Below, in pieces: positions 1 to 64,000 of a stretch of DNA of 64,000 nt; the first letter of the stretch is position 1, and every line of letters begins with the position of its first letter. Source of the DNA: Lepidostoma basale (taxonomy: Eukaryota; Arthropoda; Insecta; Trichoptera; Lepidostomatidae); contig JAHDVF020000902.1 in NCBI GenBank assembly GCA_022606425.2, positions 558,001 through 622,000 on the forward strand. The letters are read 5' to 3'. Position numbers and translations under genes: made by a program. Under the pieces are notes generated by a model. It was not told where the DNA came from and ran no database searches. It saw nothing but the letters and a program-made list of their open reading frames with translations.

Positions 1-35
1 GTTCAAGGAAGGTTTTTAAGTATTAATTAGTTTAC

Positions 36-41
36 TTTATT
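36..41 (-). promoter_or_regulatory. possible poly(A) signal of the 431-2287 gene
   Basis: AATAAA on the minus strand about 390 bases after the stop codon. No closer canonical hexamer was found; AT-rich chance occurrence is possible. Confidence 0.25.
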
Positions 42-430
42 AATAGTAGATGTGTTAATATTTACATTGTGTCGTATTTTATTAGTAGATATGACCATTT
101 ATAGAAAAAACCATTTATATGCATCATTGTATTCCACATTTTGAGTATAACATTGATCATTATTTCTTAGTGCCAATTAAAATCAAAAAGCTTCAAATAA
201 AAGACAAATATGGTATTATTATTTACGTAAGATTAAATATTGTTGTATTAGTTCAGTAAATACATTTTTTTTTTTCACAGAAAATATATTTTGGCACTTA
301 GGTTATTAGAGAAAATTTAATTTTAGTAGAAGAAAGACTTCATTTTGAAAGCAGATTTAATTCCTATATAGAGTACACATAACAAACCTTATGTATTATA
401 AATAATTCATAATTATCAATTAAAGTATTT

Positions 431-2287
431 TTATATGTTTGTATCAATCCCTGACCTTATTTTTCTATTACGGTAAGTCATCTTCCTTGTTTCTTTGTCT
501 GACTGCTTTACCTGTCTTTTGGGATAAGCGTTTGCGTGATAGTTGTAAACGCTTTCCGTTTGCTCTTTTGTGGGCGCGGTTGTTTCGTATTTAGCTTCCC
601 CATTCTCTTCCACATCTGCGGGAGAGTCTTGAACCTCGCCAGTAGCCTCCTTTACTTCGAGAGTACTCGCAGCAGATCCTTCAGGATACGTAGTGCCTTG
701 ATGGATGATCTGAACTGAAGGCTGGGGTTGTGTGAAGTACCTGTACGGGTGAGATCTGGTCAGATAAGTTGTGACCGGTGCAACTGTTGAATATTCGGCA
801 TTTTGATGTTCACTCTTCAACGCTCGTTGATCTATATCTGAGCTTTGGTACTGAGAATTTAAAATGACTCTTGTATGGGCAGAATCGGGGTAATTTTCTG
901 AGATTTGTAACTGTTGACCATCGTCTTGATTCTGATACCCTGTTGATTGATGGGTATTTCCAATGTTGCTATAGGCTTGAGATAAAGTTTTGTGAGGAGG
1001 TTGAGCGTATGTATTTACGGGAGCCAATCCGTGAATGTATTGATAAGACTGAGTCGGTTGCTCCTCATTGTACTGTTGTTGAACATATGAAGAATATCCT
1101 GGTTGAACATAGCGCATCACAGTTGGCTGGTTGACTGTGTATTGCAATCTTCCTACATCTGGTTGCACTGAATATTCCTGACGATGTCTTGGCCGAACGT
1201 AAGTAATTGGTTGATGTTGAGGAGTTTGCACATACTGCTCTTGGAAGCTTGCGAGGTATTGACTGACGAGAGCCTGGAGGTTCACATGATCCAAACTCGT
1301 CGCGTAAGGATTGCTATGTGGAAGCTTGGGGTAGAGTTCAGCGATTGGACTCTGAATTTGGGAGCTTGGAATTCTTAGAATAATCACGGGGATTATTCTC
1401 CTCTGAGTGTACCGTTCCTCATCTTGGCCATGGATTCCAAAGGACTGATACTGTGGGTGGTTCAAAATTTTAGAAGGGTTCACGTAATAGTTTGACATAA
1501 CACTCGGGAAATTCCCACTGAATCCAGAAAGTTGTCCGCCATTGTATGTAGAGTATAGAACTTTGTTTGGTGTTTCTTCCTCGGCGTGTTGGTAAAGGTC
1601 TTCAGAGCTGGAATATTGTGGTGGCGGCGGAGTTTCAACAGTTTGCACATTCTCATACTGTGTCCTGAGATGTGAAACTACCCCATTCGGGCTATAACTA
1701 TTCTGTATCTCCTGCTGTGGTTCAGCGTCTATCGGCACCAGTTGATATGCTTTGGATGGCTGAATTTCTACTAGAGTTTTTTCTCCTTTAACCCTATTCG
1801 AAAAAACGGCTTGCGTGTGGTAATTGCTGACCCTTCCCTCAGATCCTTTGGTTGACAATGGAGGAATGTCTTGTTGGGAGTAAGGATAAATCATGAATTT
1901 TCCGTTCTCTGTGTTCTTCTTTTCGAATTGGCTGTAAAAGTATCCATTGCTTGTTTTGTAACCATATCCCAAATTAGCGTCAATAGTCCTCTTTCCTTTC
2001 CCATCAGCAGTTGTATCATTAACTATCTCAATAGCTATGACAGCCGGGAAAGGAACTTTTAAATTCGTTTCGGGGGCTTCGTTCAAGACTTCTTCTTCAC
2101 TCTCGTCATCGTCGTTTTTGATATTAAACTTTTCTTCTATTTCTTTAACGAATTTCTTTTCTTCTTCTGTGATCTTACTGTCATTGCTTTCTTGTTGATC
2201 GACAATATTCTTATCCCCTTTTGACGAAGAAGATAGCACTGGAAGACTCAACACGCTCGCTGATATTAGAAAGACTCCGAGCGATAT
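431..2287 (-). CDS. secreted Tyr/Gln/Pro-rich protein, large 3' exon (5' exon not identified)
   Basis: I do not recognise the family by name. The frame is open from the acceptor to a TAA at 431-433, about 618 codons. A pyrimidine-rich acceptor ending in CAG (2288-2290) precedes an in-frame ATA. The first 11 codons plus VLSLPVL form the hydrophobic core of a signal peptide that still needs an upstream Met-Lys start, so a short 5' exon is missing. No ATG exists in frame at the exon start; counting below starts at the GTG at 2254. Residues 20-60 are very acidic. Residues 68-180 are the least repetitive block (GYGYKTSNGYFYSQ, FMIYPYSQQDIPP) and probably the conserved domain. Residues 180-540 are rich in Tyr, Gln, Ser and Pro. 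The tail is basic. There is no cysteine and no Rebers-Riddiford chitin-binding consensus. A cuticle or other extracellular matrix role is inference from composition only. Confidence 0.8.
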   Translation of the reverse strand: MSLGVFLISASVLSLPVLSSSSKGDKNIVDQQESNDSKITEEEKKFVKEIEEKFNIKNDDDESEEEVLNEAPETNLKVPFPAVIAIEIVNDTTADGKGKRTIDANLGYGYKTSNGYFYSQFEKKNTENGKFMIYPYSQQDIPPLSTKGSEGRVSNYHTQAVFSNRVKGEKTLVEIQPSKAYQLVPIDAEPQQEIQNSYSPNGVVSHLRTQYENVQTVETPPPPQYSSSEDLYQHAEEETPNKVLYSTYNGGQLSGFSGNFPSVMSNYYVNPSKILNHPQYQSFGIHGQDEERYTQRRIIPVIILRIPSSQIQSPIAELYPKLPHSNPYATSLDHVNLQALVSQYLASFQEQYVQTPQHQPITYVRPRHRQEYSVQPDVGRLQYTVNQPTVMRYVQPGYSSYVQQQYNEEQPTQSYQYIHGLAPVNTYAQPPHKTLSQAYSNIGNTHQSTGYQNQDDGQQLQISENYPDSAHTRVILNSQYQSSDIDQRALKSEHQNAEYSTVAPVTTYLTRSHPYRYFTQPQPSVQIIHQGTTYPEGSAASTLEVKEATGEVQDSPADVEENGEAKYETTAPTKEQTESVYNYHANAYPKRQVKQSDKETRKMTYRNRKIRSGIDTNI

Positions 2288-3045
2288 CTGAAAACAAAAT
2301 ATAAAAAATATGTTAATTATAAATATATCTGCGTTAGGAACAATTTAAAAAGAAACTGTTTTATTCTAAACGATATTTTTTTCAAATATATTTTCAACGC
2401 CATCTGCCGGCAGAAAATAAAACTATTTTCAATGTTATTGTGCAAGATTCATTCAATGCAACTGCTGGCGCCAAGTAAACGTGAAAGTTTTTGACAGTGG
2501 CAAATATTTGGTTTCGCATGTTACCCAGTTGTGCAAAAATGGTGTTTAAAAATCAATAGAGAAAATTACAGCTATATGGTAAACTCATATTTTATTTTCA
2601 ATATTACATAGGTGTTTGTAAAAAATGAAGTGGTTTATTTATTAACAAGTTTTACATATGTAGTATATTTAATAATGTTACACCACAAAGTAGGTGCTTC
2701 ATACGAAAGTATAAAAAGTAGATATTATGTACATAGTTGGCCACCGGTATTTACAACAGATTAAGTTTTTAACAAACAGCTATTCTGACAAATAAATAGT
2801 GAATTAAAAAATAATTGAATCAGATTCCAAATTGTATTAATATACATTGGCAAATAGATTATTATAAATGTAAATTATTGTTTAAGATTTAGTATATTGT
2901 GGACGTTGGACGATCGAAGTGTGCGAGATGTCTATTGGTGGCGATGAGGTTCGCCACCCACCACACCGCGTCTCCCGCTGGAGCAAAAAAAGAGACGGTG
3001 TGATGATTAGTTAATTATATAACAGAATAAATGGGCTTTAGAGGT
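2288..3045. other. intron or 5' flank of the left gene, mostly unassigned
   Basis: AT-rich sequence immediately 5' of the large exon. The only recognisable piece is around 2960-3012, which ends like the 3' terminus of the L-A retrotransposon (GAGACGGTGTGATGATTAG) and is followed by TTAATTA. No exon is visible. Confidence 0.4.
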
Positions 3046-3110
3046 CCGGCTAGTGCTAAGGAATTTTCAAACGACATTTGATAAAGCCTTATCAAGGCTT
3101 AACACGTAAG
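3045..3110. repeat. eroded family-A foldback fragment
   Basis: A left-arm remnant (GCTAAGGAATTTTCAAACG) and a plus-strand hammerhead-like core in which the hairpin GCCTT-ATC-AAGGC survives but GAAAC has become TTAAC. Confidence 0.45.
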
Positions 3111-3639
3111 TCTCCTAAAATATTGTTCAAATATCTAGAAAAATGTAATACCTTTCAAAAATCAATTATGTCATATAAACATTTTTTTTAAATTTCACAT
3201 TGTTTAATTATTTTAGAATATACGTTTTTTCGTGGACATAACTATTAACAGTGTTTTTTTAATCAATTATTATGTGAAAAATTATCTTAACATTTCTATT
3301 ATTTTTAATTATCACACAATTCTGATACTATTTTCATTTATTAATTTATTTACAAAAAGATTAAAGATAATTTAAATCAAAATCATGAAGGGTGTTTCTG
3401 TAATAAATTGTATGATTAGGTCCACTTATGTAATACATATTCAGCCATAAAATAATGTAAACATTTGTGTCTTTAGAGTTATTTAATTTTTTTGTTTTGT
3501 TTATTTATTTAAAAGGTGAATTTAAAAAAAATAATATTAAGAAAGTGAGTTTCCTTAATTAACTCTAACTTTATAAGGTACACTTATTAAAATGAATATT
3601 CTTTCATAACACAATGTTTACATTGAGGTTTTAAGGTTT

Positions 3640-3800
3640 TTGGTTCTGTTTTCTAGACACATTATTATAACTTATGTGAATGACATGTTTCGCCTGTTCA
3701 AGGCATTTTCAAATATCAAGAGTCAGATTAGCCTGTTATTAAACATTTGATCATGTCTTAGATAGGCGAATCACGTCTTTCGTATAATTTATAATTCATT
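3640..3800. mobile_element. family-A foldback element with two hammerhead-like cores
   Basis: The left arm carries the TTTTCTAGA motif and a minus-strand core at about 3682-3712, with stem II GCCT/AGGC, GAAA and the palindrome ACATGT followed by C. The right arm at about 3740-3778 is the plus-strand counterpart, eroded to GAATCACGTC. The arms diverge. Immediately followed by an L-A LINE end. Confidence 0.55.
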
Positions 3801-3951
3801 CGAAGTCGGAATAATCGACATGCGTGCATGGCACGATGTATGAATGTAGGGGAAGCCCGAGAGGTATGCCAGGACAGAGCATTGTGGCGATACATCCTCT
3901 CTGCCTACCCCTCCGAGGAAATGGCGTGATGGTTAGTGAGTTAGTTAGAAA
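3801..3951 (+). mobile_element. L-A non-LTR retrotransposon, 3' end, (TTAG) tail
   Basis: Plus-strand text matches the last about 45 residues of the L-A reverse-transcriptase ORF (R-A-C-M-x-R-C-M-N-V-E-E-A-R-E-V-C pattern, then WR-S-x-L-S-A-Y-P) with frame damage, then GGCGTGATGGTTAG and short TTAG repeats. This is a 5'-truncated dead copy. Confidence 0.75.
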
Positions 3952-4255
3952 ATATGTGCTTTATAAGAGGTGTTATTCAAATTTGAAGACAGTAAAGCAA
4001 ATTTTGTATATTCAACAGGTTCTTGACAGAAAGTTGTGCTATTACAAAACTTGTTTGACGTTTAACGTGATTTTCCAACCGGAGTAAATAACACGTACTT
4101 CCAGAATGGAACATTATGTTCTCGAATATTATATACCATCGTGAATACTTCGACATGTATGTAGACAATGTAAAGTAAGTATAGTCAACAAAATAACACG
4201 GGTCGTTATGTCTCACAATTCCCATTGTGAAATTCACAGACACGAATTGTGTTGA

Positions 4256-5076
4256 GGTGCAGTCGAAAATATTTTCTAGACAGATTATTATTTCACAGAA
4301 TGAATACTCCCAAAATTAAATTGACCACTAAAAAAAAGGAAAAAAAACAGTGTCTGAGATATCTAAAAACATCAATGCAGCCGAAAATATTTTCTAGACA
4401 GATTATTATTTCACAGAATGTATACTCCCAAAATTAAATTGACCACTAAAATAAAGGGAAAAAAACAGTGTCTGAGATATCTAAAAACATCAATGCAGCC
4501 GAAAATATTTTCTAGACAGATTATTATTTCACAGAATGAATACTCCCAAAATTAAATTGACCACTAAAAAAAAGGAAAAAAAAAACAGTGTCTGAGATAT
4601 CTAAAAACATCAATGCAGCCGAAAATATTTTCTAGACAGATTATTATTTCACAGAATGTATACTCCCAAAATTAAATTGACCACTAAAATAAAGGGAAAA
4701 AAACAGTGTCTGAGATATCTAAAAACATCAATGCAGCCGAAAATATTTTCTAGACAGATTATTATTTCACAGAATGAATACTCCCAAAATTAAATTGACC
4801 ACTAAAAAAAAGGAAAAAAAAAACAGTGTCTGAGATATCTAAAAACATCAATGCAGCCGAAAATATTTTCTAGACAGATTATTATTTCACAGAATGTATA
4901 CTCCCAAAATTAAATTGACCACTAAAATAAAGGGAAAAAACAGTGTCTGAGATATCTAAAAACATCAATGCAGCCGAAAATATTTTCTAGACAGATAATT
5001 ATTTCACAGAATGAATACTCCCAAAATTAGATTGAAGGAAAAAAAACAGTGTCTGAGATATCTAAAAACATCAATG
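4256..5076. repeat. approximately 118-bp satellite array, seven units, alternating A/B
   Basis: Unit starts lie at about 4259, 4377, 4495, 4615, 4733, 4853 and 4970 (lengths 118, 118, 120, 118, 120, 117, 107). Odd units read GAATGAATACTCC and have ACTAAAAAAAAGG; even units read GAATGTATACTCC and have ACTAAAATAAAGGG. The true repeat is therefore a dimer of about 237 bp. The last unit has an internal deletion and extra substitutions. No CRISPR-like spacers occur. Confidence 0.95.
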
Positions 5077-5305
5077 TTAACATTGTGTTATTAATGATTA
5101 TCCATATATATAAGTGCACCTGAGATAGTTAAAAAAATGTATTAAAATTCCCCACTTCATAATATAAATTTATAAAAACGTTACTATTTAAATAAATAAA
5201 TTTAATGGAATGAAATATTTTACACAAATAAGACAAAATTTTAATAAACTTACGAAATTCGAAAACTTTGTTTAATCCAATATTTAATAAAAAAAATAGT
5301 TAAAA

Positions 5306-5350
5306 AACACGACATGATTCGCAGGATACCTCCATCTTCAGGTGTAAAAA
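5306..5350 (-). ncRNA. hammerhead-like motif, family E, single arm
   Basis: On the minus strand CTGAAGA is followed by T and a hairpin region, then GAAT instead of GAAA, the palindrome CATG, and GTC. Stem I is ACAC paired with GTGT. The core is damaged at one conserved A. Confidence 0.45.
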
Positions 5351-5689
5351 TATACTGTAATAAAAACTTAACAAAGAAAGACTAATAAAAAACGCATTTA
5401 AAATTCAATACAATAATTCAAATTTTAAAATTAACCTGTGCAATAATATTTGTTGTAAGTAGACACTAAGAATTATTTTTTAACAGTAATAACTAATAAA
5501 TAATATTAAATAATAATAATACGTGATGATAATATAAAAAAATTGTAATATAAAAAATATATTATAAATTTTTATACCAAAAAATCTAAAACAAAAGTTC
5601 TTAGTCATGTTAATTGTAAAAAATTAAAATTAAATGTATATTTATTTTTATATTTTGTTTAAAATATGTGTTAAGTTTTTAATCACTCG

Positions 5690-5800
5690 TTTTTTTCGAC
5701 CGATTTCGGCATCTCGCAGCCATCTTCTGATAAAACCAAACTTCTGGTGAAGATCAGAAGATGGCAGTGAGGTACCGAAACCGATTGATACTAAAAAAAA
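5690..5800. mobile_element. foldback with two hammerhead-like cores (family F)
   Basis: Divergent arms: minus core at about 5696-5738 (CAGAAGA, hairpin GGC/GCC, GAAATCGGTC) and plus core at about 5753-5797 (CAGAAGA, then CCGAAACCGATT). The U of CUGA is changed to A in both arms, so activity is doubtful. Confidence 0.45.
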
Positions 5801-6240
5801 CAAATGAAAATAAAAACTAAACACAATAACTTAATTTATTATTTTATTTAACTTATATATCATATCGTTCTCCCGAAGCTAAAAGTATTGTATCATCGAA
5901 ACCTATCTAACATATAAATTAAATTCATAAATAAATTCATTAATCGACAAAATACATAAATATTCATTCGTTTCTCTAATTTGTGTTCACCCCATTACAA
6001 ACAATGATCCTTTATTTATTTGAATCGTATGCAATAATGATATTAAATACTTTTTATGCGCTTGCTTTTATAAGGTATTGTATATCGAATTTAAATTTTT
6101 AATAAACTCAAAATGTCAACACTGTGGAATTTGACAATAAAAATATTGTAAGAATAATATGTGGTATTAATAATGTTTCTGTAAGAATTCACTACTTCTA
6201 TACATAAGTAACGGTACAAGAATACCATTGTTAACTGGCG
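5800..6240. other. unassigned AT-rich stretch
   Basis: Nothing recognisable apart from short AT-rich words. No plausible exon is present. Confidence 0.4.
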
Positions 6241-6303
6241 TCATAGCATTTTTTCATTGATATTTGTTTGCGATAACGACTTTGAGTGCACCATTCACTT
6301 TTT
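6240..6303 (-). mobile_element. L-A LINE internal fragment
   Basis: Minus strand encodes a V-N-G-A-L-K-V-V-I-A-N segment, as in the longest L-A copy upstream of A-V-H-N-G-V-L. It is a very short relic. Confidence 0.45.
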
Positions 6304-6863
6304 AAGTATTATATATACATCCATAGATACCAATATGTTATGATATGATTATGTACAATACAGATTCTTATTAAACATCGATTAACATTTGCCAACGGGT
6401 CAAAACGAGTACATGTTCTAATTTATACATATATCCGCGAGTGAAAGAAGCCTAGATACGAGTATATAGAACCATAGATAATGAATAGATTTTACAGATA
6501 CACATCTTCGACGTTTGAAAGAGTTGTATATTATTAATAGACGTGTTTTGAAATATTTCACAACTGCTTGTAATTGTGTTTAATGGTTCAACGTGATCGG
6601 TCCACTTATATCTTGTATTGGCAATAAGAACATAATTTATATTGTTGATAATCACAGTTGTGCTTTGGAATCAAACGATAATTCATTTTACCATATTTTT
6701 AAAGATGTGCTTTCTGCTTTTGAGTTGATTTCACTTGACCTGTTTCAATGGTGTTAAACCTTTATCGCCGTAAGAACTAAACAAAATAAAATTGAAACGA
6801 ATAGAAGGATTAGAAAATAACTAGTGAAAAATGGATTCATGTTTTATGTTTGAAGTGTTTATT

Positions 6864-7319
6864 GTGGTAAGTTTTAATATAACTTTTTTTTGCAACTTAA
6901 AAAAACACGTCAAAAGAAAAAAAAATTCAAAGGGAGTTGATTTTTTTTGCTCATTTTAAATTACATTTTCTCCTTTAAAAATGATAAATTATTATTCCGA
7001 AACATCTTAATATTTTTGTCAAAAAATGACATATTTTATGTTTATAACGTTATTTCGCAATATGGTGAAACATTTGATGATCGAAAAATGTGTGGTAAGT
7101 TTTATACGTTGCAACTTAAAAAAACACATGTCAAAAGAAAAAAATGTTTTCAAAGGGTGATGTTTTTTTTCTTTGTTCTTTTTAATTTATGTTTTCTCCT
7201 TTAAAACTGATCAATTGTAATTCAGAAACATCTTAATGATTTTGTCAAAAAAAAATTACATATTTTATGTCTATAACGTTATTTCGCAATATGGTGAAAC
7301 ATTTGATGATCGAAAAAAA
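6864..7319. repeat. tandem duplication, two units of about 228 bp
   Basis: Both units begin GTGGTAAGTTTT (6864 and 7092) and share GCAACTTAAAAAAACAC, a T-rich tract, TTTTCTCCTTTAAAA, GAAACATCTTAAT and ACATTTGATGATCGAAAAA. They have diverged by substitutions and small indels. The unit matches nothing else in the window. Confidence 0.85.
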
Positions 7320-7999
7320 ACGAACCAAATTCTTTATAAATGCAATTATGAATATGAATGAACTGATGAGATATTTTACATAATTACTCAATGTGGGAAC
7401 AAAGAGCAACACTTAGAACATTACATTTGAACAATCAGTGATCAAATAAATTGAGTATACTTTTTTGGACCGACTCTTTCTGTCTGTGACTGTACTCGTA
7501 TATTGTACTGTCAACACTTGTCTGTGACTGTATATTGTACAGGCTGAGGATTATGAAAACCGTTCGATTTTTAAATCTTTAGTGTGGGATTATCCAGAGG
7601 TAGATTAACGTATTTAAACTAATGTTTCAACAAAGCATGAAACAGCTGAATATTAATGATCTTGTATAAGTCAACAGGTTTTAGGGTACTTTTTCTAGTG
7701 CAGATTATTGAAACAAGATTAATGTTTTTGTCTATTATTAATTTGCTTATTTTTTTCCGTCTTAGACGTTAATAAAGAATAATCAGGGCCAAGGAAGGTA
7801 CCTCAACGTGTGGTGTAACTATAACACCCGTCACGTCTGAAAACAAGTCAGCCAAACCTTTCACCACAATAGCACGAGAAGATGAGACAAATGATCATCT
7901 ATACAAAACCAGCTTGCCATTGACACGTTGAAGAAGAAAAATGAATTAATGTTATTTTTTTATTTGCATGAATTTGGTGACAGTGTTTTGCTGAGAACC

Positions 8000-8290
8000 A
8001 TCTGAGATGGTACAGCCACGTCATGCGGCCCAGCCGACCATGCTACATGAAAGGTGATAAAAACGAACCAGCGACCCAAAGGATGTGGTAGGCCCATTTT
8101 TTTATGTATTTAAACATATAATATTAATTATTGCATTCCAATCAGTTTGTATAACTCATTACTCAGTCAGTTGCGTGGATGGTATTTATTCAAAGGAGTC
8201 TCAAACGAATCCCACTAGATGCCAACCAGGATAGACAGTACTGGAGATTATATACAAGAAGAGCCGACCCCAGGTAAATAAGACATAGCT
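8000..8290 (+). pseudogene. LINE reverse-transcriptase C-terminus with an AT-rich insertion
   Basis: Plus strand encodes LRWYSHVMRPSRP, of the R-W-x-G-H-V thumb type seen in LINE reverse transcriptases. After about 100 AT-rich bases follows LKRIPLDANQDRQYWRLYT and RRADP, a typical C-terminal end. The interruption splits the conserved text, so the copy is dead. Confidence 0.55.
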
Positions 8291-8387
8291 AGGAAAATGA
8301 AGATTAGAGTTACATTGTTTCATATCGTTTTTTATTTGAGACACTAATCAGTTATAATGTTTCTCTTCTGTATTCGCCTTCACTTTG

Positions 8388-8648
8388 AATAAATATAGTT
8401 ACACTTTGTATTACAATACTTTTTATTTTTACTGAACTCAGACATGTTTCGGTTACAAGTAACCCTTATCAATGTATACAATTTTAACAGTCCATTTAGT
8501 CTGCAGTCTCCATTTATTATATGAGTGACTGCTCTGTTTTATTTGACTGTTAAAATTGTAAACATTAATAAAGGTTACTTGTAACCGAAACATGTCTGAG
8601 TTCAGTAAAAAAAAAATTGTTGTAATACAAAGTGTAACTTTATTTATT
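8388..8648. mobile_element. family-C foldback with long arms and hammerhead-like cores
   Basis: Arms of about 80 bases (AGTTACACTTTGTATTACAA on the left, its inverse on the right) flank a spacer. Both arms carry the core hairpin GGTTAC-TT-GTAACC, GAAA, the palindrome ACATGT, then C. Minus core lies at about 8431-8475, plus core at about 8562-8605. The CTGANGA box is eroded to TTGATAA and TTAATAA. Confidence 0.75.
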
Positions 8649-8698
8649 CAAAAAGTTATAATGTTGATCAACCCCAATATAATTCATATCTTTGTCAG

Positions 8699-8773
8699 GA
8701 TGATCACAGAAATAATCGCCCTGATTGCCCTTATCACCCTGAAAAAGATACCAAGAATTCAATCGGCAATAAC
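8699..8773 (+). CDS. candidate 75-bp internal exon, unknown product
   Basis: I do not recognise this. It is a GC-richer island between an acceptor-like CAG (8696-8698) and a donor-like GTAATA (8774 on). In phase 0 it reads DDHRNNRPDCPYHPEKDTKN and five more residues without a stop. It could be a micro-exon of a plus-strand gene or the relic of an unrecognised transposon. Its neighbours are a foldback element and AT-rich DNA. No matching exon was proven. Confidence 0.25.
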
Positions 8774-9112
8774 GTAATAAGAATTAAATTTGCTAGAGCA
8801 TTAATTTTACTTTTAATTGTTCAGAGAGTGAAATTCAATCATTAAATACAGTTAATATGCGAAAACTACTCCCATGTTCATAAAACTGTTTATTAAAGCT
8901 CTCACGGTTTTTAATTTATAATACTCGCACGTTCATAAGTTATTAAAAACGATTATTGTTATTAACTGGCCAAATTATATAACTTTACCATCATGTGCGT
9001 AAAATCTTATATGTTATGTAATTTATTTCGGTTACAATTAGTTCGAAATACTTTTTAAAAATGTCACAAAATCTGAATGTCTCTAAAATTCATTCCATTT
9101 TTTTATATAAAC

Positions 9113-9450
9113 TTCTTCTTCTTCTTCTTCTTCTTTTGATAGATCTGACGATCTGTGACACAGAAATCATATCTCGTCGGATGATGAGATCCAGCTGTCC
9201 CTCCATCTCTTAGGCGGTCTTCCAGGTGGGCGGTGTCCGGAAGGGATTTCATAGGCGGCTGTATACGCGAGTCTGTCACCATTCATTCGGGCTACATGGT
9301 CCCTCCAGTATCTTCTTCTGGATCTACTCCACTGAACGATATCCTCTATTTCGCAGGTTTTCCTTATGTCTGCGTTGCGGACACGATCTCGGAGGGTTTT
9401 TCCAGTAATTGATCTTAGGACCTTCATCTCCGATGTTCTAAGTAGTCCCT
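9113..9450 (-). pseudogene. L-C LINE, reverse-transcriptase C-terminus with GAA tail
   Basis: Open for about 86 residues from 9427 to 9167: SITGKTLRDRVRNADIR, then W-R-D-H-V-A-R-M and a G-R-P-P-K-R-W motif, which are hallmarks of an endonuclease/reverse-transcriptase LINE C-terminus. After the stop comes about 40 bases of 3' end, then tandem GAA (CTT on the plus strand, 9113-9136). A near-identical copy is at 35890-36172. Confidence 0.75.
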
Positions 9451-9459
9451 TGGTTCTTG

Positions 9460-9605
9460 TTTATATAAACTGTTAAATTAAAAAACTCTGTTTTATGTGT
9501 CACAAATTTATTTTTATTTTACGCGACAGCTGTTTCGTCAACCTATGTTGACATCATCAGGTGTTACAGTAATATATCAAATGTCAAATTTTCGTGATTT
9601 TTGAA
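9460..9605 (-). mobile_element. family-B element, single arm with well-preserved hammerhead-like core
   Basis: Core at 9521-9566 on the minus strand: CTGATGA, extra T, hairpin GTCAAC-ATAG-GTTGAC, GAAA, palindrome ACAGCTGT, C, then GCGT that pairs with AACAC except for one A-C mismatch. The outer arm (AAACTGTTAAATTAAAAAAC) is shared with the copies at 25111 and 47440. Confidence 0.75.
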
Positions 9606-9796
9606 CCTTTATGTGTATTTATTCCAACAAATGAATATAAACATTTTAATATACTATGAATATATCCAAACTATTTAGTATAATTTTTTATATAATAATA
9701 TTTTTTTATAGAATTCCATTATAATATTTTAAATGTGATTTTAAACTCTGTTTTTCCCCTTTAAATTTATATTTTATAAATCTCCTCCATCTCTCG

Positions 9797-9965
9797 ATGA
9801 TGTGGTGGTGGTCTAGGGGATAGAACGCTTGGCTCCTGATCTAGGGGACTTGGGTTCAAGCCTGGACATGACCAGATTCCTTCTTCATAATAATGAGCTA
9901 TTTTCTGCTCACATTGAAGATTGTAATAATAAATTCTAATATCATTGATTTAAATCCTTGGTATT
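9797..9965 (+). mobile_element. tRNA-derived SINE, family 2
   Basis: The head contains an A-box-like TGGTCTAGGGG and a B box GGGTTCAAGCC at 9852-9862, then a tail with AATGAGCTATTTTCTGCTCAC. Copies on the minus strand are at 18497-18972 (split) and 50205-50338. It does not fold as a functional tRNA and lacks a tRNA 3' end. Confidence 0.75.
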
Positions 9966-10500
9966 AGTCTTTTTTATAAAATAAAAAAAATAAAAAATAA
10001 AAATACCTTCGAGACTTGTCAAGAAAAAAAAACTAAATTGTGGAAAAAGCACCTTCTCACAATTCTTAAAAAAAATCGTCATTAGAATCAATAAATGTTG
10101 TAATTGACACTATCTCTTAAGATTAATAACGTATTTATTCTTTCAAACGCTTTATTAAAGTAAAAATATTTATGTTTCATGAATATTTAATTAACCCCAT
10201 ATTTGGTTTTATATTATTTTCATTATATTTAATGAAAGTGATATTTTTCGACATGCTAGGGCATTTTGCAATTCCGAAACATTTCACTTCCGTATACCAT
10301 AAGCGTTATTTTGGAAGTGAAGGTTTTCTTCAAAAATAAAATTAAAATTTTCTTAATACAATGTATAATTTTACATTAAATCGTAGCTATGCCGATGTCT
10401 AACGATGGGCTGTTTCGGAGATCATCAAAATCTATATTTTCGTATCGATTTTTGATTAATTTGGTAAATCGGTAATATTTATATAAAACACTAATGTTTC
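9966..10500. other. unassigned AT-rich stretch
   Basis: Long A-runs and AT-rich DNA with no recognisable gene or repeat. Confidence 0.4.
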
Positions 10501-10503
10501 AGA

Positions 10504-10663
10504 AAATGGGATCCCAAAGATACCTCGATACAGTCTACAGGAGGGTTACCGACCACGTGACCGACCACGTACCCGACCTCCGCAAATACGATGCAGTCTA
10601 CATCGTAGAATGACAGATATTCAACCAACAACATGTCATCAGACGTTTAAGAAGAGTAAGGCG
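10504..10663 (+). CDS. candidate terminal exon or transposon relic, unknown product
   Basis: I do not recognise this. An acceptor-like TTTCAG ends at 10502. One frame (after two bases) is open for about 53 codons: GIPKIPRYSLQEGYRPRDRP, then TRPPQIRCSLHRRMTDIQPT, closing near 10663. It is strongly basic. A second frame is open for 36 codons. The segment is GC-richer than its surroundings and carries an internal GACCACGT duplication. It could be a last exon joined to the 8699 segment only in the shorter frame, or a decayed transposase. A SINE follows. Confidence 0.2.
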
Positions 10664-10728
10664 AAAATATAAGTAGGTAGGTATTTTTTAAAATTTATTA
10701 AAATAAGGTAAAATCACGAGTCACGGTG

Positions 10729-10947
10729 ACGTCCTTCGTGGCCGAGTGGTATATGATACGACTGCCACAACGAAGGTCTCGGGTTCGATTCCCGGTGATG
10801 GCAGTCCGATTTTAACACTGTATTTGGTCTGTTGTAGAATTGAATTCAAGTGACAATGAAATGGAGATAGATTAGCTACCTATCACATGTCGCCAGAATC
10901 AATATAATGGCTATACCCTTTGCATCGATTTGGCTCGCGCTGTAATG
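10729..10947 (+). mobile_element. tRNA-derived SINE, family 1
   Basis: The tRNA-like head has A box TGGCCGAGTGG (10739-10749) and B box GGTTCGATTCC (10782-10792), followed by the family tail (TTGGTCTGTTGTAGAATT, GACAATGAAATGG). Other copies are at 27990, 52290 and 61855. Its 3' end is interrupted by the family-A foldback that follows. Confidence 0.85.
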
Positions 10948-11219
10948 ATGTAAAGAGTATTTATTGTTTCATGAACAATGATGCAAAACTCCATATTAAA
11001 TTATTAATATGTATGAAAAACGATAGTTTCTATGAGTTTTGTTATAATATTCAGGAATGACATGTTTCGCCCTTCTAAGGCATTTTCAAAATGTCTTAAA
11101 AAATGCAATTTAAATTTTGTGAAAATATCTTAGAAGGGCGAAACATGTCATACATAAATATTATAATAATACTCCTTGAAAACTATCGTTTTTCATACAT
11201 ATTAATAATGTAAAGAGTA
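10948..11219. mobile_element. family-A foldback inserted in a SINE, 12-bp target duplication
   Basis: ATGTAAAGAGTA occurs at 10948-10959 and again at 11208-11219, bracketing the element. The left arm starts with TTATTGTTTCATGAACAAT and carries a minus core at about 11055-11090; the right arm carries a plus core at about 11119-11152 (hairpin, GAAA, ACATGT, C). The right arm lacks the outermost 40 bases present on the left, so the element is asymmetric. Confidence 0.85.
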
Positions 11220-11717
11220 ATTCAACAAAATAATAATAATAATATTATATATTTTTAATGTATGTTATGTCTCATCTTCGTGTAAATTAATCAGTAATTT
11301 TGTTAACAATAATATAAATCGAACCATAACATATTATCGACAAACGTCGCGTTAGCGGCTACTCTTATATCCATTTATCAAATAACGGTTTCAGAGTTTC
11401 ACTGCTTTCCTTCTTAACTTTCCATCTCTTGGCTGGCTATAGGGAGATAGTTTTAGATCTCGTATTATCATAAGTCTTTGCAGAGACGTCTTTTTCCTGG
11501 TTCAAGAACTCGAGGCGGTCCGACCAATCCGAATCTCTCTTCCGGGCATGTGTCGGCAAAGCGAATTGCCATGGTGATTACCGACATCCGTTTACAGATC
11601 CCACTTCTAGAAGACGGCATTTAAATCTCCATATTTTATTATTATATACTGATTTTCAAAATGATTTAAACATTGTATTTTCAAATTAGATTCCCGATTT
11701 TTTATGGATTAAAACAA
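11220..11717. other. unassigned stretch
   Basis: AT-rich DNA plus a GC-richer block near 11340-11620 without a convincing frame or family. Confidence 0.35.
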
Positions 11718-11812
11718 CAAACCATTCCACCGTTTCCTCGAAAGGGTAGGCAAAGAACATTAATCGCCACACTACTTTATCCTGACACACGTCTTTATTA
11801 AACATTCTTTTG
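11718..11812 (-). mobile_element. L-A LINE 3' end, (TTG) tail variant
   Basis: Inverse of the L-A terminus: AAACAACAAACCATTCCACC at the tail side, then text for the C-terminal W-R-S and C-Q-D segment with many changes. Confidence 0.6.
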
Positions 11813-12045
11813 ATCAAGATCTATATTAAATTTTAATTAAATTTTCTATAATATATAGATCTTATTGTCATGTTAATTAAATATAGTATTTTACAGAAAG
11901 ACACCTTAAAGTGCAATATTTTTCTACAAATGTTATCTAATAATTTAAAATTATATGACTAAATACGAATCAAATGTTGATTAATAATGCAGATTTTATT
12001 TTTACAATCAATTTTTCTTTTACAAAGTAACAAAAAATCTAATAT

Positions 12046-12252
12046 TAAAGGCCACGTGAGGAGTCTGAGAAATCAAATCAAATCAAATCAGTTTATTATC
12101 TTAAAAATGTTACGTCGCACAGAAATCGACGTGCATGCATGACATGGTGTATGAATGTAGGGGAAAAGAGAGAGGCATGCCATGAAAGAAGAGTTTAGAG
12201 CTCCATTATTTCTGCTTACTCCTTCGGGGAGACGGTGTGATCATTATTTTGT
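12046..12252 (+). mobile_element. L-A LINE 3' end split by a GATTT-tail fragment
   Basis: GGCCACGTGAGGAGTCTGAG (12051 on) is the G-H-V-R-S segment of L-A. The match stops at AGAAATCA and resumes at about 12116 with AGAAATCGACGTGCATGC. Between them lie AAATCAAATCAAATCAGTTT and about 25 more bases, the inverse of the other LINE tail seen at 41346 and 60913. The L-A 3' end finishes with GACGGTGTGAT. Confidence 0.65.
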
Positions 12253-12359
12253 TTTTACAGTTATCATAAACCAATGCCTGACGTCATCAATGGGGTCCTT
12301 TTAACGAAATTTTGCGGTAAAAATGATCTCTTTTTGTATTATTTCTAATTTTGATAAAC

Positions 12360-12560
12360 TTAAGGCGTTAACACTGTGGAACTCCATAGTGATGGATTAT
12401 TTATGAAATAATACACTGTTTGTTTCCACTTTTAATTTTATTTTTCTCAACATATTTCGAATGTTTTACTCCTTCATCATCGGGATAACGATATAAACTA
12501 AGTTTTAAAGAAAAATAAACTTAAAAGTGGAAAAAACAGTGTTTAATTCATAAATAATAA
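12360..12560. mobile_element. family-E foldback, eroded
   Basis: Outer arms share CACTTTTAA...TTATTTTT with inverse AAAATAAACTTAAAAGTGG. A minus-strand core at about 12446-12492 retains GATGAAGGAG, CGAAA and ATATGTTGAG but has lost the tight hairpin. Confidence 0.55.
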
Positions 12561-12634
12561 GACATTATTAAGTTCCCATTTTGTTGCTTTAATCATTTAT
12601 TTATTTATTGAGGATAACAGCGATTTTATTTCCT

Positions 12635-12735
12635 CTTCTTCTTCTTCTGATTGGAGATCTTGCTATTTGTTTTTGCGGGATATAAACTTTCTTCCTGTGA
12701 AGAAGGCGACTAGCCTTCTCTCCATCTCTTAATTT
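12635..12735 (-). mobile_element. L-C-type LINE 3' end with GAA tail
   Basis: TTCTTCTTCTTCTTCTGATT on the plus strand is the inverse GAA tail, followed by a short piece ending CTTCTCTCCATCTCTTA, as in the other L-C 3' ends. Confidence 0.5.
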
Positions 12736-12911
12736 TTTAAATTAATTACACATAAAAAACATAGAAATTATAAAATAGGGCCAATTACATTCTACCACAA
12801 ATATAAATGAATAGAATAATTAACAGACGACAATATGTAACAAATTGAAGTTAAAAAAATATATTCAAAATAAATATAAATACTATAAATAATTTATAAA
12901 TCATAAATACT

Positions 12912-13062
12912 AAACTAACTACCTAACTAACCATCACCCCGACTCCCCGAAGGGGTAGGCGAAAGAATGGATGGCCACACTGTTATTTCCTGGCAAACTT
13001 ATCCGGCTTCCTCAACATTCATACATCGTGTCATGCACACACGTCGAAATCTACGACTATAC
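12912..13062 (-). mobile_element. L-A LINE 3' end, (TTAG) tail
   Basis: TAACTAACTACCTAACTAAC (inverse TTAG) then the terminus CATCACCCCGACTCCCC and text for the last about 40 residues of the ORF. Confidence 0.75.
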
Positions 13063-13607
13063 ATGTCTATTAAAAGAGCACACGTTTAATTATAGTTGCG
13101 AAATCTGAATTAAACAAGTTGTAGCATCTTAACTTTTACAAATATATTTTTGCTTCGGAATGTTGATTTGACGCACCCAAAAAATTTATTAAATTTATAA
13201 GAAATGTGTACGATGACCGATGTTACTCGTACATTCGGCGCGCGTCCAGCCACAGAGAACATGAGAACAAAACATGATGTAATAATCATTTTGCACGGGA
13301 ATGAAAGCAAAAGAAAGTGATTTAATTTTTCTCTCATCTCATCGCTCTTACTTGCATCTGCTATTAATTCATATGGAGATTACAGCCATTTTTATTGCAT
13401 TGTTCCGTCATAACTATACGTGCATATAAAGCGTAATTTGATTTTAATTACACCAAAAAAAGCTCCACCAATATTTGGTTAATTACTTGGCAGTCGTTAT
13501 GCTCTGAGGAGTATGATACTCCAAATAAATCGGTTGTTGATTTACGTACATTTTTTTTATCTGGAATATTCGATAAAAAAAAACACCATTCTTAATATTT
13601 AAACACA

Positions 13608-14050
13608 AAAACAACAAACCATCACGCCGTTTCCCCGTAGAGGTAGGCATGGAGAATGGACCGCCACACTACTCTATTCTGGCACACCTCTCTAGCTTCC
13701 TCCACATTCATACAGCGAGTCATATACGCACGTTGATTCTTCCGACTTCTAACATGACCAACCTTTGAAATTTGATTAATTTGGTCATGCCATGTTTTCC
13801 TCGGTCTGCCTCGACTCCGTACTCCATCTACATCATTAACGTATACTTTCTTAACCATTCTTCTCCATCCATGCGCTCCATATGTCCGAACCAACTTTCA
13901 TAATTTTGTTCATAATACCTTCTTCCGCTCTACATTCCTTTCTTATATCAGCATTTTAGATTCTGTCGTATATCGTTCTACCACACATACGTCTTAGGGA
14001 CCTCATCCTCATCCTTCTTCTGCCAGTTCCATGCTTCGCTATTCGAATTG
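13608..14050 (-). pseudogene. L-A LINE reverse-transcriptase C-terminus, (TTG) tail
   Basis: From 13894 to 13622 an open frame gives R-S-R-G-R-P-R-K-T-W-H-D-Q-I-N-Q, then CMNVEEAREVCQNRVVW. Upstream to 14050 damaged text for E-M-R-S-L-R-R-M-C-G and Y-D-R continues. The tail on the plus strand is ACAACAAACC. It belongs to the same family as 58708-59215. Confidence 0.8.
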
Positions 14051-14448
14051 ATATTTGAGCACTCTAACTGAAAATACTATTTCTCTATCAAACAGTTTCA
14101 TTTGACTTTATTAAGCGAAATCAGTTTTTGATTTTATTTAAGTATGAAAAATACAATTATTCCTTTCGTAAAAAAATCCAGAGAAAAATTGTTAACCTGA
14201 TTAATATCGTCCTTCTAGTGATAATAATGTACTTATGTTTAAATATATGGAAATAAATAAATTCAAATTATGTTATGATATGGAATTGATTAATAATGAA
14301 GATGCCTTAATACATATTAAGAAAATAATATATAAAAATTAACTAATGCATATTTTCTTTTTTCGATAACGCTTTCCATATTAACATCCCCTATACAAGC
14401 CTTTTTCTTTTTCATTATGAGCGATTTCTGAATACCAAATATCATCTG

Positions 14449-14847
14449 TATATATAAAACAATATCGTGTTAGTTACACCATTTATTACTCAAGAACGGC
14501 TGGACCGATTTTGATAATCTTTGATTTGTTAGATTCGCCTTCGTCCCGAATACCAGAATAACTATTAAAACATCGGAAAAAAATCGACCCGAGTGCATCC
14601 CATCCAGCAAATAAAGTAGTGCAACAATGGTAAGCGAATCGTTTCGATTCGCTTCAATAAAGCAAATACCTTGCTGCCATGTGAATTACATTCATATCAA
14701 TGTTATTTAAATACTTTTCCTTTTGATTTTTGTACATTAATTGAACTTAATTCATTTTGAGTATTCATTTTAACTTAATAAAAAACTTAATTTAATTCAT
14801 CTAATAAGTTAACACAACATTTATTGATTATAAGGCGGTCAGCTAGT
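14449..14847 (+). mobile_element. candidate Helentron/Helitron-type non-autonomous element
   Basis: Starts TATATATAAAAC and contains AACGGCTGGACCGATTTTGA, a phrase I associate with common lepidopteran rolling-circle-like repeats. It ends GGTCAGCTAGT. The element at 37324-37652 has the same order of landmarks. The class is from memory, so moderate doubt remains. Confidence 0.5.
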
Positions 14848-14935
14848 ATTAATATAATAACAGCATTTCGCCATATTGTCTATGGAATAAGAAATGAAAA
14901 TACCCTACATTCGATCCATATGGTTTAACTTAATA

Positions 14936-15205
14936 AAAACTAACTTACTTACCATCATACCGTCTCTTCAAAGGGGTAGGCAAAAAAATTGGACCGCCAT
15001 ACTGTTCTTTCCTGACATACTTGTCTCTCTCCTTCAACATTCATACATAACATACATCGTGTCATGAACGTGCGTTGATTTTTCCGACTTCCCATGTAGC
15101 CGACATTTAATATTTGATCGTGCCATGTTTTCCTCTGCCTTTCTCTTTTTCTTGTTTCGTATACGTCGTTAACATTTCCTTTATTTGCCATTATTTCTTT
15201 TCCTT
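14936..15205 (-). pseudogene. L-A LINE 3' end
   Basis: Minus strand open from 15191 to 14955: KRERQRKTWHDQILNVGYMG, SRKNQRTFMTRCM, then ERQVCQERTVWRS. A duplicated LCM-type insertion sits in the CM-NV segment. Short inverse TTAG tail. Confidence 0.75.
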
Positions 15206-16125
15206 CTTATATTTGAAACTAATTGAATTTTAATCTTTATGTAAGTTTTGCCATTTAACCTTTACGATATTTCATAATCCAGATATAAAACGTAGTTTTA
15301 CTTATGTAATGTATTAATATGCGATTGGAATTACCAAAATTAATGAGAAGGTGTATACTAGAGCGCCTTTGATAATTTAATAACTCGCCGGCAATATGTT
15401 TTATGGTCTAGATCAATACGATACTTATGTAGATACCCACCAGAGATGATATAGCATATATACGGCATTTTTGAATGATTATAAACTCAACTCATAAATC
15501 TCCACAATCGAAATTGGCCAATAAATGTTTTATAATGAGACATATCAAATGAAATTCGGTCAAGGAAACTAGTTAAAATCTCGCGTGGAAAATATACATA
15601 GTTGTTTCCCAGCACAAGAAAACAAAACTTGTGTGAAATAGAGGCATTTTTTAACCCTGTTCAGCTGATTTGAATAGATGGAAATTGATATTAGTCGTAA
15701 AAACGTGATTTCTGATGAAAATAGTAATAATATTATGTTATTGTTTTCATATCATTGAATAGATTAGTGTTTGTTAATTTTCTCTAGTTATTGTGTCAAG
15801 AACTCGTAAAAAATATTTGAACGTTCATTTTTAATGAATAGTGGCTTAACTGAAAAGACAACGTCTTGTTTAAGTAAGACGGATTGCAAAAGTACCAATA
15901 CACTATTGGTAGGGATTAGGACAAAAAACTTACAGATTTTATTTGGGTTTTTTTTTATACAAAAGTAAAAGTTTAAACTCGCAATGAGCTTTGAACAATT
16001 AAATCATAAGTATATATGTGGGGCAGAATCCATTTTATTATTTATTATAAGATACACATTTACTGAAATCCAACAGGAGTAAGTCCTCTAGAAAACCCTA
16101 GACGGCGCCTAATGAATAATGTTGT
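15206..16125. other. unassigned AT-rich stretch
   Basis: No gene or repeat recognised in about 0.9 kb. Confidence 0.4.
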
Positions 16126-16129
16126 GGTT

Positions 16130-16342
16130 ATTTATTGTTTCTTGAACAATTATGTAAAACTCCATATTAAATGATTAATACGAATGAAAACATCAGTTTT
16201 CTAGAAGTTTTATTATATTTTTTGGGAATGACATGTTTTGCGCTTATAAGGCATTATCAAATGTATTAATGTTCATTCGATTATATGTATTAATGTTCAT
16301 TTGATTATCAAATGTATTAATTTTCATTCGTATTAATATTCT
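16130..16342. mobile_element. family-A foldback, right core lost
   Basis: Left arm TTATTGTTTCTTGAACAAT...TTTTCTAGAAGTTTTATTAT with a minus core at about 16225-16262. The right side keeps only the outer TTTTCATTCGTATTAAT; the GTATTAATGTTCATT word is locally repeated. Confidence 0.65.
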
Positions 16343-16460
16343 GGTTGATCTGTCTAGGTTGGGCGAATCGGACTGCTGGGAATAAAAGGCGCAGGATCAA
16401 GGGGCTTGGAGAAAAATCACCAAGGAGGCTAAAACTCATCAATAGATGACCACAGGAAGT
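16343..16460 (+). pseudogene. L-D LINE C-terminal relic
   Basis: Plus strand reads VDLSRLGESDCWE, a stop, then KAQDQGAWRKITKEAKTHQ. This matches the end of the better copy at 26578-27036. It abuts the foldback directly. Confidence 0.75.
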
Positions 16461-16814
16461 AAGTAAATATTACTACATTATTTTTTTTTTTCAATTAAGA
16501 AACAACTAATTTTTGTGTTACTTACTTTAATATTACTTTAAATAGTTCTATGTTCTATGATTAAAATAACCAATTATTTGTTGTATGGCGGATAAAACCT
16601 CCATTCATTTTAATCTGAAACGTGCATTTTCCAGAAAACTATTGTAATACTTTTTTTTTAATAGGTTTAATTTAAATTTAATTTTAACTGCCTTAACAAG
16701 GCAAGATAATTTACTCCATTAAATATAATAAAACCTCTAGACAAACAAACATTTTTATCTAAATATAATATGAAATATGAAATTTTAACTCGTTTAAAAT
16801 TAATTATTTTTTGA

Positions 16815-17042
16815 ATAATGGTGTTGAACTCCATATTAAGTAAACAATACAATTAATTACGTATATTTTCTTGATGTTTTATTATTTTTTGGGGCTTGTC
16901 ATGTTTCGCCTTGCTAAGGCAATTTCAAATGTTTATCACTTTCATTTGAAAATGCCTTAGCATGGCGAAACCTGTCAATCCCATAAAATCTAATAAATCT
17001 TCTAGAAAACAGACTTTTTTTTCATATTAATTTAATAATAAA
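16815..17042. mobile_element. family-A foldback with both cores
   Basis: Minus core about 16896-16930 and plus core about 16942-16980: hairpin GCCTTAGC-AAGGC or its variant, GAAAC, then TGTC. The arms are separated by a tiny spacer and diverge. Confidence 0.75.
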
Positions 17043-17260
17043 TAATATTTCCTTAGAATTTCACCAATGACTAATTTTGTTTATTTTCGACTTAAAAACT
17101 TTTTGATTACTCTGAAAGTACTCGTAAAAATAAACATTTAAATCATAATAATTAATCATTTAACAAATAATATATATTTTTTAAGTTTTTCTTATATTCT
17201 ATAACACGTTCTTATCATAAAAAAACACCATATAATATAGTCGGCAGCCCTCTGTCTTAA

Positions 17261-17499
17261 CCCCTATTGTGCCTCTCACTACATTTGCAGTTCAAAAGAA
17301 TTGATATTGAAATATGGATGGCTTCATTTAATGCTCATACAGGTTGTATCGGTTCATCGTAATTTAACGTTTAATTTTGTATTAACGAACTATAGCGACA
17401 ATGTCAATTCAATACATTCATATATGAGCTGCAAATGCAGTCCACGCAAGTTTGAGACCAATTTTTTAACCGCAAATGTAGTCAGCCGCACAACGGGGG
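17261..17499. mobile_element. piggyBac-type MITE flanked by TTAA
   Basis: TTAA at 17257-17260 and 17500-17503. Ends CCCCTATTGTGC and GCACAACGGGGG are inverted. Subterminal ACTACATTTGCAG and inverse GCAAATGTAGT are also inverted. 239 bp, no coding capacity. Related ends appear at 41640-41922. Confidence 0.75.
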
Positions 17500-17503
17500 T
17501 TAA

Positions 17504-18085
17504 ACAATTAAGTGGATCCTTTCAGTTTGGTTCCTTCCTACCAAACCATTATTTCATGATGTAATTAATTAATCTCTTATTATAAGTAAATAAAAAATAT
17601 TTATATTTATTTACACGTACCAAAAGTATTCGCCCCATGTTGATGCTTTATTTCTCTGTCACTTCACTAGTCCAGGATTATATCACAGTCAGGTTAACGG
17701 ATCACAAATTGTACAACTTATTACCAGAGAGTCCACTCAACCAATTAATTTCACCTTTCACTTATGGGAACTGACTTATTCTTATCCGGTTTGATCTTAC
17801 GAGAACTCTTCCGAAAACAAAACGGTTACTTCATTCGATCGTTATTCAAAAAATGAATGTATTTAAAATAAACGTGTTCGCGCGCCACCTGTCAAAAGTG
17901 AAGAATAATTATTTAAACACAAAAAGATTGTGTAAATAATTGTATTCTAAAATTGAATAATTTAATATTTTATTCTGAACAATGTTCCTTTTTCAAATAA
18001 AAGCTTTAAGCAGTTAATTAAAACGATTTCAAATTATTGTTCTTAAATTTGAATTCGTTTATTCGGATTCGCACGAGGCGTTCGT
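17504..18085. other. unassigned stretch upstream of the candidate exon
   Basis: On the minus strand this would be the start of an intron. No repeat recognised. Confidence 0.3.
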
Positions 18086-18093
18086 TTGTTTAC

Positions 18094-18180
18094 TTTTCAT
18101 CAGCGCGAGAGGTGTTTTCGGTTACGAGTTCGGGATGATACTGCAAGATTCGGACTAGGAAGCATCCATATTTATAGCTG
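18094..18180 (-). promoter_or_regulatory. candidate core promoter and first exon
   Basis: Read on the minus strand, TATAAATA (18176-18169) is followed about 31-34 bases on by an initiator-like TTGCAGTAT (start near 18142-18145). A 5' leader of about 42 bases leads to ATG at 18100, then AAA A and a donor-like GTAAAC at 18093. This is the usual layout of insect secreted-protein genes, with a tiny first coding exon. The upstream 150 bases are unusually GC-rich (two CCGCGG). The donor gives phase 1, whereas the exon at 2287 needs phase 0, so pairing the two fails unless another exon lies between. Confidence 0.4.
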
Positions 18181-18496
18181 CGTGAATTACCGTGGCCGCG
18201 GGATGATTCTGACATTAGCGGGTACTTTCTTATGCCGCGGTCGTGGGAAGTTCAAGTATTGTGTGTTTTGTCATTCAAGCGGAATAATTGTTCAGTCATT
18301 ACACGCCCAAGTATTTACACTTACTCTTATCTCACGGAATCATACCAAATGGCTCTATAAATAAATAATGTATTTATTTATTATATTCAACTGATATTAA
18401 TATGTCTTTAGAGCCTACGGTTATTGCTATTTTTTTTTAAATAAGGTACTCAATTTATATAATAAATTCATTTTTAAGTCGAACACCGAGGAGTCA

Positions 18497-18972
18497 AATC
18501 TATTGTGTAAGAATTTACTATACAATCTATAATATGAGCATAAAATGGCTCATTATTATTAAGAAGGATGTTACGGAAGATTCTGGGACACTTGAGCGAT
18601 GGTGGAACCTGGAGGTATGAGGTATAATGAGGAACTGTATAATGTCTATATCTGAGATGAGCTGGACATGTGGAGAGAATGCCTTCGTCTCGGGCACTAA
18701 AGAGAACCCTTGAGGGACATCCGTGTGGATGGAGAAGGGTCGGTAGGCATAAACTTGAGGTGAAGAAAGACGCTGCATGACTACTGTTAATGAGAATCTG
18801 GAAGCAGTAGATGACAAAAACGCTTGGAGGCGAGGACTGATGGAAACCAAGGCTCGATATGAGCTGTAGAGCCATCGAAGAAAAAGAATTATGAAGGAAT
18901 CGGGTAGTCTCCAGGCTAGAACCCAAATCTCCAGGATCAGGAGCCAAGCATTCTATCTCCTAAATCACCACC
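18497..18972 (-). mobile_element. SINE family 2, split by a LINE insertion
   Basis: The tail part is at about 18497-18575 (AATGGCTCATTATTATTAAG) and the tRNA-like head at about 18893-18972 (GGCTAGAACCC, CCAGGATCAGGAGCCAAGC), both minus. They are separated by a plus-strand LINE fragment. AAGAAGGA before and GAAGGAAT after the insert may be the target duplication. Confidence 0.75.
18560..18892 (+). pseudogene. LINE reverse-transcriptase C-terminal fragment (L-F)
   Basis: Plus strand reads AGHVERMPSSRALKRTLEGH, PCGWRRVGRHK with frameshifts, then a GAAGAAAAAGAA end. The A-G-H-V-x-R-M thumb motif and a G-R-P-like basic stretch are typical. It is inserted in the SINE above. Confidence 0.65.
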
Positions 18973-19020
18973 CTAGTTTTATTACGAATGATTTGTTTTA
19001 TGATCTACATCCCCGATAAT

Positions 19021-19232
19021 AATATATTTGTTATTCCTTCTTTCTGTGTCCTGTCAGGTCTCCCTAACGTTGACACCCATGAGTAGGCCTCCCCATCCTG
19101 GGCGGCTAGGAACAGCTCCTCCACGGTCCTCAGCCCTGTCCACTCTCGGATATTCCTCAGCCAGGAAATCTTCCTTCTCCCAACACATCGTCGACCCTCA
19201 ATCTTACTCTTGAAGATCAGATGTGATCTTTA
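19021..19232 (-). pseudogene. L-B LINE C-terminus
   Basis: Minus strand gives KIEGRRCVGRRKISWLRNIR, EWTGLRTVEELFLAAQDGEA, then a short end: the R-R-x-x-S-W-L-R-N-I-R-x-W-T-G signature shared with 24666-25070. Confidence 0.8.
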
Positions 19233-19290
19233 AGAACAGTGCGTATTTTTCGCTCTTATTCCTAGTTATTCCTTGTTATTCCTAATAATA

Positions 19291-19312
19291 ATAATAATAA
19301 TAATAATATTCT
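19291..19312. repeat. (AAT)n microsatellite
   Basis: Perfect AAT repeats over about 22 bases. Confidence 0.9.
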
Positions 19313-19445
19313 AACTTTTAAAGCGCCGTTTTTGTGATGTAATCACCTCAAGGGCGCATTAAGACGTGTTTTAAATCTAAAAATCTAAATGTGACCGCTT
19401 AAAAAACGATCGGTTTAAAAGTATAGTAGAACAAAGTATAAATGT

Positions 19446-19945
19446 TTAAATTGGATATGAAATATGAAAATAATGGGTTTTCAATTTAGATCTGAAATCT
19501 GTCGGATCATTTATGCATCTAAGGTGTGAAGGGAGATTGTTCCAAGCTGATGGACCGGCTACCGCGAACGCTCGATCCCCGAAATTCGTACTGGGGCAAC
19601 GCTTCGGCTCAACTAATCTTGCTGAGGAGTTCGCCGAGCGAAGTGTGGATTTCCGTGAATTTAGGCTGTCCGTTATACAGAGTTCAGATATACGAGTATA
19701 ACTTGGTGCCATTCCATGTAGCGCTTTGAAGACTGTCCAGCAGAGTTTATACTGGATTCTTTCTGGACTTTTAAGCCAGTGAAGTTCTTTGAGATGTTGT
19801 GTTATATGGGACTTTTTTGGAATGCCTTTAATGAGCCTTGCTGCTGCATTGAACGCTGATTGAAGTTTGTTTATTTGTTGTTTTGGAATGTTTGAAATTC
19901 CATTACAATAATCAAGTCGTCCTAGTGCATTGAATTTTATTTGTA
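19446..19945 (-). pseudogene. L2/CR1-like LINE reverse-transcriptase C-terminus
   Basis: Minus frame open over about 165 codons: GRLDYCNGISNIPKQQINKL, then NAAARLIKG, LKELHWLKSPERIQYKL, F-K-A-L-H-G-M-A-P-S, and finally FGDRAFAVAGPSAWNNLPSH. These are hallmarks of the C-terminus of CR1/L2-group reverse transcriptases, in the usual order. It is 5'-truncated but unusually intact. The octamer TACGAGTA at 19691 sits inside this frame where relatives usually read Y-L-S-E-L. Confidence 0.85.
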
Positions 19946-20380
19946 GAGTTCATTATTAATTATTCCATACATAAAACAAAATACGTATTAAATGACGGTC
20001 GTTTAGTTAGTACGTACCTTCGTTCATGCTGTACATGATTTTTAACTAATATTACAAATTTAAAATTGATTGGGCAAAATTAAATATTTTATCGAAAATC
20101 GGACATATTTTACCAACAGGTATAATCAGCAAAATTGACAGTGTTTCAGTTTAATCCCAATTGTATTGAATATAACATATAAATGCCGATCAGATCTAAA
20201 TCCTTTTAACTGTTGACTTCAATTGAAGTTAATTATAGCAGTAGGCTGTGAATATTATATTTTTAATATCGTTTTATTACCGTCATATTTAATTGCGTAG
20301 TAATTACACAGCACCGTATTGCACGGACTTACTTTAATTCATGTTTTAAAAACCATGAATGTAAATTAAATAATATATGA
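19946..20380. other. unassigned AT-rich stretch
   Basis: No gene or repeat recognised. Confidence 0.4.
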
Positions 20381-20384
20381 AAAA

Positions 20385-20600
20385 ATATTTACATGATTCA
20401 AAACGTATGTTTTCTAGAAGTTTATTTTATATGGGATTGACCTGTTTCACCTAGCTAAGGTTTTGTCAAATGTGATATTTGAGAATGTTCAGGAACAGAC
20501 ATGTCATTCTCATAAAAAATGTTCCAGAAAACAGATGTTTTCTTTTAGATTAATATTTTTTTGATATGGAATTTTACACTATTGTGAACAATGATGTTAA
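20385..20600. mobile_element. family-A foldback, eroded right arm
   Basis: Left arm TTTTCTAGAAGTTTATTTTA with minus core at about 20434-20472 (ACCTAGCTAAGGT hairpin). The right arm keeps ACATGTCATTCTC and CCAGAAAACAGA. Confidence 0.65.
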
Positions 20601-21265
20601 ACTAGAAACAATAAATTTAAAAAATATATTTCGAATTTATGATAAACCTGACACTCCAGGAAACTGAGATTTATTAAATACAGTTTTATATTGTATAAGA
20701 TATTACATAACTTAAATGTCAAATTTATGAAAAAATAATTTATGTTGAAAAATATATTTTTAATAATCTATTGCTTTGAACATCCTCCACTCTCTTACTG
20801 ACCGATCACGTATAAATCATGCGGTATGCATTTATGTTTGGTGTTCGGCAGTCAATTTACAATAAACTACAGATCAAACCATTAATAATCTTATAATAAT
20901 TGTTAATAACCTATCCAAACTTTTAAGATGTAAACGTTTTTCATTTGCAATATGCAAATTTAAATTTAAATTCGTTTCTACTGGTTCTTTGCTCGTATGT
21001 GCTTTAGAAACGTCTGTGCAAATTTAATTGAATAAGTATTTTAAATTCGAAGTATTATCATTATTTCAGATCTCTGGCTCTTATAAATGCGTTTTAATTA
21101 TTATCATATCTGGTAGTAAAAATTCGAAAAAAATTATATTTATGGCATTGTTTCGTTAGCGTATTTTACCTTAATTCACAAAGTACAATTATTTTTGATT
21201 CCTTATTTCATCTTGCACATCTATATTTTTATTTTTAAACGTACATTTTTCTTTAATTAATGAAC
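20601..21265. other. unassigned AT-rich stretch
   Basis: Nothing recognisable. Confidence 0.4.
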
Positions 21266-21269
21266 TCTT

Positions 21270-21560
21270 TTTTTCCACTTTTGATACTATTTTTCAAGAC
21301 AAGTTATTAAAATATTTCACTTTCATCATTATAAGAATATTAATATCTATTGATTATCAAGGTATTATATCATCGAAACAAATGAGAAAAGTAAACTCAA
21401 ACGTAAAAATATTGTGTTTTTAACCATAAAAAATTAGTCGGAGAACGATATATCGTTCTCCCGATGATTAAGTTTAAGACATCGAAAAATGTCGAGAAAA
21501 ATAAACTCAGAAGTGGAAAAAACATTGCTTTAATTCATACAAAAATTCGTCATTATGGAA
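21270..21560. repeat. eroded family-E foldback
   Basis: Shares AAACTCAGAAGTGGAAAAAACA and ATAAACTCAAACGTAAAAATA outer arms with 12360-12560 and 27040-27150. An inverted ATATATCGTTCTCCCGATGATT core replaces the hairpin. Confidence 0.45.
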
Positions 21561-22223
21561 TTCCACAGTGGTATCACTTTAAGTTTATCTAAAATTAAAA
21601 AATCTAATAAAAAAATAAAAAATCACTATTATGAAATTTCCCAGTATTTAAGCATTAAGATTACATATGTACCTATATAAAATACACTATAAATATTTTT
21701 TTATGCTCAAACGGAGACACATTAATAATTTTTTATTAACAAATAGGTTACTCTAAATAAAATAAAATTATATAATTAGATGTTGATATGTATGGTTAGT
21801 TCATAAATTAAGTAGGTAAACATCTATATCCATAAATAATTTTCTCTTACATAGTGGGTATTGAAATTACGAGTATTTGCGTGTTAAGTGTATACTTACG
21901 TTTTATGGATATTATTTATTAAAAGCCATAAACATTTCCAATCGCCATTTCCGATTTACCAATATTAGTACTTATGTACGTTTCGACAAAATAAATATCT
22001 GGAATAGGCTATACGTAAAGATGTGTCATAGCAAAACTTTCGTCATTCGATTTCCAGATCAATTTATGCGATTAGTTGAAAGAAAAATCGATAACGAAAG
22101 GTCATTCGTCATCATTTTGTGTTTTGGAATCATATTTAATAACTTCACGACAATTTTTATAATTTTCAAAAAAAATGTTTCAAGCTATATAATGTCCTTC
22201 TTAGTGTAAAATTGTTTACCTTC

Positions 22224-22266
22224 ACACATTGAAGAAGAACATGTAAAGTCCGAAATATGTTTGTGA
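22224..22266 (+). ncRNA. hammerhead-like motif, family E, single arm
   Basis: CACA then TTGAAGA and A, a weak hairpin, CCGAAA, TATGTT, then TGTG. Stem I CACA/TGTG is intact, but C3 is T and stem III is imperfect. Confidence 0.4.
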
Positions 22267-22504
22267 AAAATGTTGTGAAAATAAAATGTTTTTCAAAAGA
22301 TATTTAGCAGTGGTTTCATATAACTTTCTTTCTAGAAATTAGAACCCGGTAGTTTATGAAATTAAATTTTATTCTATCAAAATAATACCTATAGTGTTTT
22401 TATTATTATATATTCTCAGTCAAAATCATTTCAAAAATGTTAAATATAGGCTCGTTGACATAAAAAAACTTGAGTTAACGCCCTGAGATGTCGAAAATAT
22501 ATTT

Positions 22505-22742
22505 TTATTTTATGATTACGGTGTGAATGGAGTACGGAGTCGTGGGAAACCGAGAAAAACTTAGCATGACCAAATTAATAAAAAAATTAAGGTCGGCCGT
22601 GTTAGAAGTCGGAAGAATCGACGTGCACGTATGACTCGCTGTATGAATGTGGAAGAAGCTTGAGACGTGTTTCAGATCGAGAAGTGTAGCAGTCTATTCC
22701 CTCTGCCTGCCACTTCGAGGAAATGGCGTGATGGTTAATGTA
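22505..22742 (+). pseudogene. L-A LINE 3' end
   Basis: Plus strand carries N-G-V-R-S-R-G-K-P-R-K-T, the D-Q-I equivalent, S-R-K-N-R-R-A-R-M-T-R-C-M-N-V-E-E-A, a stop, then the C-terminal S-A-C-H equivalent and GGCGTGATGGTTAATG. There is little tail. Confidence 0.75.
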
Positions 22743-22829
22743 TACTAATCACAACATTAGATTAATCACTATAAGGGTAGATTCAATCACAGGATTATTT
22801 CTGTTAATTGATAATATTTTTTTTAAACT

Positions 22830-22965
22830 TTATTCTTTATTAACGCCAACTGGTTTTATACGACCAGTTAACCGGTTCACATAATATTCCGTTACCCTGA
22901 CAAAGCTCCGGCGGGAGCGAAACCGGTTGGTGTTAATAACGAATAATCGGGTTATGTTCAAATTA
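22830..22965. mobile_element. family-D foldback with one strong hammerhead-like core
   Basis: Arms ATTCTTTATTAACGCCAACT and inverse. Plus core 22891-22935: CTGACAA, extra A, perfect stem II GCTCC/GGAGC, GAAA, palindrome ACCGGT, T, and stem I ACC/GGT. One core G (G8) is A. The left core is eroded to GGTTAACTGG. Confidence 0.75.
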
Positions 22966-22969
22966 TATA

Positions 22970-23820
22970 AGTGTATTATTATTATTTAATAAGTAAGTGT
23001 TACCATGACAGTTTTAGAAAATTTACTATTCACGTCCCACATACATAAACAAAAACCATAACCTTTTTTTTGCATTGTTTATTTAGATTTATTTAATGTT
23101 TATAAAAAATCAAAACAATACGTATAACGACAATTCAATTGCCTTATATGCTTTGCTTTGCTCTTTAACTTTGGTACATATACGAGTACATCCTCATACG
23201 AAAACACATTAGATTTTTGACACATTTTATAATTCCCTAGCAAAGCTAAATATGTCACTTCTATATAATACAAAAAGAAAGCATTCTAAAAAAAAGATTT
23301 TCTTCAATATTAAATACGTAATACGGAATTTCACATATTTTTTCTAGACATAATAAATATCTTACATTGAAGTAAAAAAATTATAGAAACATATACTGAA
23401 AACAAATTCAATGACGGGAATAAAATCATATGAATGGATTATTAATACGTATAATTAACACGGTGAAATGATATTCGAAATATCAAAGAAATATTAACAA
23501 TGATGTGTATGAAACCATGCTATAGACACCTTATAAAAATCGTACTAAAAAAAACAAAGAACATCTCATATATATTTTCATTTGATATTGCTGTTCACAT
23601 TCATTACAATCTCCACGGGTTGTTAGTGAAATAAAAAGTACATTTCATTTGTTTCAGTCGATCACTTTTACAGTGGCGAATCATTTACGAGGATTGTATG
23701 ACAATCGAATAATATAATAATAAATCGTATTAACGCATGTCTTAATTTATTTTACGTATTGAAACTGTTGAGATCTCATTTCTAATGCAGATAAATCGAC
23801 ACTTAGTTACTTTAAAAAAA
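22970..23820. other. unassigned AT-rich stretch
   Basis: No gene or repeat recognised in about 0.85 kb. Confidence 0.4.
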
Positions 23821-23821
23821 T

Positions 23822-24030
23822 GGTACTGGAGTGATTTTCCAGGAATTTTCCCGGGAGTGGTTTCTCATTGCCTTCTCCAGGGATTTTCTGTTGGAGATAC
23901 CTTTGCAAGCTAGAATGGCAGTGCACAATGGTGTTCTTCTACCGCCCCTATGTATGGAAGCGAAGCATGGAACTGGAAAAAGAAGGATGAAAGTAGAATA
24001 AATGTATTAGAAATGAGATCTCTATCTTAG
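23822..24030 (+). pseudogene. L-A LINE internal fragment behind an unplaced repeat
   Basis: 23822-23910 is a distinct repeat (see findings). From 23912 the plus strand reads M-A-V-H-N-G-V-L, then MYGSEAWNWKKKDE after a frameshift, S-R-I-N-V-L-E-M-R-S-L. It breaks before the R-R-M-C motif. Confidence 0.65.
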
Positions 24031-24045
24031 CTTTTTGGAGAGGCT

Positions 24046-24200
24046 TTTTTTGCGATGACAACTTTAAGTGCACCATTTACTCTGTAGCCTGCCCCAACAC
24101 TTCTTTCAATATATCCTTTTCCATTCTCCCATCCTTTGTAAACATACGAGTACTTCCTAAATAAACAAATTCATCCAAGTTTTAGACAAATTTACAGCCT
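24046..24200 (-). pseudogene. L-A-type LINE internal fragment, opposite orientation
   Basis: Minus strand reads LDEFVYLGS, then MFTKDGRMEKDI and VNGAL-equivalent text: the Y-L-G-S segment following the catalytic palm. It faces the fragment at 23912. Confidence 0.65.
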
Positions 24201-24665
24201 TGTAAAAATGCACACGAGTCGCCTCAGACGTAATGTAATAGCAATAACATAGACAGATATTTGTAAAAGCATTAGACACGATTGCTTATAAAATTTCTCC
24301 TCCATTATTATAATGATCGCACAAAATAAGCGAAGATCATCAGAGTGATTTGATTACTATTCAGCTACTACGGTTCCCACCTCCATCCTCTCTTAACACA
24401 CATTCATCACAACAATCGCGCAGTTTGTGATATTCAGAGGCGATTACAATACTTTTTATCGCCTTTGTTATTTGATTATTTATGTTCAACTGGCTTTAGT
24501 TCCTGTAGTGGAGTTATTTCTATATTGTTAAGTCCACACTGCATTTTTCGATACATTAATTTTGGTGTTAGAAACTGATGTAACTAATTTGGTTAAAGAA
24601 ATATCATGAGCTAATCATTGTGTAAAGTGTGCTATTATATTTTAAATCACACTGAGCATCTGTTA

Positions 24666-25070
24666 CTCTCTGAATCATCTTCTTTCGGTGCCATCACTAT
24701 AGCAAAGGCATCTCTATCCTGCGCCATTTGGAACAGGTTCTAAACTCTTGTTAATCCTGTCCACTTTTTGATGTTCTGCAGCAAGGACAGCTGCCTTCTA
24801 CCAACTTCCCGACGTCACTCCACTTTACCCATTAATATTAGTCAGTATTTTTCTTCCCTTAGCACATGCCCCAAATATGAGACATTTCTTATATACACAC
24901 TTGACAACAGCTGTCTGTTGGCTCCGGCTCTTTGCAGTACGTCTGCATTACTGACCCTATCGATCCACGGTATACGGAGCATTCTGCGGTATATCCACAT
25001 TTCGAACGCTTTAAACCGGTTCATTACATTCACTTTCAGAGTCCAGGTTTCCCAGCCATATAGTAACAGA
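24666..25070 (-). pseudogene. L-B LINE reverse-transcriptase C-terminus
   Basis: Open from 25033 to 24842: RFKAFEMWIYRRMLRIPWID, RVSNADVLQRAG, YLGHVLREEKY. After a frame break come VGRRQLSLLQNIKKWTG and a short C-terminus. The upstream W-E-T-W-T-L-K motif reaches 25060. It is a 5'-truncated dead copy. Confidence 0.8.
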
Positions 25071-25110
25071 CCATATATAACATTTAATCAACATACGAGT
25101 AGTTCCACAT

Positions 25111-25416
25111 AATAAACTGTTAAATTATAAAACCCTGTTTTTTATGTATCACATTTTTTTTTCGCGATAGCTGTTTTGTCAACCTATGTTGACATCATCA
25201 GGTGTTACAATAATATATCAACTGTTTAATTTTCCTTTTTTTTTAAATCTCCACGGATTGTTATCGTGTATTTTCGAAAAATCACGAAAATTTAACAGTT
25301 GATATATTATTGTTACACCTGATGATGTCAACAAAGGTTCACGAAACAGCTGTCGCGAAAAATAAAAATAAAGTTGTGATGCTTAAAAACGAAGTTTTAT
25401 GATTTAACAGTTTATT
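25111..25416. mobile_element. family-B foldback, complete, two hammerhead-like cores
   Basis: Ends AATAAACTGTTAAAT and inverse. Minus core 25161-25210 and plus core 25311-25358. The plus core has CTGATGA, extra T, GTCAAC with a partly mutated partner strand, GAAA, palindrome ACAGCTGT, C. Arms exceed 100 bases and pair along most of their length. This is the best full-length family-B copy. Confidence 0.85.
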
Positions 25417-25435
25417 AATATGTACAATACAAAAC

Positions 25436-25932
25436 GACCCTTATGTATGGAAGCGAAGCATGGAACTGGCAAAAGAAGGATGAAATTATAGTAAATGAAG
25501 TAGAAATGAGATCTCTTAGACGAATGTGTCGATACTATGTGTATGATAGAGTGTCGAATGAAAATATAAGAAGTGAATGCGGTGCGAATGATGGTGTTAT
25601 GAACAAAATAATGAAAGGATCATTAAGATGGTTTGGACACATGGAAAGAATGAATGAAGAAAGAATGGTATAAAAGTATATATTAACAATGTAAATGGAA
25701 CTAGAAATATAGGAAGAACGAGGAAAACGTGGCACGATCAAATAAATCAAATATTGAATGTCGGCCACGTGAGGATTCAGAGAAATCGACGCGCGTGCAT
25801 GAGACGATGTATGCATGTTGAGGAATCGAGAGAAATATGTCGGGAAAGAAATGTGTGGCGGTCCATTATTTCTGTCTACCCCTTCGGAGAGACGGTGTGA
25901 TGGTTACTTAGTTAGTTAGTTAGTTAGTTAAT
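25436..25932 (+). pseudogene. L-A LINE reverse-transcriptase C-terminus, (TTAG)n tail
   Basis: Open 25443-25673: MYGSEAWNWQKKDE, VEMRSLRRMCRYYVYDRVSN, GSLRWFGHMERMNEERMV. After one stop the text continues with R-G-R-P-R-K-T-W-H-D-Q-I-N-Q and CREEE-equivalent to the end. Then GGTGTGATGGTTACTTAGTT and about five TTAG units. One of the two best L-A copies. Confidence 0.85.
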
Positions 25933-25934
25933 TA

Positions 25935-26570
25935 CAATACAGAAAATAGCGCATAGAAAGCAAGTTAATATTTTTATAATATAACAAAAACAGGTATATG
26001 AGTGTCGTTCTTTTTTTTGTTAATAAATGCAGAATTTTCTGAAATTGAACATTTTACTTATATAAAACCTACTTAAGTAACTTTTGTCTTGTTCAAAATA
26101 AATAAAAAAAGAGCGCTCTAGTTTATTGTAGTGTAAAGAACTGCTCTATACGATTACGTAACACGGCCTAGCACAATAAAACCACGCATTACATATCGAC
26201 TTATCAAAATTACTGGTCTCCATAATGTGCTGTTGTTAGACAAGAAATTGGAAAGACGAGGAATTGATTCCACTCGTCTGGACCGGTCCACGGAGATGAA
26301 ACCAGAAGAAAGTGCGAGTCTGAGACGATTACGTGAGTCTCGGCATTAACTGTTAACGGTGGCCCATATACGGAGGTATTCACCTAACGGAATACTATAA
26401 GATTTTTTTTTAATACGGTAAATTTATATACGAAATTTGCTATTAATAATTCATGCTCTTATGGTATATTGAAATAGCATCACTAAAGCTCATTTTTACA
26501 TTGTTGATCAGTTTTTTACTAATTTGGAATATTTTTAATAATCTTTAAACATTAACTCTGTGAAATCCAT
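25935..26570. other. unassigned stretch
   Basis: A GC-richer block at 26150-26390 has no stable frame. No repeat recognised. Confidence 0.35.
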
Positions 26571-26577
26571 AATCACT

Positions 26578-27036
26578 TCACTTCCTATGGCCATGCAACT
26601 CTTGAAGAGTTTTAGTATCCTTGATGATTTTTCGCCAAGCTCCTCGATCCTGCGCCTTTTGCTCCCAGCAGTCCGATTCGCCTAACCTAGCCAGGTCAGC
26701 CAGAACATTGTCTCTTAGGCGCGGTCTAGGCCTTCCTAAAGGTCTTACTCCAGTCGGTCTAGACGCGTACATGGTCTTAATTGCTCTAGTCTCTTCGGCT
26801 CGGCATACGTGCCAAATCCATGCTAGGCGACCGGCTCTCACGGTGCTCGTTATAAGGGGCTGCTGGGTCATCGTACGGATCTCTTGGTTGGTCCTATGCC
26901 TCCAAGTTCCCGCTGCAACACCGGGACTGGGTTCCAGGATAATTATAAGAATTCTATTCTCAAACAAGTAGATTCTTTGTTGTTCTTTTAGAGTCATTGT
27001 CCATGACTCAGAACCATATGTCACCACTGGCTTGAT
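26578..27036 (-). pseudogene. L-D LINE reverse-transcriptase C-terminus, long open frame
   Basis: Open for about 149 codons: VTYGSESWTMTLKEQQRIYL, AGRLAWIWHVCRAEETRAIK, then G-V-R-P-L-G-R-P-R-P-R-L-R-D-N-V and LADLARLGESDCWEQKAQDR, ending HGHRK-stop. The Y-G-S-E-x-W motif places it just after the palm domain of a non-LTR reverse transcriptase. It is 5'-truncated, with few lesions, so a fairly recent insertion. Confidence 0.85.
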
Positions 27037-27039
27037 GAT

Positions 27040-27150
27040 GGTGATAATGAAATCCCATTAAACGATTTAAAAAATCTGTTAATGATGAAGGTATAAAATC
27101 TTTAAAATGTGTCGAAAGAAATAACTCCAAAGTGGTAAAAAACAGTATTT
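27040..27150 (+). repeat. eroded family-E arm
   Basis: GATGAAGGTATAAAATC, TGTGTCGAAAGAAATAAC and CAAAGTGGTAAAAAACAG match one arm of 12360-12560. Confidence 0.45.
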
Positions 27151-27374
27151 TCTTGTATAAAAAGTTACTGGCATAGATAATCATGAAAGGAGTATTCCGT
27201 ATAAGTCGTTAATTTTTTTTCATTATTGAGGTGTAAACCAAATAATTTAATTCAGATGTTGGTATACCATTCCTGATTTAGGGCACTTAAAATAGAATAT
27301 CGTTCATGTGGAATAATTGTAGAGGAAATGGAAAAACGAAATAATAAAAAATGGTAATAAATTATACTCGTATA

Positions 27375-27575
27375 ACGTCTGTTTTATAGAAGTATTATTT
27401 TATTTTATGAAAAAAGCATGTTTTATCGTGCTAAGGTATTATCAAATGTGGTTATGATAAATTTTTTTAATCCTTAGCAAAGCAAAACACGTGATTCTTA
27501 TAATTGTGTGATTCTAGAAAAGACATTTTGGTTCATTTTAATTGCCATTTTTTTATGAATGAATGCTTCCATTTC
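27375..27575. mobile_element. family-A foldback, strongly eroded
   Basis: Left arm CTGTTTTATAGAAGTATTAT with GCATGTTTTATCGTGCTAAG, right arm CCTTAGCAAAGCAAAACACGTG. Cores no longer meet the hammerhead pattern. Confidence 0.55.
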
Positions 27576-27654
27576 CTTTACACCCATTCAATACGAACAA
27601 TGTTTTATTCTTTTTCCTCGTAGTTTAGATCCTAAATTTGTTTATGGCGGTGAA

Positions 27655-27930
27655 TTATCCTGGGATGATGAAGTTCAACCATTCCTTTAAATTACCATTT
27701 GCTGCTAACATTTTTTTTTAATTAAAAGTCTTGTGGCGGCCCACATCATCCCATCAAAAGCGTACTCTGTTTTTTTACACTTCATTGTCTTCAACAAAAC
27801 AGACAGAACTTATCATCTCTCTCCTTATCCGATCTCTGAGACTTTAAAATGGAGCGTATGGTTGGATGACATTTCTGCCACTCTGAAAAGGTTTGAAAAC
27901 ATGTAGGTATCGTCTCTTGCTTCTGTCCTA
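27655..27930 (-). mobile_element. L-C-related LINE relic
   Basis: CCTGGGATGATGAAGTTCAACC and CTTATCCGATCTCTGAGACT parallel 33160-33480, the inverse of an L-C-type C-terminus. It has an internal AT-rich interruption. Confidence 0.5.
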
Positions 27931-27989
27931 TATTATTATTATTATTTTGTCAAATCGCTCTTTATTTGATTCGTCATTTCGATTTAAAT

Positions 27990-28150
27990 GGTATAGCAAT
28001 CGTATTGATTCTTATGACATGCGATACGTAGCTAATCTATCGCTATTTGACTGTCAAGTGAATTCTACACAAGAACAAAGAGAATATGAATCACACTTCC
28101 ATCGCCGAGAATCAAATTCGGGAACTTCTGAGTGGGAGTCACATGTCATA
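27990..28150 (-). mobile_element. tRNA-derived SINE, family 1, old copy
   Basis: Inverse of the SINE tail (GATACGTAGCTAATCTATCG, GACTGTCAAGTGAATTCTAC) and a damaged B box (GAATCAAATTCGGG). Confidence 0.7.
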
Positions 28151-28980
28151 ATGGGGTAGACGCATGCCTTATATACCCTTACCTTACTTTGTTTCTGTTA
28201 TTGCGGGTATTTATAAAATTGTCCGTGTGTGGGTCGCTGGGACCGTTATTGTGCAGAGCAAATACTGCAGTGTTATGTAGTACAAATTAAGAGATTATCT
28301 TTTAAAAATCGACTCAACATTTTCCCCGAAGTTCATCAAACTACGTAATGCGTACACACGTGAAGCGAAATGAGAAATAGCTTCGTGTTACACGTTTTTA
28401 ATTGTCCTCTATAACGTTAATTGCCCAAATTAACACAATTTTACTATAACCATAATTCTATCACGCAACTTATTACAATTTTAATCGCTTTGTATTTTTA
28501 TTAAGTGCTATATTTTACAGAAACGTCAAAATATCTATGATTGTCGAAAGAGGGTATCAGTTTTGTGCCACATTAATGTAATTAACATTATTTAACTGTA
28601 AATACGATTTACACTTAATAATAAAACGAATGCGGAAACCATAAAGCGTTCAATTTTTAACACTGACATATTTTGCAAGCTTTTGGTTATACCCTTGTTA
28701 TATAAAGATAATGAAGGGCTATGTGAAAATTAACAGAAAGAATATGAAACGATTGGGATATTGTACGTCTCTCAATAACTCAACATAATTTTAAAGTTAT
28801 GAGTATTTTTCTTATTTATCGTCACAATTTTCCATTTTATTTATTTATAGATAATTTTTTATAATTTATTTTATTATTTAAATGGTACAAAATTATTGCT
28901 CTTAATTTCAAAAAATGTATATTAAAACATTTATTTATTTATTTGCGTTTCTCTTACTCTCCTTATAAATAAAATGTCTT
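28150..28980. other. unassigned AT-rich stretch
   Basis: No gene or repeat recognised. Confidence 0.4.
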
Positions 28981-28982
28981 GT

Positions 28983-29040
28983 ATTAAGGAGAGTATGAAA
29001 ATCATATACATTAACCATGTACATGGTTTTCATACTCCCG
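28983..29040. repeat. short inverted repeat
   Basis: GGAGAGTATGAAAATCATAT and its inverse ATGGTTTTCATACTCC form a hairpin with a CATGTACATG apex. Confidence 0.6.
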
Positions 29041-29129
29041 GATGGATTAACCCGTTATATGGAGGCATTTTTAGTACCCTATATAATCACAATATAATAA
29101 AATACAGAAATACGAAACAATAAAAACAA

Positions 29130-29360
29130 AACATTTATTGTTTCAAAAACAATTATCTAAAACTCCATATAAATTAATTGATTTGAATGAAAAAGTATGT
29201 TTTCTATAAATTTTATTCTATTTTTTGGGAATGACATGTATCACCTTGCTAAGGAATTATTAAATATTTGATCATGATTTAGCGAAGCGAAACATGTCAT
29301 TCCCATAAAATATAAGAAAACTTCTAGAAAACAGACGTTTTAAATTTTTTTTAATTATGG
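29130..29360. mobile_element. family-A foldback with both cores
   Basis: Minus core about 29228-29265 and plus core about 29266-29303 (TTTGATCA, hairpin, GAAACATGTC). Outer arms TTTTCTATAAATTTTATTCT and inverse CTTCTAGAAAACAGACG. Confidence 0.75.
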
Positions 29361-29427
29361 AACAAAATAAAGCTTACTTACATTAATTCAAAATTAATTA
29401 TTTATTTGAAATATTTGTACAACAATC

Positions 29428-29578
29428 GTGTCGGAACAAACGACGTGCGTGCATGGTACGATGTATGGATGTAGAGGAATCTCGAGAGGTATGCCAGGAC
29501 AGGCCAGTGTGGCGATCCATCCTCTCTGCCTACCCCTCCGGGGAAATGGCGTGATGGTTAGTTAGTTAGTTAGTTATT
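29428..29578 (+). mobile_element. L-A LINE 3' end, (TTAG)n tail
   Basis: TCGGAACAAACGACGTGCG through GGCGTGATGG, then four TTAG units. It is only about 145 bases, very close to the consensus of the other 3' ends. Confidence 0.8.
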
Positions 29579-29579
29579 T

Positions 29580-30520
29580 GTACAATTTCAATCAATTTTT
29601 TTTTTCATTGTTACTTAAATTACTAAATTTATTAAAAATTGACGTTTTCATCAATACATATTTTTTTAATTTTACATTATTGTTTAAGCAATAATAGAAA
29701 AAAATGCTAAATATTGCATATGTACCAAACACATGGTTTCATAATAATTTACAGTTCGCATGCTCGAGTTTAAAAAAACGAATCATTCGTATCTGCAAAT
29801 CTAGAGAGTAAATCATTTGAAGGTTACTGGGACTTTTAACGATCCAATCTTTTTCTTTTTATAAATTTTGTATTAGTTATTGTGACATATCAGTTCTATC
29901 AATAATTATCGTTTGTTCTGAATATTTCATAACTTCAAAGTGAAACTATAACTATTAAATCAGAACATCGTTTCAACTTACTTATACAGAAACCCAAGGT
30001 TGACTCTTTCTAGCTCGGGTAATTAATAATACCAAACCGTTCATCCATTTTAAAAGATCCAAGTGAAGATTACAATTTGTGTGCAAATAGTGAACAAGTA
30101 TTTTAATTAGACAAGATTTATCTCCGTCTATTCATTATTGTAAATAAATTTCAGCGGCTTTGGGTTAGACAAAAATAAAAGATAAATAATAGCCCAAATC
30201 GGATAATTTGCAAGAGTAAAGGCAAATCATAATATGTGAATGTTTAATACTAAAAAAAATAGAATAAAACACTTTAGTTGTAACTTGTGAATGAGAGTCA
30301 ATTTCAAAGTTCAGAATGCTTTCATTCATTTTAAGATATGTAATAAAAATAACCTCCACCGCTAGACATAACTCCCACCACTTTTAACTAATATATGAGT
30401 GACGATTATGCTTTATTTTTTGTTAAAATTTTTGCATCGATAAAGCATCGATATAAATTTTGTTGTGAAAATACAGTAATGTCTTATGAAAGCGTATTAG
30501 TCAGTATTATCTTATAAAAA
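29580..30520. other. unassigned AT-rich stretch
   Basis: No gene or repeat recognised. Confidence 0.4.
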
Positions 30521-30524
30521 TTCT

Positions 30525-30720
30525 TGAAAATTCTTAATCTAAAGACATGTCATTCTCGTCGGAACTACCGAGACATTTTTTCACCCCTATCTTTTTTTAT
30601 TTTACAACCCTTTCTTTGCTGATTTTTTTTTCAAAGTCCGCCATTTTGTTATTTATCCATGAAATTTAACTTCTGTAGTTCCGACCAGAATGACATGTCT
30701 TTAAATTAAGAATTTTTGAT
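30525..30720. mobile_element. MITE-like element with about 45-bp inverted ends
   Basis: TTCTTAATCTAAAGACATGT then CATTCTCGTCGGAACTACC on the left; the inverse, with two changes, on the right (GTAGTTCCGACCAGAATGAC). About 195 bases, no coding capacity, no hammerhead-like core. Confidence 0.75.
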
Positions 30721-31670
30721 TTTAGATAACATTAAGAGCCAAAATCACCCGGGCCACCCACGCGCTTTTTTTTTCGAGGTGCCAACTTCGATTAATAATA
30801 ATAATAATAAACTATTTATATTTTTCCAAAAAAAAATTTTTTTGATCTTTAATATGTAAGTAAAAACTTCCTAAATTTCCAAAACGATTCATTTTTATTC
30901 CTACAAAAAAACGCCCTCCAAAAAAGACATGAAAATCGGCTTAAGTTACCTTAAGAAAACGCTAAATTATCGTGTTAGTAACTACTCGTATGCTAATTTG
31001 TTGTATTATATAATGCTTTTTTGTTTTCTTTTTTAATAGCAAAATACACTTATTGGGTTTTATTAGTCCACGATATGGTTATACGCAATTAAAATTATAA
31101 TAACAATTTGTTACGTAATGAAGCTTGCAATTTCTTACTTTCGATCCAGTTTTTGTTCTCTTAAACTGATTACTCCTGCTCACGTATCTTCCATGACTGT
31201 GACGACAGCCTCTCCCAGACTATTAATCAATTTGGTTAATCAAATTTTCAGAACACGTCTTTAAATGTACATACAAACTACTTATGAGATGCTCTGTTCA
31301 GTTTATGCTAATGAATCAAACATTTGCACTACCATAATATTGATAAATGGTTTAAAAGCAAGATTATTCATATTTCGTATTAATTTAAATTGAATCAGAT
31401 TGAAAATGCTTCATCTTTATAAATTATACATCATTTCTTATCATTTAATGATTTATCATATTATTCTCAGAATTATGTAACATCGTCTTAAGGATTCAAT
31501 TAATTTTTATTGAATCAACTTTCAAACTAGAAATGATTTATGAGAACACCTTAGAATGAAAGATGAGTGAATATTATTAATTCTACAACTTGTCTTTAAA
31601 ATTTTTTTTTTTAAATATTACTCGTAAATAATAGAACCACTGAAGATTGTTTAGTTCAATGAAGGTTAAG
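30721..31670. other. unassigned AT-rich stretch
   Basis: Contains a short AAT microsatellite (30797-30812). Otherwise nothing recognised. Confidence 0.4.
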
Positions 31671-31860
31671 GCGTTTACACTGTTGAATAAGAATATTAAA
31701 CATTGTGTAATCCACTTATTTTATTCAATTATTCACAACATGTTTTAGAGGGGATCTCCTCTATCCTTAGGTTTAAATATTTACACCCAAGGATGATCAC
31801 CTCCGAAAAATGTTGTGAAATATATTTTTACTTTGTAAAAATATTTAATTAAGTAAGTTG
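31670..31860. mobile_element. family-E foldback with two cores
   Basis: Minus core about 31738-31780 (CTAAGGATAGAGGAGATCCC side; ACATGTTGTG) and plus core about 31782-31822 (CCAAGGATGATCACCTCCGA). Stem I TTCACAACA pairs across. CTGA has become CCAA or CTAA. Confidence 0.55.
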
Positions 31861-32700
31861 ATTAGACAACATGTTCAACGATTTTAATTAAACTTGTTGA
31901 CAACATTCTGAATTCAAAATAGAGCATTTTTATAAATACATAATTAGACAGAAAATAAAGAAATGTACACATGTATATTTCTTTATTTTTTTCAACACAC
32001 TTATTTATGAAATATGAATAATGTTTTTATTTTGTAAAAATGATATTTGTAAGTAACTATTTTTTTAATGATTTGAATTAAGCTCTTCGACAGCATTCTG
32101 AATTTGAAATAGGGAATTTTTTTAAATACCTTAAATCCCATGTTATTATTTTTTTAAGCCCTTATGGAATTCCATAGTTTATCAAATTCCAAAGTTTATC
32201 AAATATATAAAAAGATATATTTGACTAGACAACACTTTTGCTTGAATAAATCATTTAAATGTAAAATCAGTTAGGGGGTTCACGTTTAAATTTCATCACT
32301 AATATTATAAAAAATTAATGCTTCTATAATTATATTTGGGTTTTCTTTGCATTTCAGAGTATCTTGTCAAGTCCTATGAATAACCATTAACTTAAATACA
32401 ATGTTTAAAACTGACGGCACCCATAGTGAAAATTTAAGTTTCAAACTACATTGTTAGTGTATCGTGTCGTTAATTATATTAAAAATAATTACAGCTATTT
32501 CAGTACATGCTCTGCAAATCACTTACTAAGCACTGTAATATGTTATTCTCTCGTGTGATTAATTGTAATTGGCTGTGAACCTCTCAAAATTATCTTGTGT
32601 GCTCGATGACAACATAAGAAATCACTACATGTAGTACAACTAGGTTACCTCATCACTTTTGATGTAAATATAAACGTATTTTTGCTGCGACGTATTACAG
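31861..32700. other. unassigned AT-rich stretch
   Basis: No gene or repeat recognised. Confidence 0.35.
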
Positions 32701-32716
32701 TAAGCTTCTTCTTCTT

Positions 32717-32985
32717 CTTAAGGATTAATTGTATCTCAATAGAGACGAAGATGTAAATAGTTTTTTGGAAACAGAATATGGTAGTCGAGGCGTTTACAGG
32801 ACTTCTGACCTGTCATTGGTTGGGTTAAGCGATCGCTTTATGTTTAACAACATTCCCCATTCCGCCCTTCTTACGATCACCACGTCTGACAAATTTTTGA
32901 AAGATGTATATATACTACTATGTTAAAAACACTTCACATTTTTAGGTCAATCTACACTAGTGCCATCTATAAAGATTATATTGAA
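32717..32985. mobile_element. MITE copy related to 46590-47015, ends degraded
   Basis: Shares AAGGATTAATTGTATCTCAA, TCTGACCTGTCATTGGTTGG, ACAACATTCCCCATTCCGCC and GTGCCATCTATAAAGATTA with the complete copy. The inverted right end is not recognisable. Confidence 0.75.
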
Positions 32986-33074
32986 GCATTAAGCAGAAAA
33001 TCTTTACTAATGCAATGTGAAAGGCTTACGCAATTATCATACTGCTAGACAACGCCTGGAGATCCAATTCTTCA

Positions 33075-33590
33075 AATTCTGGAGATTCTTCTTCTTCTTC
33101 TTCCTCTTAGTTTAGGTTTCCTGTTTGTGACGGTTTCCTGTTATAAAATAATAAAAAAGGAATGTCCTGGGATGATGATGTCCAGCCATCTCTCCATCTC
33201 TTTGGCGACCTTCCTGGTAATCTCTTGCTGCTTGAGTTTTCATCTTTAACAATTTTTGCAATTCTTGTATTCTCCGTGCGGTTCTACGAGAAAAGCGGGA
33301 GACAGGTCAGGAGACAGACAGAAAGACAGGTCATAAGTCTCTCCAAAAGCGCCTTCTGCTTCTTCCTCATCTCACTATGTCCTCATCACCACAGACAGAC
33401 CTTATCGTTTCATTTCTGATCCGATCTCCGAGGGTTTTGCCTGCGATGGAGCGCATTTCTGCTACTCTAAGAAGGTTCTTAGTTCTATTGGTATCGGCTC
33501 TGACCTCTATTCTATACGTCTTGGGGGGCGAACGCATGACTTGTATATCTTGAGTTTAGTTTCGGTTAGCATGTATTTGTTCCTACATAT
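33075..33590 (-). pseudogene. L-C-related LINE relic with GAA tail
   Basis: CTTCTTCTTCTTCTTCC at 33088 is the inverse tail. It continues through GATGTCCAGCCATCTCTCCA, TCTGATCCGATCTCCGAGGG and TCTACGTCTTGGGGGG-like text, the inverse of a reverse-transcriptase C-terminus. There are many lesions. Confidence 0.6.
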
Positions 33591-33805
33591 GGCGTCGCGC
33601 AAGCAGTAAGCAATATTTAATATTCCACAAGAATTTTCTCAGAGGGACGTCTGGAAGTTGATAGAAGGCAGTTGTTCTGGTTTTGGTGTATAAGGGAGTA
33701 GATATGAATGAGCAGAGTTAAGAACTGTTTCCATGTAGCGCAGGGCAGAGATGCTTTCGCTGTAGCGATAGCCAGCATTGGGGGGACCTGACATAAAGAA
33801 GAAGA

Positions 33806-34195
33806 ATTTTCTTCTTCTTCAATAAGGCTTTCGTCTAGGAATTTTCCTCTTCTTGCAATGCATAAGACCAACTATCTCTTCATCTTTGGAATGACCTGCC
33901 AGGTAGACGTTGGCCAACGGATATCCCATTTGCAGCAGTTTATGCGGTTCTGTGAATGTCCATAAGGTTTACATGGTCTCGCCAGAATCATCTTCTCCTT
34001 CTGCTCTATCTCACGATGTGCTCAGTATTACAGATTTTCCTTATTTATGTATTTTCTCAGAGTTTTTTCTGCAATTGCGGGAAGAGTTTTCATCTCTGGG
34101 GTTCTAAGAAAATATTAAGTTCATGTTGAATCTGCTCTTGCCTTCACACCGTAGGTGATTATCGATCTTATACAGGTCTTATAAATATTTTCTAG
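33806..34195 (-). pseudogene. second L-C-related LINE relic with GAA tail
   Basis: CTTCTTCTTCAATAAGGC tail side, then AACTATCTCTTCATCTTTGG and TCTCAGAGTTTTTTCTGC, which follow the same order as 33075-33590. Confidence 0.55.
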
Positions 34196-34252
34196 TATAT
34201 TCACATTTTAAAAACAACAAAAAATATCAGTAAAAAAAATCATTTTGTATTT

Positions 34253-34300
34253 TACCGTAGAGTGAAACCGGTTGGCTTTAAAAATGAATACAAAAATTAT
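34253..34300 (+). repeat. family-D arm remnant
   Basis: GAGTGAAACCGGTTGGCTTTAA retains GAAA, ACCGGT and T; the CTGANGA box is lost. Confidence 0.45.
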
Positions 34301-34319
34301 TTTTCTCACATCAATTGTA

Positions 34320-34560
34320 TAAAACTAAAAATAATGAATGTGAATGAAGACGTCTGTTTTCTAGAAGTTCTTTTATAGTTTATGGGAATGACATATTTCG
34401 CCTCTCAATGTATTATGAAATGTTTGATATTGCCTGAATAATATGAAACGTATCATTACCACAAACTATAATAAAATTTCTAAAAAACATACGTTTTCAT
34501 TCGTTTTAATTATTAAATACGGAGTTTCGCATTATTGTTCAAGAAACAATCTATCAAACC
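34320..34560. mobile_element. family-A foldback, cores eroded
   Basis: Arms CTGTTTTCTAGAAGTTCTTT and inverse, with the outer ATTATTGTTCAAGAAACAAT intact on the right. Core regions read ACATATTTCGCC and GAAACGTATC. Confidence 0.65.
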
Positions 34561-34844
34561 ACAAAGTTAAAGCTAGTTTATTAATATATGTTTTTATGTG
34601 TTAACATGTTTTTTTAGTCATCTTTTCGATATGTATACATCATTAATATGTGCATTTCTTTCAAATTAAAGTAGAGTCAACAAAATATTATGAAAATTAT
34701 TGAAATTCCATTATATGTGTTCCATGTAAACTCCTGGAAACCGAAGACTCGAATAAAGTAAACAAAATAAATTTCTTATTAATTATGGTACATGGCCGAT
34801 CTCACGTTTCAATAATGTTTTTTCTTCTTAATTTACATTTGGAA

Positions 34845-35125
34845 TTTGAAACTCAAAGCATATTTTCCACTACAGTTTATTCAATATATTTATAAAATAA
34901 TAATAAAAATATTAAAACACGACAATGTTTCGGAGAAGACCTCCACCTTCAGGTGTAATATTACACCAGAAGATGAAGGTCACCTCCGAAATATTATCGT
35001 ATTTTAATATTTTAATTATTGTTTTATAAAGATATTGAATGAAATTAAGTAAAAAATATACAGTAAAGTATTTCAAATTCCAATTTACAGTAGAATTCCA
35101 TAGTGTAAACGCTTTAACTTTCAAT
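34845..35125. mobile_element. family-E foldback with good hammerhead-like cores
   Basis: Minus core 34916-34960: CTGAAGG, T, hairpin GGAG-GTCTT-CTCC, GAAA, ACATTGT, C, and perfect stem I ACAC/GTGT. Plus core 34960-35003: CAGAAGA, weaker hairpin, GAAATATTATC. The two cores abut at the centre. Confidence 0.75.
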
Positions 35126-35890
35126 ATCTTCTTAATTTCTTTTCAAAATGTGTTTCGCAAAACGAAACACATCACTAAATTAAATTCAAATTAAAACCTC
35201 ATTTTCAAGGATATTACAAATATTAAATTAGAACATTACCATTCTATACAAGGCATTTAATGCCTTACATTTGCATTGATTTTTTTTTGACATAATGATT
35301 TATACTAAAAAGAAGATTTGTTACAAGATGAACCAGTAATTTGGTATTAAAACGATTTAATTTTGTTGGGTAATATGAAAAGTATATTTCCCAAATATCG
35401 TATTAAAACACCAAATTAATTATGGTAATTGCTTAATATAAGCTGAAAAATTTTTAATTAATTTTTTAATATCGCAAATGCATCCAATCTTTTTTTTTCC
35501 TATCTAAGTTCATTCTTGTTTTTTAAGTTGATTTCTCTTGATCCATACTGGTCTATAATAATAAAATGATCGGTGTATATACACATAAATATTGATATGT
35601 CTCCTTTCTTCCATCGCTAATCTTTCTCTCCGAAATCCATATATGGCAATGTTTCACCAATCAGCGATCATTACTGGTTTTAAGCCAAGTTTTTTTATAG
35701 TTATCTAATAAAAAGCGCTTTAGAGAAACCAATATATTTTGGCGGGGTGAAGCTGATAGAAACACGGATCATGATAAACACACTATATTCTAGAACGTGG
35801 TTTTGAATTTAGAAAATGAAACAAACGTTCGTTGGAAAAATATTATCCATCGTACAGGGTGACTAGAAAATATTTCTTATTTTTCTTATA
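35126..35890. other. unassigned stretch with a small hairpin
   Basis: GTGTTTCGCAAAACGAAACAC (about 35148-35168) is a short palindrome. The rest is unassigned. Confidence 0.4.
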
Positions 35891-36172
35891 ATAATAGATC
35901 TGACGATTTGTGACACAGAAATCATGTCTCGTCGGATGATAAGGTCCAGCTGTCCCTCCATCTCTTAGGCGGTCTTCCAGGTGGGCGATGTCCGGAGGGG
36001 ATTTTATAAGCAGCCGCTAATGCGAGTCTGTCACCGTTCGGGCTACATGGTCCCTCCAGTATCTTCTTCTGGATCTACTCCACTGAACGATATCCTCTAT
36101 TTTGCAAGTTTTTCTTATGTCTGCGTTGCGGGCACGATCTCGGAGAGTTTTTCCAGTAATTGATCTAAGAAA
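35890..36172 (-). pseudogene. L-C LINE reverse-transcriptase C-terminus
   Basis: Near-duplicate of 9113-9450 over about 270 bases. Same ends: GATCTGACGATTTGTGACAC on the tail side and TTTTTCCAGTAATTGATCT on the 5' side, but no GAA tail. The shared 5' break suggests a similar truncation point or a segmental copy. Confidence 0.8.
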
Positions 36173-36205
36173 TATTTAATATATATTTAAAACTAAAAAA
36201 AAAAT

Positions 36206-36480
36206 AACTCACCATCACGCCGTCACACCGAAGGGGTAGGAAGAAAGAATGGACTGCCACACTTTTCTTTCCTGACATATTTCTCTCGCTTCCTCAACAT
36301 TCAAACATCGTATCATGCACGCGCGCCGACGTGGCCGACATTCAATATTTGATTTATTTGATCGTGACACGTTTTCCTCGGTCTTCCTCTATTTCTGGTT
36401 CCATTTACATCGTTAACATTTAATTTTTTTACCATTCTTTCTTCATTCATTCTTTTCTCGGTCTACATGGTATATATGTA
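36206..36480 (-). pseudogene. L-A LINE 3' end
   Basis: CACCATCACGCCGTCACACC, then text for the last about 80 residues up to M-x-x-V-K (V-N-D-V-N-G-T-R-N-R-G-R-P). A deletion falls within the R-R-x-R-x-H-V segment. Confidence 0.75.
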
Positions 36481-37320
36481 AAACATCCAGTTTGCCTATT
36501 ATTTTAGAATATATATTCAATATATTACATTGAATATATTGTATTTTAGTATACAAATATTACAAATATACTTAAATTATATGTCATATTTTTTTTAATT
36601 ATCACGTATACAAAATTAAATTAAATAACACTTTTTATAATAATCACGAAATAATTTTCATGCAAACTCGTTTCGTTTGTACCCATGGTTATAAAAAACA
36701 ATAATAAAAAATACACGTTTCCATGAATACACTCGTAGACTATGGTGTTCAATTGAACAGCTATACCAATTTTGTAATAATGACAATTATCTAATCATTA
36801 TTACCCACCTTAAATGGAATCAAAATTTATCTCAATAATCTTTAAAAAAAAATATCAATGCATATTTTTTTATTATACATGAAAAACATCCAGTTTGCCT
36901 ATTATCTTAATTGTCAACAACCCTGGGGAAGATTTTTACCCTGGCTGGTATTGCCTTCCCTAAAATAAAGAGGATTAGGTTTAATCGTCCGGCAGTTCGA
37001 TCCAGCTGGCGAAATAAACAAAGAAGGAAAATTTTCAATTACACATACTAAATTTCAATTATGTCTACCCATTACATGAAAATTTTACATCCACAAAAGG
37101 TATTAACACTTTCGGAATAGCGTGTACCTGAAGTTGTTTTGTTTAATTGCAAACAACTCTGATATCGATATAATGAATTCAGCAAAAAATAGTTTACCGC
37201 TAAACTGTAATTATCTTTATTAACGCATTTGTTGGTCCATAATAATTATTTTCTTTTTTATTACGCCATCTGAAATCTATCCGATAAATAAAATGATCAA
37301 AGAATTTTACTAAAATATTA
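36481..37320. other. unassigned stretch
   Basis: AT-rich. A small GC-richer patch near 36905-37030 with GGCAGTTCGATCCAGCTGGC could be a decayed tRNA-like head but is not supported further. Confidence 0.35.
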
Positions 37321-37323
37321 TCT

Positions 37324-37652
37324 TTATATATACTCGTATAATTCTTCGGTACGGGCGTACGTAGTTGAACTCCTTAACGGCTGGACCGATTTTAACAAAA
37401 AAAAACTATGTGTGTTTGAGTGATTCACTGGATGGTTTAAAATCACAATTGGACCTGATAGGTTACTCTTTAAACCATCTGGGAAGTTCATTTCATATAT
37501 GACATGTATCACAATTGCATATGTATGGAGTATAGTTTATCATAAAGTATACAGTTTATTAAAAATACGAATATCGAAAATACGTTGGCCGAACCAGCTA
37601 ATAGCAGGCAAGCTAACGTTCGGGCAGAACAACGTTTGTCGGGTCCACTAGT
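37324..37652 (+). mobile_element. candidate Helentron/Helitron-type non-autonomous element
   Basis: Starts in TATATA, contains AACGGCTGGACCGATTTTAA, ends GTCGGGTCCACTAGT. It parallels 14449-14847. TACTCGTA lies at its very start (37331). Confidence 0.5.
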
Positions 37653-37903
37653 GTTTTATAATATTACTATTTTTTTAGCTCCTTTAAATTTCATTAAACG
37701 AAAACTGGGAAATTAAAAAAGTCGTGATAATTTGCATATAATATAATTTTTTTTTTACATTGTTTATAACAAAGCACATATTTTAATCCTTTTTATTTAA
37801 TTTATTTTAATCATTTTTATTTAATTTGTATTGACGCTTAATAGTAAACTGACCGATTGTGGTTTAGGTCATAATTGAGTTAACATTAGACAGAGGCTTG
37901 TGT

Positions 37904-37986
37904 TAACGCTATCCATATATTTTCACAATGTTAACGCTATCCATTTGTAGTACGATAATCGTTCACAATGTTAACGCTATCCATTC
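37904..37986. repeat. three short direct repeats
   Basis: GTTAACGCTATCCAT occurs three times (near 37912, 37930 and 37970), the last two preceded by CACAAT. Confidence 0.85.
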
Positions 37987-38105
37987 GTACGTGTTTTTCG
38001 ACTGTTTTTGTTAAAATACCGACTCATGTCAGATTGAGCAAAACTTGCTTTTTTGAGTTAAGCCAGTGTTCTATTAAGCGTGCGACTTATTAGCATGAAC
38101 ACCAT

Positions 38106-38440
38106 AATCATAATTAACTATCTAACTATCACGCTGTCACACCGAAGGGATAAGCAGAAAATATGGTCCACCACGCTGTTCTGTCCTGACATATTCTCAC
38201 GCTTCCTCTACAATACATCGTGTCATGTACGTATGTTGATTTCTCCGACTTACATGACCGACATTTTTCCACCAAACCTGACCATATTTACATTCGACAC
38301 TCATATACAGATTACCCCACATTCGTCAAGTGTCTAAGAAGTCTTATTTCTACTGTATTTATTCTATTTTCATCCTTATGTTGCCAGTTCCGTGCTTCAC
38401 TTCCATACATGAGATTCAGCACAAGAACGTCATTGTGCTC
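38106..38440 (-). pseudogene. L-A LINE 3' end
   Basis: CTATCTAACTATCACGCTGT, then C-terminal text and, after an internal deletion, the upstream block (V-E-I-R-L-L-R-x, then CGGAAGTG-type M-Y-G-S-E-A-R-N-W-Q). The G-R-P-R-K-T segment is missing. Confidence 0.7.
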
Positions 38441-38862
38441 TACCATCTGAGCTTTTTAAAATAATCTAAATACGCGTATTTTTAAAACTACGTTTTATTA
38501 CCTGATATGTTGGTTGATTTTTTTAGCTGGTTGTGTAATGAATACACACATTTTTGTTTTTGCTTGCACGCACAAACATTTTTTTATGTATCGTGCTGCC
38601 TGTAGAGTATATCTATATTTCAAACCTTTATAATTGTGTTCTCTGGGAACTCTTTCATACCGTCACTGATATAATAATAAAGATGGTTATACAAGAAGGT
38701 AGGCACCCAAGATAACTAATATTCACACCAGAGAGTGCGTATATTAAAAAAGTATCTTGGATGTTACAGGTTACCTCATTATAAGTAAATTATGATTGTG
38801 TGTTTTTTAAAGTTGATTAAACATTTTATACATACCTTGATAAGTGATGTGCTGGATTTTAA

Positions 38863-39487
38863 CCCTTACCACTCCTTTGTCGAATGCCGACATCGCTATA
38901 TGTACGCTACAACTCAGTTGTCGGCTGGCGGCCGACAAGATAAGACTTGCACGCCCAGTGTATTTTCACGTGCAAAATTGACTTTCTTGTGATTATTCGT
39001 TAAAAAAACATTTAATTTCACGTTTTAATAAGATTTTGACTGTTTTCCGTTTTTATTTTACTATAAAATAATCCTTGCAAATTCACATAACCTAAAATGG
39101 CGGGAATTGCGCGTGATACGTCATGCAGAGGAGCGATTAGAGTGCAAGCCCCACTTCATTGCGAAACTGGACAAAGGTTCTAAAGACTGTACTGTGTGCA
39201 GTAACAGAAAGATTCTAGTGGGAAGACAGGAAACAGTGTGGTTTTGTGAGAACTGTTCCAGAAAACCTGGTCTCCATCCTGGAGATTGTTTTAAAAAGTA
39301 CCATACTATGCAAAACTTTAAGTCGTCCATAATGTTTTTTGTAAAATGTTTTTTATTTTGAAGAATAAATCATTACAAATTAATTTAACGATTTTTTTTG
39401 TAACTACCTATCAATAAAAATATTTTGACATTATTTAATTTAGAGTTGGCTGACAAACAATATCAAAAAATAATAAAGTGGTAAGGG
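38863..39487. mobile_element. piggyBac transposon, internally deleted
   Basis: Inverted ends CCCTTACCACT (38863-38873) and AGTGGTAAGGG (39477-39487). The left flank is TTAA (38859-38862); the right flank is TTTA (39488-39491), one mutation from the expected TTAA duplication. 625 bases remain, enclosing only the transposase C-terminus. Confidence 0.9.
39092..39361 (+). pseudogene. piggyBac transposase, C-terminal cysteine-rich domain
   Basis: The frame has no true ATG start and is open back to about 39092. It reads HAEERLECKPHFIA, then CTVC, CENC, G-L-H-P-G-D-C and F-K-K-Y-H-T. This is the zinc-binding C-x2-C ... C-x2-C ... H-x3-C domain that piggyBac transposases use to bind their own inverted repeats. 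The catalytic DDD core is absent, removed by the internal deletion, so it cannot move itself. Closed by TGA at 39359-39361, about 115 bases before the right inverted end. Confidence 0.85.
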
Positions 39488-39497
39488 TTTATTGTGA

Positions 39498-39865
39498 AAT
39501 TGTTATTCTTCTTCTTTTTCAATAGCTTTACATCTCATATCGAACTTTGTCTTTCAACAATCCTCGCCTCCAACATCTCCTGTTTTTGTAGCAGCAACTA
39601 CTATCTCTCATTGTAGCCATGGTCTACCTTACTTCCTTCTTCCTCATACGTGTTATTTCAGTATCTTTTTGATAGTACACGATGATGGCATTCTCTGTAC
39701 ATATCCGGCCCATTTCAACCAGTTCAGTTTGACATGAATAAATGGACTGGGAGCCTTGTAGATATTGAACAGCTCGTCGTTGTATCATATTCTTCAGATT
39801 TTACCATCATTCACAGGTCCCAGGATCCTGGACAGGAATCTTCTTTGCAGCAGCTCAGTGATTTT
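39498..39865 (-). pseudogene. LINE C-terminal relic, unassigned family
   Basis: CTTCTTCTTTTTCAATAGC on the tail side, then GTACATATCCGGCCCATTTC (inverse of a G-H-x-x-R-M-Y segment) and CAGGAATCTTCTTTGCAGCA. Typical of LINE ends, many lesions. Confidence 0.45.
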
Positions 39866-40004
39866 GGTTTTTCTGTGGATTTTGATTTTTCTGTGAAGAC
39901 GTAAGTACCAGCAGTAGGGAGAAGAATGTATTGTTTCCTGTTGTAAGTTTTCTTGTATTTTCACCTGTTCTTTTTTCTTTTATTACAGTTGAACTAACTA
40001 ATTC

Positions 40005-40060
40005 GTTTTGTAATCCTGGCGAAACCTCGATGGGAGCGAAACCGGTTGGTTCTAAAAAAA
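40005..40060 (+). ncRNA. hammerhead-like motif, family D, single arm
   Basis: CCTGGCGA, then a weaker hairpin (CTC/GAG), GAAA, palindrome ACCGGT, T, GGT. A6 is changed to G. Confidence 0.5.
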
Positions 40061-40197
40061 CAAAGAAAGGGGTGTTAAAACAAAAATATGTATGGTAAGT
40101 GCTTAAAATTATTTTCAATTTAATTATTACATATTTCATTATTTTCGCCAAACACTATGATACTTCAATAATATTGTATATTTATATGAAACACTGC

Positions 40198-40390
40198 TCT
40201 TGTACGTATCACAATTTATTTATTTGAATAAGTCGTGATATATGTTTCACCAACCTATGTTTGCATTATCGGGTGTTGATATTTACACCTGATGATGCCA
40301 ACATAGGCTGGCGAAACAGCTGTCGCGACATACTCGTGAAAATAAATTGTGATACTTACAAAAACAGTTCATGCTTCAAATTTAAACAAT
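40198..40390. mobile_element. family-B foldback with two cores
   Basis: Minus core 40233-40280 and plus core 40283-40330. The plus core is intact: CTGATGA, T, GCCA...TGGC hairpin, GAAA, ACAGCTGT, C. A TACTCGTG word interrupts the arm right after the core, where relatives read GCGAAAAATAAA. Confidence 0.8.
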
Positions 40391-41160
40391 TAAATTATTA
40401 TAACAAGATATTTTTATAATATTAATAAGTATGATTCAAATCTAATTGTTTAATTGATATTATTATTATATTTGTAAACATGTACTTTTGTAAAATATCG
40501 TATACTCGTATATTTACTATTACTTTTTTTTATATTTTAACATAATAATTAAATAAATTTAAGAATTAATTTATCAGTACACCTGCCATAATGTAACAAG
40601 TTAAGTATGTATGTTAGGTCTGAAACATAAAAACAAAGAAAAAACTTGCTAAACGTGAATGTTATGCGTCTCGAAACGTAAGTAAAAGGAAGAGAGAATA
40701 ATTTATTGGTTGTCAGAGCAAAATCGGAAACGTGCAATCCATCTCCGAACACCCCTTATAAATATTATCGAATGACAAGATGTGATGTGTATACATTAGC
40801 ATAAACATACATATATACTATTTCAAGTCTTCTTTACCACAAACTTTAGTTACAAAGAATAGTGCGTTAACTACGTGATACAAAATAAATATATTAATAT
40901 AATATTTTAGTAATCTTTTAAATGCACTTTTACATTTTTGATTTTAAGTTTTTAATAGGTGATATATTAACCAGTTTATGTTATTGTTCATAATCTGTGA
41001 AACATACATTATTTTTGTTATGTCTGAATCAAGCCAAAGAATCACAGATAAGAAATTTAATGATATTTTGCAATATATAATATGATACTCGTATATTTGA
41101 TCACAATAATAACCATTAGATTTGAAAAATATTTTAAAAACGCAAAAAAGCAAACAACCT
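40391..41160. other. unassigned AT-rich stretch
   Basis: Nothing recognised beyond two TACTCGTA octamers. Confidence 0.4.
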
Positions 41161-41164
41161 TATT

Positions 41165-41640
41165 TTACAGTCATCTTCTTCTTCTTCGGCTTATTCTAGA
41201 TCATTAACTTGTTCTTGAATAGAGAGCATCCTCTTGTCAAGTGAAAAACCAGGTATTGAAAATATAACTTTGGATCTTCCTGGTAGGCGATGTACCACGG
41301 GTATATGCCTTAAACATTTATGCTGTTTGTAATGTCTTTTGAGTAAATAAACTGATTTGATTTGAGAGTAAATATATTGTGGGCAACCACATGACGAATT
41401 CTTGCATCACATGGTTTTTCCGTTATCGCCGTCTTTTCCTGACCCTATCGCATGATTTTTACCGTCTGACAGTTTTGTTTTATTTCATAGTTTCTAAGTC
41501 TGCCCCTGAAAGTTCTCTCTGCAATGTTCGCAGTACTTCCATCTCAGATGTTCGAAAAAAGAATTTGATCCTAAATGTGTCAGCTTTAGTTTATTTACCA
41601 AATATCACAATAAGCCTGACTATAATGGGGCTGGCTATAT
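41165..41640 (-). pseudogene. L-C-related LINE relic, interrupted by a GATTT-tail LINE end
   Basis: CTTCTTCTTCTTCGGCTTAT tail side and CTGCAATGTTCGCAGTACTT belong to the minus-strand relic. At about 41302-41372 a plus-strand segment (AAACATTTATGCTGTTTGTA ... AATAAACTGATTTGATTTGA) interrupts it and matches 60870-60940. Confidence 0.6.
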
Positions 41641-41922
41641 TTGCAGTCTAAAAACTTGCTAACTTTGGTAGACTACATTTGCAGCTCATATTTGAATATA
41701 TTTTATAAACATTTTTCATCACTCCACTTCTAAATTGTACGCTATAGAATATTATGATGAACTGAGACTATTTGTCTGAGCCGGAAAAAATAGCCAACCG
41801 CATTTGGAGATCTTTTTTTACTGCAAAAAAGCCAACCGCACAATAGTTGTTAATATATTAAACTTATTATACTAACCACGATAATAAGTTTAATATATTA
41901 ACCACTATTGTGCGGTTGGCTT
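41641..41922. mobile_element. piggyBac-type element ends, with a near-perfect 42-bp palindrome
   Basis: Arms 41829-41870 and 41881-41922 match with one mismatch. They contain AGCCAACCGCACAATAGT next to TTAA, which resembles the CCCCTATTGTGC end of the MITE at 17261. ACTACATTTGCAGCTCATAT inside is also shared with that MITE. Confidence 0.65.
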
Positions 41923-42424
41923 ATTATAGCTATCGTACAAATATTTTCAACTTTGAAAATTGTATTGTATCACAAAGTTAGACCGACATATCACGGAGTT
42001 AACTAAGTTTGCTGCACCTCAATTAAATTTAGAGTTGTTAATAACGTTGATCAAAATAAAACACCCAGACTTGCATATCATTAATCAAAATACATTCATT
42101 TCCATTACGTTGTGTAACTGGAGAGCAATTTCTTTTCGTAAATCTTTGATATTCAAAAGTGTGAGAAACGATTTTATCAGAGTATTGCGAGAAAAGTGAG
42201 ATGTTACGCCGCGCCGATTCAGGAATACTTCTAACAATGGATGCTTCTAATGACCTTTTGCTCTTCGATAGCAGAAGGTACAAAATGACAAGTAAACTAT
42301 TATTTAATAACAAACATATGAGAAACAATACAACTTTGTGAAGCAATAATGTTTTAAAACAAAAAACAAACAATTAAATTTAAAAGAGTCTATCGTGATA
42401 GCACCGCTATTCATACTAAAAATA

Positions 42425-43012
42425 ATTTTAAACTATGATTTGGAACAGTTTAACCATTACAAATACCTAGGCTGTTGGCTGAATGATGAATTGGACCGTG
42501 GTCAGGATATAAGAATACGATTTGAAATGACCCGAAATAGCTTCTTAAAAATGAAACCGAAACGATGAAAAAGAGGCGCATCATCAAATTGCAAATTAGA
42601 ATACTTTGATGTACAATGCTACCCTGCATATTCTACGGCATGGAAACATAATCTTGACAAAAGCTCTCCTCAAAAAGCTGGCTGCCTTTGAATTGTATAG
42701 AAGAATATTTAAAATATCATGGACGGAAAGAGTCACAAACGAGGATGTATTGCAGCGAGTGCATAAAGAAAAATAAATTGTCCAGACTATTCTGGCACAT
42801 TATGAAAAAAGATAAATAAAAAGTGCTGCAATTGATTTAACGTAAAAATTAACGGAAAACGAAGTGTCTGGAAAAGAAAAAAATCCTGGCTAGAAAACTT
42901 TCAGAAAGAAAAGAAGTTCAGTTGCAGTACAACATCCCTGTTTGGAGCTGCTGGATCAGGGTAGATATAGCCATGGCGTTGTCCGACCTCCGATATGAGA
43001 GTAATAAGGATA
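42425..43012 (+). pseudogene. L-B LINE reverse-transcriptase C-terminus
   Basis: Plus strand, several frames: HYKYLGCWLNDELDRGQDIR, then F-Y-G-M-E-T-W, LFAAFELYRRIFKISW-like text and T-E-R-V-T-N-E-D-V-L-Q-R-V. The order matches 24666-25070. It has many stops. Confidence 0.75.
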
Positions 43013-43024
43013 GAAGAAGAATAT

Positions 43025-43245
43025 CGTGAAACAATTCAAGACAAATCTCAATGATATATATGCGGAGTTAGAACATATAGTTGAAAAAGGCGTACGAGCT
43101 GCAGCCTCCTTGGAGACATTCCTAAAGTCTAAACTTCTATCCAAAGACACCAAGTTGCACATTTATAATACCATCATCAAGTCAGTGGTAACGTGTAGTT
43201 CTGAGTTATGAACATGACCCTTAAAAAACAACAAAGAATCTACCG
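43025..43245 (+). pseudogene. LINE reverse-transcriptase fragment (L-D-like)
   Basis: Open for about 60 residues: EKGVRAAASLETFLKSKLLS, KDTKLHIYNTIIKSVVT, then C-S-S-E-L-stop where relatives have Y-G-S-E-x-W, then L-K-N-N-K-E. Confidence 0.7.
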
Positions 43246-43269
43246 GTTTGGGAATATATTTAAACTCTA

Positions 43270-43402
43270 AAATAACTATTGTATTTAACCACGAAACAGT
43301 AATTGTATTTAAAGCCAACTAATTAATTTTATACCAAAGCTTCATAAGAGCAATATGAATATAACAACCTACTCGTATTGCTCTTATGAAGCGAAAAATA
43401 TA
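43270..43402. repeat. family-D foldback, eroded
   Basis: AAGCCAACTAATTAATTTTATACCAAAGCTTCATAAGAGC and an inverted CTCTTATGAAGCG. The flank GTATTTAACCACG matches 45240-45420. Hammerhead features are mostly lost. Confidence 0.4.
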
Positions 43403-43591
43403 ATATTAAGAGACAAAAAAATAAGGGCAATATCAAATATCTAGGCACGATATTCCAAAATTCAAATCGAATATAGCGCTTAAGGATAGTAGTAAATCTT
43501 AATTTAAAAATGAATCCCTTTAATAATGTTTTCAGTACGAACCTATTATATAATATACGTCTTTACATTGATATTCTCAGTTATTTACAAT

Positions 43592-43800
43592 CTTCTTCAA
43601 ACGTTCTGCATTTTACTCTGTACTGCGCGACTCTCATCCATCTGCTTCCCCCGACTGGAATTAGGTGGTCAGCCCATCTTATTTGGGGTCGACCAATGCT
43701 CCTTTTGTCCTACCAGGGTCTCTAGGCGCCCACTTCTCTGTTACCTATCTGGCAACATGCCCTGCCCGTTTCCACTTTAGTTTGACAACACGGTCCGTTA
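43592..43800 (-). pseudogene. LINE C-terminal relic (L-H)
   Basis: Minus strand reads DRVVKLKWKRAGHVAR, stop, VTEKWAPRDPGRTKGALVDP, then W-x-D-D-L-equivalent. The A-G-H-V-A-R motif is diagnostic of this LINE group. Confidence 0.65.
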
Positions 43801-43986
43801 TATAGACAAGTTTTTATTTATAAAAAACGTATTGTATTTATTTGATGTGGTTTATTTATTAGTCATCTCTCTATAATGAAATTCTAGTAACACCTGGATA
43901 AGTAGATTTGAGATTGCATTATAATGCCCTAAGGCGTTCGCAACGTATGGGAAAATTAATTTGCGGAGTACTTAAATTCGATTTTC

Positions 43987-44035
43987 CGTTCCCATATCAT
44001 ACAATATCCTTTAATCATTGTATGATATGGGAACG
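43987..44035. repeat. perfect 19-bp inverted repeat
   Basis: CGTTCCCATATCATACAAT at 43987-44005 and its exact inverse at 44017-44035, with an 11-base loop. Isolated, with no element boundaries visible. Confidence 0.9.
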
Positions 44036-44179
44036 CAAAACGAACGTTAAAAATCACGGATACTGCAATTTAATTGAGAAGAAATAAGAAAAATTAGGCA
44101 TTTGAAGATTATATCAAAAATATTTGTGATTTTTCCTTTTCTTTGAATCATGAGAGAATCAAAGAATGCAGTGTAGATG

Positions 44180-44560
44180 TATTCGAACAAAATATTATGA
44201 GATGTTTTGGTATATGGAAAAAAATTAATAATGAAATTTTACCTGAATGATGCAAATGGAGCACGAAACTAGGAAGACCGAATGAAATATGAGACTACTG
44301 AATCTCCAAAATTTTAATCATGCTAACAATACGATACGTTGTAAGAAGAATTTGCCTAATTTTTTACACACCATTGCAGATATTTTATTTTATTTTTAAA
44401 TTCATGAGATTTTTTTCAACTACATCGTCTACAAGCCCATGCAACTGGAAAATGGAAGCAGGGGACCGGGTCGGCCTTGAAGTGGGCAGCCAGATGACCC
44501 AAGTTCGCGAGATTTGACGAAGCTGTATTTGGAGAGCCGATCCCATATAACAGAAAATAT
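44180..44560 (+). pseudogene. decayed LINE fragments
   Basis: 44185-44310 reads N-I-M-R-C-F-G-I-W-K-K-I-N-N-E, then T-K-L-G-R-P-N-E-I. 44455-44560 reads Q-M-T-Q-V-R-E-I, stop, R-S-C-I-W-R-A-D-P. Both are C-terminal style and may be from two families. Confidence 0.4.
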
Positions 44561-44989
44561 TGACCTAATATAACCTGAAATATTGACCGGTCGATATTGG
44601 CCTCTTTGGAAATGACTGAAGGATAGACGTTTATTCTTACAAAGCTCTATCAGAGTTACATATTTAATTGCAATTATTACCTTACCACAAGACCCTACGA
44701 ACCTCGTATGTATTATAGATACAATCCTACTCGGGCAACTATTATAATGACTCTCTTATTTCATTAATGGTGGTGTTATAGGCGTCAATACGTGCAGAAA
44801 TTTAGATAACGTAGAAAATATTAATTTGTTTTCCTTTTACTCTTACCTCTTTAACATAGATTCTCAAACTTTATGCTTGACGGTCATTTCTTTTTTTATC
44901 AGCCCAAATTCATATATTATTGTTGTTGATTATATTATTGTTGATTCGTTTAAAAATCTTTATTTTCATATGAAGCACTCAGTTTGTGG

Positions 44990-45205
44990 TTAGAAATTTT
45001 AAAAATCTCATCAGCCATCTGTCATCCAGTGCTGAACGTAGGCCTCTCCCAAAGCACGCCACCGCCCCCTATCCATTGCCGCTCCCATCCATCCATGTCC
45101 AGCAATCCTCTTCAGATCGTCGTTCCAGCGGGCAGGGGGTCATCCAACTATGTGGAATCCTGTACGCGGTCTCCACTCCAGAACCCGTCTCTCCCGAAAT
45201 TTTAA
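44990..45205 (-). mobile_element. dispersed LINE 3' region (L-I)
   Basis: Plus strand CATCAGCCATCTGTCATCCA, CTGAACGTAGGCCTCTCCCA, then CGTCGTTCCAGCGGGCAGGG. This is a phrase order I recognise from widespread insect LINE-derived repeats. From memory, no clade assigned. Confidence 0.6.
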
Positions 45206-45229
45206 AAATATAAATAAAAATAAAAAATA

Positions 45230-45435
45230 TGAAAACTTTGTATTTAACCACGGTATGGTTATTATAATTCACACCAACTAGTTTCGCTTGGACCCAAGCT
45301 TCATCATGGCAGTAAATCAACCAATATTGTTGTTATACTGCCCTTATTAAGGTCCAAAGGAAACTAGTTGCCATTAGTTATAATAAACAAACCGTGGTTA
45401 AATACAAAGTTTTTAAAATTATTTTATGTTTTTTT
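45230..45435. mobile_element. family-D foldback
   Basis: Arms GTATTTAACCACGGTATGGT and inverse. Minus core 45271-45313: ATGATGA, A, perfect stem II GCTTGG-GT-CCAAGC, GAAA, palindrome ACTAGT, T, GGTG. The plus core at 45337-45373 is eroded. Confidence 0.75.
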
Positions 45436-45574
45436 AATGTTTATTATTCTTTTTAAGTCTTTGGTTTTCTAAACTGGACATCGGACGATAATATAAGGAC
45501 GATATGATATGCTCGCAATTTATGATAATATTATTCATATCATGCCATTTTTATCATTTAATAAAAAAAAACAG

Positions 45575-45670
45575 TTTATCGTTTTTTGAACAATAGTGTA
45601 AAACTCCATATAAAATATATATAGTTGTAATAAAAACGACTGTTTTCTGGATGTTTTATTATTGAATTTA
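45575..45670. repeat. family-A left-arm fragment
   Basis: GTTTTTTGAACAATAGTGTAAAACTCCATA then ACTGTTTTCTGGATGTTTTA. It stops before the core. Confidence 0.55.
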
Positions 45671-46385
45671 TATTAGTACTTATTTTTTGCGCATTTATTA
45701 AAGGGTAAAATTGACAGCTTCCTGCGCACAGCACTGTTACGGATATGCGACATAATGTAGTTAGTCATCAATGATTAGTAATAGACAGAGATTTCACGCC
45801 TGTCAACCCTCGATTTGCGAAAATATCTCATGAAATCAGACTTGAATGTAGTTAGCCGTAAAAGTGTCAAAAAATAGCAACGAACTGTCACATTTTAGTG
45901 ATTAATTTCGAGTATTTTGCACAATATTATTTGTAAAAAAAGATAAAAAAAGAACCTGTTTCAAATATATTTGAACAATTGTCCTTTCATTTATTATCGG
46001 ATCAATTTGATTTTTTAAAACGTCTTCATTAATATTAAATTAAAAGTATGGTAAAAATACCTGAATTACCAGGATTTCATAAGCTGTACAGTTGAGACAG
46101 TCCCCAGCCGAATTTGATTCAGCCAACATTGAGAAACGTTGGCTGGGAATAACTTTTAATACGTACCATGTATTGAAAAATTACCAATAATAATATCTGA
46201 AGTTATTGCCTCACGTTTGCCGCCTCAGATTAAATGTTAACCACAAATCAATATCATGATCTTAATTTTACAACTTTCTTGAATAACGACGTAACACGAT
46301 TTAATTATTTTGTTTACCAAACAAAAAATGCAGTTTAATATATTACACACAGCACCGCCTTAGTTTTTTCGCTGTTTCAAACACC

Positions 46386-46560
46386 AAATAATGTTTTATT
46401 TGTTTCGAAGATTTATGGTATATTATGTTTTTATTTTTTTGTAACATTAATATTCTGTGATAGTCCATTGTATTGGACGAAACACTGTGATACTTTAACA
46501 TTATAAACTGTTAAATTAAAAAAACTTTGACTTGGTGGTTGGACATATTTAACAATTAAC
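46386..46560. repeat. direct repeat, left copy (flanks a MITE)
   Basis: TAATGTTTTATTTGTTTCGA through CTTGGTGGTTGGACATATTT. The right copy is at 47020-47190. It contains GTCCATTGTATTGGACGAAACACTGTGAT, a degenerate hammerhead-like hairpin followed by GAAAC. Confidence 0.85.
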
Positions 46561-46589
46561 TGTATGTGTACTATTTACATACTGTATTA

Positions 46590-47015
46590 TACAACATTTT
46601 GAATGTATACAAATACTTGAATGAATACTGGATTTTTATTTACCCATTGCGGGTTATCAATTCAAGGATTAATTTTATCTCAATAGAGACGAAGATGCAA
46701 ACCGGAAACTGAATATGGTGATCGAGGTGTTTACAGGACTTATGACCTGTCATTGGTTGGGTTAAGCGCACGCTTTATGTAATTACAACATTCCCCATTT
46801 CACCTTTCTTATGACCATCATGTCTGACAAATTTTTGAAAGTTGTACATTTGTTAATATCCAACACCACAATTCACATGTCAGTTTCAATTTACAGACCA
46901 GCGCCATCTATGAAGATTAGATTAGATAAAATTAATCCTTGAATTGATAACCCGCAATGGGTAAATAAAATCCAGTATTCGTCTACAAGCATTTGTATAC
47001 ATTCAAAATGTTGTA
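46590..47015. mobile_element. MITE with about 95-bp terminal inverted repeats
   Basis: Left end TACAACATTTTGAATGTATA, right end its inverse. The inverted repeats run inward through ACTGGATTTT and GGGTTATCAATTCAAGGATT with few mismatches. 426 bases, non-coding. Another copy at 32717-32985. Confidence 0.9.
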
Positions 47016-47019
47016 CTAA

Positions 47020-47190
47020 ATAATGTTTTATTTGTTTCGAAGATTTATGGTATATTATGTTTTTATTTTAAGTATCATTAATTTTGTATTATAGTCCATT
47101 GTTTTGGCCGAAACACTATGATACTCTAACATTATAAACTGTTAAATTAAAAATCTTTGACTTGGTGGTTGAACATATTTAACACTTAAT
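47020..47190. repeat. direct repeat, right copy
   Basis: Matches 46386-46560 from TAATGTTTTATTTGTTTCGA to TTGGTGGTTGAACATATTT, with small indels. Confidence 0.85.
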
Positions 47191-47194
47191 TAAA

Positions 47195-47435
47195 CATTTT
47201 TTGTACTTGGTATACAACCACTTTATTTGTGTGGATGAGGGCCTACCGGTTTCGCTCTATGCGAGCTTCCTCAGAGCTTTACACATACTGTATGTGTACT
47301 ATGTACATACTGTATGTATTTATGTGTACTATTACAGTATTTGTAAAGCCCTGAGGAAACTCACATAGAGCGAAACCGGTAGGCCCCGATCCTCACAAAT
47401 AAAGTGGTTGTTTATCAAGTACAAACAGTGTTTAA
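47195..47435. mobile_element. family-D/GGTA foldback with two strong hammerhead-like cores
   Basis: Arms TTAAACA...TACTTGGTATACAACCACTTT and inverse. Minus core 47238-47283: CTGAGGA, A, GCTC...GAGC, GAAA, ACCGGT, A. Plus core 47342-47386: CTGAGGA, hairpin CTC/GAG, GAAA, ACCGGT, A, and exact stem I GCC/GGC. The predicted cleavage base is A. Confidence 0.85.
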
Positions 47436-47665
47436 TTAAATGTTAAAAAAACTTTGTTTTATGCATCACAATTATATTTTTATTTTACGCGACAGCTGTT
47501 TTGTCAATCTGTGTTGACATCATCAGGTATTACAATATTATATCAAATGTCAAATTTTCGTATAATATTATTTATATTATACATGAAACAGATACCGCGT
47601 AAAATAAAAATACAATTGTGATACATAAAGCAAAGTTTTTTAAATTTAACAGTTTTTTAATTTTG
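47436..47665. mobile_element. family-B foldback, right core deleted
   Basis: Minus core 47487-47532: CTGATGA, T, GTCAAC-ACAG-ATTGAC, then AAAAC in place of GAAAC (one G lost), CAGCTGTC. The right arm keeps GAAACAGATACCGCGTAAAA, so the hairpin is lost. Confidence 0.7.
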
Positions 47666-47984
47666 TGGTCAAACATTTTGACCACCAATGTTTAATCACC
47701 AATTTAGCCATTGAATAAATGCAAACAAATAATAGAACCAACATTTTTCTATGATGAAAAATATGTGATTATGTACTCGTAAATAGAAAATTATATAATA
47801 TGTAATACTTTGGAAATGGTAAATAACTTTCTTTGGAAATGTTCATAATCCACATAATATTAAATAGCACAACGTTTTAAAAAATCGATACAATACAAAG
47901 GAACGATAACTTTAATTTTAAAATAATTAACCTGGTTAATGCCTTAGCTTTCAATAAATTCATTATTGAATATAGTTAATATGA

Positions 47985-48050
47985 ATGAAAACGTATATTT
48001 TATAGAAATTTTATTATATTTTATCTGAATGACATGTTTCGCCGAATTAT
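47985..48050. repeat. family-A left-arm fragment
   Basis: AATGAAAACGTATATTTTAT ... GAATGACATGTTTCGCCGAA. The hairpin is truncated after GCC. Confidence 0.55.
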
Positions 48051-48284
48051 TTTTGAACCTTCAGAAACTAAAAAAAATAAACCCAATTTTGGAAAAAACA
48101 GTATTTTCCTAATAAAAAATATTTATGATTATAATTACCGTAAAGCTCGTGTTAATACGAATATTTAACAAGATCAATTTTTTGAAAATATGTTTTAATT
48201 TAATAGTGTAGAAGAAATATTTGATTAATTGAATGAGTCTTTATTATATATTTATTAAAGTTTTTGAAAAATGGGGATTTATTT

Positions 48285-48560
48285 CGCGATTGCCGTTCCC
48301 AAGCCTGGATTTAAAAGTTTTTTATACGAGGTCGGTCACCTGCCTAGAGTGATAAATAAGCTACCTCACAGCTTGGAAAACTGAACATCGGAACACAATA
48401 TATGCCCAAAACTTACCAAGGAGAAATAATATTAAGTCGACATCCAGTAAGATTACCTCAAATATGATGAGATAGCTGGATGCCTACATCTCAGGAACAG
48501 GCTCCGAGTCACACAGTCTTAAAGAAAGCAAAAGACGATGAAGACGAATTATTTTAAAAT
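48285..48560 (+). pseudogene. possible LINE relic (L-L)
   Basis: C-terminal style text (S-W-M-P-T-S-Q-E-Q-A-P, then K-K-A-K-D-D-E-D-E) with many stops, ending in GAAGACGAA. Assignment is weak. Confidence 0.3.
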
Positions 48561-48654
48561 AGTTGGATACACATTATTCTTTGTTTCGAATATATTTTTT
48601 TGTTTCAACCACTGTATGTAAAGTATAGTGTAAAAAATATAATTGTGAACGAAC

Positions 48655-48745
48655 GTGAATTTTTACATTGAAGATGGTTATGTCATAACCGAAACATGTC
48701 TGCGTCAAGTGTAATAAAGTTTTGTTTAAATACTAAGTGCACTTA
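48655..48745 (+). ncRNA. hammerhead-like motif, family C, single arm
   Basis: Core 48667-48706: TTGAAGA, T, perfect stem GGTTAT-GTC-ATAACC, GAAA, palindrome ACATGT, C. Only C3 deviates. Confidence 0.6.
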
Positions 48746-48823
48746 TATTTTATTTGTCTTTTTCTTTTTAAAATACGAGTACTTTGTCTATACAACACTA
48801 AATTTTTAAAAAAATATATTGAA

Positions 48824-48865
48824 TATCAGACGTGTTTCGGATAACCCGGTCCTTCCTCAGTGATA
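48824..48865 (-). ncRNA. well-preserved hammerhead-like motif, single arm
   Basis: Minus strand: stem I TATCA/TGATA (5 pairs, perfect), CTGAGGA, extra A, hairpin GGA...TCC with an eight-base loop, GAAA, ACACGT, C. All hammerhead core positions are satisfied apart from the extra A. Confidence 0.75.
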
Positions 48866-48876
48866 TTATAAAGATA

Positions 48877-48965
48877 TTTTAAATTATTAGATAATGGTCT
48901 AGAAATTAATTTGAAAGACAATCAAATTTTACTCTTTGAAAGATGGCCATGCAGTCATATTTATT
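48877..48965. repeat. direct repeat, left copy
   Basis: TTATTAGATAATGGTCTAGA, AATTAATTTGAAAGACAATC, CTTTGAAAGATGGCCA. The second copy is at 49471-49560, about 590 bases away. It begins 12 bases after the hammerhead-like motif. Confidence 0.85.
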
Positions 48966-49470
48966 TAAATGTGAACGAAGTCCTTTAAAAAAAGGGGGGG
49001 TTTTCCATAAGTATGTAAAAATGTTAAAAATCTGTTTGAGCGTTGTATATTCAAAACTGTTATTACAACAAAACATGCATTCTAAGTGCTACATATTGTT
49101 CCGCAGTTTGAGTCGTTTTACGAATAATTATGTTAAAGTAATTAAAACGATCATTGTTTTGCAAATAATTAGAAAATTATATCCCACGAGCCAACACATT
49201 CAACATCACTCACCTATCACTCCATTTCACCTTTCTTCCAGAACAATCATAAATCTATCGTCTTCATTCTAAGTAGCTATTGCCACAGAGGATGTTTTCT
49301 TATCAATATTTAACAAGACGAAAATCATTGCTGATTAATACAGAGCACTTTTGTATTAACAGTTTAGTTAACGGAGACTTGCTTTCTTTTTAATGATATG
49401 TTATGCGCCAAATACACTCCATTGTAATGGACTAATTAAATGTTCGAAAAACGATTAATGCACTTTCATT

Positions 49471-49560
49471 TATTAGATAATGGTCTAGAAATTAATTTGA
49501 AATACAATCAGATTTTACTCAACTCTTTGAAAGATGACCAAGTATGAATATTTATGAACT
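49471..49560. repeat. direct repeat, right copy
   Basis: Same words as 48877-48965 with a four-base insertion (AACT) and a few substitutions. The spacer between copies is unassigned. Confidence 0.85.
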
Positions 49561-49761
49561 TGCGGCATAAGTCGTGAGATGTTTCGCAAATGAAATCGAC
49601 AAGAAATTAAACCACAACTACTTTTTTGGCTTTCATCATCATTAATAATTCATTGCAATAATTTATTCACACGCACTGGCAATGCAAATACGAAAAACTA
49701 ATATTTGCGTCAACACACCAGACCATCACAAGTAAAACTATTATACATACAATTAATTGCT

Positions 49762-49850
49762 TCTAACTAACTAACTACCCATCACGCCGTCTCCCCGAAA
49801 GGGTAGGCAGAAAGAATGGACTGTCACACTTTTACCGATGCGGCACTCCA
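49762..49850 (-). mobile_element. L-A LINE 3' end, (TTAG) tail
   Basis: TAACTAACTAACTACCCATC then the C-terminal S-A-Y-P-F-G-E-T-A text; only about 80 bases remain. Confidence 0.7.
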
Positions 49851-50204
49851 TCCTTCTCTTTTCGCTTCTAAATTACAGAAAATAAACAAATCATCTTTTT
49901 TGTCTTCGATTCCATTTATTTGTCATATATTTTCACCGTTCACTAATCATTTACCAGATGAAATTAGCGGGGTACCTATATTTATTTATTTTTAATTGAA
50001 ACATTTAAAACAGATTAAAGTAAAAATCGAACCCTTTACTAACGAGGATATTCAACACCCTTTTTGTTTATCTACGTCTTATTGACCTATTCTGCGTCAC
50101 AATCGCCAACGTAACCACTAACTAACCAAAGTAATAAATTTATATTTCGCCTTCAAGTATTTTTTTTTAAAGACTAACATCAAGGATTTATAACAATGGT
50201 ATTA

Positions 50205-50338
50205 GAATTTATTTAACAATCTTCAATGTGAGCAGAAAATAGCTCATTATCATAAAGAAGGAATCTGGTCGTGTCCAGGCTTGAACCTAAGTCCCCTGGA
50301 TCAGGAGCCAAGCGTTCTATCCCCTAGACTACCACCCG
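50205..50338 (-). mobile_element. tRNA-derived SINE, family 2
   Basis: Inverse of 9797-9965: AACAATCTTCAATGTGAGCA, then CCAGGCTTGAACC (B box) and GGAGCCAAGCGTTCTATCCC. Confidence 0.75.
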
Positions 50339-50629
50339 GTTATTTTACTGACCTTTTTCTTACTGACTACACTCCGTGCAATTAACATTTTGAACACAAA
50401 TAAAACAAATCTGACATAGAAAATGTAAGCAACTAAATTGGCTTAAAATTTGCAATAATAAATAAAATGTATTTTTCCGATAATACTAGAATATTTTGTG
50501 TGAACGCCACCCATAAAATTTAGTTATTATATATAACCATTATTAAAATTTTAATATTTAAACGGCTGGAGTTCCCTTGTAACATTATTTTGCAAACAAT
50601 GTGAGGGTTTTTTCATAACATGACGATTG

Positions 50630-50880
50630 ATGTTCAAGGCGTTAACACAGTGGAATTAATATCACTGTGTTTATTCCACTTTTATTTATTAAATATTTTT
50701 AACAGAACAAAAATATTAATCACAACATGTTTCGAAGGTGACCTCTTCCATCCTCAGGTGTATATACTCGTATTTACACCTGAGGGTAGACTAGGTTACC
50801 TACGAAACATGTTGTGATTATTATACTTATAATGTCAAAATATTTAATAAATAATACTTACGTGTTATTAATAATATTGA
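50630..50880. mobile_element. family-E foldback with two hammerhead-like cores
   Basis: Minus core 50719-50764: CTGAGGA, T, GAAG...CTTC hairpin, GAAA, palindrome ACATGT, T, GTG; stem I ACAC with TGTG. Plus core 50772-50820: CTGAGGG, TAGGT...ACCTA, CGAAA, ACATGT, T. The octamer TACTCGTA sits exactly at the centre. Confidence 0.8.
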
Positions 50881-51765
50881 AGTAAACACAAAATATATTG
50901 ATCTATTAGAAAAAACATTATCTGATTCATAGATAGATAAGTTTTAAATGCTTTATAGAATTTCGCAATTGTCGTTTATTTGTTTTTTTTAATTGCTTTA
51001 AATGGCATTGAAAAACACTTTGCAGGTGAATAATTTGTTTATCTGTTGACTTTCAATTCACACTATCTGATGTTTTAATTGATAATAAAAGTCTAATGAT
51101 CAATGAAGCTCTTTGTTGTAAAAAAACACTTAAAATTTTTAATTTGCGTTCAATAGCAGTGTTAATGACTTTGAAATACTTTTGATTTATTATGAAGATT
51201 ACTTACTGAAGATCAGTTACAAGTAAATCTATTTGCCATAGCCAAATAATTCATAACTATAGATTTCAATCCATTTCAACATATTTTTCTAGTTCAAACA
51301 TTATCGATTTTTAACTGCCAGTGTTTGTTTGGCAAATGAACTTACCCATTAAGTGTGCATTTCGTTTCGTAATTTTTCACGTCTTTGAAAATTTGCAATA
51401 TTTACAAAAGTCATTAAATATCTCATGGTTGTCCGAAATTTCACAATTTTCTTCTGTGTAACGCAAAAAAACTAGATATTGATATTTTCATCGCGGTGAT
51501 AAATAAAAACTCTTCATTAGTGTGAAAATTAGTTACGATAAACTCATCAATCTTTCGAGAATGTCAAGGAATTGTGTGAAGCTACCAATTAAATGACATT
51601 GTCATTAAAAATTGTAAGTTTAAATTGTGTAATCCTTCGTGTTAAGCAAGGCGTAATGCGTATAATACACATTTATTACAATTTACAAAGTAATCACTCA
51701 CTAAAAGGCGGCGGCCACTCTATAATATAAATATAGAGAAAGTTCGATGTCAAGATAGAGCAGTT
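50881..51765. other. unassigned AT-rich stretch
   Basis: No gene or repeat recognised. Confidence 0.35.
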
Positions 51766-51767
51766 TT

Positions 51768-51820
51768 GCGGTCCACTGTCTATGCCGAACCCTTCGAAGA
51801 AATAACGTGATAGTTAGTTC
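51768..51820 (+). mobile_element. L-A 3' terminus, minimal
   Basis: GCGGTCCACTGTCTATGCCG, then AACGTGATAGTTAGTT: only the last about 50 bases of the element. Confidence 0.45.
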
Positions 51821-51839
51821 TTTATTATTATTGTGAAAA

Positions 51840-51985
51840 GAGACCCAAGAGTTAGACCGAGATGAAGATGGGCGGACTACTTGGAAGAAGCCTGAAGGAA
51901 ACTGGAAAGATCCGTAGAATCGAGAGGAATGGTCAGGGACAGGAACCAGTAGATGACTGTTACGGAGGAGGAAATATCTCACACC
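51840..51985 (+). pseudogene. LINE C-terminal relic (L-E)
   Basis: R-P-K-S at the 5' side, a damaged R-W-x-D-D segment, then WRKLERSVESRGMVRDRNQW and M-T-V-T-E-E-E. This is the final stretch of a non-LTR reverse transcriptase. Confidence 0.6.
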
Positions 51986-52270
51986 GGGATGTTTTTTTCC
52001 TTGCATACAACAAATCGTTGGAACCCAACCCCTCCGTGGTGCATAGGGCCTCAAGGAATCCTCTCCACCCAACTCTATCGCATGCCTGATGCCTAACATC
52101 ATCCTAAGTGAGGCCTGCTGCCTTAACCTCGTCCTGCAGGCCTCTTCTCCGGGTGGCTCTAGGTCTGCCTCGCTTCCTCTTTCTCCCCATAGGAGACCAT
52201 TCTAGTGCGCCTTGAGTGATGCAAGCTGGGTTCTGTCTCAAAATGTGACCGAGTGTTGAACCCAATTACT
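51975..52270 (-). pseudogene. LINE C-terminal relic, opposite orientation
   Basis: Minus strand: S-L-H-H-S-R-R-T-R-M-V-S-Y-G-E-K-E-E-A-R-Q-T, then D-R-V-A-W-R-G-F-L-E-A-L and a short end. It converges with 51840-51985, giving a tail-to-tail pair. Confidence 0.6.
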
Positions 52271-52289
52271 GTATACAGTTTATTTAAGC

Positions 52290-52466
52290 TATTATATTGA
52301 TTCTCATGACGTGTGATAGGTAGCCAATCTATCGCCATTTTATTGTCACGTGAATTCTACACCAGACCAAAGACAGTGCGACAATCACACTACCATTGCC
52401 AGGAATTGAACCTGGGACCTTCGCTATGGAAGTCAGAGCTCTTGCCACTCTGCCACGAAGGTCGCA
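52290..52466 (-). mobile_element. tRNA-derived SINE, family 1
   Basis: Inverse SINE: GTGATAGGTAGCCAATCTAT, GAATTCTACACCAGACCAAA, B box inverse GGAATTGAACC, A box inverse CCACTCTGCCACG. The best-preserved family-1 head after 10729. Confidence 0.85.
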
Positions 52467-52497
52467 TCTTATAATATAAAATATAAAATATTTTAAT

Positions 52498-52765
52498 TCT
52501 AACTAACTAACTAACTAACTAACCATCACGCCGTCTCCCCGGAGGGGTAGGCAGAAAGAATGGAACGCCACACTGTTCTGTCCTGACATACTTCTCTCGC
52601 TTCCTCTACATTCATACATCTTGTCATGCACGCACGTCAATTTCTCCGACTCCTCGCGTGTCCGACATTCAATATTTGATTGATTTGATCGTGCCACGTT
52701 TTCCTCGGCCTTCCTCTATTTCTAGCTCCGTTCACGCCGTTTACATATACCTTCTTTACCATTCT
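52498..52765 (-). pseudogene. L-A LINE 3' end, (TTAG)n tail
   Basis: Six inverse TTAG units, then text through CMNVEEAREVC-like, D-Q-I-N-Q and V-N-G-V-N-G-A-R-N-R-G-R-P. About 90 codons remain with one frame break. Confidence 0.8.
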
Positions 52766-53202
52766 GTTGATTCAAGATTATTAAAACCCTCAATTGGATA
52801 GCGAGTGAACTTATTTATCATCATAAAAGTTAAAATATTTATACGTGTATCATCTAATAAAATCATCGTGTTATTTAACAGGAAATCGATATGATAATTT
52901 ATATAAAAAATTAACTGGTTAAGCCAGAATGAAGAAATTTCTTTTGCACACAAAACAATGTGTCAACAACTCTTTTTTTAAGAACTGGACACATTCACAT
53001 TTCTTTTGCAAAATGAAAGGAAGCTATCATTACGTGAACTAATATATAATACTATAATATGTTAAGAAAATTACAGATTAAGTCACTCTTATTTTATCTT
53101 ACATCTTATTTTATCCAACACCGGTCGTAATTGATAATGTTAAAATAATTCATTTCATTTAAGAATTTATGTATAAAACTTAAGGAGTTTTATCCACAAA
53201 CA

Positions 53203-53475
53203 AACCATCACATTCTCCGGACGGGTAGGCTTAAAAATGGACCTCTAAATTACTCATTCCTGACAAACCTCTTTAGTTTCCTTACCATTCATACAGCGAG
53301 TCATAGATGCATTTCGATTTTTTCGAACTTTAAACATGGTCGAACTTTAAAATTTGATTAATTTAGTCATGTCATGTTTTTCTTGGTTCCTCGACTCCAT
53401 TCACGCTGTTTCTTTATACGTATGTTTCATATGTGCAAACTAACGCAATGATCCTTTCATTATTTTCTTCTTAAT
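53203..53475 (-). pseudogene. L-A LINE 3' end, (TTG)-type terminus, old
   Basis: CAAACCATCACATTCTCCGG, then C-terminal text and the reverse-transcriptase thumb (K-I-M-K-G-S-L-R). High divergence. Confidence 0.65.
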
Positions 53476-53788
53476 ATTATTATTTGTATATAAACATATG
53501 AAATTTTGTCGTACATTTTACCACACCTTCGTTGAAAATCAAATCTGTCAGATAATTTTATTAGGGGTCGTACTTTTCTATATATCGTTAGTTAATTTTA
53601 GGATGATATTTGTAGATCAAATATATATTTTTAATTGCAATGATTTTCCTGAACAGCGGCTATGTATTATGTTTGTCGAAGATAATTATCAAAAACAAAA
53701 TTACCTCATTCAAATTTTATGATTTTTCAAGTTTCATCTGTAAAAGAAGTGAAACAATACATGTTCCGTTGATTTTCAGTTTAGCACT

Positions 53789-54200
53789 TCAATGTGTTAT
53801 TATTGGTCTTACACATGCTTTATAGATTCTCATCTTACTCTTAATGGCCATGTCTTTGTTATTCCATATTGTGGATTTTAGAGCGCCAGAGGTTGCAGCT
53901 GCCTTGTTTACTTGAGCTTGTATTTCTTTCCGCAAATCAGCTCCTCTCACCAGGTCTATGCCTAGATACTTGAAGGTTCTGACCTGTTCTATGGGTTGAT
54001 TTTCTATAACCAGGTTACATGTTTTGGGTGTTTTGCAAAAGGTCATACATTTTGTTTTTTCGATAGAGATCGTCATGTTGTATTTCTTATAGGCATGATG
54101 TAGTCTGTCTAGCACTTTTTTTAAGTCAGTATTGTTAGTTAAATTGTCAATGTGGTCTGTTATGCAGACGATGCTATAATCATAGGTGAAAACCAAATAT
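53789..54200 (-). pseudogene. LINE reverse-transcriptase palm/thumb fragment (L-C-like)
   Basis: Open about 130 codons: YSIVCITDHIDNLTNN (where the catalytic Y-A-D-D-x should be, here damaged to D-Y-S-I), CMTFCKTPK, VRTFKYLGIDLVRGADLRKE, then STIWNNKDMAIKSKMRIYKA and C-V-R-P-I-I-T-H. It covers the active-site loop to the thumb. The missing Asp pair means no catalysis. Confidence 0.75.
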
Positions 54201-54234
54201 GTGATCCACGAAAATATTATAAAGTTAAAATAAA

Positions 54235-54435
54235 CTTAATTAAATACTTTTTGTACTTGGTATACAACCACTTTATTTGTGAGGATAAGAGCCTACCGGT
54301 TTCTCTCTATGTAAGCTTCTTCAGGACTTTACACATACACAAAAAAATTGTTGTGTACCAAGATCAAAAAGTGTTTAATAAGGTGTTAAATATGTCCAAC
54401 CACCAAGTTGTGGCTTCTTATCAAAGTTTAAAAAA
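54235..54435. mobile_element. family-D/GGTA foldback, right core lost
   Basis: Minus core 54290-54335: CTGAAGA, A, GCTT...GAG, AGAAA, ACCGGT, A, GGC. Left arm TACTTGGTATACAACCACTT; the right arm GTACCAAGATCAAAAAGTGT continues into ATGTCCAACCACCAAGT, the outer repeat of 46386. Confidence 0.65.
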
Positions 54436-55020
54436 AACTATTTCAAAATATCGAACATGGTATTTGAAATTATTGTTAAAGTGAAAAACATGTTATTGTG
54501 TTTTAAGCCCAGATATCATAAAAACGACTTTTCGCCTTCTATTTTATTCTTATATTAATTCATTCTACTTATTTTTATCTGCCTTTCAGCTATTAGCTTA
54601 GGTGGCAAATAAATTTCTTCCATTTTCTAAATTTATTCCGAAAAACGCCTTCCGTTTTCTAAATATCTTCCGTAATAAGAATTCAACACATCTTATAACT
54701 CCAGTATATACTCTGCATCACATGTGTCCACGGATGGTATTTCATGTTTCCGGCTTTTAACGTTTTTTTCTTTGCGTAACAAGTAACTAATCAATCTTAG
54801 TTCTCGTATTGAGTGCCGGCTGGCCATAATATCTTCACCCAACTCAAAACTGTTACTCTGCCTTTGTGGATACCCCGCTGTCTTTTGTGCCATTTGGAAT
54901 TCGTGACCACAACTATGTAAATAAGAATTTTAATAAATGGTTACGATGAAAAAAAAATACAAAGTTAAATCCGAAAGGTTTTGAAATAATATATTATATA
55001 TTATGAACAATGTTTTTTTT
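54436..55020. other. unassigned stretch
   Basis: No gene or repeat recognised; a 66-codon open stretch at 54693-54893 is not convincing. Confidence 0.35.
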
Positions 55021-55066
55021 TAACCATTGTATACAGCATGAACTTTATTAAAAAAATTAATTAAAA

Positions 55067-55106
55067 AACAAACATGTTTCGGACACAGAAGCCCTTCATC
55101 AGTGTT
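55067..55106 (-). ncRNA. well-preserved hammerhead-like motif, single arm
   Basis: Minus strand: stem I AACA/TGTT, CTGATGA, extra A, stem GG(G)...(T)CC, GAAA, palindrome ACATGT, T. All core positions agree. Confidence 0.7.
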
Positions 55107-55109
55107 ATA

Positions 55110-57190
55110 AATATTTTAACAAACTTTTCATGAATGTGATCAATTTGTAAAACACTAATTAATGAATCCACAACACAATGTTTTATCGAATATAGAAGAA
55201 ATATATATTTTGTTCAATTATTAACCTTTGTAAGTACAAATTCGGCGATAACAGTTGTATTCTTTATTTATTTATTTACTTGAAATAGTCCACATGTACA
55301 CAATACATATTCTAATAAAAAAACAATTTTTGGTGAATAGATTGGATTTTTTTGGCCAGTATTTTGGAGATCATTACAGACTCCATCTTCTATTATAAAA
55401 TAAATATAATTATTTCGTATTAGTTTATCTAACTTTGTGTTATGGAGCTTGTTTTTTGGCTCCATCTTTTATAATAGAAAACATATAATTTTCTTGTTTC
55501 TGTTCATCTCATTGATTAAAACAAAAGCCTCCCTGTTAGATAAAGTTCATATGTAATTAAATTATTTTCTTTTCTTTTCACTGTATCCTTCATCTATAAT
55601 AAAAATAACACATTATCCTAGTTGCGGTTTTAACAGTTTTCCTTTGATTAGACCAATTTGAACGTATACCTCGGAGACCTGAAAACGTAATGAAACGTGA
55701 TTATACTCGAAAGAAAAATGGTTTACAGAATCCTCGGACACATTAAAAATGGTGACATGGACGAAATAAGTATCCTTGTTATTTTGCTGAAGGTAAAATA
55801 ACGTGAAAAAATATTTGATCATTTTTTACGTCAAATATAACAATACTCGTAAATATCGGTATTTCCAATTTCACCTACTTTATATTTATTCTGTCATTAA
55901 TGAGAGATGTAAAACACTAAAGACATTAAGCTCCACGAGAAAAAGAGTCATTCCAACATATGTTCCGTTTTCTAATGTCGATTTGGTAATCATTTGGTTG
56001 TCGAGATTTACAAGATCACCTGTGATATAATTTATCTTGAAACAACGCGGCTCAGTCTTCTTATTTTATAGAAATGCTTTTAGCCTTATTGCTTCTCAGA
56101 AGATCTTTTTGCTATTATAAACTAGCTTAAAAAACAACCGTGATTTCGTAACAAGCTAGTTATAGTATTAAGAAGGTTTTTGTTACATATTTTTGCTCCG
56201 GTTATATAAGCAAAATAATAAGACTAATTCTTATACAATACATTTTAGAATATATTGTTATTCTTTCCATTTAATAAGATAAGTGTTTCTTAAAAAATAC
56301 TACTACTATTTTATTATAGCAATTAACTTTTTATCAATATATTTTTTTGTTTTGAATTATTCGTTTCATGTATTATTCTTTCTTTATCTGAAGAACAATA
56401 TCAATTTCACCTATAACCTACCAACCTATAAATTTCTAATACCACTCTCTCAATGATAGAGGCAGGCAGAAGTGCAGGAAAACATTTTTTTGTAAAAGAA
56501 AATGGCGGCGTTGTGGGGTATTTCTTCAGGCGTCTTTTGCGTGACATCAAAAAGTGCTACACTTGTACCGCATTTCTATTAATCTGAAACAAAAAAAATA
56601 TTTATTTATCGATGACACTCCTCCGTAAATATTTATTATTTTAAACATTCCTTTATCCGGTATTCTCACAATATATTATGCTTTCGAAATAGGACGGGAA
56701 AAATAGCAATTTTAATAAAAATAGTGGAGGATTTGCTCCCCTTAATGCCTTAAACTTAAATAAATATATATAAACTTTAATAAATTCGTGTAATTCAAAC
56801 AATTAATATTTAAATTTTCTTTTTGTTTATTTTGCTTAAGAAAAAAATTAAACATTTTTAGAAATAAAGTACTCGTATACTGATTAATAAATTTTTACAA
56901 ATATCTTTATAGTATTGCAGAAAATTTTTACTTATAATTTTGTAAATTTGTCTCCTCAAATATATATTTTTTTGTCCGCATTAGGAAAAATAAACATTAT
57001 TTTAGCCTTATTGCTTCTTATAAGATCTTAAATAATGTAATTTAAGCACACAAATTTTAACATATTATTGAAAAACTGTGAGCCCATTAGTACTATTCTT
57101 GAAACATCTACAGAGAGGGAGACAAATCAGTTTTCAAATTTATGAATTATTTAACTTTTTATAATTTGTTTTTTTAAGTCGCTTTAATTA
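55110..57190. other. 2-kb AT-rich stretch, mostly unassigned
   Basis: TTTAGCCTTATTGCTTCT occurs twice (56077 and 57003), followed each time by AAGATCTT. CATCTTYTATAATA words recur near 55386 and 55461. No exon or classified transposon found. Confidence 0.4.
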
Positions 57191-57194
57191 TTAT

Positions 57195-57345
57195 TTTTTA
57201 ATAAACCGGTTTCGCTCTCACCAAGCTTCGTCAGGATAACAAAACAAACTGACTGCTGTTCCCTCTTGACTGATTGTTGATAAACTGTTACTCTGACGAA
57301 GCTATGGTGGGAGCAAAGGCGATTGGTTTTAATAAAACAAATAAG
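57195..57345. mobile_element. family-D foldback with two cores
   Basis: Minus core 57201-57240: CTGACGA, A, GCTTGGTGAGAGC hairpin (GCT/AGC), GAAA, ACCGGT, T. Plus core 57287-57330: CTGACGA, A, GCTATGGTGGGAGC, then AAAGGCGATT (eroded). Divergent. Confidence 0.7.
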
Positions 57346-57793
57346 GTATTGGAAAACCAAATTACACTTTTTTTTTTATAATGCCATATCACAAATTAAG
57401 TACTTCATTCATTTATTTAAATTTTTGTTTTATTTCAACAAAGTATCTTTTTACCAGCCGTGTTTTTTTTTTACATTTTTTTAGTCAAAACAGTTTAAAC
57501 ATGTATCATTAAATTAATTTGTGACGTTAAAAAAATCACAAAATATATACGAGTAAATAAATTTTCATAAAAACATGAACTATGTTTTTTTTAATTTCTT
57601 TGGTCAATACAGTATTAAAAAATCTCTTTTACAAAATTTATTATGTGACTTCGTTAAAAAAAATCACTAAATATGTAATATTATACGAGTAAATAATTTA
57701 TCAAAGAAACGTGAACTACTCGTATTTACGTTTTATAAAATAATATTATATAATAAAATATTTAAAAATGTTCACAACGTAACGCTTTTAAAT

Positions 57794-57852
57794 AATAATA
57801 ATAATGATAATAATTATAATAATAATAGTAATAATAATAATAATAACAACAA
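57794..57852. repeat. (AAT)n microsatellite
   Basis: Interrupted AAT repeats over about 58 bases. Confidence 0.9.
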
Positions 57853-58191
57853 AATAACAAAAATGAAATACTCAACGCGCGGACAAGAATGAAACCTTAA
57901 AAAAAATTACGACCTCTAACTATCGTTTCTCAAAACCATTGCGAGACTTAACCGCTTACACGCTGTTCATAGTGAAGTTTTTATGTCCCAATGTAGATAT
58001 TACATTCTAAAATAGTTTGTCTTATAACATATAGATGGCGCTTGAGAGTACATTTTAAATAACATTCAACTGTCTTCCATGCGTTGCTTCTATAAATTTT
58101 ATTTGTAGAAATTGAATTTTTATTGTAAAAAATAATATAATACACATTTTTTATAAATTAAGAATGCCAATTCGAAGGTTATAACAACGAC

Positions 58192-58448
58192 AACAAACGA
58201 TCAGGCTGTTTTTCCGGAAGAGTAAGCAGAGACAATGGACCGCCACGCTACTTTCTTGACACACCTTTCTAGTTTTGTCCACATTCATACATCGAGCCAT
58301 ACACAAACGTTGAATTTCAAACTTCTTTCAAAGATAGCCAACATTTAAAATATAACTTATTTGCTTATGCCACGTTTTCCTTAGTCCTCAGCGACTCCGT
58401 ACTCTTTCTCATCGTGTTAACGTCCACTTTCTTAACCATTCTTTAAAT
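58192..58448 (-). pseudogene. L-A LINE 3' end, (TTG) tail
   Basis: CAACGACAACAAACGATCAG, then the C-terminal segment and V-K-K-V-D-V-N-T equivalent. Old copy, many changes. Confidence 0.7.
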
Positions 58449-58489
58449 AATGAACTATTTAAACACGTTTTTCTTTTATTATAAACTTG

Positions 58490-58620
58490 AGAGGTTAACA
58501 ATCTGGAATTCCATGACGATTTGTTATGAATGAACACACTTTTTTCCGCTAATAAGTTTATTTTTTTCAATATGTTTCAAAGGTTTTACACCTTTATCAT
58601 TGCGAAATCAAAAGTTAAAT
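58490..58620. repeat. eroded family-E arm
   Basis: AGTTTATTTTTTTCAATATG, TTTCAAAGGTTTTACACC, TTTATCATTGCG: same order as 12420-12490. Confidence 0.45.
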
Positions 58621-58707
58621 GTGTACAATGTGAACTGAAAAGTTCAGAAAACGGTGTTATCATTAAATAAGAAATCGACATATATATTTTGGTTTAAACC
58701 AAAATAT

Positions 58708-59215
58708 TACAACAACAACAAACCAACACGCCGTTTCCCCGCATGGGTAGGCAAAGAGAATGGACCGCCACGCTACTCTATCCTGACACACCTCTCTAGC
58801 TTTCTCCACATTCATACAACGAGTCATAGACGCATGTCGATTCTTTCGACTTCTTACATGACCAACCTTTAAAATTTGATTAATTTGGTTATGCCATGTT
58901 TTCTTCGATCTACCTCGACCCTTACTCCATTTACATCGTTATCGTATATTTTCTCAACCATTATTTCTCCATCCATGCGCTCCTTATGTCCAACGCAGCG
59001 GTCCTTTCATAATTGTATTCATAATACCTTCTGCCGCTCTATATTCCTTTCTTATATCAGCATTTAAAATTTTATCATACATCGTTCTACCACACATACG
59101 TCTAAGGAACCTCATGTCTACCGCATTTATTCTGCTCTCATCTTTCTTCTGCCAGTTTCATCTTTCGCTTCCAAACATTAGGGTTGGGACCATAACTCCA
59201 TTGAGAACGGCTATT
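58708..59215 (-). pseudogene. L-A LINE reverse-transcriptase C-terminus, (TTG) tail
   Basis: ACAACAACAAACC tail, then text from the C-terminus back through R-R-N-R-x-A-S-M-T-R, D-Q-I equivalents, D-R-C-V-G-H-K-E-R-M-D-G-E, Y-D-K-I-L-N-A-D-I-R-K-E, S-x-F-L-R-R-M-C-G and to N-G-V-M-V-P-T-L-M near 59205. About 500 bases: the second-longest L-A copy. Confidence 0.8.
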
Positions 59216-59219
59216 TTCG

Positions 59220-60060
59220 AAGTAAATGATATTTTTATTTCTAAAAAAAATGTTTTAACGCTCAAGAGTTGGTTCAGTAGATAGATTGACTTATTATCTA
59301 CGAGACATAAATTTAAATCTAGATACAATATTTTTATGTTATGAGTTATTGTGTTTTCTCAATTTGTTTTAAATGGCGATTAAGACAGTGCAATTATGCA
59401 CTATACAGAACTATGTCAAATATTTTTATCTTTTTTATCTATACAATAGCGGCTATAGCCTCCTTGAAGACTCGTTACATTTTTCGCGATTCAACGCTTT
59501 CTACACCCAAATGTAAATGCCATACATGCAATAGACAATAGTCATGTCGATTAATTAATATACGCAATAACAAAATTCATCCTTGAGCAGTTGAAAATCA
59601 AATTATATTTAAATAGTCCATTGTTTTGGCCGATATTTAGAAAATTTTGAAATTTTAAAGGCCAAAAAATGTAAACTAAATGTTATAAATAACCAAATTC
59701 CTTCTTATTCCCCATTAGTTAGTATATAGTACAATAAAAACTTTCCCCCTGTACAATCTTGCTAAAAAATTATAATATTACCTTCAACTTTTGTCACCTT
59801 TCCTATTAATGTAATCTATGTACTTCTTGTTATTATTTTTCGTTTTTAATTTATTATGTTTCATTGTTTTTGACTCTATACTATGTGTATTTGTCCCTTC
59901 TAATTATTGTTTATTATTATTATTTTATTATTATAATTTTCTACCTTTAATATTTTCTCCTATAAACAGTAACTAACCGTTCTTTAAATTAAAATATTTA
60001 GGTACCTAACTCAATTTCAGCAAGAACTTCTAAAATATATCAAAGAAATTATTCAAATTG
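59220..60060. other. unassigned AT-rich stretch
   Basis: Contains a fragment of the 46386 repeat (TAGTCCATTGTTTTGGCCGA near 59617). Nothing else recognised. Confidence 0.4.
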
Positions 60061-60084
60061 ACTTAGGATCAAATACACAAAGAT

Positions 60085-60230
60085 TCAAAAAATTACGAAA
60101 ATTTGACATTTGATATATATTTTTGTAGCACCTGATGATGTCAACATTGGTTGATGAAACAGCTGTCGTAAAGTAAAATAAATACAATTTGTGATATAAA
60201 ACAAAATTTTTGAATTAACAGCTATAAAAT
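60085..60230 (+). mobile_element. family-B element, single arm with near-intact hammerhead-like core
   Basis: Core 60126-60172: CACCTGATGA, T, GTCAAC-ATT-GGTTGAT, GAAA, ACAGCTGT, C. Outer arm AGTAAAATAAATACAATTTG. Inner part (AATTTGACATTTGATATAT) as in 9570-9600. Confidence 0.75.
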
Positions 60231-60404
60231 TATATTTAATATACACCTAAAACATAATTAAAATTGTTTTTATTTTTTAATGTTCTAAAAATCGTTATTG
60301 TTACTTTAACAGTGATGCATACGAAATAACGTATGTCCGTACTAAATAAAATAATAATAACAGTGATGCATACTTAATACCATATGTCCATACTTAATAA
60401 TGAA

Positions 60405-61030
60405 ATGAAATGAAAACGCCTATTTTTTAGAAGTTTTATTATATTTGATGGGAATGAATGTGGAGTCCCCACGAAACAGGATACTCCCTCGTGTTAGAGG
60501 GTACACAAAAGATTTCTGAGATATCTCTACATGAGATGGTGAATTTACAATCCGTGGCTTTAACCCACCGCATTTCTCTTGGGCATGCTGGAAACAAATA
60601 GTTTACAGATAAGGAGGGATGGGTTCACACTTTCATTTCTTCTAATTAGGGGATTCTTTGAGAACTCCGTCATCTTGGAGGGTACCCATTTTTATGTTCC
60701 GGATGGTGGGGAGAGCAATCAAACTGCTGAACATGATCGCTTCAGAGATCGACGTCTTTAATATTAGTGAAAGTACGCACATAAGGTAAACACTCTTGGC
60801 TTAAGAGAGAATCTTGTATTCCTAAAATCGAACCATCTCTCATGCGTTCCTGATATTTTACCTGTTCTCAAAAATGCCTTGAACTGTTCACATGTTTGAA
60901 ATATCCTTTGAGAGAAATAAACTGATTTAATTTGATTAGGTGTTTCGCTTTGCTAAGCAATTATCAAATGTGCCTTACATATTTTATAATACCTTCTAGA
61001 AAAGCGACATTCTCCTTCATATAAATTCAT
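60405..61030. mobile_element. family-A foldback split by a LINE 3' end
   Basis: Left part 60405-60456 (TTTTTTAGAAGTTTTATTAT, TGGGAATGA) and right part about 60940-61025 (TGTTTCGCTTTGCTAAGCAA, CTTCTAGAAAAGCGACATTC) are continuous in the family consensus. The intervening 480 bases are the LINE below. Confidence 0.75.
60457..60940 (+). mobile_element. LINE 3' region with GATTT tail
   Basis: TGGAGTCCCCACGAAACAGG at the start, AATAAACTGATTTAATTTGA at the end. Same terminus as 41346 and (inverted) 12073. No long frame: 3' UTR or heavily decayed end, probably Jockey-group by memory of its tail. Confidence 0.6.
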
Positions 61031-61054
61031 TAAAAAACAAAAAAGCACAAGGAA

Positions 61055-61255
61055 GTCCAAGGAAGACATAGCATGTCCAAATTAATCAATTATTGAAAGG
61101 GGGCCATGTTCGACGTAGTAACAATGGACGAGCGTGCATGTCACTATGTGTGAATGTAAAAGAGGTGTTGTCAGGATATAACAATGTGACGATCCCTCCT
61201 CTCTGCCAACCCTTCCGGGGAAACGACATGGTGGTTTGTTAATTAGTTGAAAACA
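61055..61255 (+). pseudogene. L-A LINE 3' end
   Basis: CAAGGAAGTCCAAGGAAGAC, then the D-Q-I-N-Q-L-L-K-G-G-H segment and C-terminus, ending CGACATGGTGGTTTGTTAAT. It shares AATCAATTA with 63785, marking the same subfamily. Confidence 0.8.
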
Positions 61256-61854
61256 AATTCTTGTAAACTAACGTTTCATTTCAACTAAATTATAAAATCA
61301 TACGGATTTTTATCGCTATATCGATTTTGTAACTATCACATCGAAAACTGTTCAGTTTTTTTTTCTTAAACTGTTACTACAAATTATTTCGTTTTTGATT
61401 AAAAAAAATTATAATAATAAACTTATCTAATCAAAATTATGATCAGTGGATAAGTTAACAGTTTATGTATTAAGAAATTACCATACCTATCTCTTACGAA
61501 AACCACCTTTTGCATCATTGCGTGTATTTGAAAGGTAGGTACATCATCTTCACGATTTTTATTTTCGTTTATCTACTCACTAATCAGATTATCACCTTTA
61601 ATCTTCGATCTTCGATGTGTAATTAGCTTAAATCATCTCCATGAGATAGGAAGTCCTTGGATTAATTTCGTGAAAATACATGCCTTTATAATATTCTTAA
61701 GTAATGCTATAACATATGTGTACAAATTAAGTATAAAATATAAAATAAAACAACTATGAAATTTTGCCTTAGGGTCTCTGCAATAGCTGAATTTATTAAT
61801 AAACTTTAAGTGATGCATAATTAGATTATACCACTATAAACTGTAGATACATTG
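61256..61854. other. unassigned AT-rich stretch
   Basis: No gene or repeat recognised. Confidence 0.4.
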
Positions 61855-62190
61855 ACGATCTTCGTGGCCGAGTAGTAAGTTCTATGACTGCCACTTGTAA
61901 GGTCCCGGTTTCAATTCCTGGCGATGGCACTGTGATTGTAACACTGTCTTTGGTCTGGTGTTATAATACATACTCGTATATACGTGACAATAAAAATCGT
62001 GCGTGTATGACTCGCTTTATGAATGTGAAGGAAGCTAGAGAGGTATGTCAGGATAGAGTAGTGTGGCGGTCCAATCTCTCTGCCTACCCCTGCGGGGAAA
62101 CGGCGTGATGGTTTGTTGTTGTTGTTGTACAATAAAATGATGATAGATTAGCTATGATCGCTGTAATGATGTAAAAAAAACTATTTATCA
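61855..62190 (+). mobile_element. tRNA-derived SINE, family 1, split by an L-A insertion
   Basis: Head 61855-61935 with A box TGGCCGAGTAG and B box GGTTTCAATTCC; tail resumes at 62129 (AATAAAATGATGATAGATTA, GCTGTAATGATGTAAA). The 133-base insert at 61996-62128 is an L-A end. ACAATAAAA flanks it at 61987-61995 and 62129-62137. Confidence 0.9.
61996..62128 (+). mobile_element. L-A LINE 3' end nested in the SINE, (TTG)n tail
   Basis: Text RACMTRFMNVKEAREVCQDR, VVWRSNLSAYPCGETA, stop, then GATGGTTTG and four to five TTG units. Bounded by the 9-base target duplication. Confidence 0.9.
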
Positions 62191-62478
62191 AAATAATAAT
62201 ACTAATGCCACGTATGCCGTGATGCCTGTAGGAATAGTCGAATATTTTAAATGATTACAAAAATATTGACAGAATCTGTGTGTTTTTTTCTTAGCAGAAA
62301 TCTCGTTTTTAATCTAAGTAATTTGTAACTAAAATAATAAGCCACTTTTTAAAGCACAGAGCATGCTGAGAATAATGTAAATATTCTAAGTAGTATTTTC
62401 CTTACAAATTAAAATAAAATAACAATATATTCTTCTTCTTCGTATCAATAGCAGTCTAGTCTCATAGGGAATGATCTG

Positions 62479-62868
62479 AATATCGTCACCTGAGAGTAAG
62501 AGAGTACCATCTAACAAAATTTCACATTTGGCTTTTTTTCGTGAAAAGGGTTCTTACTTATCTTATATATAAGTACAATTAAAAAAACATGTAATAGTAT
62601 CGTCATTTTGATGTTACGAAAAGAATCAAGTTCCATCTGATCATTCAAAACACACGATTCACTGAAGAAGGATTCATTTACACTTAGAATTTTATTATTC
62701 CAATATTTTATTAAAAATTACACGCTTCTCTGTAAAAGAGTTTCTTCTGCTTCGGATGGAACCCTTTTATTCCAAGATACACACCCGAAACTAACAAAAC
62801 TTTAACTTCATTTTTCTCAGCTTTTTACTTTTGACAGTTGGAACCTTGTTACTCTCAGGTGACAATAT
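62479..62868. mobile_element. MITE-like element with about 28-bp inverted ends
   Basis: ATATCGTCACCTGAGAGTAA at the left, inverse TTACTCTCAGGTGACAATAT at the right. About 390 bases, non-coding. Confidence 0.75.
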
Positions 62869-62869
62869 G

Positions 62870-63155
62870 GTGTCGTTTCTTCCTTCTCTTGCTATCATGG
62901 TGGAAGGTTTGACCGACTTTGTGTCGATTTTAGGCACGCCAATATAGGAGGCAACTTTCTTGCACATTTAAAAAACAGCAATTTAGACAATGCAGTCCAA
63001 GTACACAGCATAAATATTTTGATACTAAAAACGCGGACTACCTAAAGAAATTCGAAATTTAAATTACCACAGTTATAGTCATCTTGTTGCAGTCGTGATG
63101 AATTTACTCTTACCCTTCACTGTGTTAAATTATCATTTAAAATTAGAATGTCATT
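62870..63155. other. unassigned stretch
   Basis: GC-richer than average near 62870-62960 but no stable frame or family match. Confidence 0.35.
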
Positions 63156-63159
63156 TAAA

Positions 63160-63957
63160 ACAAGAATGTACGAAGCATGCAATAAGTTTGACCTTGAGAT
63201 GAACGTGTCAAAATCTAAAGTTGTGGTATTTGAAAAGGAAGAATGTATGACGGATTGTGACATAAGTGTGAACGGTTAGAAATTAGAGCAAGTTACCGAA
63301 ATCGTTTATCTGGGAACCATGTTTACAAGAGATGGCAGAATGGAGAAAGATATCGAAAGAAGGGTTGGAGCTGGAAATAAAATAATTGGTGCAGTCAAAG
63401 TCATTACCGCAAATAGAAATATATCGACTGAAGCGAAGATGGCAGTGCACAATGGAGTTCTAGTCTCGACCCTTATTTTTGTAAGTGAAGCTTAGAGTTG
63501 GCAGAAGAAGGATGAAAGTAGGATAAATGCCATAGAAATGAGGTCACTAAGGAGAATGTGCGGAAAAACAATGTATGATAGAATATCTAATGATGAAGTA
63601 AGAAAGGAATGTAAGGCGGATGAATGCGTGATAAATAAAATTAAGAAAGGGTCACTAAGATAGTTTAGACATATGGAACGAATGGATTAAGGAAGAATAG
63701 TTAAAAAGATATGTAAAAGTAGTGTGAATGGGGAAAGAAGTCGAGGAAGGCCAAGGAAGGCCAAGGAAGACATGGAATGACCAAATTAATCAATTACTGA
63801 AAGGCGGCCATTTTCAAAGTAGGAACAATCGACGAGCGTGCATGTCACGATGTGTTATTGTAGAAGAGGCGCGAGAATTGAGCCAGGATAGAACAATGTG
63901 GCGATCATCTCTGCCTACCCCTCCGAGGAAACGGCGTGATGGTTAGTTAGTTAGTTT
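63160..63957 (+). pseudogene. L-A LINE reverse transcriptase, longest 3' copy, (TTAG)n tail
   Basis: Reading across a few stops and one frameshift: M-Y-E-A-C-N-K-F-D-L-E-M-N-V-S-K-S-K, IVYLGTMFTRDGRMEKDIER, RVGAGNKIIGAVKVITANRN, MAVHNGVLVSTLIF, INAIEMRSLRRMCGKTMYDR, a damaged R-W-F-G-H-M-E-R-M, then R-G-R-P-R-K and CMSRCVIVEEARELSQDRTM, ending GGCGTGATGGTTAGTTAGTT. It covers the post-palm region to the end of the ORF; the catalytic Y-A-D-D and endonuclease are missing. CCAAGGAAGG is tandemly duplicated at 63746-63770, causing the frameshift. Confidence 0.85.
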
Positions 63958-64000
63958 AGAATGTCTTTATTTAATTTATAATTTTCTATATTACACGAGT

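Follow-up and report, generated by a model that had tools for sequence, protein, structure and literature searches.

The locus studied here raises the question of what its many short foldbacks with a hammerhead-ribozyme-like core (HHR) are and how they are built. The window, that is, the whole stretch of 64,000 nt analysed, comes from Lepidostoma basale (Trichoptera; genome of 769 Mb, assembly GCA_022606425.2, contig JAHDVF020000902.1, positions 558,001-622,000 of the forward strand). The foldbacks probably arose as short insertions, for the most part non-coding, of several families of Penelope-like elements (PLEs), in which two RNA 3' ends were joined by two-sided priming at one break. According to excerpts of earlier work, the insertion mode of PLEs, their frequent inversion with a one-sided tail and the role of their hammerheads are open questions (PMC3846280, PMC7761336, PMC11167929). 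PLE hammerheads, inverted ends and tails are already known, and the advance here is a strict rule for the outer ends together with a two-template reading of it.

Hammerhead-like cores in the window

A covariance model (R1) was built from an alignment (A1) of 23 of the 29 cores listed in the window; the other six (B7, D2, D4, D6, G3 and H2) were excluded as eroded or misregistered, and all of them were recovered by R1 (E 0.0012 to 1.5). R1 matched 36 cores at E<0.1 (the 23 seeds and 13 others) and 39 at E<1 (Table 1), so the 40-50 copies counted by eye in the first-pass annotation are slightly too many, although a fair figure when eroded copies are included. In the window, a descriptor scan found seven exact cores where chance would give 0.1, and 17 with one mismatch where it would give 1.7; the excess is weak with two mismatches (60 against 35; order-2 Markov, 10 simulations each). 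Viral contigs were used as a negative control: pattern scans gave 0, 15 and 0 loci, 15 being about chance by a rough estimate, and R1 gave one match at E<0.1 in 148 kb chosen because it holds part of the core pattern. These counts confirm that several foldback families share a hammerhead-like core, and the four best copies named in the annotation correspond to R1 matches 48822-48867(-), 55064-55109(-), 47344-47388(+) and 9518-9567(-), all in the R1 seed and with E<=2.4e-5. Of the two kinds of model search that it had proposed, the one with a model made from the copies found the 36 cores, but even with E values as high as 10 allowed, no hammerhead family of Rfam matched there; the 21 Rfam matches obtained were all under the curated cut-offs, the top ones being microRNA families on palindromes. 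Genome-wide, the Hammerhead_1 cut-off was exceeded by one site (73 scored among 94533 candidates).

Table 1. Hammerhead cores and foldbacks in the window (end distances are measured from the cut sites; TSD, target-site duplication).
Positions	Family	Feature	Strand	HHR and R1 E value	Ends and TSD
3675..3719	G	core	-	E 3e-5	
5244..5561	D type	PLE 3' end	-	5304-5348(-), E 1.5e-4	
5691..5793	H	foldback		5691-5736(-), 5748-5793(+)	
8362..8653	C	foldback I6		8434-8479(-), 8558-8603(+)	79 and 57 nt; TSD 12/12 bp, 8350-8361/8654-8665
9518..9567	A	core, single arm	-	E 2.1e-7	
10960..11202	G	foldback I12		11052-11096(-), U3-A8 in this left core; 11112-11156(+)	99 and 53 nt; TSD 16/17 bp, 10943-10959/11203-11219
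12442..12490	F	core	-	E 0.059	
16223..16267	G	core	-	E 0.0014	
16891..16983	G	foldback		16891-16935(-), E 0.079; 16940-16983(+), E 0.0035	
20432..20476	G	core	-	E 0.0089	
22222..22268	unassigned	core	+	E 0.0027	
22890..22935	B2	core	+	E 5.5e-7	
25110..25417	A	foldback I2		25159-25208(-), 25312-25361(+), outward	both short
29190..29341	G	foldback		29261-29305(+), E 0.014; eroded partner 29226-29270(-), E 1.7	
31730..31821	D	foldback		31730-31777(-), E 1.6e-4; eroded partner 31780-31821(+), E 0.93	
34835..35126	D	foldback I3		34914-34959(-), 34960-35005(+)	86 and 128 nt; TSD 12/12 bp, 34823-34834/35127-35138
40009..40054	B2	core	+	E 2.5e-5	
40130..40386	A	foldback I4		40282-40331(+); left arm eroded (E 8)	about 107 and 62 nt; TSD 13/14 bp, 40116-40129/40387-40400
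45203..45443		foldback I5		45269-45314(-)	
47093..47656	A	foldback I13, split by nested I1		47484-47533(-)	left end a family A tail, about 47093-47132 (by eye); candidate 10-bp TSD TTAATTTTGT, 47078-47087/47657-47666 (by eye)
47160..47445	B	foldback I1, inserted into I13 end		47237-47281(-), 47344-47388(+), outward	TSD 10/11 bp, 47149-47159/47446-47456 (by eye, compared with the uninterrupted family A end 9440-9510)
48661..48707	C	core	+	E 1e-6	
48822..48867	E	core, stem I ATATCA/TGATAT	-	E 6.8e-6	
50697..50840	D	foldback I10		50717-50764(-), 50773-50820(+)	
54234..54338	B	copy, partner HHR not seen; 90% identical to 47184-47288	-	54287-54331(-), E 1.2e-5	
55064..55109	E	core	-	E 7.8e-7	
57197..57331		foldback		57197-57241(-), E 6.4e-6; eroded partner 57286-57331(+), E 1.5	
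60125..60174	A	core, single arm	+	E 5.6e-5	

Taken alone, the TSDs of the window are weak, with 3 of 16 pairs scoring at least 12 against 12 of 240 swapped controls. Those of I1 and I13 were read by eye because the best matches of this test fell inside the arms.

Fold of the core

In the 23 aligned window cores (of 29 listed), 80.2% of the cells are paired compared with 48.7% after shuffling and 31-43% after sliding, and in 85 distinct cores (37 sources searched) the figure is 80.6% against 51.0%. Stem II has 85-86% of its cells paired and both sides change at all five pairs, while stem I, on which the choice of cores did not depend, has 74%. Stems I and II covary, stem II both among the window cores and among the 85 distinct ones. 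The proposal that the cores were kept for structure, which a lack of covariation in stem II together with a lack of cleavage was to refute, is supported by these changes, and the stem II pairs quoted for it (GTCAAC/GTTGAC, GCTCC/GGAGC, GCTTGG/CCAAGC and GGTTAT/ATAACC) are present in the window.

The core CUGANGA/GAAA, stems I and II and the NUH cut site of a type I hammerhead were all found. The layout described in the annotation (CTGANGA, GAAA, a palindromic stem III and the cut site) also holds, except that stem II begins one nucleotide later than in the textbook hammerhead and not directly after A9: an unpaired residue, mostly T or A, follows CTGANGA in 84 of the 85 distinct cores, as counted in an alignment fitted to a model that already held that column. 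It was exposed by a strict canonical descriptor, with stem II directly after CTGANGA, which had no match in the window. All but one of the 85 have a residue other than G at position 17. Positions 3 and 8, whose contact was left unpaired in the model, are C-G in 56 of these cores and U-A in 14. Some departures belong to families, such as U3-A8 in family G and the change of A6 to U in a young PLE family (57 of 58 copies), whose ribozyme may therefore be inactive.

Stem III is self-complementary (G-U allowed) in 71 of the 85 distinct cores, with several sequences, and full pairing would therefore need two RNAs. According to ViennaRNA, the homodimer is more stable than two monomers in all five cores tried; none of the five minimum-energy dimers is a complete hammerhead, which gives no support for that fold, and in the predicted dimer of 55064-55109 both stem II hairpins persist and the two molecules pair via the palindrome, without stem I.

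Small type I PLE hammerheads lacking helix III have been described (Cervera and de la Pena 2014; Lunse, Weinberg and Breaker 2017, cited in PMC7761336, PMC6155905). As excerpts of the two citing papers present them, they resemble the cores studied here in their minimal stem III, possible action as dimers and association with PLEs, and, compared by description, the present cores appear to differ in having one more nucleotide after A9, before stem II begins, and, in single families, U3-A8 or the replacement of A6. The satellite hammerheads of newt and axolotl also have a weak palindromic stem III and cleave better as dimers but, in the excerpts of PMC7229834, they sit in tandem satellite repeats, whereas the cores found here lie in inverted PLE insertions.

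Penelope-like elements and the ends of their insertions

The assignment to PLEs, advanced tentatively in the annotation, was borne out by a copy in the same genome (L024) with a 747-aa ORF containing RVT_1 (1.2e-13) and GIY-YIG (4.8e-5). This ORF is flanked by 456-nt inverted arms, 99% complementary and each with an outward HHR, which run on into it. The PLE identity of its RT comes from a Pfam scan and a homologue search, in which the nearest named relatives among the matches listed were from Phthorimaea (43-45%). Three window families are linked to GIY-YIG copies: family D, with matches between a 3' end of its type at 5244-5561 and the sequence that follows GIY-YIG in L030, L031 and 9 of 19 further loci; B2, with a 77% match of 22896-22992 to DNA downstream of L092; and G, with 88% identity between 16165-16264 and the DNA downstream of L095. 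Families A, B, C, E, F and H are without a linked coding copy; no PLE coding remnant was found in the window, and generic PLE protein probes gave no convincing match there. Judging from these sequences, the foldbacks are insertions of PLEs, an identity seen directly for three window families. Their arms, previously called unrelated, are not simply so, since these three families trace to PLEs and all placeable ends follow a common order of HHR, ~53-128 nt and element end.

A clear-cut rule emerges from the young family, whose copies are many and nearly identical: one long and one short outer end around duplications of about 12 bp. We examined 40 loci, which are not a random sample (36 from the 40 best-scored of 1429 candidates and four from the GIY-YIG list; L026-L029 were chosen because two GIY-YIG matches lay close together). 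L025, a near-duplicate of L024, was omitted from the count; L036, L041, L045, L047, L050 and L055, with more than two pieces, were paired by hand leaving out the extra ones, and further element pieces in L041, L042, L045, L047 and L053 were omitted from pairing. Complete foldbacks made up 31 of the 40, the rest being eight single-armed copies and one cut by the contig end. The inverted pieces, one-sided tail and short TSD of PLEs were found in 31, 31 and 30 of these 31, respectively: all are head-to-head (-,+), all have one long, tailed and one short end (left-long in 15), and the TSDs are exact and of 9-14 bp, as compared to 5.6% of 930 swapped-flank controls scoring at least 8. In a subset of 32 loci obtained only by DNA match, the 23 foldbacks all follow the rule. 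The truncation pairs of the 31 are all distinct. In 25 foldbacks, truncation differences between arms range from 1 to 2294 nt, and 18 carry an unexplained junction filler of 6-280 nt. Arm divergence within an insertion averages 0.73% (25 elements; outlier L023, 4.1%) against 1.20% between insertions (1200 comparisons), a difference too small to distinguish a single donor RNA from a pair.

How a foldback could be built

Each foldback would consist of two copies of one RNA 3' end, head to head and with the 3' ends outward. The PLE protein would cut AT-rich DNA in a stagger of about 12 bp, and both exposed 3' ends would prime reverse transcription of a PLE RNA. Synthesis would begin just 3' of the hammerhead, at either of two internal positions separated by about 47-48 nt. 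A distal start on one side would give the tailed end and a proximal start on the other the short one. Both cDNAs would extend back through the hammerhead, hence an outward-facing HHR in each arm, end early and independently and be joined mid-element, giving rc(X)-X within a direct repeat. The hammerhead is of the small PLE kind, which keeps stems I and II but has no more than a palindrome for stem III; two RNAs would have to meet for the junction to be complete. The sequences themselves show the PLE identity, the geometry, the tail rule, the target duplications, the independent truncation and the covariation, whereas the pair of template RNAs, the use of both strands as primers and any ribozyme function are inferred, self-cleavage being a prediction. 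The protein activities are taken by analogy from Anolis: a purified PLE protein cuts and extends both DNA strands, and reverse transcription starts from two neighbouring internal sites, with the stretch between them forming the tail seen in genomic copies (PMC11167929).

All these data suggest that the elements copy two RNA ends into both sides of one DNA break, which would account for MITE-like foldbacks of this class in an insect genome; in the window, the Rfam hammerhead models miss their cores. A more speculative and rather doubtful extension is that the hammerhead fold serves at least partly as an RNA pairing device, the palindromic stem III joining two template RNAs like a dimer-initiation site, one per half of a dimeric PLE protein that primes both strands together (distal and proximal start). 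Cleavage would then be secondary, and this would explain why the young, uniform family seems to have lost A6 yet kept the stems and the palindrome.

It is unlikely that palindromic non-autonomous (MITE-like) units are transcribed and copied whole, the foldback being inherited and not remade at each insertion. The nearly common arm start of family B (see below) would agree with this, but the truncation pairs differ among all the young foldbacks, and a palindrome copied whole is not expected to yield a tailed and an untailed end every time. We regard as quite unlikely the self-priming on an antisense template proposed for rotifer PLEs (PMC3846280, in excerpt), in which an antisense PLE transcript or cDNA folds at a palindrome and copies itself, so that one molecule gives the head-to-head repeat. 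Besides being already in print, it fits the geometry, the palindromes at some junctions (e.g., the centre of window I3, GTGTAATATTACAC) and the three of 25 young foldbacks whose two truncation points lie no more than 2 nt apart; however, by reasoning, it predicts equal outer ends and near-equal truncation, against the unequal ends, wide truncation differences and filler described above. The end rule separates two-template priming from self-priming: the head-to-head order, unequal ends, exact TSDs and distinct truncations fit two RNAs at one break and argue against the published model.

Retrozyme and transposase-based origins were set aside. Non-LTR retrozymes, tandem units of 170-400 nt circularised as RNA by ribozymes, are a very improbable source although type I hammerheads are known in short AT-rich animal repeats (PMC7229834, in excerpt), and the link to them made in the annotation finds no support. 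The close pairs stand in inverted order, and HHR-bearing tandem monomers of that size were seen neither among them nor in the three tandem arrays of the window: two of these (4258-5035 and 6890-7317) have no R1 match at E<1, and the third (16253-16335, 24-nt unit) merely overlaps the edge of one core. Terminal-inverted-repeat DNA transposons incidentally containing the motif would explain why the inverted arms are long and why the target duplications vary little in length, but are extremely improbable given the unequal outer ends and the arms that run on into the RT+GIY-YIG ORF; no transposase was noticed in passing.

Among known elements, the nearest counterparts are the A. vaga Pen families and Anolis PAc, which, in the excerpts of PMC3846280 and in PMC11167929, share the order RT then C-terminal GIY-YIG, inverted terminal pieces, an optional tail on one of them and AT-rich targets; in PAc the HHR is also found a little upstream of where the RT starts (PMC11167929). 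The same sources report TSDs of 8-10 bp, compared to about 12 bp here, and describe direct pLTR pairs for GIY-YIG PLEs. Unlike in those elements, many copies here are foldbacks of two 3' ends with arms down to about 100 nt and in many families, and each insertion has one tail, with no exception in the 31.

The same geometry is seen in families A and B, where the listed close pairs, counted by eye, face outward in 5 of 5 and 24 of 24 cases, respectively. By script, the tail rule holds in 9 of 12 family A pairs; the tail-less ones are L050 and window I2 and I13, and the tail of I13 seems to lie beyond nested I1. In family B, most arms begin at about the same 5' position, roughly 18 nt ahead of C3, as would also be expected if a palindromic unit were copied in full.

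Architecture of the hammerhead-like core

Short inverted repeats are abundant in the window (C1541:558001-622000, 64 kb of a 769-Mb genome). A strict hammerhead descriptor, in which stem II directly follows CTGANGA, found no match there. With a relaxed descriptor that allows up to two unpaired residues between CTGANGA and stem II (one residue being the rule), we observed 7 exact cores against 0.1 expected in the window and 17 one-mismatch cores against 1.7 expected, with a modest excess at two mismatches (60 against 35). In an alignment of 23 of the 29 listed cores, 80.2% of the cells in the hammerhead stems were paired versus 48.7% after shuffling, and sliding the partners by 1-3 columns as a control left 31-43% paired. 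Stem I, although it was no criterion in core selection, was paired in 73.9% of the cells, and the pair adjoining the cut site was kept in 22 of the 23 cores. The first-pass annotation had proposed a search with covariance models. Those of Rfam for the hammerhead gave no match in the window, even at E 10; a model built from the window cores (R1) found 36 sites at E<0.1, including all four intervals that the annotation had singled out. Thirteen of the 36 sites lie outside the seed, several of them being partner arms or relatives of seeds, and the same model gave one site at E<0.1 on 148 kb of viral contigs used as a control.

A wider set of 85 distinct cores was obtained from 136 matches in 37 sources searched. 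Both stem I and stem II covary in this set (80.6% paired versus 51.0%, a figure biased towards structure because the matches came from a structure-aware model), in agreement with the earlier proposal that stem II, though different in sequence between families, keeps its pairing in the best copies. Such bias does not affect the 3-8 contact, which the model did not include: 56 cores have C-G there, 14 U-A and 2 U-G, with the contact unpaired in 10 and gapped in 3. As U-A is found mostly in family G, one of the window foldback families, it may represent one or two events. H17 is retained in 84 of the 85 cores, and 84 also have an extra residue after A9; the spacing in the quoted description could be compatible with such a residue too. 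In the young family, a group of near-identical Penelope-like element (PLE) copies (L021-L063), 57 of 58 copies in an alignment (A2) read CTGTCGA, which puts a U at catalytic-core position 6. A partial copy at L043 reads TGATGA.

Counting G-U as a pair, 71 of the 85 cores have a self-complementary stem III, the palindromes being ACATGT, ACCGGT, ACAGCTGT, ACTAGT and variants. Full self-complementarity is kept across these differing sequences, yet no more than one or two stem III pairs could form inside a single RNA, which, judged from sequence, points to pairing between two RNAs. Action as dimers has already been described or suggested for newt hammerheads (PMC7229834) and PLE hammerheads (PMC7761336).

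Penelope-like elements and the window families

At least 62 GIY-YIG matches were found in the genome (150 scored of 541 candidates). The young-family locus L024 contains a 747-aa ORF with RVT_1 and GIY-YIG domains, flanked by inverted arms of 456 nt (99% complementary), each carrying an outward-facing hammerhead-like core. The truncated relatives L026 and L027 have arms of more than 1.1 kb that are 100% complementary as a rounded value, the arms of L026 showing 1 difference in 266. The closest named relatives are listed under the moth genus Phthorimaea (43-45%), and unnamed metagenome proteins reach 59%.

No PLE coding remnant was detected in the window. One window segment (see table) matches DNA located 3' of the GIY-YIG copies in two other loci, L030 and L031; their GIY-YIG parts share 46% and 40% identity, respectively, with that of L024. 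The segment also recurs downstream of other GIY-YIG copies, where 9 of 19 further loci match it and a tenth holds a shorter piece. Two more families have matches elsewhere in the genome, B2 at L092 and G at L095. In the 19 further loci R1 found 12 sites at E<0.1, 9 oriented as the GIY-YIG frame and 3 opposite by our reading. For families A, B, C, E, F and H, no tie to a coding copy was found in the window and the loci examined. Three loci with GIY-YIG matches (L016, L017 and L018, with open frames of ~620 aa in L016 and L018) showed neither a hammerhead match within their 3.2 kb nor similarity to the PLE protein.

Unequal ends of the young-family foldbacks

A 300-nt query from the 3' end of the young PLE gave at least 47 matches (40 scored of 1429 candidates), and we examined 40 loci, comprising 36 of the 37 loci among these matches and 4 from the GIY-YIG list; L025 was left out as a near-duplicate of L024. 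Complete foldbacks were present at 31 of the 40 loci, and in every one the arms run minus then plus, with the 3' ends outward, and exactly one outer end is long (tailed, near position 2795 of the young-family reference) and the other short (near 2747). The cut site is at reference 2686, with the short and long ends ~61 and ~109 nt downstream, and 15 of the 31 have their long end on the left. As L026-L029 had been picked for two closely spaced GIY-YIG matches, they were bound to be pairs; among the 32 loci fetched by DNA match only (L032-L063) there are 23 foldbacks, and all 23 obey the long/short rule. Pairing was done by hand at six loci that hold more than two pieces, and extra pieces were excluded from it at L041, L042, L045, L047 and L053. 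Single short ends (L033, L049, L051) or single long ends (L035, L042, L046, L053, L063) were found at other loci, and L037 lies at a contig edge.

Exact target duplications (TSDs) of 9-14 bp flank 30 of the 31 foldbacks (median 12, which may include one or two bases that match the element end by chance); only L024, in a (TA)n tract, departs from this. A score of at least 8 was reached by 30 of the 31 true flanks versus 5.6% of 930 swapped-flank trials, and the TSDs are 86% A+T (28 of the 30 TSDs). Truncation pairs are all distinct among the 31, and in 25 simple cases the arms overlap at the junction in 6, abut in 1 and are separated by 6-280 nt of filler in 18. Truncation points concentrate at reference 2375-2420, a cluster that is provisional because the query favoured arms extending past ~2454.

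A purified PLE protein from Anolis is reported to cut both strands of a target and to extend them, with reverse transcription starting at two neighbouring positions within the RNA; the optional tail of 30-40 bp corresponds to the interval that separates these positions, and hammerhead mutants still insert (PMC11167929). In another study, inverted pLTRs with a tail on one of them and TSDs of 8-10 bp are described, and self-priming on an antisense template is proposed (PMC3846280). By our reasoning, a single folded molecule should yield equal outer ends and similar truncation, whereas the outer ends are unequal every time and the truncations differ by 1 to 2294 nt. Copying of two templates, one on each side of the break and one at each start site, fits these observations directly. 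We infer that two RNAs are used; as both arms cover the same 3' region, a single RNA would have to be copied twice to supply both.

The hammerheads of PLEs and the weakness of their stem III were known before, as were the inverted ends and the tails. In the open-access literature we found a single review that mentions the hammerhead ribozyme, foldbacks and transposons, without connecting them, no joint treatment of hammerhead, Penelope and Lepidoptera and, among the matches listed, none linking twin priming with Penelope-like elements or hammerheads; no hammerhead is mentioned in passages on Penelope from a monarch butterfly and a Drosophila virilis study (PMC8848866, PMC12910113). As far as we can tell, the one-long-one-short rule (31/31) and its use as an argument against self-priming are new, as are the numerous families of short foldbacks and two core variants, U3-A8 and, in the young family, the change at A6.

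The same plan in the window foldbacks

The window foldbacks are consistent with the plan of the young family, on which the case rests. The window-only statistics are weak, with score 12 reached by 3 of 16 pairs versus 12 of 240 controls. Four individual foldbacks with flanking direct repeats and ends of unequal length are listed in the table, and the remaining window pairs showed no clear duplication in this test. Foldback I1 sits inside the end of I13; as judged by eye, its duplication matches at 10 of 11 bp and its left end is the longer one. Among the 12 outward pairs of family A detected by script in the window and the loci searched, 9 have one tail and 3 have none (L050 and the window foldbacks I2 and I13), the tail of I13 appearing to be located beyond the nested I1. 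Pairs of family A are outward in 5 of 5 cases, and family B, counted by eye among 40 scored loci, has 24 outward pairs and no inward ones, one arm being listed at each remaining locus.

Foldbacks, matched segments and other features, with window positions unless a contig is named
Feature	Position	Flanking direct repeat	Ends, distance from cut	Observation
Foldback I6		12/12 bp	79 and 57 nt
Foldback I3		12/12 bp	86 and 128 nt
Foldback I12		16/17 bp	99 and 53 nt
Foldback I4		13/14 bp	107 and 62 nt
Segment matched 3' of GIY-YIG copies	5244-5561
Family B2 copy	22896-22992
Rfam Hammerhead_1 site	G000:C844:789780-789896(-)			Only genome site above the cut-off, among 73 scored of 94533 candidates
Tandem array	4258-5035			118-bp unit, 6.6 copies, within outer inverted pair 3566-3635/5062-5131; no hammerhead match at E<1
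Inverted repeat	46590-47015			47-nt arms 46634-46680/46924-46970, 100% complementary; no hammerhead match
Short palindrome	41826-41925			96% complementary; no hammerhead match
Reverse transcriptase fragment	53789-54235			LINE type by our reading; ends at the start of a family B copy
Open frame	431-2344(-)			637 aa; perhaps a host exon
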